In this document: positions 1-64,000 of the stretch, in pieces | Numbering within the stretch: the first letter of the stretch is position 1 | Layout of the letters: each line of letters starts with the position of its first letter | Assembly (NCBI RefSeq): GCF_027942865.1 | Contig: NC_134519.1 | Span: forward strand, 22,168,248-22,232,247 | DNA: 64,000 bases | DNA from: Odontesthes bonariensis | Lineage: Eukaryota > Chordata > Actinopteri > Atheriniformes > Atherinopsidae | Reading direction: 5' to 3' | Position numbers and translations under genes: made by a program | The notes under the pieces: model-generated | The model's database searches: none | Told to the model about the DNA's origin: nothing | The model's input: only the letters and a program-made list of their open reading frames with translations

Positions 1-469
1 TTTCAGCATCACTTTTGGATAGGGTGGCCCAGATCCATGTTATATTACATAAATGAAAGACTTTACGTTTTTTTACTGTTTATTCACACACTCATCAGTC
101 ATCAATCATGAAATTAAATACATGTGTACAGTACACATTTTCATAGTGTGAAAGGGTCACCGAAAGGAAGCTACTTAAAGCTTCTGTTAGGGGCCCAGTT
201 TTCTACAATAAAGTGGTTATAGACAAGATATGGGCCGGATAGTGTTTTCTAATATGACAACAGACACAATAGATCATCCCTGCTTTCTGGTTACATTAGA
301 TTAGTTGATATGGTCATGGTATAATGGCAAAGATTTATGCAGCACTAATGGAGAGAAATCAATAGAATAAACATTGGGGCATTAATCAATTCACACATAA
401 GGTAATTTCTTGATAATATCAGTAAGTTAATTGCATGATGATAGGAGGTTTTTTTTCGCTTTTTCTAAA

Positions 470-1530
470 AGATGGAGAAGGAATGTGACATTTTTAGTCT
501 GATAGAAGAATGAAACTCAGACCACGATCAGGCACGTATTACTTTCTTTTGAAGAATTTCTAGCTTTTTTTAGGTGGGTTGGAAATGTGTTACACAATAT
601 TATATTACAATAATCTAAATGAGACTCAAATAAAGTTTTATATGAGTTGAGAAGTACAGGGAATGGAAGAGAGCTGACTCTCCATTTATTTTGGGACAAA
701 TTTTTTTAATTTTTTTTATTGGAACGGAATACAATGTAGTTTGTAGGAGGAGAACTGAACGGAATACAAGTTCATTTGGAATTCTTGTGGGCAAGAAACC
801 AGTTTGTGTCGTCATCAAATTATACTTGATGTAATACAGACAGGGATTTAACAAAGTCACTTATATACAGACTAAAAAGAGGTGGCCATGGGATGGAACC
901 CTGGAAGAGCCCATGACTGATGATTTGAGATCATTTACATAAACACTGCGGTGTCTTCCATACAGATATCTACTCAACCAATCTTTTGCTGGAAATTTCA
1001 TCAGCTCCAGCTGAATTCGTACTGTTCATATTTATAATGATTTTATGAACTTCATCACAATCAGTTGGCTTCAGAAAGAAAGAGCTTGGAGAAGTACCCG
1101 ATAGGTAATGTTTAAAAGAGGCACTCCGAGGAAGGGAGATTTTTTTATATAGGGTTTCTCCAGTGGAGATGAAATGATTATCACATTTTTTGAGTTTGTT
1201 TCTATATTCACTGATGTAAATTCATATTATTCATGTTTGGATTTTTTACGTAGCGTTTATGCAATTTATTTTTGTGCTTAATAGATTTTGAATGGTTGTA
1301 TGACATATGACAGTCTGTAATTTCTTTCGTCAGAGTGTCAAATGCAGCATCAGCATCGCTACAATTGTAAATTCTTGTCCATGCCACTCCAGAGATCTGT
1401 TTGATATGAAAACTAAAAGAGTAATCCCGGTCAAAAAATACTCCAAGGTTCATCTCGGTAGAACTGGAAACCAAGGTAATACCTTCCAGAGTAACTAAGG
1501 GCCAAAATGCTGCAAACACCAATCAAACTG
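470..1530 (-). mobile_element. Decayed LINE (jockey/I/Nimb-like) fragment
   Basis: Read on the minus strand, this stretch carries broken pieces of a non-LTR reverse transcriptase in the expected order. Near 1270-1210 lies a basic segment of the KHKNKLHKRYVKNP type that precedes the RT domain in such elements. At about 1000-860 there is a WLSRYLYGRHRSV segment. Near 800 an FDDDTNWFLAHK segment stands where the YADD catalytic motif belongs. At about 620-540 comes the C-terminal FESHLDYCN segment. Stops and frameshifts lie between all pieces, so it is dead. The clade assignment is by motif resemblance only. Confidence 0.65.
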
Positions 1531-2141
1531 AATAGAATGCAATAGGTATATGTAAATATATATATTCATGGAGTGGATTTATAATTACTCGAGCATTAGC
1601 AAATCACGGACAAAGTTGCTAATTGTTTTCTTAAAAAGCATCCCGAGAGAACCACAAGGGTTGAACTGTTGTTTAGCTGAAACTTTACAAAGCAAGAAAA
1701 TAGGTCATCACTTGTTTCAAGTTACCCATTGATGGAAGAAGTGTGTATTTCTCAGCTGGCTTGTCAGGGTAGTTTCTTTGATGGATACAAATAACTAACA
1801 TGTAGGACACAGTCGCAACGCTTTTATTCAAATGAAATGGCAGAACAGAATACACCAGTTTGGAATCCACGTGTCCTTATCAACATCCTCATCTAACAAA
1901 GATGAGCTTCCATATCTCACTCTGATAGGCCACGTAAACACCCCTGAGGGGTGGAGTTACAGCCTTGGGGCTCTTTGGTATTTGCTGAAACAATAAAGCA
2001 CCTGTGGTCTCCTCTGAGAGGGAGAAAGAGAGCAAACAGGAGTGAAAAAAAAAGTTCAATTTAAGTCTGAGCTGCTGCCCCGAAGTCACTTTGAGAAACA
2101 GCATCACACATCTCTCCCCCGGGCAGAAAACCCCCAAAAGC

Positions 2142-5100
2142 ATGGGAACAATGCAGTTAAGGATGTTAAAACTTCTGCTTTTACTTGTCTCTACAGGGGT
2201 AAGTTATGACAATTTATTCACATAGTTTTATTGATTGAATCGCAAGTGTTTTGACAATTTGCCAACACAGAGAAGAACCTCATTGTGCAGCAGATGCCAC
2301 TTTTTCCTATCTTTTATTTCATTAGATATTTTCTCTATCCAGATAAGAAACAGTGTGTATTGGACGGATTTTTGAAACAAATGAACACAGGCTCTTTGAG
2401 TGTATCTGCTTTCAACGAGTGCGTGTGGCGGCCCCAGCCTTAGCTCAATAGACAAATTCATTCCGACCTGAAAGAAATACCTGCGCTGAGAAGGCCTGAA
2501 ATCTGTGTTGAGTGAAGGTAATGTGCAGCCTGCTGCCTCTCTTGCTCTGAGAATATGATACAGGGTATAATGTGGAATACCTACAGTTTGCTACCTCTGC
2601 AATTACGCCCTGTCACTCATCATCCAGATATTTTCTTGTTTCACTCATTAACCTGCTATGTTATCTCATTTTCAGATATGCACAGCTCAAAATGGTAAGT
2701 AATTCTCTATCTTTTTGTTTTGCTTTTCAAAGATTCTTCATGGCAAGTTCAAACAAAGGGCGTTATCTCTTAAAAACGCGCTACAATGATTCTGAAAACA
2801 ACCCAAATGTGCACACTTTGCTTTATTTTCACCTCAAATCTGAATACGAAATATTTCCATCGGCACTCAGAAGTAATTTTGAATTAAATCCAACATTTCT
2901 CTCGCTTTATCTACCTCAGACATCACGCTGTCAGTGTTTACGGTGACATCAAAGAGTATGACTGTGCAGTGGAGCGGTCTCACTGGTGCCAGCTCCTACA
3001 AGATTACAGCGACCCCCAAGAACTCTCCAGAGCAACCGGTCTTTGCTCAGTTCAGCGGCAACACCGTGATGGGCTCAGTTAACTCCCTGTCACCAAACAC
3101 AGTGTACACCATGCAGTTGGAAGCCATGGACAATGCCCTCAATGTCCTCAGCAGTGCAGAGACTGAGGAGACAACAGGTCAGTAACAGAAGCAGACCCAG
3201 AAGTAGAGCCACAGAGGAGCTGCGCTGTCAGAAAATGACCTGCATTAAGAGGCAGAATGACCCCCTTTAACATAAATATATCTGTCATATGTGAGCAGTA
3301 TGTTGTAATTGGCTTAGTGTACTTTAAGGTGGTTTTGTTGAAAGTGCAACATTATATTTCAATAGTGCTAAAACACTTCAAAATGACTTTGAAATTTCTA
3401 CTTATAAAGTCAATGATCATACAGTACATCACTGTTTCCTAAAAAGGTTGCGACACTGGGTGAAATGTAAATGAGAACAAACACACGCACAATCAGACTC
3501 TACTTTGAATTAGCTACAGTGACCCAACCTTTTTTAGGAGATGAAGGTTATGTATATATTTAATTACACACAATTAATTTCAATATATTTATTTTTTTAC
3601 CAGTTACAACTGTAAATCTTTAAAGTGAACTATTTGGGCTATGGTAACGATTAAAGTATTAAGGAGACGTGTCCTGTTTTTTGATAAAGCAACAAATTTG
3701 ATCGTTAGATTAAAAAGAATACAAGGAAATGATTAATTTCACTACTTATTCGTGAGTTGTTCTTATATTTTGCAAACACAAGTTTAATCTGTAAAGTAAA
3801 TAGTTACCACAGCATTCAAATAATTGCACTTGAGTGAAAAGTGGAACATTTATTTAATTAATTTAACATTAAATGAACCTTTTCACAGGAGATGAACACA
3901 GTGAGACTTATTAGATCCTTATTTAGGTGAGGATGGGAGCTTCCCTCTACCATCAAAGTCCTGTCAGTTATTTATACTACCCTGAAACACAACCCAATAT
4001 CATGCCATGGTTACCATGGTTTTAGACAAGCTGCAGCCAGAATGTGATAGAATGGCTGTCAGAGAGGAGTAAAAGTGAATAAACAGTATCAAAGAATATG
4101 ACACTTTAGAGAATTTAGAGTCCATGAAGTAAAAAGGAAAACAAACAGATACATATTATTTATACTTATATACTAAGCAAAGTAGAGTTGAGTAAATGTA
4201 CTCAGTAGAGGTAAATGAATCTACATAAGACGAGCAGTTATCTTTAAACCTTTTGTTTTTTACTCCTTTTTTTGTGTAATATTTTGACATCCGTATCTCT
4301 TTGTGATTTGCTCTGCAGCTCCTGATGTGCCCAGCATTGACCAGGCCTACTCGAAAAACAGCGACAGCATCACTGTTGAGTTCACAGAGGTTTCTGGGGC
4401 AACCAGCTACATCCTAAGGGCAGTGTCAAAGATGGGGGATTTCTTCTCTGAGACCAACGTGAACGGCTCTGCTGGCACTGTGGAGCAGCTCCAGCCCTAC
4501 ACCGACTACATTCTGAGTGTCATATCCGTCAACTCAGGGGGAAGAAGCCAACCGTCATACCCCACTGAGGCCAGGACAGGTACCAGTCCCTAACATATCA
4601 CATTCTGTGTATCTCAGATACTGAACAAAGACAGATAAAAAACATTGTACATATTTTACCGTCAGGACGAACAATACTGTTACAACTAAAGTCTTTTCAG
4701 TCCACTCTCACTTGTCCAGACAGTACACATTATGAGTTTACTCAATAAGGTAATCAGTGTATGAAGCGTGAAATGCAGCCTTTATGTTGTTCCCGTCAAA
4801 CAATAACGTGTTATCTCATTCCGTCAGCAATAACGGATCATCGTTTCACTGCCCATTGTCACGGATTTCTACTTGTTGTTGCGAACGCAAGAGGGTGGAA
4901 ACTTTATCCAACCTTCTGTACTGTACCATTTTCATAACATGAAAAGAGAAACCATGAGAACTGGGTTGTCTCCATGCCTGAAAGTAAATGAATGAAATAC
5001 GATCCCAGTAAAATTGTTTCATACTCCATAAAAAAAGAATTGGCAAAGACAGAGTTGAATTAGGGAATATCAATGGGTTTTTCTTGCTTTGTTTTTCTTT

Positions 5101-8100
5101 TATTTCAACTCATTGCTCTCTTCGTGACCTTGTTTCTAGTTGTAATGGCACCAAAGTTGAACAAATCCTCCCCCAGCAACGACACCATCTTTGTGACCTG
5201 GGCCCCCGTGAAACACGCCGTCCTCTACACGCTGTGCATCATCAGAGAGGACTCCAACACCCGCCTCAAACTGAACACCACTGACACAGCGATGACTTTT
5301 GACAATCTCGAAGCAGGAACTACCTACTGTATCAAAAGCACGGCCTGGGACGCTGAGGGTCGCACTGGTGATGACCTCACCGTCTGCCAGATCACACGTA
5401 AGCACCAAGTACACTGATAAACATGTGAATTTAAGTCTGCACCACACAAACCTGATAAATAACTGGCTGGTAACGTTCTGGTATCTCTTCCAGGTCCTCT
5501 AAGCCCAGATGTGACACATGTCCAAGTGACTCAAGGTCGTGCTCTTGGTATTGCTGTCTACTGGGTGTCAGTGCAGGGAGCCAAGAGCTACATGGGTTGG
5601 ACTTCTAGTGGCCAAAACTGTTCCACGGAAAATAATTATTGTTACATCATACCCGCAGAGTGCGGCCAGAACCACTCTGTCTCCGTCACAGCCTACAACG
5701 ACGCTGGACCCAGCAGCCCCTCACAACCAGCTGACTACATTACATGTGGGCTAATCACACCCAACCACAGTCATGTGCATGTACTTGCAGTCATGAAAAA
5801 GACAGTACCCCCTCTTTCAATTCCTCAAGGTTTTATGTATCAGGATATAACCGAAAATAATCTGTTCCTTACCAGGTCTTTAATTAGGTAAAATGCAACC
5901 TCAGATAAACTGCTACAACCAAATACATTTCAATAACTGATCGTCAGCAGGTGTGAGCGACTCCAGTTTGCCAGTCTGGAGCATCCAGGTGTGTGTCAAC
6001 ACAATGCCAAAGAGGGGAGACATCAGCAATTATCTTAAAGAAGCAACTGTTGCTGCCCATCAATCTGGGAAGGGTTAATGAGGTCATTTAAAAATAATTT
6101 AGAATCCATCATTCTACAGTGAGAAGGATTATTCACAAGGGGTAAACATTCAAGAAATTCAGCTGTAAATCTCCCAGGAGCGGACATCTCAGCAAGTTCA
6201 CCCCAAGTGTGCAAAGCTTGTAGAAACTTCATCTCATTTTCTACAGGCCTCAGTTACATGTTAAATGTACATTTAGAAAAAAGACTGCACAACTATGCTT
6301 TGTTTGGAACGGATGCAGGAGAAAACCCACAGGTTTGCAAAGCTGTATCTGAACAAACTAAAAGACTTCTAGAACAATGTCATGTCGACAGACAAGATGA
6401 AAATGCAGATGTTGATATAATCTTGATACATACAACCTTAAAATTGAAAGAAGGGCTACTTTAATTTTCACATGACTGCATATAGATTTGTCCTATCAAG
6501 ATCTTTTATGTTTAGAATAGTAAATACAGCATTTTTTTAAACATGCGTTCTTGGTTTTCCAGCTGCAAATAACTGGAAGTGTCAGCAAGAAAGCAAATAA
6601 GTATATAATCCTCTCTTATATTCCTTTTTATGACAGACCCCTGTCCCCCAGAAAACATCTGGGTGGAGGAGCCCACCGCTGGTAACTGCTCGGTGGTGTG
6701 GGAAGAAGTGCCCCTGGTGGAGTACTATGTGGCTTTTATAAAGAGGGACGATGGGACGGAGAAGTCATGCAACACCACTGATACCACCTGCACTTTTTTT
6801 TGCATGTGTGGCTACACCTACCTCACCAGCGTGTTCCCCTACAACCAGGCCGGCACCAGCCTTTACGCGCATGTCCGCAACTACACCACCAGTGAGATCA
6901 TAGCACCCTCAATTCTTCAAGTCACGCTCTTGTACAAAATGTGATATCAAACATCGTTATAAGTATCGAGTACTTTATATTACATTATCATGTATAACTA
7001 CTGTGCGCCACAGCTTCTTAAATAACCATTGTACTAAAAGAAACACTCCACCTCTTTCTTTTTATAACTGGCTTTTCTTTTTCTTTTCTTTCCTTCTCTT
7101 TTCTTTTCTTTGTCACCGTATTCCATGGCTCAAAGGTTTTGGCAGCTTGTTCTAAAATCTTAGATCTATGAACTTCCCTGAAATGTCCACCATTTCATTG
7201 TTTTGAAAATACGCCTTTTCAAGGAAGAAACTTTGGGATATAATGACGGTAAAAGCACAGGTGTAAATCATACTGTATTAGGTGTGCCACCTCTTTTAAT
7301 ATAGCGCTGGTTCAGCGGTACATCTTTGAGGGGAAATGAAACCGATCCATCATGTCTGTGGTTACATTTTCTGATCAGTGAAATGTTTGCTTCTTATCCT
7401 ACAGAACACAACTCAACAAAAGAACAATGGACCCAAGTTTCAAATACAAGCAGCATTATGCCAAAAATGCTCTGATTTGAATGTAAAATCGAACATTTTT
7501 CGAAAAGGTTCATTTACAAATCTTAATCATTTTTCCTATCTGCACTTCTTCTTCCCCCTGCGTCATCCCACTCCCAGTTCCTTGCTGTCCACAGGATGTT
7601 ACCGTAAAGCTGGTTTCCACAGAGACCCTGGAGGTCATGTGGTCACCAGTCAAAGGGGCCGAGCTGTACGAGACCACAGCAGCACAGACTAATCACATCA
7701 TCCACTGTAATGACACATCGCCAGTGTGCGCACTCTCAGATTTGAGGTGTAACACGGCTTATTCTGTGACCGTGACACCTTGCAGTGAGTTACGAGGATG
7801 CAACCGGACGTGTACCCCACACACACATGAAACAGGTATTGTGAGGTTACTTCAAAATACACAAGAGATAAATGAAGAATAGGATTTTATATCATGAATT
7901 CACATGAAACACGCACACAAAACGAAAAAAAGGAAATATAACTCTTTGAGATAAGTTAAAGTTAAGACAGGTGAGACACATCAAAGTAGGCCTACTACAA
8001 TACCCTAGAATGTATGAAATAAATAAATAAATAAATAAATAAATGTATGAATAAACGTTTACTCTGCATCTTTTTGCATTTTTGGAACAACAACTTCTTT

Positions 8101-10554
8101 TTTTATCCCGCCTGCCCTGCTGTAGCTCCCTGCGCTCCAGAGATCCTGAACATGATGCAGACCGGCAATTCATCTTACAGAGTCTTCGTCACCACACCCA
8201 ACTCCCCTAGTACAAACTACACCATCACTGCCACCGGACGCACCAACAAACATACGTGCCAGTCCAAAAATAACTCCTGTGAGCTCACACAGCTGCCCTG
8301 TGGCTCAACCTATGAGGTCGTAGCGGTGGCCAATACAGCAGTGGGGAAAAGTCTACCTGGATTCAGTAAAACTTTGGAAACAGGTACGTCTGTATTTTTT
8401 CTGATTACATTTTAAGTTTATACAGCCAAAAAAGTGCACCGTTCAAACTTTAGCAGAAAGGTGTCCAGAGGAAAAAAAAAGCTCACTTTTGGCATGAATC
8501 TCAGGATTATCTGAAAGGCTTCTTCTCTCAAATGTGTTGTCTTTTATGCTCGCATGGCTGCAGACTAAATTTATCATCTGTGTAACTGAGTTATTTGAAC
8601 TATGGTGATGACTTGTGACACAAAACAAAAGCCTCACAAATGCAAACTCTAGCATTTTGAAAAACACTTTTTTTTTGCTTTTTGTTCCTTCTCCAAAGGT
8701 CCCTGCTGCCCCGCATCAGTGAATGTGACCCAGGTCACCCAAGCTATGACCAATGTAACGTGGTCACCCGGCAGTGGAGCTCGCTCTTACATTGCCACCC
8801 TGACGTCCCCACGTGGACACGCCAAATGTCACACTCTGGATGCCCACTGCCTGATGGGGTGCATCACCTGTGGCACCAACTACAGCGTCCACCTGGAAGC
8901 CATCAGCAGCACAGGACACAAGTCAGAGTGCAAATACCACGGATTCTCATCCAGTGAGAACAAATACATACTTACAGACATTTATCTATTTCAAGGAAAA
9001 AAATTGTAAACCCGAAGTTAAGTCACAAGAACAAATATGAAAAAGTTAGATCATTAACATAAATCTAAAATAATGCATCCTTTGTTGTAGGTGCCTGCTG
9101 TCCAACAGGTGTCAAGCTCTATCGCCGGACCAATAACTCACTCAGGGTGTACTGGCGCTCTCCGGGCCCTCAGGCCCATAATCACACAGTAGAGCTGTAC
9201 GGGACAGGAGCCAACTATACCTGCATCGCAGCTGCAGGCAGCATGTACTGTGATATCCAGGAGGAAACATGTGGGGATGTCTACACTGTCGTGGCGGCAC
9301 CAGTGGGACAGTACGGGATCAAAGTCACCTTCTGCCAGCCCAGAACATACTCAGGTGGGTCATCTGTGAACTCTGATATGATTAACAAAGCACATTCCAA
9401 TTTGGGGAGACAATATAAGAGTCCGGATACATTTGTTGATTTCTTTTATCTTCTCAGTTCCCTGTCCAGGAAGTAATGCTGGGATGGGTGAGTATCAACT
9501 GTCGACACTATGGGTGTTTAGTTAAATATTCAATTTCTTGCCAAAAGTTAAATGGAAAAGTTTCTACACTTTTATGGCTGTGCGATAAACATGAAGCTGC
9601 ATCTAGAGGTCTGTTAGCCTAGCTCAGCATGACGACTAGAATCTAGGATAACTGCAATGTGCCCATGAGTTGTATGTTTATGCAGGCAGGCATGACGGCG
9701 GAGGATAATGTGACCTCTTACGATAATGTGGTCGTAAGAGTAACTGCAGATAAAGGGTAAAAGTGGCATCCATGAAAAGTTACAGGACGTATTAAAAAAT
9801 AAATAAAAAAGGTTTTTAGCCCTGACCATGAAGGCTTTCTAACTCTTACTAACTAGTTTTGACTTCTTACCCTGATGAAGTGAAGTGCCCAAAGCCAACC
9901 CGGAACTGACAGAGTTCCACAGTAACATTTTGTGTTCACATGTCACTGAGGCAACCAGAAAGATGGTGAAGGTGACAGCCGTGTTGGTAAAAGAACACTT
10001 TCAGTCCTGCATGATCATTTTTAAACTGTAACTAATTGTTGTTATTACCTAAACCCAACCAGGAAGTGACAAGAGTGTTTTAGTAAAGTGTTGTTCATTG
10101 ACTGAAATGAAAAAACAGTTGTCATATCTTTGCTTTGATCACGCATCACACAAAGTCGTAAGGTTGAAGCCCTGATATGATATAGGTGATATTTAACAGT
10201 ATAAAGAAATGAACTACTACATGGTGGTATCGTTTGGAGGACTTGCAGTAACATAATCGCATACAAGCACTGTCAAAGCTCACTTAGTGTTACTGTATAT
10301 ATGGTTTGCGAAATCCTTTTTAAAGGAAAAACCTGTCTCAGTTTTGTTTATTTCATCATTCACCATAAGTTAAGCAAACCAGCCCCCACTTCATACTTGT
10401 TCACCTTTGGCAAGAAAGTGAATAAGTTAACAACATTTCTTATGAATGTAATTCAATTATGAGCTTCTAATTTAAAAAAAAAAACACAACTGTACTGAAA
10501 CGTCTTCTTTCTCTCTCTCAAGTGGTCTCCCGTGGAAGACGAAGTGTGAAGTAA
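2142..10554 (+). CDS. fndc7: Fibronectin type III domain-containing protein 7 (13 coding exons)
   Basis: Predicted secreted protein of 818 aa with nine FN3 domains; molecular function is not established. Exons: 2142-2198 (signal peptide, MLKLLLLLV core), 2676-2694 (19 nt, ICTAQN), then one FN3 domain per exon at 2920-3177, 4319-4579, 5140-5397, 5494-5745, 6637-6891, 7578-7835, 8126-8383, 8699-8953 and 9091-9354, then 9458-9487 and 10523-10554 (stop TAA). Every domain exon is phase 1-1 and the total is an exact multiple of three with no internal stop. Domains 1-2 have no cysteine and domain 3 has three; domains 4-9 carry the Cys-rich pattern (SCN...TTC..., CG.xY). The first domain, with VTSKSMTVQWSGLTGASSYK, strongly resembles vertebrate FNDC7 as I remember it. 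I chose the start at 2142 because it gives a signal peptide; the in-frame ATGs at 2151 and 2163 would also do. N-glycosylation sequons are frequent. Confidence 0.9.
6000..6440 (+). mobile_element. Tc1-like transposase remnant in fndc7 intron 6
   Basis: The plus strand reads as pieces of a Tc1 transposase DNA-binding region: AAHQSGKG near 6050, then an HHSTVRK-like stretch, then SQQVHPK near 6190 where the family has a PSKFTP segment. Further on is RLHNYALFGT (about 6283-6312), resembling the KRLNKYGLFGR segment. Frames are interrupted and the catalytic part is missing. It is a fossil with no bearing on the host gene except intron length. Confidence 0.7.
8018..8044. repeat. (AAAT)n microsatellite
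   Basis: About six uninterrupted AAAT units lie in fndc7 intron 8, roughly 80 bases before the exon 9 acceptor. Confidence 0.9.
9458..10554 (+). other. fndc7: fndc7 terminal micro-exons with basic tail
   Basis: The 30-nt exon 9458-9487 encodes VPCPGSNAGM. It opens like an FN3 domain (PCP) but stops after ten residues. It is spliced over 1 kb to 10523-10554, encoding VVSRGRRSVK and the stop. RGRR followed by S fits the furin consensus R-X-(K/R)-R. A GT-AG-like donor (GGTAAGTT) lies just after the stop at about 10559, so a 3'UTR intron joining near 11188 is possible. The giant paralogue has a similar VVTQDRRRRD exon at the same relative place, which supports this as a real shared ending. Confidence 0.75.
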
Positions 10555-11040
10555 CTGCGGTAAGTTTCTTATTTCTCAACCGCCATCCAGATCCCAAACA
10601 CACTGGATGTGAGACGATCACACAGAAACCCTGTTACATAACAGCCTGAGACCAACAGCACACGTTCCTTTACATCGTGCTGTCGATTGTGAAAGAAATG
10701 GATAAAAGCTGTTTACATGTGACTCATCCATGATGTCGCCTCGCAAAATGAAGGGTATCTTGTGACAGCATCATAAGCAGCCGTAAACTAGCTGTACTGG
10801 GGTAGAACAATGAGAGTGAATGTTTGAGCGGAACAAAAGGGTGCAGGAGAGTGTTTTGGCTGATCTATGTCTGCTTTTACCTCTGGGACTTTCACCTCTG
10901 TTGCATCCCTTTTACCTTCGGGACTTGTTGGATACCTGTGATGGTAATGAGGAGAACGTGACTCAGGTAAAAGCAGATGGAGATCTGCTGCGGGAACGTG
11001 ATTTGGACATCTCATTGTGTTTTTGTTGAGTGATTGAAAG

Positions 11041-11046
11041 AATAAA
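11041..11046 (+). terminator. fndc7: Candidate fndc7 polyadenylation signal
   Basis: AATAAA lies 487 bases after the fndc7 stop and would end an unspliced 3'UTR. If the putative 3'UTR intron (donor about 10560, acceptor about 11188) is used, the next AATAAA at 11898-11903 would serve instead. Transcript data are needed to choose. Confidence 0.45.
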
Positions 11047-12009
11047 CTCAGCTGTCTTCTGACTTATAGTGTAGAAAGTTTAACAAAGCATTAGGTCAAG
11101 CTGGTTATGAGCACTTATACTTCCATGATTTATAATAAACAGTTTTTTCCATCAAGTCATCTTTTATATTTCTCTTTTGACTTACAGAGAACACTGTCCA
11201 CCACCAACACAGCAACAAGGATAGACGACTGTGTTCACACCAGTGGAAACTGTAAAGATCCAAGGCACACACATGGAATATTTGACAAATTGTTCATGGA
11301 AATCGCTGACAAGAGAAAAAAAAACAAAGCCATACAGTAGACAGTAAAAAGAAAGGATCGGGGAAAAATTTACTATGAACATTCACTCAGCATATTTGAA
11401 AATTATTTTTAGTTTTGCTGCTTTCGAAGGAATGCATTTTTGCTGTAAATTTAGGAATTACAAATATAATTTCAGTGCAACTTGATGTAACCTCAACATT
11501 TAATGGTAAAAATGAACAAAAAGCAGCCGAACTTGGAAAAAGCAAAAGCCGACACATAAAAGTTTGGCGAACAGAAATGTAAAATCCATGCGGCCCTTTT
11601 ATTCTGGCAAATGGGTTGAAAATCCTCACAGCAGTGATCATTTAAAGGTGAAATAATATATTAGGACCTCTCCAAGTAGAAGACCTCCATATGGCTGCAG
11701 TTCGACATGTCTCCTGTTTGGAGGCCTACAGTAAAAGGGAGTAAACGTGAAAGTGGAACAGAAGGAATAGATCTTGTCTGCCTGGAGTCATGCATGCCTG
11801 TCCTGTGGAAGATACATCCGATCATGTTGCTGGAGAAAGATTCAGTGTTACCTCCACTTTCACTGGATACGTTTGCTCCCACTTGACGGATGAGAACAAT
11901 AAAGCACAACGTTTTTGCATCCCAACACATCGTGCTGTGAATCATTTTATGTGACTGCTTTTTTTAAGAAGTAGAGTTCAGTTCATTACAATCATATATA
12001 AGGTCCATC

Positions 12010-13295
12010 CAAATGAATTGGACAACATGAAATAAATTTTATTTTACTTTACGATGTTGAAATTATTGCAAGTTTTCTAATTAAGTGCAGTGTATCATTT
12101 GTCATGACATTAAACTTGTACTATTCTTTTTATTGTTTAAATTTCCATAATTTGAAGAATTTACCTTTTTATAATGTAGCAGGGAGGCACTAGGACACAA
12201 GCACACTCTACACATGTTTACCACTGTGTCGCATCTTGTTTTACACCTGGGAAATGAGGCGGCCACGTGCTGGATCTTCGGAGAAAAATGTTGACCCATT
12301 CCTGTCTGATAGGATTCCAGCTGCTCACCAGTCTTATGTCTTCTTTGTCGTATTTTGTGTTTCGTGATCCTCAAAATGTTTTCAGTTGGTCAAAGGCCAG
12401 TCCAGCATTCAGGCTCTTCTACTTCAAAGCAATGCTGCTGTAATAGATGTGGTATGTGGTGTAGCATTGTCTTGCTGAAATGTGTGAGGCCTTCTCTGAA
12501 AAGGACATTATTTGAAACCTGTATACACCTTTGAGCATTGGTAGTTCCTTTCTAGATGTACAGGCTGTCAGTTCCATAGGCCCTAATGCATTCCCATACC
12601 ATTAGAGATGCAGGCTTTTGAACTGAATGTTGATTATAAGCCAGATGGTTCCATCTCCTCTTTAGTCTGGAGATGCAGTGTCCAGACTAAAGTGTCCAGA
12701 ACTTCAAATTAAGATTTGTCTGACCGCAGATCAGTTTTTCCCTTTGCCTCAATCCATTTGAAATGAGCTTTTGTCCAGAGAAGAAGACAGTGTCTCTGGA
12801 TCATGTTTACAAATGGCTCCTTTTTTGTATGATAGAGCTTTAACTTGCGTTTTTTTAACGGAACAGTGAACTGAGTTCACAGACAATGATTTCTGGTAGT
12901 GTTCCCGAGCCCACGCAGTGATTTCCATGGTAGAATAATGCCTGTTTTCAATGCAGTGTTGCCCAAGGGCCTGAAGATTAAAGGCATCCAAAACTGATAT
13001 TTCAGTCATGTTCCTTTTGCACAGAGAGGACCTCAGATTCTCTGAATATTTTGATGATATGTATCATGTAGTGCAGATGATAGAATATCCAAAGTCTTCA
13101 CAATTTTACATTTTTTTACTTCAAAGCGTCCGTGTTGGTGCCATCGAATTCAAGATCAGCTGCTATTTTTTCTTGATACAGTTTTCGATGCTCCTTTGTG
13201 TCAAATCACTGCATTTTGCATTTGTTTATGTCTTACACAGCATCCTAGCTTTTTTTGGAATTGGTGTTGATTTCATCTTTCTAAAAAGTTGCTTT
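12010..13295 (-). mobile_element. Tc1/mariner (IS630-type) DNA transposon fossil
   Basis: The minus strand carries most of a Tc1-family transposase gene in order. At about 13030-12990 are remnants of the RFRESGE-like helix-turn-helix. At about 12985-12800 is an LDAFNLQALGQHC...EITAWAREHYQKSLSVN region. The catalytic middle follows in broken frames, then the C-terminal KHKIRQRRHKTGEQLESY segment (about 12362-12310). The fossil is frameshifted and has lost usable coding capacity. Both ends (about 12010-12030 and 13240-13290) keep weak inverted similarity around a CCAA...TTGG core, probably the terminal repeats. The exact limits are approximate. Confidence 0.8.
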
Positions 13296-13299
13296 TCCA

Positions 13300-15440
13300 C
13301 TCATCTTCTTCATAACCCGCAGTGCGGTTTATGCTGCCTGTTTCCTACTAAACGTGTTTCTTGTGCGTGTGCACGTGTGTGACAGGATACCGCGTGTCAG
13401 ATCTATAGTATTTCCCTCCAGACATCTCAGGGGCAAGCGAACAAAAACAATTACTCGTCTGAATTGGTGAAATGTTCATGTGTTGTCATTATTGTAAAAG
13501 ACACGCAGCCAGATGTCAGATTTCAGTGTGACTGTAACACAAGCAGCTGTGTTGAGCTGACGGAAGAGGTGGAGGAGAGCTCGGCACCTTTTGTAAGCTG
13601 CTCTCATTGTTAAGCACTGCAATGGGCAACATGCTATCACATTCATTTATGTAACAGCATCAGCAGAAATACAGCAAACTTATAAAAGCGATGCTTTTGT
13701 GAACAGGAAAACCCTGAAGCCACACAGTTTTTCTAGTATCAACGTTTTGAGTTAATTCATGACATGTAGTTTCTATCGTGGATTTTTCAATCTGATCAGT
13801 GATAAAGTTTGAATGAATGAGTTCAACCTTGTCCAAGCCTTTGGACAGGTTTCTTATTTTTGTTTAAACATTATACAGTGTGACTGCAACTGTGTGGCTC
13901 TCAACAGTTTTTATATTAGCCTTGGGTTTCATGTATTCAGGAATGTTTTTTATAGGGACTAACAGCAATAAACAGGAGAAGACACTTGAGTTTAACATAT
14001 TAAGTTTTACATATTATTCTATTTTATTTTCATTATCATTTCCAAGACATCCGTTCCCTCTTTATAGACTGCCTGTTGGTGTGGTATTGTCAGTTTTAGG
14101 AGCTCTGATATTCTGCATTTCTGTTCCGTAAACGATCTCCATGTCAGAAGGGATGTGATGTTGAACTGTGCTGATTATGTTGTTATTCAGTCATGGGTTA
14201 ACATCCAACTCACTTTTGAAGTCATCAGCTACTCCTCTGCAATTTTGTCTTGAATTAAATTTCATAGAAATGAATTATTTCATTAAACTCATCAACTTTT
14301 GAGATCAGTATGATCTGAACATGATCACACAAATAACATTTCAATTCTCTGCTATAAGGAGTGCAGTGAGACACATGACAAGTATCTCTTCGGTGCAAAT
14401 ATCATGGACTTCAGCAAACACTTAATCCATCACAGATTTTTGTCTTTTGTCTTTGATTATCTTTTTTACTATTTTCCTCAACCGTTATGTTGACAACATA
14501 ACAAACACAGACATTGGCTTCTATAAACACAGGCTCTGAAACTATTTTACTGGACAATGGTGCTTGAAAGTTTGTGAACTCTCAGATCCGTTTCTGCAAC
14601 AACAGGGCTTAAAACGTGATCCGATTTATACATACAAGTAAGTAACAAAGCAAATGGCATTCTGTTGTTGATGAAAAATAAATGATTCTCCAGCCCCAGA
14701 GCAGCAGCAGGCCGTGCAAAAACTGTTGAGGAAGTATTCAAAAGCACAACAGAAAGTCTCCCAAATACCAATCTGATGCAATAAAGTTCATGTAAAATGA
14801 GTGATTTGGGAAATGTGGAAGTACCCGAAGCATTTAATGATGCATTTAATTGTAACAATGTCAGCTTCACTGTTTTTGCTGTCAGCATGAAGTTGTTAGC
14901 AATGTAATGTCTCTGGATGCTGTGCTGCTGGAAGGACTTCTGCTGGTAACTCTGGGAATCTTTTACATCTGATGGAGCTCTGAGCTCTCCAAAGCCCAAT
15001 AAATGCCTGAAAAAAAGCCCTAAATCAAAATGAGTTGAAGGGGAGACATATTAGGATGCAGAGCAGGAACAAAACTGAGAAAAAGACGAAAGAGGGTACA
15101 ACCCTTCATTCCCTTGAACATCACTGAAAGGTCGAGATCACTGGCAGATAAAATGGACAAGCTTGGACCCTTGATAAGGACACAGCAGGGAGATCAGGAA
15201 GAGACATGGCTGTGGGAACAACTCTTAACCCCCCTCTTCTTAGCTTTAAAGGTATTTTGTCAGACAGAAACTGCAGACAAAGAGGTAACAGTGAAGGAGG
15301 AGGATTAAAGTGCTTGTTAACAACAGATGATGTAATCCAGGACATGTCAATGAGCATCTCTCCCTTGCCAATGCTGCATGTGTACTCATCAACGAAGATG
15401 TTGTCAAGCTACAAAAATAACACCCCAACCAACTGATGGC
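13300..15440. other. Intergenic sequence, no gene recognised
   Basis: AT-rich sequence between the Tc1 fossil and the L1/Tx1 fossil. Open frames exist, for example a hydrophobic one at 13880-14131 on the plus strand and a 150-codon one at 14547-14999 on the minus strand. Neither has domain motifs, plausible splice context or family resemblance that I can recognise. Confidence 0.6.
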
Positions 15441-15454
15441 GACCTCTGAAGATT

Positions 15455-16375
15455 TTTTTATTTTTTTATTTTTTAAATGTGTTTATTAATTTTCCTTTTT
15501 CAACATAAACAAACACAAAACTCCAACACAACACTCAAGCAACACACAATGACTCAGTTACACACAATCAGTATCCATATCGATAAAGACAGTAAAAAAG
15601 AAGTACATAAATGGGTAAATAAAAGAAAAGAAGAATGGGTGCACAACAATGTGTCCTGTTATTATGACCTTCCAGAGAATCCCTCTAAAAGAATGGAAGA
15701 TACATTGGGATCCAAGTAATTCAAATAAGGTTTCCAAACCTGATAAAATTGGTTGGAGTTTGAATGTGATACGCAAGTCAGGTATTCCAGAGGCACTAAC
15801 TCAAACAGCACTTTATGCCATCCCTTAACATTTGGTTCCTTATTGCTAATCCACTGCAATAAAATATTCTTCCTCGCTGCAAATGTAAGAATACAAAACA
15901 GTCTGTGATTTATTAACCTTACACCTTTAGCAGGAAGGCCTAATATAACAGACAATGGGTCCATCCCCAGCTTTAATCCCAGAATCTTTTCAATTTCTGT
16001 TAAGACATTAGACCAATATTTCTGCAGCTTATGGCATGACCAAAGAATTGCCAATTTCTGTTTTACATTTAAGACACATTGGAGACAAACTAGGGCTGAA
16101 CTTCTGTCTGCGATCAGGGGATGGATGCATCCTATGCAAAATCTTAATATGTATTGATTTCACACTGTTACAAACTGAGATTAATTTAGCATAGGTCCAT
16201 ACTTTCCCAGTCAACAGCATTGATTGTGACAGACAATTCTCTCCCCCACTTTTCTCTGAGTTCTTGTAAAGCCGTGAATGGAGCAGCGCACATGGCTCCA
16301 TAAAGTAGACTAATAGACATCTTCCTAACTGCTCCAAACAACATTTTCTCCGGTGGAGATATATCAGGGTTATCC
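15455..16375 (-). mobile_element. L1/Tx1-clade LINE 3' fragment
   Basis: The minus strand encodes the C-terminal end of an L1/Tx1-type ORF2 in two overlapping frames. The first piece (about 16330-16030) has LHRMHPSPDRRQKFSPS then MCLKC, the usual cysteine-bearing segment after the RT. The second (about 16054-15690) has WSCHKLQKYWSNV, LGLPAKG and the typical AARKNILLQWI motif. A T-rich tract at about 15452-15474 is the poly(A) tail seen from the plus strand, fixing the 3' end. The 5' part is missing (truncation) and frames are broken. Confidence 0.75.
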
Positions 16376-16439
16376 ATTAAGGTCGTGTTGTGTACTATAA
16401 AATGCCTTATCTGTAAATACTCTGAAGATTTCTAATACA

Positions 16440-16612
16440 CCTTCCTCTCCGCTACACTTCAACTTTCTACATGTTTGTCATTTAATTTGTGTTTAATTTT
16501 GGTGTCTAACCATAGCAAAAGCATATCTTTAAATCAAAATGTATACTCCAGCGATATAATGTCCCTTTGGGAATGAATAAAGTGTTAATGAATTGAACTG
16601 AATAAAAATGAT
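16440..16612 (+). repeat. Possible LINE 3' tail
   Basis: The stretch CTTTGGGAATGAATAAAG followed by TGTTAATGAATTGAACTGAAT resembles the 3' ends of common fish non-LTR elements with TTGAA-type tail repeats. There is no coding part, and the upstream limit is a guess. Confidence 0.35.
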
Positions 16613-17166
16613 TTGACATAACCACAGGATACTTGATACAATAATGTCCAGTAACAAAGCATTTCCAAGAAATATGACATCAATCCAGGAAGGACTTGTT
16701 GGGAACTTGTTTAAGTTCACCTTTGAGTCACAGTATCACATAGAAGAGATCAGATTACTTTACAGCAAAGCAATTCTGTTTTCGGAAGAAGACAGTGTGA
16801 CAGTAATACATTGTCGGTTTTGAGAGTGTTATAGCTCATGTTGAAGGGTAGGGTAGGAGTCCAGAGCTATGAGAGAAATTAATTCAACATTCCAGGAACA
16901 TGGAGCAAATGGTGTCTGAATGTGATAGGATGGGGGTTTGAAAGTACCCTCACCTCCACCCAACTTACCAAATACTGTACTTTGTTTCCTTCTCATGATG
17001 ATAGGGAGCCCACGGGCATCCACCTGTCCTCGTTTAAGACCTGCTGATTGGTTCCCATGACACTGATCTACAACACTCAGCCTGTAAAGGTTCCAGATGA
17101 GCTGCTGAGTACAGTCCTACCAGATAGTTGTAACACAGTGGAAGCTATACACTTACAGTGGATAAG

Positions 17167-18891
17167 ATGTGGATGTTATATTCATCATTTGCCATTTTCT
17201 CTGTCCTACAGGTATTTACATAGATTAGTCAATTTGTTTATTGGGTTTTTAGTTTGTAATTGTCTCTAATTAATTCCCTTTCTTTTTGTTTTTTTAGATA
17301 CAACATGTAATTGTGGCTTCAGGTAAGTGATCTGTTTTGTTTGCTCTTTGCGTCTATCTGCAAAGTTTTCTTTTTTTTAAAAAAAAAAGCATCAACAATG
17401 CATAACATCTTACTGTGTTTGTGGAGTAAACAGATACATTTGAGAAACAGTTGATTCATGCACCAGTTCAAATGAAGCATTTGTGGCTCTCGAGCCAGTA
17501 TAATGAATCTGTATGCCGAGCATTTCGGAAACGCGTGCTTGGGGAGCATTTAATTGAATGAAGACAAAAGTTCATATTGTAGAATATTGTAGCTTGTACA
17601 ATATTTTATTTGGAGCCAAACAAAACTGATGACATGCGCAGTCCTCTCATTGTTCTCGCTGGTCAGTATAAGTTTACACGGATCTATTGATACTTCAGAA
17701 CATTAGAGTATTGCATTTGATGGTCTGAGCATTACGTTTATGATCTGCTCATAATACTTTGCTCCCTACAGAAACCCTTGCGTTGTGTTTGGAGTACCTG
17801 TTGCTCTTTTCGTTCCCTGTCCAAAAACATATCAAATATCTCCTTTCTCTTATTTTAGGATGTGATACACTGTCAGTGACTTCTCCCTCTGAATCTACAA
17901 TGAAAGTGGTCTGGAGCAGCCACCCTGATGCTTCAGTTTATGTTCTGGACTTGAGAGTTGTGAACTCAACGAATATCGCCCCACTGATGCTGATGCAATC
18001 AGCACCCAGCACTCAGAGGCTAATACAGGGCTTAAGACCCGGACATGTTTATCAAGTCACATTGAAGGCCTTTGAGCTTTTGTATGCTCCGTTGTGCAGG
18101 GTTACTGAAATAGCCATGACAGGTAAGAAGACAGATTTTAAAAACCTAACCCGTCACATTACCCAGTGGAATCCATTGGTTGAATAATTCTGATTTCTTC
18201 CTTTCAACATTTCCATAGTTCCTGCTCGATCTGAAATAACGTTTTCCAAAGCTATCTCAAGTACATCTGTAAAGTTTGAGTGGTCCAGCGTGATGGGGGC
18301 GGACAGATACCACTTGTTTGTGGAGGAGATTTTCAGTGTTGCTGCAAAGATTTACAACCGGACCTTCACATCCCTGAGTGGACAAGTGGATGACCTGACT
18401 CCCTCTACAGTTTATGTCTGTTACGTTTACTCCTCCAATAGTGCAGGAAGCGGCGCCAAAAGTAACATAAGGACAGTCGTGACTTGTAAGTGCACATGCA
18501 GTAAAATGCTTTTTTGCTAAAAAAATTTTTACAAGTTTTTTCTTTTTTTTAGAAACCTCCTGGCATATATGCATGCAAGCACAGTGGTTTTTAGATGGTT
18601 AACACTAATATTCTCTGCCCAAAGTGGTGCAGCCACCAACTGGTGTGACTCTTGAAGTAACTGACAAGAGCACAGCCCGAGTGACATGGAACCCCGTCAA
18701 CAAAATCCTGCTTTACCAAGTGACTGTGAGTGACGACAACCCTGAAAATACCCCAGTCATCAGGAACACCACAGCCACATTTATGGATATTGGTAATCTG
18801 GAGCCCTGCTCCACATACACGGTGGGAGTATCATCAGTCAATGTCTTCTTGGTGCCCGGAGAGGCCTCTAACATTACACACACCACCTCTC
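17167..18891 (+). other. Giant gene exons 1-5: signal peptide and Cys-poor FN3 domains
   Basis: Exons: 17167-17211, 17298-17322, 17859-18122, 18219-18485, 18625-18891. Exon 1 encodes MWMLYSSFAIFSVLQ, a short signal peptide ending in phase 0. Exon 2 (IQHVIVAS) moves to phase 1, exactly as the mini-exon of fndc7 does. The ATG follows a CACTTACAG acceptor-like site, so an upstream noncoding exon is likely. Domains 1-3 lack the paired cysteines of the later array, as in fndc7 domains 1-3. Exon 5 has a single cysteine (LEPCSTY). Start choice is inferred from signal peptide and phase. Confidence 0.7.
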
Positions 18892-21800
18892 GTGAGTATC
18901 TGAGTATAATATCGCTTTGTCTGGTCAATTTTTTGATTGGGGCCCCTCAAAACTCACAAATCCAAAATCTTTCACTGCATTAAAAGAGTATTCAAAGAAA
19001 GATTTGATAAAACACACAAATTCAGTGAGTATTGTACTTGTGTGTGAAATTTGAGGCAGTTCAGATTCAATTTTTCACATCATTCTCTACTTCTGCTCTA
19101 ACTTTTTAGTTCATTACACTCATTATACTCATCTGACGCAAGTTACTTTTTATATAAAACATACAAAAAAACTGACATCATAGAATATTTTGTCAAAAAT
19201 TGAACCATCCAACAGTTTGCAGTCCAGCTGGAACAGTATTTTTTGATAAACATCCATAGCAACCATAATGTTATTTCCTGGTATTTCTAAAAACAGACTA
19301 AACAAAATCACAAACAATTTATGGAGGAAATAACTGGTAGATTAAAACAAAATAAGCAGTAATTATCAGTTGCAGCTGGATACAATTTCAGACCCTGGTT
19401 GTGGCACACAGCTGTTTACTCCCAAAGCCTGATTAGGATGTTCTTTCAATGGTGACTTCCAAGTTATGAAAATGGAGTGGAGGAACAAGAAATGATTCAA
19501 AATTAAGAAGCTGAGATCCATTTTGACTTATCATTTCTGATTATTAGATTTTTTTTTACAACATTTGATTGACAATATATTAGTTGACTACTAATTTATT
19601 TATCAATTAATAGCACTGATATGTTTACTCTACTGTGATAACAGAATATTTACATATTTTTACTAACAGAAGTTAATGAGGGACTTTCCTCTGTGACTGA
19701 GTATTGAGTGAGTGTGGTATTAGTACTTTTACTTAAGTAAAAGATGTGAATGGTTTCTACAACACTGGAGAAGGTAGTGGTGAGAATTCTCATAAATTGC
19801 CACCTTAAGAGAAACCAGCGGTCAGTTACAGATGAATAAGTGTACAGCAAACCATCTACACATGCTTGGGGTCTATCTGATGCTGCCGTTGATCTCTTCA
19901 AGATAAACTCTTAATGAACTTCGACTGTAAAAGAACTGTATTATTTTACCTGTGTATGTTTTACCTAAAAGTCATTAAAAAAAAGTATTCTCATTAAACA
20001 GAAAAATAGTCACACTGGATCATACTGATAAATGAACGTTGATGATGTCATGTGATTTGTTGACAACTGGACAATTATTTTGTGTCATTGTAAAACCCTT
20101 TTTAAATTTCGCCAACTTTTTTCCTCAGCTATTAAGGCTGGAACAACAATCTCTGTGGACTACAGCTGCTCCAATGGCATGGTGACAGTAACATGGGATT
20201 TGGTGTTCGGGGCCAACCTATACAGGGCCACAGCTGTCGATGGCACCGGTGCCTCCCTTAACTGTACATCGGCCTCCACCAGCTGCCAGATCTCCATGCT
20301 AAAATGTGGTGAGAAGTACCGGGTCTACGTCACGGTTGTGTCTGACGACTGTGAGAGCACCTCCAACACCTCCACCTTGTTTGAGACAGGTAAGGGAAGC
20401 ACCTGTACATGTGAAGGTTAACGTGGATTGAACCTGCTTGCCTTTCCCATTTTCTACTGCTCGTTTTACCGCTCATATTGTACATGCAGGCACACACCTT
20501 CTCCTTTTTTTTGTCTCACAAAAACACATACACTTCTGGGCATACTCTAAGTTTACCGTAAGTGTTTCCCATGGGAAGCTGGTTACGGTCTTCTCATGGT
20601 GTCCAATACTCATTTCTCTTGTTGAGCAGCATAACACACCCCCTGATTAGCCAAAGAAACCAGCCATCCAACACCAGCTTCCTTAAAGCCCTGCACTTTA
20701 GATCTTTTGAAGACAGGGAGTTATCTTAAAGGTCAGATATATTATTAGTCTGAAAAAAGTTAAAAGGTAAAGTAAGCTTGCCAGGGGTGTTGATCTGATA
20801 CCATGCATACAAACCCTGCACAAAGGCTTGTCTGCTCTGATGAAGTCATGAATGTCACACAAATTTAAATAAAAAAGCGCAGACACTCCACTATTCCACC
20901 GTGTTTTTTTCTCCCCTCTCAAACAAATTTTTAACATATTCCATATTCCAACCATTGCATTTCCTCCACGGTAACTTTGCTTTAATGTCTATCTCTCCAT
21001 CTCATCCCCTTCAGTTCCCTGTGCTCCAGCTCACCCTCAGACCTCACATGACTGCTCCTCCAACGTGATCATCTTCAACTGGCAGCCCACCAACAACACC
21101 AACTACTACGTAGCCACGGCTGTGGACAAGACCGGCACTGTGACTGAGTGCAGGACAACAGACACCACGTGTTTCTTCACTAACACTGGCTGTGGTCAGT
21201 TCTACACGTACAGAGTGTACGCCGTGAGCTCCGAGTGTAACAGCAGAGTCAGTGAACCCGAGTTTGTCCGGACCTGTGAGTAGGAATTGACTCGTTTGGC
21301 ACAATTAAACTATAAAAAGGATTTTTCAGAAGGGTAGTTTCTGTGATGTTCTATTTATCTGACAATGAATTTATCTTATGTAATTAATTGTACTGCGTTC
21401 ATTGTCCCTAAACTGTTTTAACTAATCAAAGAGCCACGTTGAGTGACATGTTCCTTCATGGTCCATCTTCCTCCTGCAGCTCCTTGCAAACCAACAAACA
21501 TAAAGACTGCAGCAGAGTGTCAGTCTGACATGCTCATCACAACCTGGGACTCTTCTGAAGGAGCTCTTTCATACACTGTAGAAGCTAAGGGGAACAATGG
21601 AGAAACCTACAACTGCTCCTCCCCGACAAACAGCTGTGCAATTAGCGGTGTGCCATGTGGTGAACATCTCAGTGTGTGGATTGTCGCCTCTAACGACAAC
21701 TGCTCCACTGGCAATGTGCTGGGAGAAGCTGCCCAAACTGGTATGTGCCAAGAAAACTGTGACATTGCTGTCCTAGAGACCTGGTATCACACTCTTTTTT

Positions 21801-24800
21801 TTATTCTGATACACAATGTTTTCCCCCCTATCTGCAGTTCCCTGTACACCCACCAATGTCTCAGCGTCAGCAGAGTGCAGCCAAGATTCTGCAAAGATTA
21901 ACTGGGCAACCAGTCATGGGGCTATATTCTACATTGCTGTTATCGAAGCTGCAAATGGAAATCCATACAGCTGCCATACACTGGGTACAAGCTGTTTGAT
22001 TGAAGGCTTGAGATGTGGACAGAACTACACTGCCAGTGTTATTGGCTCTAATTTACTGTGCAACAGCACTGAAAGTCAGAAGGTTGCGTTTTTGACAGGT
22101 AGGTGATTGTGTTAGAGGGAAAAAAGCAGGATTAAAAACTGGTTATTCATTTAGGGGGAAAAAAATCCAGAGAGTCACTATAAACTGATTCCTTTGCTTC
22201 TGCTCCAGCACCTTGCCCTCCAACCAACATCGAGGCATTCAGAGACTGCGACGCCAATCATGCTCTGGTAGTCTGGCAGAACCATCAGACATCAGGCCTA
22301 TATACAGCGAGAATAGAGGATCAGAGCGGGGCTCAGCTCAACTGCACCAGCAACACAGTCAACAACTGTAAAATCACCTCTCTGCCTTGTGGACAGAACT
22401 ACACTGTCACTGTCACCTACAGCGACGGAAACTGTCAGTCCATCTCAACACCTACTAGCATGGACTCAGGTAACACAGCTGTTAGTTATTTTGGTTTTTT
22501 AAAACTCTTACAAAATGTTTCCTGTGCAGTTTCTCACCAAAGCACCATCAGCAACCAAGAACTGATCCTTGCAAAAAACTACAATTAGAGTTCAAAGCAA
22601 AAACAATTAACCAACTCAGCTGAGTCATTTATAAAATACATAACATACAAAATCAATCATCAAAGACATATGATGACATCTACTTTCTTGTTTCAGTGCC
22701 CTGTGGTCCTGAGGATGTGAAGGCCAGTGTGAGCTGCAGCACTGAAGAGTTATCCCTCACCTGGAACATCTCCATCCCTGCAGAGAACTACACCGCCATC
22801 ATCTCCAGAGGAATGGGTCACCCTCTATACTGTAACTCCAAAGAGACCCAGTGCACCATGGGAGGGTTGCTGTGTGGAAGCTCTTATACGGTGACTGTTT
22901 TCTCTGTCACGGGGACGTGCTTCAGCATGCCGAGTACAGAGGTCACGGTGCAAACATGTGAGAACGGCACAAACAGGGCTGCAGATACAGAGGTGGAACT
23001 TAATTAAACACATCCTCACATGTCTGCTTCATTTGTGTTTTCCTTCAGTGCCGTGTCCTCCCACCAACGTCACAGCTGTGCACACATGTGCTCCACATCT
23101 TGTTCCTGTGTCGTGGGCCGCCTCTAGCAATGCCAGACGCTACACTGCTGTAGCTGTGAGCAGCGAAGGTCACAGGTCTGAGTGTAAAACCAACGAGACG
23201 TCGTGCAGCCTTCCTGAGCTGCAGTGTGGGGAAGTTTATACCATCAGCGTTTCAGCTGCTGATGGCAACTGTACAGGTCAACCGAGCAACTCACTCTCCC
23301 TGAATACAGGTAAGACGACACTGACCAACACCCAACAAATGACTTGGTTAAGATATTTCTATTGAAAGGACTTCACAGAGTTCTTCAAAAAGGATTTTTG
23401 AAAATGACTGATGTTATATCTGATTCCCTCTCCAGAGCCATGCGCCCCCTCTAATGTGAGCAGTCAGGTGTTCTGCAGCGCCGGAGCTGCTCAGGTGTTC
23501 TGGGCCTACAGTGCCAACGCAGTGAGCTATGATGTGAAAGCCACCAGCGACAATCAGACCCTCACCTGCAGCAGCTCCACCTCCAACTGCACGCTGAATG
23601 GCCTGGTCTGCGGTCAAGCGTATGACATTTTCGTGTCCGGCACCGACGGCACCTGTGTCAGCAACCACAGCATCCCCTTCAGGCAAGACCAAGGTACTGA
23701 AAGAAAGAGGTTATTCCGTGTGCTTGAAAAAGCTGTACTTGAATTAAAGGGGAACTCCGGGGCATTTGAAGCGTGTTTCCATTGCTAGAGGTTGTCAAAT
23801 ACTGATACTAGGACACAGAGAGGTCCAGATCTGCGCTCCCTGTGTGAAGATTGCTCTGTCCGCACAGCATGTCATGCGAGGCTAATACGCGGTGGCTAAG
23901 GGGCAAGCGCTAACCCTTCCACGTAAAACAACAACTTGCACACTGCAGAAACGTCACACCACTTTATAAACCATCCGACAATAAAGTCACAAGCCTTACC
24001 ATCAAAACCATATGCATGGTTCTCACATTACTGGCATGGGGACGTTACAAAACAACTTTATAAACAGCATGTAACTCACCGGCTGGTTGTAGGCTCGCGC
24101 ATGTGAAAGCCCAAAAGAGTCGATGGATGATAATCCCATATACAAAACAATTATTTTCTCTAGAAAAACTGCGTTCAAGTATTTAAAACATTACAAGAAT
24201 ATTACTGGGCATGTATTGTTGTAATGTTTTAAATACTTGAACGCAGTTTTTCTAGAGAAGATAATTGTTTTGTATATGGGATTAATCTCCATCGACTCTT
24301 TTGGGCTTTCACATGCGCGAGCCTACAACCAGCCGGTGAGTTACATGCTGTTTATAAAGTTGTTTTGTAACGTCCCCATGCCAGTAATGTGAGAACCATG
24401 CATATGGTTTTGATGGTAAGGCTTGTGACTTTATTGTCGGATGGTTTATAAAGTGGTGTGACGTTTCTGCAGTGTGCAAGTTGTTGTTTTACGTGGAAGG
24501 GTTAGCGCTTGCCCCTTAGCCACCGCGTATTAGCCTCGCATGACATGCTGTGCGGACAGAGCAATCTTCACACAGGGAGCGCAGATCTGGACCTCTCTGT
24601 GTCCTAGTATCAGTATTTGACAACCTCTAGCAATGGAAACACGCTTCAAATGCCCCGGAGTTCCGCTTTAAGTTTGTAGCCTTGATTCTCATTACAGTCC
24701 CACCTATATGTTTTCAGATATTTAACCCTACTTTCCTGAATGATATTGTAGAATTTAGCTATTTATTCAGACGTGATAGAAGTCTTATCTGTCTCAACGC

Positions 24801-27800
24801 CTTTTCGACTCATTCCACAACGTTCTGTCCCTGTTAGTACCGTGTGCTCCAGGGAACGTCTCTACACACTTACAATGTGGCACAGATGACTTGACGGTCG
24901 GCTGGATCTCTTCTGCTCTGCCCCTCAACTACAGTGTCATTGCTGTGCCGCTGAATGGCAATATCAGTTCAGTCACCTGCCATACTGATCATGCCAGCTG
25001 TATTCTCAGTGGCCTTCAGTGTGGACAGACTTATAATGTCTCAGTTAAAGCCTCCTCTGGCAGCTGCAGTGGACCATATAGCCCCTCACAGACCGTTCAC
25101 ACAGGTAGTGAGAATGTTTATTGTACAAGTATGATGATGTCTATGAGATGTATCTTGTCAAGTGATTCTATTCTCTATGTTGTGATATTTCTTACCAGCA
25201 CCGTGCTCCCCTCAGAGCTTAACTGCAGTGAGAGACTGTGATACAAACTCTATCCTGGCCTCTTGGGATGCTTCTCCTGGTACCTCCACCTACGCAGCGA
25301 CAGTGACGGGGCCCAATGGCTTCTCTGAAACCTGCTCCACATCAAATCTTACATGCTCTTTCTCAGGCCTGCAGTGTGCCACTCAGTACAACATTTCAGT
25401 AACATTACAGGAAAGCCTCTGCATCAGCGCTCCCATTCAAACTGTTATGCAGACAGGTGGTGATTCATTTTCCATTTTCCATTCTGTTGATCTGAAATTC
25501 AAATGTTCCTGTTTTAGAACACATAACGAGACAGCTATCCTCAATCTGCAGGGCCATGTAACCCGCTAAATCTGACCAGCATCCTCCAGTGTGCCTCAGA
25601 CACGGCCACATTGTCGTGGGCTGCGGCTGCCGGGGCCGTGGCCTACACTGTGTTCGCTCAGGAGGACGGCTCTCATCATTACACTTCCTGTTGGAGTAAT
25701 ACGACTTCCTGCCAGCTGAAACAACTGCAGTGTGGAAAAATTTACAACATGACAATAATGGCTGAGGATGACACCTGTAACAGCACTGGAGCAACCCAAG
25801 GAGTCCTGATGACAGGTAGAAGACTCGAACAGAGGACAAACCGAGCAGACATCCAGAATCAGTCCACAGCAGTACTGATCCTCGCTTCTTTGTGTCTCCC
25901 TCTCAGCTCCATGTTCTCCTTCAGTTCAGAGCAGCACTCTGATCTGTGGCAACAGCTCCTCACTTCTGTCCTGGACGCCAATGGCTGATGCAACAGGTTA
26001 TGTAGTTAATGCGACAGCTGCAAATGGGCACAGCGTTTCGTGCAGCTCGATCACGGCTTCGTGTAGCCTGACAGATCTGCGGTGTGGTGAGACCTATGTG
26101 GCCACAGTCACCGCTCGAGGGAGCCAGTGTGATAGTGCACCTGGACCCAGCACCAACATCACCACAGGTGGGTGTTTGTGATTAGAGTGTGACTAACCTA
26201 CGCAACCTACAGCTTAACAAAAAAACTGTTAATATATTGTATCTTTTTTCTTGCTTTCAGCGCCCTGTGCTCCATCTGTCAGAACTAAAGAGTATACCTG
26301 CAGTACCAACACAGCACTGCTTAGTTGGTCAGACCCTGTGGGTCGCCTCACCTTCCTTGCCAAGGTAGTAGGAGAGGGATATCAAGACAGCTGCCACACT
26401 ACAAATACCACTTGTTTGTTCCAAAATCTTCCCTGTGGCTTGGATTTAAATGTAACTGTCCAAGCTCAAGGGGCAGAGTGCAACAGTAGCCTCAGTGTCA
26501 GTGAATCCCTTCAAACAGGTAAAAACAAAAACAGGATGGATGATAACACAAAACCATTTTCTGATTTAAACATGATCAATATAATGACTGGGTTTTTTTC
26601 TCAAATATTGAACTGTTCCCATAAGACTGAATTACTGACACTCACAAGATTTCATATAATACCTTGTGTATGTTTGTAACTCTATTGTCATCCATCTTTT
26701 TTTCCCCTCCCCAGTCCCGTGTGCCCCAGAGAATGTCAGCACCACCTTGCAGTGCTCCAATCACTCAGCCCATGTAATGTGGGTGGGAAGCCCCAGTGCA
26801 ATTGGATACAATGTAACGGTGACAGGCCAGGATGGACACACACACCACTGTCACACCAACTCAACCAGTTGCCAAGTCCCTGATGTCCACTGTGGTGAAA
26901 TGTACAGCGTCACAGCCACACCGTACTCCCAGACATGCGCAGGAACCCCAAGTGCAGCTCACAGCTTCAGAGCAGGTGGAGAAAGGCTTGGGGATACATT
27001 TCCTTGTTCCACCTGCAGCTCAGCTCAGAGTGGCAGTGTTAAACATCTTTCTTTCCTTCTCAGGTCTTTGTGCTCCCACTAACATCACTGTGTCTCCAGT
27101 CTGTGAGGACAGTGCCGTCTCTTGGTCTCATGTGACAGGGGCTGAAATGTACATTGCAACAGCAACTGCAGATGATGGACACACTCATAGTTGCAGCTCA
27201 AACGTTTCTAACTCATGCAATTTCACTGACCTCCACTGTGGGGAAACCTACGCTGCCACAGTTGTTACAGTGGACGGGGGCTGCTGGAGCGAGCCGAGCT
27301 CAGCGGTGCAACTGAGGGCAGGTGAGAGAAAACTGTAGTGAGCAGATTTTGGGTCTTTGGATGGATTTAATCACAAGATACTGAAAGAAAGAAGTAAATA
27401 ATAAAACACCTTTGAACTTCTTTATTTCCTGTGTTATTCTAGCTCTGTGTCCCCCAGTTAACTTGACTGGTCATGTCAGCTGTGACACTAACATGCTGAC
27501 TCTCACATGGAGTCCAGTCACAGGAGCTGCTTACCTTTTACAGTGGGAAAGGATAGGTGGCACCCACCCTGCTTCACAGTACAAAACCTCCAACACCTCA
27601 CACACTTTGTCTAGCCTGCTGTGTGGAGAAAGATATGCTTTCCGCATTGCAGCTCAGGAGGGAAACTGCAGCAGCAGCCACAGTCTGCCCATAGAATTGA
27701 GTACAGGTAAGATGTGTTTCTATAGCAACAGCCAATAGAGTTGTACCCGCTGCAGAAGAGTAAAACCAATGAAAATGTTGCTTTTCCTCTCAGCTCCTTG

Positions 27801-30800
27801 TCCACCTACAAACTTAACTGCTCGTGTGGACTGTGGGACAAACAATGGGAACTTCTCTTGGGCTGAAAGCAGTGGAGCAGGTTTTTATACTGTTGAGGTT
27901 ACGGGAGAACATGGCCATGTCGCATCCTGCTCCTCCAATGACACCTCCTGTGCTGTGAAACTTCACTGTGGCCGCTCATACTCTGCAACACTGGTGGCCT
28001 CCACAGACAGCTGTAACAGCAGCAGACACACTGACATTATTTTTGACTCTGGTAAGATCGAAAAACAGACTTTCCTTGTGACAGATGCTGATGCATGCCT
28101 GCAGTATACATGCTGTAGCTTACAAAGGACTAAGCTATATGGTAGAGTTGCCTAGTACTGCTTGATAAAATCATGTTCCATAGTCTTTCTATTGATGACA
28201 GTTTAATTAAAGTCCATAAAATTCCAGGAATGAGTCTCAAATGGAATAACTGTACACTGAATTCCAAAAGATGAGATTTATCAGAAATGTATTGATGCAA
28301 AACATTTGTTCAAGCATCAAACGATGGTATGCAGTTTCAACATATGAGAGGATTAAGTGCAGACATGTAGTACTTGTCATCCAATCATAAATGACAAATG
28401 ATTGTATTCGTTTGTAGGATTAATCTATGAGAACAAAATAACAAATTTAATGGTTCATCCAACTCTCTGCCATAGCACCCTGCCTTCCAGACGACGTCGT
28501 GGCTGAGTTAGAGTGTGGCACCAATGTAATGAGAGTGAACTGGACTCAGACCTCAGGCTCGGACAACTACACAGCATGGGCCATCAGCACAGACGGACAC
28601 AGAGCCTCCTGTAACTCAACATCGAACTACTGCTCCATCCACGATCTGAGGTGTGGCAAGATCTACGAGGTGGCCGTCACCTCCTCCTCTATTCACTGCC
28701 AAATCATCGCTGGCTCTGACTACAAAGTTCAGTCTGGTGAGGGAACCACTCCCACACTCAGTACTCAGATTTAAAACAACACGTGCCAAAGAACTGATTC
28801 TGATTCTAAACAAAAACTGTCTTCAACCACTTGCAGCTCCTTGTCAGCCTGAGAACGCAACTGTTGAGCAGAACTGCAGCTCCAACATTATGACAGTAAA
28901 GTGGCACCATGACAGCACAGCTCAGAACTACACTGTTAAAGCCACTTCTGCTTCAGGTGTGAACGCCACCTGTGACTCCACAGACAGCAGCTGCTCCTTC
29001 CTGGACTTGAGCTGTGGTCAGCTGTACACTTTCACTGTGATGGGACACACTAACGTGTGCATGAGCGACATGAGCACTCCCATCGAGACACTCTCTGGTA
29101 CAGCAACTGAGTTGACTTTGACAACTATTTCCTAAAGAAATTGGTTTTAGGAAAGACTATTTTTTTATGTGTGTGATTTTGTCTTATGTCCTCTTGGGTT
29201 GAACTACAGGGCGACCGTAATCTGATGTGTGGACAGTAAAAGTAAAGATTTACAGCAAACGTCAGTGTAGCGTAAAAAGCTATAAAGGTGTTTGTGTAGT
29301 TTAAAAAAAGGCCGATTTCCACCACCTGCAGGGGCGGGGGCTGGAGTCTATCCCAGCTGTCATTGGGCGGGAGGCAGGGTACACCCTGTTCAGATTGCCA
29401 GTCCATCACAGGGCCACACAGAGACAAACTAGACACAGCCATGCATGCTCACACTCACTTCCAGTGACAATTTAGAATCACTAACTAACCTAACATGCAT
29501 GTTTTTGGACGGTTGGAGGAAGCTGGAGTACCTGGAGAGAACCCACACATATAAGGGGAGAACATACAAACTCCACTTTAAACCTGTAACCTGCTTGCTG
29601 TGAGGCCAAGGCGCTTAACCACCACACCACCGTGCAGCCACATTCATGATTATGATTTCATCATATCAATAGAAAACTTGAAAAAAACAAAAAAACACCA
29701 GAATTATTCTGCTTTGTTTTTTAAAAAAGTTTCAGCTTTTTTGCAAATCACTCTAAAGTAGGAGGAGAAGAACTTTAAAATTATTTTAAGAAACATTAAA
29801 ACCAATTTAACTCTTCTACCAACAAAATATCAACACTTAATTCTTAGAATATTATAAAAACTCCTGATGAGAATGATATCAATCTTACAATCTAACTCTT
29901 GACAGGAAAGCAGAAGAATATTTCCTCTAAACTCAAACCTCCTCTTTGACTTTTGTGTGTTCTCGTAGCGCTCCTCATTTCTTTCCTCTAAACTGTACCT
30001 CTCCTTTTCTAGCGCCGTGTCCTCCAACAAGTGTGTCAGCTGAACTGAACTGCACTACACACAGCGCTCTGGTCAGCTGGAGCAATGCTGCTGTAACTGT
30101 AGCCACAGCCTACAGCGTCCAGGCAACCTCCTCCAGTGGACACAACTCCTCCTGCAGCTACCTGGGCACATCCTGTTACCTTGACAACCTGGTTTGTGGA
30201 CAGGAGTACTCTGTTATTGTGGAGGCGATCCACGCTGGCTGTGCTGGTCCTGTCAGTGCTCCGGCCACACTTATTACAGGTGTGTGTAACTCGAACTCTT
30301 AGACACCAGATGGGAGGAAGTCATTTTACATGAATTAATTAACTTTATCTCCCTCCAGGGCCCTGTGTTCCTGTGAATGTGTCTGTTCACTACAATGTGA
30401 GCACTGCCTGGGTGCTGTGGAGTGCAGCAGAAGGTGCCAGCTCATATAGTGTTCAGGCAGTGGCAGACCAGAGCCCGATGACCACCTGCAACACCAGTAA
30501 CACCAGCTGCTTCCTGAACGGCCTTCAGTGCAGTCAGATTTATAATGTCACTGTGATGGCAAAAAATCAGGCCTGTGACAGAGTGATCTCTGAAACCTCC
30601 AACCTCCTGACAGGTTTGTTTAAAGAAGAGGAAGATTATTGTGTACAGTGATGGTATTATTTTCACATGTATATATATATATATATGTGTGTGTGTGTAA
30701 ATTAATTTGTGTGTTTCTTGGTCATTTAGAGCCCTGCCCACCCACAAATGTTCAAGCCAGTTTAGCGTGCGAACAGCTTACTGCGACCGTATCTTGGCAG

Positions 30801-33800
30801 CAGAGTGACCTCGCTGTGGGTTATGTTGCCTATTTTGACAACCAAAGTGGCCACTCCACCTCCTGTATTGGTGCAGACACAGATACAAGCTGTGTGGTCT
30901 CAGGACTGCAGTGTGGCACAGTGTACAGTCTGTGGGTCAAGGCTCTTGGACAGCAGTACAACAGCACACTCAGCTCCGTGGTCTCTCTGACGGCAGGTAA
31001 TGAAATTCTATGAACAACCACAATAACAACATAGACACACCTGCAGTATTTGATAGCAAAGTAACTACGGTGATAAAGTCGCCTGTTATTATTTCTCAAG
31101 TTAAACTTTGACACAGGATGAGTGGGATTGCCAGTTTTTAGTGAGATAAATGTAATAGGTCTGGTCAGTTTAACACATTTCCTCTTTATGTGATAAGTGG
31201 AGGCAACAACTAAATGTATTCAGGCACAAGCTAATTTCAATATTTTTTCATGATCTTGCTTCTGTAAAACTTCTTTGAGACAATCATTATTTTGGAGCAC
31301 ATGCAGTCTTGAAATGATGTGTTTATGAGGGAAATATGTATCAGAGAATTTAAGCTCAAACATCCACTTATCCATCATCCAACAACATTATTTCTGCAAC
31401 AATATGCTTTCAATTGTATCTGGTTTTACATTCATATTTACCTGTAAATTCTCTGGAATCCCACAGGACCTTGTAAGCCCAACAACATTGAAGCCATAGT
31501 GGACTGCGTGGCCCATTCTGTAGCTATGTCCTGGCAACCAAGTGTTGGAGCCGTGTCCTACCTTACTGCGCTTAAAGCTTTGTCAGGCCACACCGCCAGC
31601 TGTACCACCAACCAAACCAACTGCCAGCTGAGCTCCCTGCAGTGTGGGGAGGAATACAATGTCACTGTGACGGCTGTTGGAGAGACGTGTAACAGCACGG
31701 CTCATATGGCAGGATACCTCACACCAGGTACAGTACGGCACGTGCACACTTTTCTTCTCATGGCATGATCACATTGGCCAAAAACATTCACGATAATGTT
31801 ATTATTATGACATCAGTAGAAAAGTTGAAACCTGTAAAAAAAAAATCCTGTCAGGCTAATTCCCAATTGTCTTTTGAGGTTTTTTTTTCTCAATTTTGGA
31901 GGAAATTGAATATGTGATAATACACAATGTGTATACACATTATCATTATTTCATTCTTTAAATATCACGATTCCAATCAATATCAGTATATTGTGACACT
32001 CCTAATGAGAATGCTATCAATCTTTTAACTCAACTTTTAGCATGTTTCATGTCAGCCGTTGCGTTGCCGGCAGACCAACCAATTTTCCGTACATTATACT
32101 TTAATTGACCTCTTTTTTCTTTAGAACCATGTGCTCCTGTGAATGTCTCTGTCCACTACAACATGAGCACTGCCGAGGTGATGTGGGATGCAACAAAAGG
32201 TGCCAGCTCATACTCGGCTGTGGCTGAAACGGATCAGGGCCTGACGGTCACCTGCAACTCCACCAACACCCACTGCTCCCTGGCCGGACTGCAGTGTAGT
32301 CAGATCTACAACATCACTGTGATGACCGGAAACCTGGCCTGCAACAACACTGTGACCTCTGCGCCCCGCCGGCTCATGACAGGTATGTCACACATAAGCC
32401 AAATGGCTCTACAGTACTGTGTCCAGGTTGGTCTCTCAATTCCGTTCATTCATGTCCAAATGTGATCCCTTCAATCAGAACCCTGCCCACCTACGAACGT
32501 TCAAGCAAATATGACATGTGAACAGCTGACTTCGACTGTGTCCTGGCAGCAGAGTGACCACGCTGTGGGTTACATCGCCTATTTTGACAACCAAGACGGC
32601 CACCACACCTCCTGTGTTAGCACAAGCGCAGACACCTTCTGTAGCGTCTCAGGACTGCAGTGTGGCACAGTGTACAGTGTGTGGGTCCAGGCGCTTGGAC
32701 AGCAGTACAACAGCTCAGACAGCTCTGTGGTCTCTCTGACATCAGGTGAATAATATAACCATGCGTGATGTTTCAAACTGCATTCTCCCTCTAGCCTCTT
32801 TTTAACTTGTGTTATTTTATTTATTGTGTTTTTAATGTGTTGTAAAGTGTCCTTGAGTGTTGAGAAAGGCGCTTTTTTAAAATAAAATTTATTATTATTA
32901 TTATTATCTCAGGTTTGGAATTTTCTTGTTAAGTCATTTTGTTCTCTTGCTGCTTCCTCAGCTCCCTGCCTGCCCAGTGAGGTAGCAGTAGAAGTAAGCT
33001 GTGAGGCTGACGGTGCTACTGTGGTGTCCTGGAATTCTACTTATGGCACAGCAAATGTTTCACTGATGGCCAGCGGCGGCGGGAGTCTTCAAACTCTGTG
33101 CACAACTCAGCACAACAGTTGTAATCTGACAGGCCTAAGCTGTGGGGAGTCCTACAATCTCAGCCTCATCGCCAGCAATGAGCAATGCAGCCTCACAGCA
33201 CCGACACACAGCAACTTTACAACACGTGAGTTTTTTGCACTTTATTCACACACGTGGCAGCTGCTGGTCCACAAGTTAACCTCATCTTTTGACACCTTTT
33301 TCAGGGCCTTGCCCTCCTCAGCGTGTGGCTGTTAGCCTGCAGTGCGGTTCCGGCACAGCTGACCTATCCTGGGAGGAAAAGTCTGAGGTTGAGCTGTACA
33401 CAGCAAGTGCAATCAAAGCGTCGGGAGGACAAGAGAAAAAGTGCAACTCCACAGGGTCTACCTGCCAGTTCCCCGGTCTGGACTGTGGAGAGATGTATAA
33501 CTTATCGGTCAAAGCACACATTCAAGGCTGCTGGAGCCAGGCCAGTAGCACTGTGTACATCCAGACAGGTACTCCACGGGCCAATACATGCATATCTTCT
33601 CATTAAATACACTTATTCCAATAATGTTGCATCCTTGTTTTGGTGTATTTATCTCTTTTTACCCAGCTGTATCGTATTCTAAAAGCCACAGCCGTCTTTC
33701 ATCATAACATTTTAAAAGCAGAAAGAATGGCCATGTTATAGTAAATGCTGCAGTTTTGTTTAAAATGTCCAGCATAATGTCAAACATTTCATTCCTCCTA

Positions 33801-36800
33801 CATTACATTCATAGAAAACAATCAGGTGTTTTAACTTAAATTCTACATACAACAAAAAGTCAAGTCTTCTTGAACAAAGTTGCCAGTTGCCACCACCATC
33901 CAACACCAGATTATCATTTCAACTCAGAGACCCACACAAGCTTAACTGCAGTGACTCCCATGTTTTTAGCTCATTTATAAGTTCAAAAGTATAGCTCCAA
34001 AGTAAACAGTTCTGTAGGGTACTGATTTAGCTTTCTGTTGCAGCAGTGTTGAGGTGAAAAAACAAAGTTTTATAGCTGGGCTATTCTAGTCCTGCAAATT
34101 GTAGCTGGCTGAACAAATCTTTCCGTTATCAAAATAGTGTGAGATAAGATATCTAACACCAATCAAAGTATATCACCTGAGCCAGATAGTTTATAGCTAC
34201 TTAAAACTGCTACCATCAGCATGCGCAACAAGCGCCAGCCGAGACTGAAAGCATAAATCAACCACAAATAATTAGACTAGTTCAAATAAATAGATTTGCT
34301 GTAATCGACCTGTGGTAAAACGTTGACGTGTGCAATGTTTCCAAATGTAACTGGGCATTATAAAAACTGCTTTGATCATTAAGGTACTTTTTTTTCTTTT
34401 TTTTTTAAACTGTTTTTAACATGTTATGAGTCATTGTTTAATATAAGGAATATTTACTCAAATTTCAAATAAGGAAAAGCTAAAAAATTTCAACAGTTGA
34501 GATGCACTTCTATCACTTCTTGCCCCAATTTCCTACAGCTGGACTGGGTCTCATCTAAAGTGTTCTGCCTCTTTTTCTCTCTCTTGCTATTTTTAGAGCC
34601 TTGCCAGCCCGTGATTGTTTCTGCTCAGGTGTCCTGTCAGAGTGAGGAGGTCCAGATCTCGTGGCACCAGGCAAGAGGTGTGGTGAACTACTTAGTTACA
34701 GCCACAGGGAGCCTTGGATATGTGGAGAAGCACAACACAAGCCAAACCCTTCTGTCAGCCACTTTACCATGTGGACAGTACTATAATGTCACAGTGCACG
34801 GACAGGGCAGCGAGTGTGACAGCATCCCCAGCAGTCCTGCCCTCTTCAAAACTGGTATGCCACTTGTATTTTAAGTCACATGAACATTCTTTTGACTTCA
34901 TGTGCTTGCTTTACCTGCAACCATCATCTCCCCACAGGACCATGTATCCCCTGGAATGTATCAACTTACTTGCAGTGTGAGTTTAACATGGGTTCTGTCA
35001 GATGGGGCCCCAGTGATGGCGCTGAGTCATATATTGCCATAGCTACCGGCCTTGATGGCCACACCCACAAGTGTCTCACCAACAGCACCTCCTGCACATG
35101 GAACGACTTGCACTGTGGAGAGGAGTACAATGTTGTGGTGAAAGCGAAGGCTGACAACTGCACCAGCCTGCCCAGCAACAGCTCCATCATACATATGGGT
35201 ATGGAATGGAGAGTTTGCCAGTTTCTAATTATTTCTGACTCTTTCGATCTGTAAGATTATTTCAAATCAAATTTCACCAAATATAGATATTTGTTGTATG
35301 ATATCCATCCTTTCTGTTTTCTTCCAGATCCTTGCATGCCCCAGGATTTGGCTGCTACTGTGAACTGTGACATGAAAGTGGTGTCTCTGAGCTGGGATGC
35401 CAGCAACAGGACGAAGCTGTTCATGGTATCAGCTCAGGCAGGAAATAGATCAGTCAGTCTCAGCACCAACATCACCACAGCTGACTTTTCTGAATTGAAC
35501 TGTGGACAAAACTACAGCCTCACAGTAACACCTCACAACCATCACTGTCCTGGCAACCACAGCGCGTCAGCTTCTGTGCAGACCTGTATGTACTGTTCAA
35601 AGATGAATCTTAGAGGCAAACTGAAGATGAATGTACCCAGATATGATAGCAGAAGAGAACTCAAATCAGTTTTAAATAAACTTAAATGTCTTTGTTTTTT
35701 TCTTTTTTTTTTGCAGGGCCATGCGCCCCTATGGGAATCTCCGCCACGCAGGATTGTCTCTCTAGCATCATCATGGTAACCTGGCAGCCTAGCAACGGCT
35801 CAGACTACTACACAGCCACCATGCAGACAGACACAGGCATCTCAGAAATGTGCATGTCTGAAACCAGTGCATGCAGCGTTCCCGCTCTGACATGTGGGCA
35901 CAACTTCTCCGTGTCGGTCACAGCTTCCAACCAGCAGTGTAACGTCACCTCCAGTCAAACCACAAGTCTGCAGTCGGGTGAGCATCAAAAAGCATTAAGT
36001 TACTGTTAGCAACATTCATGCCATCTGAAAGTACATGGGTCCTTTTCTTTACATTTTATATTTTTCAAAAGACTTCTTTCTGACAAAATATGTTAATGCA
36101 CCGAATGGAAATAAATATGAACACATAGAATTTACCAGGGACAGCCTTAACATGGCTAACTAGTGAGTTTCGCTGTCTACTCGATGTAATGATACTTTTA
36201 GGTGCAATTATGTGAAAAGCATCTTCTTTGGGATTATTGTAACTATCCACATAGCTTCTAAATTCATATGGTGTCATTCCACTGTGATAGATAAGTACAT
36301 CAATTATTGTTTCACTTTGAATCCAATATGTTGAAGTTTTTACCCACCACAGTATATACTGTAATATCCTATGTGTTCTATCTGCAGTGCCATGTGTTCC
36401 CACTAATGTCTCAGTGGTCATGGACTGCGCCAACAACTCTGCTGTTGTGTCCTGGTCTGCTAGTCGGGGTGCGGTTCAGTACTCAGTGATGGCCCTCAGT
36501 AGTCATAGCAACGACAGCTGTCAGACCTCTGATCTCAGCTGTAGCCTGACCAGCCTCACGTGTGGCAACAGCTACGCTGTTCAGGTTGTGGCAGTAGATG
36601 AGAGCTGCTCCAGCGTCCTCAGTCAGGTTCTTGTATTCAACTCAGGTAAGAAATATAACACCAGTCAACAGAATACCAGATATTTTAAGAGTGAGTAATC
36701 CAATTGTCTTGGTGTTCTCAGGCCCCTGCCCACCTCAAAACATGAGTGCCCAGATAAGCTGTTTGTCAAACGACTTGAATATTTCTTGGGATGCCATTAG

Positions 36801-39800
36801 AGATGCTGACCACTTTTTGGTGTCATTAACTGCTGAAAACGGAGGACCTATTGAAGTATGTAACACCACAACCACTGCGTGCTCCATCAGCAACATGACT
36901 TGTGGAAAAACATTCACTGTTCAAGTCACTTCTGTGAGAGGCGACTGTCGCAGCCAGCACAGTCTGCCCCAGACCATCCAGTCAGGTATGAAACCTTTAA
37001 ATTAAACATCCACTTTTGCGTTACTCGCTCCATCCACTCAGCAGCCCATCTCTGATATTTTCTTCTCAGCTCCCTGCCAGCCTCAGGGAATCAGAGGCAA
37101 CCTGGACTGTGTGACCAATTCTGCCTGGATCTCATGGGACGCTGCCCCTGGGGCGGACGGATACACCGCGTCCGCTGTGGGTGGAGACAGCTATACAGCA
37201 AACTGCACCACATCCACTAACACTACATGTGAGGTGGAAGATTTGGCCTGTGGAGTTTTTTACAACTTCACCGTCACTGCGAAAAACAGCAAGTGTGAGA
37301 GTCAGCCGAGTGCCACCATCAAGCTGCAGACAGGTATTTCAGACATACCGAGAGCCTCATTTTGGCTCACTTACAATATTTATTCATCCTACAGAGTAAT
37401 GTTAATGTGCTCTGTTTCCTTCCACAGCCCCCTGCTCGCTCTCTGGTATCACCGCCTTTGCAGAGTGTCACAATTCCTCCATCCTCGTTGTGTGGCACCT
37501 TATGGAGGGGAGCGAGGGAAACACCGTGTACACTGCCACAGCAGAGGCCAGTGACCGTACCTTCCTGTCGTGCAATGGCACCGGCACCAGCTGCTACCTG
37601 TACGGAGCACAATGTGGCCTCGGTTACACCGTCATCGTAGCAGCTTCATCAGACCAGTGCAGCAGTTTAAGAAGTCCTCCCTACAGAATAAGCATGGGTA
37701 AATTTTTTTTGTTTGTTGCATAAAACCTATGGAAAACGTCTTTGTGAAAGATTCTTGTGTGAAACAATAGTTCTCAGAAGTATGCCCTGTTTCTTAGAAC
37801 TTGGTTGAGAAGATCGATGCCACTTCCCATAAACTGGAAAAAATGCCCCTCCAAAAATAAGTAAAAAAAACAACAAATACAAGACGTTTTTGCTTGAAAT
37901 AAGCAAAAAAAAAATCGGCCAATGGAACCAGTGAAAATCGGCTTGTCAAGATTTCTTGAAATAAGATGTGATATTTAGGACTTTTGAGATAAAAGTGATC
38001 TTGAAATTAGCTTAAAAACCTCTTCAAATGTCAAAAAAAGCTTGTTTCATATGAGATGTGACTCAAAACAATTTGTTTTCAAGACTTTTTCATTTAACAA
38101 GATATTCAAGATGTATTGTCTTTAAACAAGTCCCTATATCTGGCTAAAATAGAACTTGTTAGGCAGTTGTGTTTTATATCAAGTGTAATGAGATATTTTG
38201 ACTAGAAATGAGACAAATATACTTGGTAAGACTTTGATTTTTTTTCCAGTGTATCTGTTAGATAAACATGCATCAGCTAAGAAATGGTTAGTTTATTTCA
38301 ACATAAAGACCAAGTCAATAAGAAATCAAAAAATATTCAGATTTTATTTAGTAGTAATTATATGTAATTTGATTTACAATGTCGAGCTTATTGATAAAGA
38401 AAACAAAAGCTGAACTCTCCTGTGCCAAATACATGAAATGGTCTTAGCGTTTTAACAGGTGTGATATTTACAATCATCTTCACCAGTTGAGGTTTATGTG
38501 TTTGAACATTTTTCATGCAGCTACTGTGCATTAGTGCAGCACCTTAAAGCTGTCTAACAAAGAAAGACAGAAAAAGAAAAATAGGAATTAAACTCAAATC
38601 TACAACTGCTGACACATGCCTTTTCTTCTCCAAAGAGCCCTGTCCACCCACAGACGTGATGGTGAACGCCTCCTGCGGGAACCACAGCGCTCTGGTGTCC
38701 TGGACACCTTCTCCTGTCGCTAAAACCTACCGCGCTGTGGCTACGGCTGCGGATGGACACGAACACACTTGCAACACCAGCTCCAGTAGCTGCAGCATAA
38801 CAGAGCTGCACTGTAACCAGGAGTACACAGTCTTTGTGACCGCGAGCCATGAGAACTGCTCCAGCAAAGCCAGTCGGAATGTAACACTGAACACAGGTGT
38901 TTGTTCTCAGACGTGTAGAATATCAGTGATCAACATAAGTAGAGACATATAACTTTGATTAGGAGTTACTATTTCAATTTCCTCTGTGTCCAGGTCCTTG
39001 CCAGCCAGGTGGACTCTCAGTTACTTTCCACTGTAACAATCAGTCTGCGACTCTAACGTGGACGCCCAGTGACAGCGCTGAAGACTATTACGGCTGCGCT
39101 CAGGCTGGAAACGGAGACATGCTTTACTGCCACAGCACGCACCCCTCCTGTACCATCGGCGGTCTTGTGTGTGGAACAGTATACAATTTCTCTGTTCAGG
39201 CCTCAGATGGGACGTGTAACAGCTCCTTCAGTGACCCTGTGCAGGATGGGGCAGGTATGACATGCCCTCCTTACTCAGCGAAAAAAAAAAAAAAAAAAAA
39301 AAAAAGTCTCAGTAAGGTTTACTCTCAAATGAAACAGCAAATGAAAACCTCCCCCTGTCTCCCTTAGCTCCCTGTCCCCCGGATGCTGTTGAGGTAGAGC
39401 TGATGCCGATGGAGATGGAGATCCAGGTGTTGCGCTTCAGCTGGACGCAGACCGCCTGTGGAGACACGGAGAACTTGCTGACTTTAAAGGGAAGTCTCCT
39501 GGGGGACAGCCAGGCCCTGTTCGAGCTCTCCTCCTACTGGACGAACATGACGTACTTTGAGATCCCTCTCCCCTGCAGCTCATCCTACGCTGCCACGCTG
39601 CAGAGCAAGAATGCTGCGAGTACAAGCCCCAAATCTGTGCCCCTCAATGGAACAACAGGTACGCCACACTCAGCCACTGCTTACACCCTGTTTTACATCT
39701 TGCAACCCAGCTGATGAGGTACTCTCATTTCATGGTGTTTGTTTTCAAAGCAATGCTGGAGAAGTTAGAGAATTTAAAGGTAACACATGTAAAAAGTTTT

Positions 39801-40594
39801 TATTCTCATTTCTCCCCTCCCAGCCCCTTGCCCACCCTCGGGAGTGACGTACAGTGGAAACAGCTCCTTTGCCACAGTGTCCTGGAACGCTTCTGTGTTT
39901 GCCACCACATTCACTGTGTATGACAGCAGTGTCACGCCCAGGGCTCAGCTCTGCAACACTACGATGCTGTCCTGCTCTCTGTCCAACATCGCTGTCAATG
40001 ATCTGGTGATCACAGCCAGTAACGCAGCAGGAGAAAGTCAACCAACAGATGCCATAGATGGTAGGATATCAATACTGCATTTGTGTGGAAATTATTCGAC
40101 AAATGGTACTTTTTAAAAAACTAACGCAAACATTTCCTCTTCAGTGGTAACACAAGATCGCAGGAGGAGAGATCTCAGTGACCGAATGCCTGATGATGGT
40201 AAGTTTGGACATGTAAGAACAATCAGTCCATTGTTTTTGAGCTTTTTTTCTAAATCAATCATAAATGTTTTGTTTATTCCCACCCCCACCAGGAAGCCTC
40301 TCAGCTCCACTACTGGATGTGAAACAGGCCACGCCAACGGTTATTTTCCTTGAGTGGTCTCCCATGGAGGATGCCACCTACTACAACCTGCTGATCCGGA
40401 AGCAAGGCAGCCTCAGCGACACTCAGGAACTGATGGTGTACGGAGAAAGCATGATTGTCACCGATCTGAGCCCCAACTCCACCTACTGTCTCACCGTGTT
40501 AGCTTTTTACACAGCTGCGAGTGGGCCGGAGTCAGAGCCCGTGTGTGTGCAAACGGGTCAAGGGGTTCCACAACGGATCGTAAATAATACTTAA
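17167..40594 (+). CDS. Giant FNDC7-related protein, 43 FN3 domains (46 coding exons)
   Basis: A paralogue of fndc7, of the kind named fndc7rs in zebrafish. The hand-joined coding sequence is 11,427 nt, predicting 3808 aa: signal peptide (exon 1), 25-nt mini-exon, 42 FN3 exons in tandem, a short basic exon, and a last exon with one more FN3 domain and the stop TAA at 40592. All 42 tandem exons are 237-291 nt, multiples of three, phase 1 at both ends, with matching AG acceptors before a PC.P start and GT donors after TG. I found no internal stop, no second signal peptide and no second terminal exon. One transcript is therefore the simplest reading, although several genes cannot be excluded without RNA. 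No transmembrane segment is apparent, so it is probably secreted. Partner and role are unknown. Exons are detailed in the following six entries. Confidence 0.8.
20129..23693 (+). other. Giant gene exons 6-13: Cys-rich FN3 domains
   Basis: Exons: 20129-20389, 21015-21275, 21480-21740, 21838-22098, 22209-22469, 22697-22957, 23049-23309, 23436-23693. Each is one FN3 domain of 86-87 codons. The common pattern is PC.P, a second Cys about 12 residues later, W of strand B/C, SC...TSC, L.CG..Y.V.V and a sixth Cys in the F-G region. Exon 22209-22469 contains no methionine near its start, so it is easily missed, but it is intact (PCPPTNIEAFRDC...). Exon 6 (20129) lacks the first cysteine and is the border between the two domain types. 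Confidence 0.85.
23745..24671. mobile_element. Foldback MITE with arms of about 445 bp, TTAA-flanked
   Basis: A near-perfect inverted repeat fills intron 13 of the giant gene. The ends read TTAAAGGGGAACTCCGG and CCGGAGTTCCGCTTTAA. The arms meet around 24192-24223. Both termini carry TTAA, which is the target-site duplication of piggyBac-type elements. No coding frame of its own is apparent, so it would be a non-autonomous copy. The superfamily is inferred from the TTAA only. Confidence 0.8.
24838..29097 (+). other. Giant gene exons 14-24: Cys-rich FN3 domains
   Basis: Exons: 24838-25104, 25199-25456, 25552-25815, 25907-26167, 26261-26518, 26715-26975, 27064-27321, 27443-27706, 27794-28051, 28476-28736, 28837-29097. 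Introns here are mostly 90-200 bases, the densest part of the array. All have six cysteines except 27443-27706, where Cys3 and Cys4 are both replaced (YKTSNTSHTL). Exon 27064-27321 and exon 27443-27706 open with LC instead of PC. N-X-S/T sequons are abundant in all of them. Confidence 0.85.
29318..29640. repeat. Dispersed fish repeat (retroelement 3' tail type)
   Basis: In the intron before exon 25 lies a copy of a very common fish repeat with the phrases GGGTACACCCTGTTCAG, CCAGTCCATCACAGGGCC, CTAACATGCATGTTTTTGG and GGAGAACATACAAACTCC. A more decayed copy of the same family lies at 51493-51735. The exact element family is not certain from the sequence alone. Confidence 0.7.
30359..32745 (+). 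repeat. Tandem block duplication of two FN3 exons
   Basis: Segment 30359-30996 (exons 26-27) is duplicated at 32125-32745 (exons 29-30). Intron sequence upstream also matches loosely: a GAGAATGATATCAATCTT phrase near 29870 and a GAGAATGCTATCAATCTTT phrase near 32005. In the first copy one FN3 exon (30013-30279) lies between that intron phrase and the block; in the second it does not. Confidence 0.7.
30668..30698. repeat. (TA)n(TG)n microsatellite
   Basis: About eight TA units followed by about seven TG units in the intron before exon 27 of the giant gene. Confidence 0.9.
32810..32910 (+). repeat. L2-like 3' tail with (ATT)n
   Basis: The phrase TGTAAAGTGTCCTTGAGTG, then GAAAGGCGC and AATAAAATTTATTATTATT, is the usual 3' end of fish L2 elements or SINEs that share their tail. 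No coding part is present. Confidence 0.65.
32962..39254 (+). other. Giant gene exons 31-42: Cys-rich FN3 domains
   Basis: Exons: 32962-33225, 33305-33568, 34597-34854, 34938-35198, 35328-35585, 35717-35977, 36388-36645, 36722-36985, 37070-37333, 37428-37697, 38636-38896, 38994-39254. All are intact phase 1-1 FN3 cassettes. Exons 33 (34597) and 35 (35328) have lost both Cys3 and Cys4 while keeping Cys1, 2, 5 and 6. Exon 41 uses a CCAAAG acceptor, less usual but in the correct frame. The longer introns (33569-34596 and 37698-38635) hold no gene; the second contains a MITE-like repeat. Confidence 0.85.
37832..38254. mobile_element. AT-rich MITE-like repeat in giant gene intron 40
   Basis: The stretch begins ACTGGAAAAAA and ends TTTTTTCCAGTGT, a short terminal inverted repeat. 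The interior has repeated CAAGAT, TCTTG and ATAAG words typical of an abundant AT-rich fish MITE. No coding potential. Superfamily unknown. Confidence 0.55.
39281..39305. repeat. Poly(A) run of about 25
   Basis: An uninterrupted A tract lies in the short intron between exons 42 and 43 of the giant gene, about 60 bases before the acceptor. It may reflect a lost retroelement tail. Confidence 0.85.
39368..40594 (+). other. Giant gene exons 43-46: divergent C-terminal end
   Basis: Exons: 39368-39658 (97 codons, the longest domain, lacking Cys2, 3, 4 and 6 but with an extra Cys in QTACGD), 39824-40060 (79 codons, lacking Cys2, 5 and 6), 40145-40198 (54 nt, encoding VVTQDRRRRDLSDRMPDD) and 40293-40594 (FN3 with LEWSPMEDATYYN and the stop). 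RRRR before D fits a furin-type site, which would separate the last FN3 domain from the array. fndc7 ends at the equivalent basic exon and has no such last domain. Confidence 0.75.
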
Positions 40595-40974
40595 GTTTGG
40601 GGGACAAATATGCGGGTCTTCACGCCGCCTTTTTAAATGATTATTTTTGAAAAAGCGGCAGCACTTTTGAATGTCAAATAATGTTCTAGTAGTGCACCAG
40701 GACTTTACATTTGAAAAAGCATGGCAATTTGTTTGGGTAGAATTTTACATTTCTGCTGGTTTACCTTTACATTGCACAGCTGGGCTTTAGTGTGTGTAGG
40801 TCATGTCAGCAAAAGCTTAATCTGTTGATGATCCAGGTGGTGAGTAATGTCTTTGAAAAAAAATGGCTCCATTCCACTGGAATGTGTTACATTAAAAAAG
40901 ATTTGTCATTGTTTACATGGGGTTTTGTTCCTTTTTATATTCACTGATGTAAATGGTGCATGAACCTGTTTACA

Positions 40975-40978
<4 letters not shown>

Positions 40979-41010
<32 letters not shown>
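40979..41010. repeat. (AT)n microsatellite in 3'UTR
   Basis: About 16 AT units lie 385 bases after the stop of the giant gene, upstream of its polyadenylation signal. Confidence 0.9.
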
Positions 41011-41011
<1 letters not shown>

Positions 41012-41092
41012 AAGTTTATAAACATCATGAGTATTCGCTTTTTGACATTTCTAAATGTATATTTAAGATGAAGATTATTTTCACTATAGTCC

Positions 41093-41098
41093 AATAAA
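41093..41098 (+). terminator. Polyadenylation signal, giant FNDC7-related gene
   Basis: AATAAA lies 499 bases after the stop, followed by the T/G-rich stretch CTGTTTGGATTCTGC that suits a downstream element. A second AATAAA sits at about 41234. Confidence 0.6.
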
Positions 41099-41318
41099 AC
41101 TGTCTGAATACTGTTTGGATTCTGCTTCTAAATTTTTGGGGTTGAGCAAAAACTTGTTAATCCCACATTTCTATCAATCTGCAGGTAGACATCTCCATCT
41201 ATACGCAATTACGCATACAGATAACTTTTCAAATAAAACTCATTTTAGATCACTGCAGTTTGTGCGGCATCTGTTTGGACATTTTCCAAAAACAAGAGAG
41301 CATTGTTTATAAAAGTGT

Positions 41319-41324
41319 TTTATT
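41319..41324 (-). terminator. prpf38b: Polyadenylation signal, prpf38b
   Basis: TTTATT on the plus strand reads AATAAA on the minus strand, about 650 bases past the prpf38b stop. It is about 220 bases from the signal of the convergent giant gene, so the two transcripts end close together or overlap. Confidence 0.5.
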
Positions 41325-41971
41325 AGAAAACAAAATGCAACAGAGCAATAACTCAAACACAACACAAGCAGGAATCAAGTGTGTGGTAAAAATTACCCTT
41401 TGCAGGCTGCCCTTCAGAGGATTAAAACATTCTCGGACCATCTACACACCAGTCACGGGCAGAACTGTTCAGTGAGCCGCACAGCTCCTTTTCCTGAAGG
41501 CTGAACTCAAAACGTTCACAGAAGCACTGCAACATCAATCAAATCTTAAAAAATAACTGTATTGCTTTTGTGCAGGCTGAAAATAACTACTGTTATCCTT
41601 TATAAATTACATAAAGTATACGTCGACAGTGTGGCGCTGAGCCTTTGAGCTAGACTCTGCCCATTAATAGTGTGTAGACCGTCTCCAGACATTATGTACA
41701 AACATTTCTTTTTGGGGCAAAAACGAGAACCATAGAAAATTAAAATGCCATCTTTGTCACTTTACAGATTTCAAGTGAGGACTAACAACGCTCTAACAGG
41801 GAGAGGGACAGCAGAAAAAACAAACTGAAAGCAACGTTACATTGGCCAAACACAACAACTCCAGATGTCCAGCGTGCTAACACTCCTTCTCTTCGGTGAA
41901 GGTGATTGACCACGCAGTCGGATAGAGAAATGGAAGGAAAACACAGGAGTAATACTGCTGTGAGCCGACGT

Positions 41972-44900
41972 TCACTCAGCGCTCTGACTCCTTCGGCGGT
42001 CGTTATGTTTACTATGGTCGTTAATGGACTCTCGCTGATGGTGGCTCTTCTCTTTGCTACGACTACGCTTGTGAGAACGCTGTTCGCCATCTCGCTCTCT
42101 GTCCCTCTCTCTGCTGTGGCTGCGCTCCCTTTTCCTGCTCTTCTCCTCTCCTCCACTTCTATGCTTCCTGTCACGGCTCCGACTCCGGCTCGACCTTTTG
42201 GCCCTCCTCTCTTCCCTGTGCCGGTCCCTATCATCCTTATGCCTCCGATCGTCTGCCTCCCCTCTGCTCTTCTTATCTCTGGACTTCTCCCTTTCAGTGC
42301 CTTTGTCCTTGTGGTGTTCCCGGTCCTTCCTCCTGCTCCTGTCATCCCCTCCCTCTTTTTCTTTCTCCCTGCGCTCACTCCTTCTTTCCCGGCTGACGCT
42401 GCGACTTTTTTTGCGTTCTCGGCGGTCTTGGTTTTTGTCTGCGCTACGGGATCGCCGCCTTTCCCTGTCCCCTCTATCCCTGTCTCGGTCCCTCTCCTTC
42501 CTCTGGCGGTCACGCTCTCTCTCCAGCTCCCGATCAAAGCTGGGGTTGTGGCGCTCTCTCTCGCGGTGGTGGCTCCTGCTCCTCGACCGTTTGGGCGACC
42601 GTTTTGGCGACCTCCTGGGGCTCGGTGTCCGTCTGGGTGTCCTGGCAAAGACGAGACATTTTAACGCTGATAAATTAACTGTAAAGGTAAACAAATCTAC
42701 GTACGAAAATGGCAAGTAGTTTTTCCTGATACCAGTATCTCTGCTTGGGCAAAAATAAGTCACTTTTGGACTTTGTCACTATTATGTTTGAATTTAAATA
42801 TGGATACAGCAGTAACTTCTACATTAGCATTAAGCCCAAACATTTTTATGTTTTGTAGCACAGCTTCGGTTTAGGTACATTTGTACACAAAGGTCTGAAC
42901 CAAAGATCTTGAACTTTGACCCATCTGTCCGGAAGACTCCGTTCTAGGAATTCTTTGTCCTCTGTATTTGGTCCTTGGCTCACTTAAAGCTGCAGTCTGC
43001 AACTCTTTTTCAAGCATAATGCCTGGAACTGTCCGGGGATTCTGAAAGTAGTACATTAAATACCCCAATACAAAAAAAAATGAGTTCTCTAGGTCCCCTA
43101 TATGTCCCGCTAGGTCCCTCCAAAGCCAGCAGGTTTGTTTACAACATTGCAGACCGGACAAAGGTAACCAATCAGGTTACGAGCTGGGCTCTGCTGCCTG
43201 TCAATCACCGATTGTGCACGCGCGATACAAGGTAGGCTCGTCCCCACGCTTATTTATCTAGACTATTGAACTTCATTACGGGCTAGTCCACTTACTGTGT
43301 CTTCCATGATAGCAAATGACAGGTGAGTTGATGAATGAGGAGTCGTGTAGGCGCATCTGGCGTGCACGTAGACGTGCACGAGTTCTCATGTGTTTTGATG
43401 GGGCGGGACAGGAAGTTGAATAACTTTTTATTTTTCGGTTAAAAAATAAGCATTTCTTGCATTTTGCGACTACGGAGGTCACCGTTTTCAACTTCAAGCG
43501 TTCTGATAGATCATGTAAACTCTTAGAATGCCAAAAATTAGGACTTTACGTATGACAACAACAAATCCTGCAGACTGCAGCTTTAAGTACAGAGAAGCGG
43601 GGGAAGGTAACGCGGACCTCCCTCTGTTTGACAAACTGGCATGGAAGTAAAATATTCAAAAAGATTTCTGACAGCCTTTTAAAAGCTTGAGCAGAATAGC
43701 AGAAAAAGTTAGAAACGTTTTCTTTTCATGCCGACCTTTTTAAAGCTGTTAAATCAATTTCTGAGTTAAAAAACAACAACTTTCAAAATATACTTGAGAG
43801 CCCGCAATTAAAGTGCCTTTTGAGTCACCGATTTGGCGTCTTAAAGCTGCAGTCTGCAAGATTTGTTGTTGTCATACATAAAGTCCTACTTTTTGGCATT
43901 TTAAGAGTTTACATGATCTATCAGAACGCTTGAAGTTGAAAACGGTGACCTCCGTAGTCGCAAAATGCAAGAAATGCTTATTTTTTAACCGAAAAATAAA
44001 AAGTTATTCAACTTCCTGTCCCGCCCCATCAAAACACATGAGAACTCGTGCACGTCTACGTGCACGCCAGATGCGCCTACACGACTCCTCATTCATCAAC
44101 TCACCTGTCATTTGCTATCATGGAAGACACAGTAAGTGGACTAGCCCGTAATGAAGTTCAATAGTCTAGATAAATAAGCGTGGGGAAGAGCCTACCTTGT
44201 ATCGCGCGTGCACAATCGGTGATTGACAGGCAGCAGAGCCCAGCTCGTAACCTGATTGGTTACCTTTTACCGGTCCAGACTGCAATTTTGTAAACAAACC
44301 TGCTGGCTTTGGAGGGACCTAGCGGGACATATAGGGGACCTAGAGAACTTTTTTTTTTTAGTATTGGGGTATTTAATGTACTACTTTCAGAATCCCCGGA
44401 CAGTTCCAGGCATTATGCTTGAAAAAGAGTTGCAGACTGCCGCTTTAAACGCAAAACTGCTCTTCTTCAATGTCGTTTTAAGAGTTTGTGCTTCAGCATT
44501 TCTTGACACCCCTTTGTGTCAATTAAACTGACCAACACAGCAGCTGTGCTATAACGCTTGGACATTTTCAGGGGTTTTAGTACTTTTGGAGGGTACTGTA
44601 CGTTTACTTTAGCTGTTAAATGCAAAAGGTCCAATCTGTGGGATTTATTGGAATAAAATGCAGGCTGCACACAAGTGAACATGCCCCACCTCAAGTTCAA
44701 CACATAGCAGGGATTTAGGCTACGTGCCCACGACAACGCTCTGAAGCATAAACGCAGATGTCCGTTTTTTTCCTCCACAATTTATCTGCGTTCTCACGAG
44801 CGCTTGGGGGTGGATATCTGTCTATCCATGGGAACAGGGAAAGCGTATAAAACTCATAAAACTCGCAGTTTGCCGATGTAGTATGCACGCCCCGAACGTA

Positions 44901-47900
44901 GGTGGCAGTAGCAACAATACCTTTGGTATTGTTATATGAGTTATATTGTTATATATTACAGTGGAAACCGCTTATAGTGGTCACGGATATAGTAATCAAC
45001 CGCTTATATCGATCAAAAGGCTTGGGACGGAATCATTTCTATACAAATGCTGTTTAAATAATTCGTTTATAGTAATCAAGAAATCCGCTTATAATGTTCA
45101 TTTTTGGCCATTTTATGAATGTAAACATGTGCAAAAATAATTTTAAAACTACGTGTAGCTATTTTATTTTTTACTTCCTTGATTCCTTTCTGGACGTCTG
45201 CTTCTGCCTCGCTAGCTAACGTAACGAGTTGACACCGGGCAGCAAGCGCGCGAATCATGGCTGGAAAAAGGAAGTCATGGAGGAGCATGTGTCCGAGGAT
45301 GGGTGCTGGAGAGCGGATTGAATGCGCGTGTGACCGCTGGAAGCTCCAGGCTGGTTCTTGTAAGATGGGAGGCCGGTGTTCATTCGATTACTCCTACTTG
45401 TCGAGAATTGCTACTTTGTGGTTTTGTGCATGCGCCGAGCCGATTTTCTAAGTTTCATTTTCACGCCAAGTAGCACAAATCGACAGAACACCGGCACGGA
45501 GGAGCATAGATCCGAGCAGGGGTGCTGAAAGGCGGATTGATTTCAAACTTTATTTTCAGACTTGTAAGAAAAAAATTGCACCGGCGGCACAGCAGAGAAT
45601 AAGTAACGTACTGTATTTGAGTTAGCCTACAGTATGTCTGCGCACTGCGCAGTACTGTAATTAAACTTGCATGATAATAAAATTCAGTAAATGCTGAAGC
45701 TATCCGTTTCATTTCATTTTTCTCATTGAAAAAGCGATACAAATGGCATTTAGATGATATTCTCCATAAAAAAAATAAGTGAAATACCTGTACTGTAATA
45801 CAACTTCGGTTTTAGTAATCAACCGCTTATAGTGTTCAAATTGGCTCTGGACCAACGTGATCACTATAAGCGGTTTCCACTGTAATAAATATGAGAAATG
45901 CCTGTTTTGTGGCTACTTCCTCCGCGTCAGTTGGAAGAAAATGGCGAAGCGCGGCGGCAACAACAGTACGCCTTCAAACTTTGTTTGGACAGATGATTAG
46001 GTCCAGTTGCTCCTGAACACGACACTGAACTACAAAGCCAGGAAGGCAGTGGATAATGTGGATTGGGAGAGTGTCCAAAATAAATGTAGTGAGATATGGG
46101 AGTCGTTCACGGAGAACTACCCACTTAATGTGTGCAAAAAACGCACTTCTGCGTTTTGAACTGTTCCTACGGCGACGAGAGGTTTGATCGTTTTCAAGAT
46201 CTCCACTCTGGAGGGCGTTTGCGTTTTCTCCGTTTTGAACTCCTAAAAACGCCGTCGCCGTGTGCAAGATAGGCACATCTGTTGTGGGCACGTAGCCTAA
46301 GTTCAAAGGTGACAGCGTCATCCGATTTAATCTTTTCCAACGCAGTGTCGATCATTTCCACATTTCTTTACCATCAGGAGAGAAATTACGATGTTGAACG
46401 TATACGGTACATCTACAAACTGACACAAACTGCTTTTTGCTCAAAGTTGGAAGTGGTCACCAGAGACTCTTCACCCGAATCACAAACAGATATTCATATT
46501 TTCTCCCCATCAGATTGTTCTTTAGTAATTCTACCACTGAGTTTAGGGACAAAGCGTTGGTATGTTGGTTAAGAAGAGAGAAATTACCATTACAAATTTC
46601 AACATGGAGGAAAAGTGGAGGAGGAGTTTACTAATTTACACGCCCAAACTGTGCTCTCTGAGCATTCATCTAGAAACACACAGCAACACAAAGAATCTTA
46701 AAATCTATTACCTGGAGCGCCGCCTTTCCCCTTGTCTCCCCGGCTCTGTGAATGCGGCCGTCGCCTCCTCCTCCTGCGTCTCCTTTTGGACGATCTTGCG
46801 CGGCCTTGCCTTCATTTGCTGGTCGATTATCTTTTGGACAGGCACTGGGATCCGGGGAAACAGCGTGGAGAACCATTCCAGTTTGGTCAGGAAGGAGCGG
46901 AGCATTTCTCCGACGGTCATCACACAGCCACCTCCAGCTTTTACATCAAGCTCCTAAAAATCACACAGTTGGGAAAAGACAGAATAACTCAATTAGTACA
47001 CATTATTAGGACACGAGGAAATGTAATTGCTTTTTCAATCTTGCCTCGCATCAGACAGTAATTTGTGATGACCAAGTACTGAACCTTCACCTCTGTTCAT
47101 CTAGCTTAATCTCTCATATCAAATAAGCCTGCCGTTACTTCTGATAATTGTTAACAGAGGAAACAAAACTATAAATATTACAAGTCGTTTGCCTCATCTA
47201 ACATGTCTGGCAGTTCCTGGAGTCTGTATTCACAGCGTGAGCTTGAATAACCATCAAGGCAAAAAATTTAAATTAAAAAAAAAAAAAATCATTAAATTTG
47301 TAAAACCAACCATTTTCCTTCAAATCGTGTTTTAAAACAGATTTTGATTTAATTTACTTTCTGATCCACAAATGAAGGGAAGGGAGAGTGCAGCACCATA
47401 GTGCTAATGGGATAAAGAGAGAGAAAGGTCCACTTCCTCCTTCAGTTCCCCAAAAGCATTATGAACTCTCATGGAGGATGAAAAAAAAGGCCCACAGTGT
47501 AAGCACAGATTGGAGCAGGTGGATAAGTGCACTCCAGTTGAAAAGATGTCAACTTATATGGTAAAGAACAGCTGCTTTGCACTCACGCAAACCAACAGTG
47601 CTGAGATACAATTTCCAATTCACCTGCTGCACAATGGACATCTAAAGAAAAAAACAGGGGAAATAACCAGTTGGGTACGATTTTATGATGATCAATTCAA
47701 ATATAACACAACAGAACAACAAAGAAGGCCTGGTTGCACAGCCTGGGACCAGATTAGGTTGTTTTTTTTTTTTTACCAAGGCACGAAAAGTAAAACTTAT
47801 GCTAAATTTGACATTTCGTTCATAAATTGTGTGAACACTCGAATTGCCATTTATCCCAAATTTTGTTTTGTGCAACAAGTCCTGATAAAAGATTTTTTCT

Positions 47901-50028
47901 TTTTTTTCTTTTTTTAAACAGAGGGCATGCCTTAATATTACATTGACTGACAGATTTACTCAGCATCATATGTGGTACTTACCCTGAGAAAAATCAGCAG
48001 CAGAGCAGTGAGCAAGTAACCTAGCTACTCAGGCTCAGAGGACAAAAATTGGGGGACAATTAAGCCAAATGAAGGCAAAGGTGAAAAATCAGCTATGAGC
48101 ATCACAAGGATGGGGGAGGGAAGTGACTTTTAAAGTGTGGTAGCTGACTTTGCATTTCATAAAACTTATTAAAAAAAAGACAAAGGAAACAATGTTAAAT
48201 CATTACCCGGGGTGACATACCTCCTCATCATCCAGGAAACCGTCATACCACTCTAGTAAATCTGCCGGGGGCTGAGTGTATCTGAGACACAAGAAAACAG
48301 AAAGCACAAATAGATTATTCAATTCAGAGAATTGTCTTCCGATAGACGCACAGACTTCCATTTCTAATCATCTACTTTCAGTGGGAAGTCCTACGAGGAT
48401 GCTCACACACCACTTTCCATGATCTGTGGCACCAGCGATACAACATTATCGTCGTTTACTTCACATAATGGATTCATTTACTGAGCTCCTACCTTTAAAT
48501 GACACTTTTAAGCAAATTAAACACATGAACTTTGCATCTTCTACAAAAATATCATTGACACTGTCTTTGTGAAGAGTGCCTTCACTACTGGAAATGATCC
48601 AGAGTGGAGTCTGGGTAGAAGTATCACCTCCTGCTATCAACACTGTAGTGTTTTATTTATGACGCATTCCTTTGGATGCATGTGAAATATTGAAAAAAAA
48701 TTAATAAATCAGTGGAAAGCAGAGCGCATAGCAGCAGACAATGGCACAGACACTCCCTTATTGTGAAATATCTGGGAGGTTACTCACTCTGTTCACTCCT
48801 GGGCTCAAGCAGACATTAGGCATACCCACACTTTGTGATAAGGAGCTAGAAATGTAAGGCCCGGGAAATATCCAGTCTGACTGATTCTGATATTCACGTT
48901 TGCATCTACAGCTCCTCTGGGTGATGTCTAGAAAATTTGGGGGCTGCAGTTCTTGTGTGAAAACAGCTGTGAGAATAAAACCTTTGTCTCCCAAAACAGG
49001 AAGAAATAAAAATGCCTACATGTCAGAATTATAACAATCAAATGTGTCCGTTTCATGCAAAGAATCATACCTTATGTACATGAATCCAAGTGCTCTGATG
49101 TATGGAGAGTCTGTGTGAGTGATCAGACCCATCAGCTGTTTGCGAGTAAGCTTGAGAGTAAACAGTTTGTATAGAAGACAGAAAGCTGTAGATACAATCC
49201 CACCAGTCCCAACTCCACGCACCTACCACAGATAAAGAGGGAAATATTTTAAATTTTAAAAAGAAATCACAGCACGTCATCTACAGCTAATATTTGATAA
49301 CAAGTGACGACTTGCCACCGGCACTGCGATACTACAGTTCCCACTTCATTTAATCTACAAATATTCCTCCACATCAGTAAAGAAATGTAGAGGGGGAATA
49401 TAAAAATCACGTACTTCTCACTTACCCCTCCGCACATTCCAGTCTGGCCTGCGGTCTTTCTGCTTCCTTTTTCCCAGGGCTCAGCGTGAGTGACCTGTAG
49501 GCACACGGAGAAAATCAAATACATTCCCACATAGTCTGATCAAACTCAAGACAAAACTATAAAACTTAGAGGAATGTGCTTTTACTCCTGATATTTCGTA
49601 ATTAATGCTCAGACTTTAGAAGACACCCCGACCCATCTCTAATGAAAACCCAACTTAACATGCCTCTAGAATACTACAAATATCAGAATATTTCCCTAAA
49701 TTCTGAAATGATGCTGGCTTTTTAAAATTGTAAAACGGCTGCATTCCAACTAGGTCTAAATTAACTTTTACATAATGTTTAACAAAGGCAGATTACAGAA
49801 CGAGCCTATAGAGAATAGGCAAGGGGGGTGTTCAGGTCCCCTGATATACCCAAGAAAGTGATACAGACTGGCCAAAGACGCACAATACAAATAGAAGAAG
49901 TAAAAATATACTAACTATCGCTACCTATTGTCATCTAACCTGGTACAGCTCAGTCGTTGTGTCGTTAAACGGACGCTATTCAGAAATTACTGACAAAACA
50001 TTACACATATGTCTGGGGAAAAGAAAAG

Positions 50029-50060
<32 letters not shown>

Positions 50061-50446
50061 CACTCTAAACTTACATCTTCCCGAGTTGTAGGCCTAAAAT
50101 TATTCCGTGCGCTATTTAATTACAGTTTTGCTTGTTACTTGACGACCGTTGTACGTTGCTACCACAATAAACCCAGACTAGTAATGGTTACCTAATAGCA
50201 TGCGTGCGGGTTAGCATTTGCTAATGTTGGCCTTACCTTGAAATAGATTTCGTCCACAACTTCATGGTAGGTCTTTAATTCATAAAGCTGGACTTTGAAA
50301 TACGGCGAGGAAAGTACATTGGTAAGAATCATTGGGTTGAGGTTCATAGTCTTTTCGTTGCCCCATAGGGGCAATACATTTCCATGTTTTCCTGATGTAG
50401 GCTTGCTAACGGCCTGTGTTGGTAGCTGGTTTCCGACGTTAGCCAT
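41972..50446 (-). CDS. prpf38b: Pre-mRNA-splicing factor 38B (6 exons)
   Basis: Spliceosome-associated PRP38-domain protein, nuclear, needed for pre-mRNA splicing by family knowledge. Coding exons in transcript order: 50237-50446, 49426-49494, 49071-49222, 48221-48281, 46712-46953, 41972-42641, giving 467 aa with all frames matching. The PRP38 domain covers roughly residues 25-190, with GNVLPLWGNEKTMNLNPM, YHEVVDEIYFKV, GMCGGVRGVGTGG, THTDSPYIRALGFMYIR and GGGCVMTVGEMLRSFL, nearly identical to other vertebrate PRPF38B as I remember them. The last exon is a long RS/RE-rich tail (RRTPSPRRSPKRSPKRSR onward) ending HNDRRRSQSAE. From memory the human protein is about 546 aa, so the tail here is shorter. 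The 4.07-kb last intron carries four DNA transposons. Confidence 0.95.
42984..43586 (-). mobile_element. TTAA-flanked MITE, copy A
   Basis: Terminal inverted repeats TTAAAGCTGCAGTCTGCA and TGCAGACTGCAGCTTTAA bound a 603-bp element in prpf38b intron 5. It is the reverse-orientation twin of copy B at 43841-44448. Both contain an identical 73-codon open frame, but this has no family resemblance and is probably chance conservation between recent copies. TTAA at the ends suggests piggyBac-type mobility. Confidence 0.8.
43841..44448 (+). mobile_element. TTAA-flanked MITE, copy B (inverted relative to A)
   Basis: A 608-bp copy of the same MITE. Its left end TTAAAGCTGCAGTCTGCA matches the inverted right end of copy A. 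The right end, GCAGACTGCCGCTTTAA, has one substitution. Copies A and B are 254 bp apart in opposite orientation, forming a large inverted repeat within one intron. Confidence 0.8.
44957..45884. mobile_element. Pogo/Tigger-like MITE, nested
   Basis: Ends TACAGTGGAAACCGCTTATA and the inverse of TACAGTGGAAACCGCTTATA, with TA at both borders as in Tc1/mariner/pogo insertions. Subterminal copies of the AACCGCTTATA word occur near 44998, 45080 and 45820. The interior has no intact transposase. It interrupts the Harbinger-like element at 44715-46300 and is therefore younger. Confidence 0.75.
45941..46155 (+). pseudogene. Broken Myb/SANT-like transposon protein
   Basis: A frame starting MAKRGGNNSTPSNFVWTDD is cut by TAG where family members usually have an acidic residue, then continues VQLLLNTTLNYKARKA and VDNVDWESVQNKCSEIW until a stop. 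W...W spacing and the WTDDEV-like opening resemble DNA-binding proteins found beside Harbinger transposases. It belongs to the surrounding element, not to the host. Confidence 0.6.
50022..50057. repeat. A-rich tract
   Basis: A run of nearly pure A in prpf38b intron 1, probably a retroelement tail or slippage tract. Confidence 0.8.
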
Positions 50447-50720
50447 TTTAGCTAAATCCCACGCCGCGAAGCTTAGTTTACCGTTAACGTATTTCCAGCT
50501 ACAGAGCCATCGGTAATAGATAGCTAAATGTCAGTTGGTAACAAATTTCTTCGCTTAGTTTATGCGAAGTTGGGATTAAAATGTTGATAAGAACTTCCCG
50601 CCGCCGTTTTAGCTAAAGTGCTACTGCGAGGTGAAACCGGAACTGGAACTGGAACTGGAACGTTAGCGATGCATTGTGAACGGCTGGTGCCGCGCGGCCG
50701 CAGCTACGTCAGCACGGTGG
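50447..50720 (-). promoter_or_regulatory. prpf38b: prpf38b promoter and 5'UTR region
   Basis: CpG-containing sequence directly upstream of the start codon, with no TATA box. Candidate sites: TTCCCGCC (50595-50602, E2F-like), CCGGAA (50637-50642, ETS-like, beginning a short GGAACT tandem) and TACGTCAG near 50705 (CRE-like). This suits a housekeeping splicing-factor gene. The transcription start is not fixed by sequence alone. Confidence 0.45.
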
Positions 50721-51105
50721 ATACTTGTTGTCGAAAATAAAAGCACGTAAGCACACTCAAGTGGTCTAAATTGTTTTCACAGTGTAAATGTCAGTACAAG
50801 TACGGAATAACTAATTCTCCCTTCCACTGCAATGCAAAAAAACACACACATATACAGAAAGAAAACCTAACTTTTAGGCTTCTCATATCAGTAAATACTT
50901 ACTTTGAAGTTTCCTTTCCAAAACAGGAAATGGTAATGTCTAACTTGATATGAATGCTTGTATGGGTTATGCAACTGTTTAAAGTCAGTTTCTTTTTAAA
51001 TTCTAAATTGCATCCCGAGAAAAGCGGAATCCGCAAATATTCCGTTACCTCGAGACCATGGCATAATAATAATCCCCGACTCGCTTTCGTAACGTAACTT
51101 TTTTT

Positions 51106-52490
51106 TTTATTAAAAGATCTGGCAATCGATAGGCCTAAAGATCATTTCAACATATGGAACGTAGTGTACAAACTATATATATATTTGACATCATATGGGA
51201 CAAATACACATTTTTATCACTTTTACACTCAACTAAGGCACTTTGGGGGGAAAAAACAAGGCCATTACTTTCCATTTTATAAAAGCCACCCATTTAAATA
51301 CTTAGATATTCTATATTACATTATATCATTTATACACACACAAAACCACAAATAACATATATCATTCTTCAGGGAAAAAAAATGTACAAACTTCATGGTG
51401 ATTTACATGCTCATGTCCACCTTCACAATCTGGTGAACATTCATTCATTTTCCAAAACCATGCATTCATTCTCTATATCGACTTCTATACGCAGGCTGGG
51501 TTACACCCTGGACAGGTTGGCAGTCCATCAGAGGGACAAATAACCGTGCACATCAATACTCACTCCTAGGGCAGTTTAGAATCAACAATTATTCTGGCAT
51601 GCAGGACAGTGGGAGAAAGCTAGAGTACCCAAAGTGGACCTGCCAGCTCCACATAAAAAGGGGTCTAGCTGCAATTCAAACTGAGAAACTTCTTGCTTGG
51701 AGGTGACAGTGCTAATCATCCCAACACCATGAACACTTAACATGTAATAGTACTATAACCCACTGTCGGTTGTCAGTTTTCTATTCCTTTAAATATATAG
51801 GGCTACAGGACAATGCCCCCTCCACAAACCCATTATCTGAGAATGAGAGAGGGTGACTTGCAGTTGTCTTAGATTCTCTTCATACATAGAAAATTTCCAC
51901 CAATTGGAAGTTTACATAAAAAAAAATAATAAAAAAAACACCTGTTGAAAACCGAGATGTTATTTCTGAAACAGTCTCATCACTTTTGAACCTTTTTGTC
52001 AGTTAAAATGAGCACAACCTACAAAAAACAAACTGGTACAAAATGTCCTTTCAGTACAGAAATTTTTGCTTTTCACTCGCAAAGAAACAGCTTCCTAGCT
52101 GTGCCGGGTGGGACACACGTTTGCACTTTTTTTTTTTTTTTTTAATTGTCACACAGAATGAGAGTGCAGAATACATGCACTCTGAGTCTGATGTCCTCAC
52201 AGTGTCCAAGAAGACCAGCAGAGATGTCTGTAAAAGTCCACAAAAAATATTTTCTTTAATTGGCCTTCAACTCCACCTTTTGGACACTAGGGGGGAGTCA
52301 TAGCCAACAAATGCTTTGAGTCTTATGGGGAGGCATTGCATAAGAGAAATAAAATCTCTTGGGGTGAAATAGGAGACAGCTTTTTTTCCTTTTTCTTTTT
52401 TTTTACAGCACATCCACAGCTCATTCTTGTGGCCCCTGCACCCGAAAATCTGAAGAGTCCCTCTTGTGTCGGACACGTGCTTCTTAAAGC
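51106..52490 (-). terminator. eeig2: eeig2 3'UTR and candidate polyadenylation signal
   Basis: From the eeig2 stop (52491) to TTTATT at 51106-51111, which is AATAAA on the minus strand, giving a 3'UTR of about 1.4 kb. It contains a decayed dispersed fish repeat at 51493-51735 and T/A tracts near 52125 and 52385. No other gene is seen between eeig2 and the prpf38b promoter. Confidence 0.5.
51493..51735. repeat. Dispersed fish repeat, second copy
   Basis: Shares phrases with the repeat at 29318-29640: GGTTACACCCTGGACAGG, CAGTCCATCAGAGGG, CACTCCTAGGGCAGTTTAGAATC. It is more decayed. Confidence 0.6.
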
Positions 52491-58994
<6,504 letters not shown>

Positions 58995-59505
58995 TCATTC
59001 AAAACGCCGACTAAAAGGAGAAATGAGACGTTCTGCACCTCTGACAACACCGCGTTAATGCAGTCATGTGGCTTTATTCACATGGCCACAAAATGAGAAG
59101 TCACACGTGTCAGAATAACCCCCTTTTCAGCAGTCATATGATCAAACAAACAAACAAGAAATGCATAAATCTGTGAATGGAAAAATAAATCCACGCCACA
59201 GTTTATCACCAACCATGAACGCTGCTGCTGAATTCATTGAGCAAAGGCTCTGCCTGAATTTATACCATTTATCTTGATGAATCTCATTTCTGTCTGTAGT
59301 TATTTCATGAAGGGGGCTATTTATTCTTAAGTAAAACTATACAATGTAGGCATACTTAAAACAGCAATAGATATATCCCATATTGGCTTTTCAGAGTGCA
59401 TACAGTACTGTGCAAAGGTCTGAAGCCAGCCCTCACTTCTTTGCTTTCTTTTTTGCTTTCAAAGAGCCACAATTTATGGTCATCTTTTAAGATGGTCAAG
59501 AACAA

Positions 59506-60226
59506 TAGCCGCATTCGGACTGTAGGAACCTTTGGCAGTTCCTATAACCTTTTAATCCACGGGGCCGTTTTCTCCCGCATTCGCACATACAGGAACTCGG
59601 GACCATCGCCCTCAGTTACTATAACCATTTCAGCTCTTTCTCCTCAACTGGGTCTTTTCAGGGTTCTATAGGAACACATCTGACGGAGGTGTTTGGTGGT
59701 CGGTAGCTACGCCCCTTGTCATGTTGTCACGGCTGAAGTGTTTACTCATACGACACAGACACAACCTGCACGTGTTTAATAAGTTAAACTTACACTTCGT
59801 CTCCTTTGTCTGCGGCGCTCTGCTCTCCTTCCTTCATGAAACGAAGAAGTATCGCCTGCGCTAGATCCTGACTCTCTCTGTGAGCTCTTCCAGCCTCGAT
59901 GTTAGACGCCTGATGTGATCGTCCATGATTAATATCACCATCATGCAGACCATGAACACGGTGGCCTCCCCGCTCTCCATATTAGCTTATTTGTGGTGTT
60001 TTTTTCTTCTCTCCTTACTTTTCGTGGGTTTTGTTTAGTTTAGTTTAGTTTTGTTGTTGAATGTGGCGCTAAAAAGTAACAAGTCGCTGACGCAGACGGC
60101 TGCGCCGCATCAGTCCCGACTCATGTGCGAATGCAGACTGAAACAATTCCTCTGGGGAAGGACAGTTATCAGAACGAAATTCGAAGAGCACAGCGTTGTT
60201 AGAACGGCTCTGTCCGAAAGCGGCTA
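59506..60226. mobile_element. MITE nested in the mariner-like element
   Basis: Ends TAGCCGCATTCGGACTGTAG and (inverted) TTAGCCGCTTTCGGACAGAG, bordered by TA on each side. GCATTCG and CGAATGC words are repeated near both ends (for example 59577 and 60128). No intact coding frame is seen. A 3-bp TWA target would also fit, so the superfamily is open. Confidence 0.65.
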
Positions 60227-60419
60227 ATGATACTCCAGGCTTTCCGAAAGTTCAAGCTTTTCTTTAAACATTGTTTTTTTTGTCCTAATTTCGGTCCAGT
60301 GTTTGTATCTGGCTGCATTTTGTGCTTGTTAAACCACTAAAAACTGACCTATGACTCATTAAAGCAAAATAAAGGTCCCTTGGTGGTGACCATGTGTCGT
60401 GTCTAGGCATAAAAGACAA

Positions 60420-61500
60420 CTTCTTTCTTACTTTCTTGATCTTTATTTATATAGCGCATTTCATACCACAGGCAACTCAATGTGCTTTACATAAAGACAA
60501 GACATTCAAAAGAACAGCATAAAGCAGCAATTTACAGAGAAAAATAATAGAATAAAAAATAAAAACACAGTTAAAAGCAATCAAAGAAGAGGGGAAAAAG
60601 AAAAATGTAAACTCAACCATAAGCACACCGAAAGAGAAATGTTTTTAACCTGGATTTAAAAGTGCTTACAGTTGGGGCTGATTTCAGTTCTGCTGGTAGT
60701 TTGTTCCAGCATAACAGCTAAAAGCTGCTTCACCGTGTCTAGTTTGAACTCTGGGCTCCACTATCTGACCTGAGTCAGCAGATCTCAGAGCTCTACTGGG
60801 TTTATACTCTGGTAGCATGTCATTCATGTATTCTGGACCTAAACCATTCCGTGATTTGTAGACGAGTAGCAGAACTTTAAAATCTATTCTGTATCTGACC
60901 GGGAGCCAATGTAAAGACTTGAGAACTGGGGTGATGTGATCTGATCTCTGAGTTCTGGTTAAAACTCGGGCTGCAGCGTTCTGAATGAGCTGCAGCTGTT
61001 TGAGACTTTTTTTGGGGAGTCCAGTCAGAAGACCGTTACAGTAGTCAAGTCTGCTGGAGATGAAAGCATGAATCAGCTTCTCCTGATCTGTTTGGGACAT
61101 GAAACCCTTAATTCTGGATATGTTCTTAAGTTGATAAAAGGCTGATTTGGTGACTGATTTGATATGATAGTTGAAGGTCAGGTCTGAGTCTATCACGGCG
61201 AGGTTCCGGACTTGGTCTTTAGTTTCTAGAGACAGTGACTCAAGATGTTTACTGACAGCAAACCTCTTCTCTTTGTTGCCAAACACAATGACCTCAGTTT
61301 TTTCTTGATTTAACTGAGAGAAATTTTGGTTCATCCACTTTTTGACTTGCTCTAAGCAGTCGCACAATGACTCTATAGGACTGCAGTCATCTGGAGACAG
61401 TGCGAGATATATCTGTGTGTCATCTGCATAGCTGTGGTAGTGGACTTTAGAGTTCTTCAGAATTAGACCCAGAGGCAGCATGTATAGAGTGAACACTTAA
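60420..61500 (-). mobile_element. L2-type LINE 3' fragment
   Basis: The minus strand has an uninterrupted 270-codon frame (61496-60684) covering the end of an L2 reverse transcriptase. It begins near the catalytic YADDTQIYLALSP motif and runs through KKWMNQNFSQLNQEKTEV, SRLDYCNGLL, NAAARVLTRT and SLHWLPVRYRIDFKVLLL. The 3'UTR ends near 60421-60460 with the GCGC..TATATAAATAAA words (inverted) typical of L2. It is 5'-truncated, so non-functional, but little decayed and therefore relatively recent. Confidence 0.85.
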
Positions 61501-61989
61501 CACAGAGTAGATTTTTAATTGTATCTCATCAGCCACCATTTCTTTGGTTGCATCTACTATAATGCAGAGGGCAACACATTCTAAGGGATAAAAAAAGGCA
61601 ATTTTGCTCAAACAAGGTGACTTCTCAAATAACTTTTAGTCCAAACCCGGGCGTATCTTGACGTGACCCGCTGTGTTGTCCTCATAAAAATCTGAGGACA
61701 CAAGACAAGTTGAAGGCAAACAATGTAAACGGTCTGCAGCAGTTGAACAGCATCTGAAAGGGATATTGTTAAGCAAAAAACAGGGAAAGAAAACCAACAA
61801 AGACCCGACGAGAGGGCTCAGGCTGTGTTGCAAAATAAGGGCACTCGTACCAACTACTGACTTTCAATTATTATGAAAGTTTAACTTTAATTTACTTAAA
61901 ATTAATTGACATTTGTACGTATCTTATTGCCATGCCAAGCAGTATATAAAGGGAAAAGGGGTGCCACGAGACTTTTACACAGTACTGTT

Positions 61990-64000
61990 GATACAGGATT
62001 CAATTCAGTTCTCAGTTTGTTTCATATTCTCGGAGGGTTCCATAGCAATAAGAAATGAATGATAATAACATCCTTTGAATCAACACAGGTAAATCATTAT
62101 GTTATAAACATGCTGCCTCATCAGTGTTTTTCTAAGTCTGGATGAAGAGCAGTTCTTCTTCGTAATGGCTTAAACCCTCAGTGATGCTGCACTCTGACTC
62201 AGCCAACCTTCGATGTGAGCGAACACGTGGGAACACCGGAGAACACAAACACCTGACAGACACTTGACACAATCTGCCAACTGGAAAACTTGAGGCAGTA
62301 GCCTCAGAGCATTATTATAAGCCTATTTGAGCTCCCACATACCACTGTTTCTGTAACAACATCAAGCACACGTAAGACATTCGTTTTAAAGGGTTGCAGC
62401 TACATAAACAGAGGATGACAAAGAGTTCCACCATTATTGACATTAAACAGGGCAGGAACAACACTGACCTTACGCACCCCGGAGGACCAGTATTGTAAGT
62501 GTATACTCTGGAAATCTCCGGGAAACACTGTCCTGCGTCATATTTCATCATTCTGTTCACAACCTTGAATGCAAACAGTTAGACGTGCATATCCGGTGGG
62601 ATTTGGGATCACATATTGAGCAACGTACATAGCAGTGCCAATTCCTTTTTTTCTGAAAACCAAACTGATTTGTTTTGAGCAAAAACATTTCCTGTCCAAT
62701 CAAACAACAACAACAAACTTGGTTCTTCCAACACGTTTCTACAATTTCGGTCACTGAAGTTGTTCACCTGCAAGTTGCACTTTAACAACCCCTGCTATTT
62801 AGGCAACCAGTCTTATTCTTTATGACAAGCAATAACCACGACTGATAAAATCTGGAAAAGCACTGCAAAACAAACAAACCATTAAAGCATGGGAAGCAGG
62901 GAATAAACCCCGCAAAAAACGCTCTGCAGTAATGTTATGAATATCTTAAACATTGTCATTTTAAGAGCTGGAATAAGGGCAACTGGACTTTGTTTTCTTG
63001 GTTTTTAAAAAGTTTTCAGCCCTCATTCTGAAAGGCAGCTTCAGCCTCGAGCCATCAGAAGTCAAGCTGTCTTTATTTAAGCTCTTAAAATGACCAATGC
63101 CTGGATGGCAGCACATAAACATGGTCATTCAGCACTGTGAGAGCATTACAGACATCATTAGATGAGCTGTTTTCTTTATTTTGTGTGAGCCACATACACC
63201 CACTATACTAGATGTTAAGGAAGTTTTTACAGTTATTCATATGTCTGACTTCCGTGCATGTTCTTCCTCTTCTCGTTATTATTACTGAAATGACACCTCT
63301 GCATCGGTTCCTGATAATAACCCCCTCTGACCCCTTTACCTGTGAAACATCGCCCTCTATCGGCGACCAGCGGCGCTGCGCTGAAGGAAATGCTAAGCTC
63401 AGTGTTTCTCTTTCTGCTGACACGTCCCTCTAGATAAGGAGATTATATTTCCCTTGTAATGCACGGTCACATATCTCACAGGAAAATGAGATAATAATAA
63501 AAAAATAAATAAAAAAACAGGGGTGATTATGCTCACTTTAATAAGCATCAACCGGGTAAGGCATATGCTCAATCCAGGGGGTGTTGATTTCAGCACTTTG
63601 CTATTTTACCGTCTTTCCCACTTTTCCACTAAAAAAAAAAACGTCAAGCAGCTACGCAGCTCTCGTCGTAGCTCCGCCCTCGATTACTGCAGTTCCTCAG
63701 AAGCGCTGCGGAGTGCACCTTTACCCCGGGCACTCTGCAAAATATACCAACGGGAAAGCTTTTTTGTCATTGTCAACGCCGGGCTCGTGTGTGGATTATG
63801 CGCAGGATTAATGAATGATTCTCAGTATGGATTAATAATCAGATTAACGTTTGCAGGACTGAACGGTCTGAACGCTGCTTCCACATTAGCTCTGCGATGT
63901 ATCAGACGTTACGGACGTCTTTACTGTCAAGTGCCCGGTGCTGGGATGCCACTAGTGAGCGGTCATACCAGGACCTGTTTGATAGGCTAGACACCAATAA
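61990..64000. other. Intergenic sequence, no gene recognised
   Basis: From the mariner end to the window edge I see no gene with recognisable motifs. A GC-rich patch at 63650-63970 contains a 155-codon plus-strand frame (63523-63990) with a hydrophobic stretch (VCGLCAGLMND...). It could be near a promoter or first exon of the next gene, but nothing in it matches a family known to me. Confidence 0.5.

Follow-up and report, generated by a model that had tools for sequence, protein, structure and literature searches.

The window, a 64,000-nucleotide stretch of the Odontesthes bonariensis genome analysed as a whole, probably carries one 45-exon gene for a secreted, glycosylated protein of fibronectin type III (FN3) domains, which disulfides would staple into a cable, likely a strand of a sensory matrix. 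This giant gene is composed of a signal exon, a 25-nt micro-exon, and 43 FN3 domain exons, and its reading frame opens with the ATG at 17167 and closes with a stop codon whose last base is 40594 (CDS 11,373 nt, 3,790 aa, about 399 kDa). All 44 introns are GT-AG, each of the 42 internal domain exons is in phase 1-1 with a length divisible by 3, and the spliced 45-exon model contains no internal stop or frame break. An earlier note had proposed a gene of about 3800 residues between the same start and end, with 43 domains, 42 one-exon-one-domain cassettes and an intact frame, and all of this was recovered. The features of the window are as follows.

17167..17211, + strand: exon 1, ATG and hydrophobic signal segment MWMLYSSFAIFSVLQ (recognized by hydropathy only), phase-0 donor CAG/GTATTT
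17298..17322, + strand: exon 2, micro-exon, phase 0 to 1, finishing the signal region
17859..18891, + strand: domains 1-3, N-terminal FN3 trio (exons 17859-18122, 18219-18485, 18625-18891)
20129..39254, + strand: domains 4-40, 37 cysteine-rich FN3 domains, one exon apiece, all phase 1-1
30359..30996, + strand: domains 24-25, a two-domain block present in duplicate
32125..32745, + strand: domains 27-28, the duplicate of that block
39368..40060, + strand: domains 41-42, divergent FN3, where the cysteine chain ends (exons 39368-39658, 39824-40060)
40293..40594, + strand: domain 43 and C-terminus, last exon, like fndc7 domain 3
41093..41098, + strand: AATAAA polyadenylation signal
2142..10560, + strand: neighbouring fndc7, 13 exons, 9 FN3 domains, 813-818 aa, a tandem relative
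41782..50530, - strand: convergent PRPF38B-like neighbour (PRP38 domain ORF 50195-50530, RS-rich ORF 41782-42660), a name that we assume partly from synteny

Domain content, kinship and a second locus

Domains were detected with an in-window FN3 HMM (six seeds, iterated) run on stop-to-stop ORFs of at least 30 aa on both strands. It located 52 FN3 domains, every one of them on the + strand: nine at 2934-9314, as had been claimed for fndc7, and 43 at 17876-40558, the weakest being domain 41 (E 0.0003), while the next best match within the window had an E-value of 0.48. The count with the Pfam fn3 HMM (PF00041), proposed earlier as a check, gave 35/43 by Pfam alone at E ≤ 0.01 (31/37 middle and 4/6 end domains) and 43/43 via the in-window HMM; domain 1 was counted at this threshold but lies under Pfam's curated cut-off, and domains 41 and 42 had no Pfam match at all. 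The AF2 model of domain 10, one domain of the 43, adopts an FN3 beta-sandwich fold (pLDDT 94.1) with FN3 domains as top Foldseek matches (TM about 0.8), and the best PDB sequence matches are fibronectin fragments. No domain other than FN3 was seen by HMM and Pfam in the 43 domain exons, no decayed FN3 copies were found in introns below E 0.01, and no FN3 match flanked the window below E 1 (40 kb left, 20 kb right).

The signal segment is moderately hydrophobic (19-mer hydropathy maximum 1.53), and no membrane segment was seen after it (top 19-residue hydropathy 1.36). The protein is acidic (pI 4.8) and holds 127 N-glycosylation sequons vs. a mean of 54 and a maximum of 71 in 200 shuffles. The protein, a putative signal peptide followed by 43 FN3 domains, would be secreted and potentially heavily N-glycosylated.

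The paralogy to fndc7 suggested earlier is supported by a common signal/micro-exon plan and by fndc7-type N-terminal domains. The signal exon and the 0-to-1 micro-exon follow each other in identical order and phases in both genes, the 19-nt micro-exon of fndc7 (2676-2694) being the counterpart of exon 2. Domains 1-3 are without the six-cysteine code and are kin of fndc7 domains 1-3, with top identities (G for the giant of the window, F for its fndc7) of 27% for G01-F1, 27% for G02-F2 and 26% for G03-F3; phmmer again matched G01 to F1 and G03 to F3, while G02 favoured F1 (E 3.7e-5) over F2 (3.5e-4). An FNDC7 orthologue should have about 9 FN3 domains in 13 exons and some 811 residues, which is true of the adjacent gene and not of the giant; for the buffalo gene, a table entry seems to list 13 exons and a protein of 811 aa (PMC8615036).

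Another contig of the same genome carries a second fndc7 and giant pair. The second giant has 54 FN3 domains and so exceeds the giant of the window in size; the two are collinear (30/31 mutual-best domain pairs). Codon positions 1, 2 and 3 differ between them at 0.43, 0.35 and 0.62 in 37 aligned domain pairs, a third-position excess as under protein-level selection. The own-genome search used a single-domain query (99 candidates, 77 matches) and failed to recover the fndc7 of the window itself, so a third, divergent locus could be missed; in prokaryote genome contigs, none of 137 pattern matches was related. We propose that an FNDC7-type gene was duplicated, that one-exon six-cysteine FN3 modules then multiplied internally, and that the fndc7-plus-giant block may have been duplicated as a unit later, after this multiplication.

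One gene or several

The C59-C2 cysteine chain (described below) is unbroken from domain 4 to 42 of the window giant, which argues for a single polypeptide. The earlier claim of a single giant gene is likewise favoured by the collinear 54-domain copy and the lack of a convincing internal signal exon, and we infer a single transcript. The array could also be read as several smaller tandem FNDC7-like genes bordered in the ~1-kb introns after domains 3, 11, 22, 30 and 38, which we regard as improbable. These five introns (0.9-1.2 kb) do stand out, AATAAA or ATTAAA occurs in 5/5 of them and TATAAA in 4/5. Internal signal exons were sought with two scans. The strict one (introns of at least 300 nt, strict donor score) missed the genuine fndc7 signal exon and gave one candidate at 31404-31443, 23 nt upstream of an acceptor. 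The loose one was run on the introns that separate domain exons in either giant, and it recovered 4/4 positive controls, the real signal exons of the two loci. In the window giant it returned 1 candidate in 42 introns (11.4 kb), a poor signal-like stretch between domains 3 and 4 (19914-19953), where the rest of the window gave 0.45 per kb, and none in the introns after domains 11, 22, 30 and 38; the second copy had 4 candidates in 53 introns (28.3 kb), at other junctions. Moreover, every internal domain exon has a phase-1 GT donor and none ends in a stop. The mark of a chain start (loss of C2) appears only at domain 4 and that of a chain end (loss of C59) only at domain 42, with likewise placement in the second copy. 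A break at 3/4 would be compatible with the C2-loss mark, yet both fndc7 models contain the same transition internally. Cysteine parity along a repeat protein may also reveal where a chain starts and ends from genomic sequence alone.

The tandem expansion might instead be decaying or misassembled and yield no product, which appears very improbable. Tandem arrays are error-prone in assembly, and one two-domain block is a closer duplicate (24-25 vs. 27-28). However, the middle domains are on average 31% identical, which makes assembly collapse or false copying unlikely. Also against this reading, the 43 domains are free of frame breaks, and the second copy is collinear and shows the third-position excess. 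The close duplicates, with dN/dS of 0.56 and 0.34 while their intron is identical at 45/94 positions, favour a single functional gene. No repeat offset stands out as a period or block structure of the array; the domain tree (5/49 inner branches starred, long branches) was used for identities only.

Cysteine pairing and predicted form of the protein

All six cysteines are retained in 29/37 of domains 4-40. Their co-occurrence was analysed across four proteins (two giants and two fndc7), ranking 1,875 pairing schemes; H denotes domains of the second giant, and F and E those of fndc7. In the best scheme, C45-C52 is intradomain (0/92 unmatched), while C59(n)-C2(n+1) (2/99) and C13(n)-C74(n+1) (5/84) are interdomain. 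Both C59-C2 exceptions lie in the final domain of an fndc7, where the next exon, the tail exon, contains a cysteine (it starts with VPCPGSN in the fndc7 of the window). When domain order was shuffled at the first locus, 0/5,000 orders were as low for each interdomain pair, and at the second locus, to which we turned once the rule had been noticed, 1 and 2 of 5,000. The predicted C45-C52 and C59(n)-C2(n+1) pairs are well supported.

The C13(n)-C74(n+1) pair is modestly supported. Domains 24 and 27 are without C13 and domains 25 and 28 without C74, and the interior signal corresponds to one ancestral complementary loss (p 0.03 with duplicates collapsed, p 0.04 at the second locus). The pairing is violated by H39/H40, both block ends need substitute cysteines (C61 in G03 and C30 in G41, likewise in the second copy), and the scheme leaves extra cysteines in G40, H29, H36, and fndc7 domains 5, 6, 8 and 9 unexplained.

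By share unmatched, C13(n)-C74(n+1) falls just behind intradomain C2-C59 (6/101) in the four-protein table. By counts it is modestly better than intradomain C13-C74 (7/85), and at the second locus the interdomain and intradomain C13-C74 tie (3/48 each). FN3 domains with internal disulfides are common. One giant protein with intradomain bonds (C2-C59 and C13-C74, or C2-C74 and C13-C59), an ordinary flexible FN3 string, is a rival for which the C2-C59 and C13-C74 figures speak, and we consider it unlikely while granting it a real chance. By strand order in the AF2 domain model, C2 and C74 would share one end of the domain and C13 and C59 the opposite one, so that C2-C59 and C13-C74 would have to span opposite ends, whereas the same-end pairs C2-C74 and C13-C59 are unmatched in 19/99 and 18/99. 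In addition, all 6 failures of C2-C59 are chain-first (G04, H04, F4, E4) or chain-last (G42, H53) domains.

In the stapled arrangement that we prefer, C45-C52 would close the C'-E hairpin within a domain, C59 (E-F loop, bottom of n) would bond C2 (linker, start of n+1), and C13 (A-B loop, bottom of n) would bond C74 (F-G turn, top of n+1). Junctions 4/5 to 40/41 would have two disulfides each, but one at 24/25 and 27/28. An FN3 domain is 3.2-3.7 nm long, and with two staples per junction the otherwise flexible chain of beads would become stiff and protease-resistant, a cable measuring roughly 140-160 nm. What is new here is this sorting, by co-occurrence, of six repeat cysteines into one putative intradomain and two putative interdomain pairs; no description of a giant FNDC7 relative or of FN3 interdomain disulfides was found in the literature searched, which covered few subscription journals.

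Possible role and comparison with known systems

The earlier note had called the function unknown, which family expression narrows toward a sensory matrix. Zebrafish neuromast support cells are given as expressing fndc7rs4 and fndc7a (PMC6363392), and in the P1 mouse cochlea Fndc7 is placed eighth among the genes enriched in supporting cells (PMC5137903); gene lists from fin and jaw transcriptomes include fndc7 as well (PMC4338968, PMC5450241). This expression in support cells of ear and lateral line makes a sensory matrix likely for the giant, which would act as a structural strand outside the cell, most likely within the gelatinous matrix that these cells make. Should it be located in the cupula or otic matrix, it would offer a molecular handle on gel stiffness. 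More tentatively, and with chances somewhat short of even, the two giants, of 43 and 54 FN3 domains, could represent a class of proteins secreted in fish, with two interdomain disulfides per junction, that form a stiff cable much longer than FNDC7 in the matrix over mechanosensory epithelia, the C13-C74 staple having been added when the giant arose.

Zebrafish fndc7rs, likened by name only, is probably the same kind of gene. FNDC7 shares with the giant the signal exon and micro-exon, the N-terminal FN3 trio, a single phase 1-1 exon for each domain, the C2/C45/C52/C59 code and the lack of any further domain seen, but has 9 FN3 domains and 813-818 aa vs. 43 and 3,790 aa, a different C-terminal end, and, unlike the giant, no C13/C74 pair in its domains. 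Usherin (USH2A), a protein of sensory cells, is similarly extracellular, very long and rich in FN3 domains, and is described as having 5,202 aa, 4+28 FN3 domains, laminin-type domains, a membrane segment and a PDZ motif (PMC8417766). In contrast, the giant appears to be FN3 only, with no membrane segment and no laminin domain shown by Pfam in the 43 domain exons. Fibronectin and tenascin also have tandem extracellular FN3 domains, whereas no type I/II, EGF or fibrinogen domain was seen in the scanned exons of the giant, and those families are not known to have the six-cysteine code. Long FN3 chains are usually pictured as separate beads on a string; staples at almost all junctions would, if true, make such a chain another kind of material, one that is stiff and resists unfolding.

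Domain content and gene model of the giant

An FN3 HMM, iterated from six in-window seeds, recovered 52 FN3 domains in the window, on the + strand only (next-best match E 0.48), in two groups: 9 at 2934-9314 in fndc7 (2142-10560) and 43 at 17876-40558 in the neighbouring giant gene (17167-40594), exactly the numbers claimed for both genes in an earlier note. Counting with Pfam fn3, as that note had proposed, succeeded for 35 of the 43 array domains at E ≤ 0.01. Domain 43 (40319-40558) was also above the cut-off for Interfer-bind, the Pfam interferon-receptor FN3 model, probably through general FN3 similarity. On the minus strand, a reverse-transcriptase-like fragment at 60687-61496 (Pfam RVT_1, E 6e-6, under the curated cut-off) is probably an old retroelement piece. 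Exon borders of the giant were picked by phase and GT/AG close to domain ends, and another nearby site is possible in some exons.

Exons of the 43-domain giant
Exons 1-5, + strand: 17167-17211, 17298-17322, 17859-18122, 18219-18485, 18625-18891
Exons 6-10, + strand: 20129-20389, 21015-21275, 21480-21740, 21838-22098, 22209-22469
Exons 11-15, + strand: 22697-22957, 23049-23309, 23436-23693, 24838-25104, 25199-25456
Exons 16-20, + strand: 25552-25815, 25907-26167, 26261-26518, 26715-26975, 27064-27321
Exons 21-25, + strand: 27443-27706, 27794-28051, 28476-28736, 28837-29097, 30013-30279
Exons 26-30, + strand: 30359-30613, 30730-30996, 31467-31727, 32125-32382, 32479-32745
Exons 31-35, + strand: 32962-33225, 33305-33568, 34597-34854, 34938-35198, 35328-35585
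Exons 36-40, + strand: 35717-35977, 36388-36645, 36722-36985, 37070-37333, 37428-37697
Exons 41-45, + strand: 38636-38896, 38994-39254, 39368-39658, 39824-40060, 40293-40594

The 11,373-nt CDS encodes 3,790 aa (399 kDa, pI 4.76) with 224 cysteines and 127 N-glycosylation sequons, whereas 200 shuffles averaged 54 sequons and never exceeded 71. The one-exon-one-domain cassettes previously described as lying in an intact frame do so, with lengths divisible by three in 42/42 internal domain exons and no internal stops; all 44 introns are GT-AG. Read-through meets an in-frame stop in 36 of these introns, and retention of the remaining eight (97, 94, 95, 91, 88, 79, 131, and 94 nt) would shift the frame because none is divisible by three.

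The giant begins as an FNDC7-type gene. In fndc7, exon 1 (2142-2198, phase 0) is followed by a 19-nt micro-exon (2676-2694, phase 0 to 1). The corresponding exons of the giant measure 45 and 25 nt and have identical phases, and in both genes a TLSV-bearing first domain follows. By identity, giant domains 1, 2, and 3 are nearest fndc7 domains 1, 2, and 3 (27, 27, and 26%); phmmer agreed for domains 1 and 3, favoured fndc7 domain 1 for domain 2, and gave fndc7 domain 3 as the closest non-self match of domain 43 (E 1.3e-5). These parallels in start exons and N-terminal domains support the proposed FNDC7 paralogy. The short tail of fndc7 at 9458-10560, VPCPGSNAGMVVSRGRRSVK, contains RGRR, which we take to be a furin-like motif.

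A second locus and the age of the array

A tblastn search of the 945-Mb genome (187 contigs), with domain 39 as the only query, gave 77 matches confined to two places, the window (contig C19, 22,168,248-22,232,247, + strand) and the minus strand of contig C20 (29.767-29.823 Mb), where a second 9-domain fndc7-like gene lies beside a second giant. The latter has 54 FN3 domains that total 4,664 residues, 290 cysteines, the signal exon MSKMGLLGAVGFSLALVLLTQ, a plausible 22-nt micro-exon, and GC at 1/53 internal donors, and is free of stops and frame breaks once two domains are read across one intron each. Between the window giant (domains G) and the second giant (H), 30 of 31 mutual-best domain pairs are collinear (exception G39-H25), and the 11-domain surplus is placed between G23 and G26 and between G35 and G36, two stretches with an uncertain domain alignment. 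The 37 collinear pairs (3,170 codons) were 44% identical, with differences of 0.426, 0.350, and 0.615 at codon positions 1, 2, and 3. Accordingly, the ancestral giant probably contained some 40 domains at the time the block comprising it and fndc7 was duplicated, with whole-genome duplication as the likely cause.

Mean identity among the middle domains (4-40) is 31%, therefore the array is old. Its sole close duplicate is a block of two domains, 24-25 and 27-28, for which protein identity is 62 and 77% and dN/dS 0.56 and 0.34; the intron common to both copies is identical at 45/94 aligned positions.

In the second giant, a minus-strand gene, introns split the exons of domain 5 (L035:1311-1967, C20:29803311-29803967) and domain 39 (L032:4650-4784, C20:29776650-29776784; L035 and L032 are stretches of C20); the remaining domain exons in all four gene models have no such introns. 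Each splice-junction pair carries a short direct repeat (AGTAGTCC and AAGGTG), resembling recent intron gains, which are seldom reported in vertebrates.

Predicted cysteine pairing

Middle domains carry C2, C13, C45, C52, C59, and C74 (domain-10 numbering).

Cysteines of individual window-giant domains
G04: without C2
G19, G31, G33: C45 and C52 both missing
G24, G27: without C13; the following G25, G28 without C74
G41: C2, C59, and an additional C30
G42: C2, C45, C52 present

Every pairing was scored at domain offsets 0 to 3, and the rule was recorded before the second locus came to light; the counts are of non-independent events because the copies share ancestry.

Unmatched cysteines by pairing (first locus; second locus, H and E chains; all four chains)
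C45-C52, intradomain: 0/41; 0/51; 0/92
C59(n)-C2(n+1): 1/44; 1/55; 2/99
C13(n)-C74(n+1): 2/36; 3/48; 5/84
C2-C59, intradomain: second locus 3/56; four chains 6/101
C13-C74, intradomain: second locus 3/48; four chains 7/85

The three top first-locus pairings together use every cysteine once, and their combination ranked first (7 unmatched) among 1,875 schemes (15 ways of pairing six cysteines, offsets -2 to +2), followed by the scheme with intradomain C13-C74 (9 unmatched); at 3/48 both ways, the second locus alone cannot tell an intradomain from an interdomain C13-C74. Both unmatched C59-C2 cases come from the final domain of an fndc7 gene, after which comes a tail exon that itself contains a cysteine (VPCPGSN, VTCSGSN). 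Four of the five unmatched C13-C74 cases are block ends (G03/G04, G40/G41, H03/H04, H51/H52), and G03, H03, G41, and H52 each have an extra cysteine; the fifth, H39/H40 (L032), where H39 is without C13 and H40 retains C74, is the sole uncompensated break. Extra cysteines in G40, H29, H36, and fndc7 domains 5, 6, 8, and 9 are unexplained by the scheme.

The strand order of the predicted domain-10 model (5-9, 17-23, 30-37, 42-47, 51-55, 62-71, 74-78, 82-85) puts C2 with C74 at one end of the domain and C13 with C59 at the other, so that an intradomain C2-C59 or C13-C74 would have to span the domain length. We consider an interdomain disulfide (staple) probable for C59-C2, and for C13-C74 slightly favoured.

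Gene number, tissue, and known relatives

If the array were several smaller genes, signal exons might lie between domains. A loose scan, which recovered 4/4 real signal exons as positive controls, gave one candidate in the 42 between-domain introns of the window giant (11.4 kb; intron 3/4) and four in the second giant's 53 (28.3 kb; 9/10, 16/17, 21/22, 33/34), with a background of 7 per 15.5 kb of window and 13 per 24 kb on the minus strand of the array. None of these 42 + 53 introns had a candidate at the same junction in both giants, and the scan left the likelihood of the split-gene reading unchanged. Cysteine chains also bear on gene number: as both fndc7 genes show, a chain opens with a domain without C2 and closes with one without C59 or with a tail bearing a cysteine, and within the array such marks occur at domains 4 and 42 only. 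Judged from the sequence, the array very probably encodes a single giant protein.

In zebrafish neuromasts, mantle, A/P, and polar cells express fndc7rs4 in a ring, and support cells express fndc7a (PMC6363392); fndc7a also serves as a neuromast marker (PMC11328412). In the P1 mouse cochlea, Fndc7 takes eighth place among the genes enriched in supporting cells (138-fold; PMC5137903), and one SNP near FNDC7 and STXBP3 has a suggestive, weak association with noise-induced threshold shift (PMC4488244). Fin and jaw lists also include fndc7, against exclusivity (PMC4338968, PMC5450241). We infer that the giant is secreted and has a structural role in the matrix of mechanosensory epithelia, the tissue assignment being tentative.

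Giant FN3 proteins and relatives of FNDC7 are already known, and fish 'FNDC7-like' annotations may include long predicted relatives; new here are the giant's length, the 54-domain second copy, and the predicted stapled chain.
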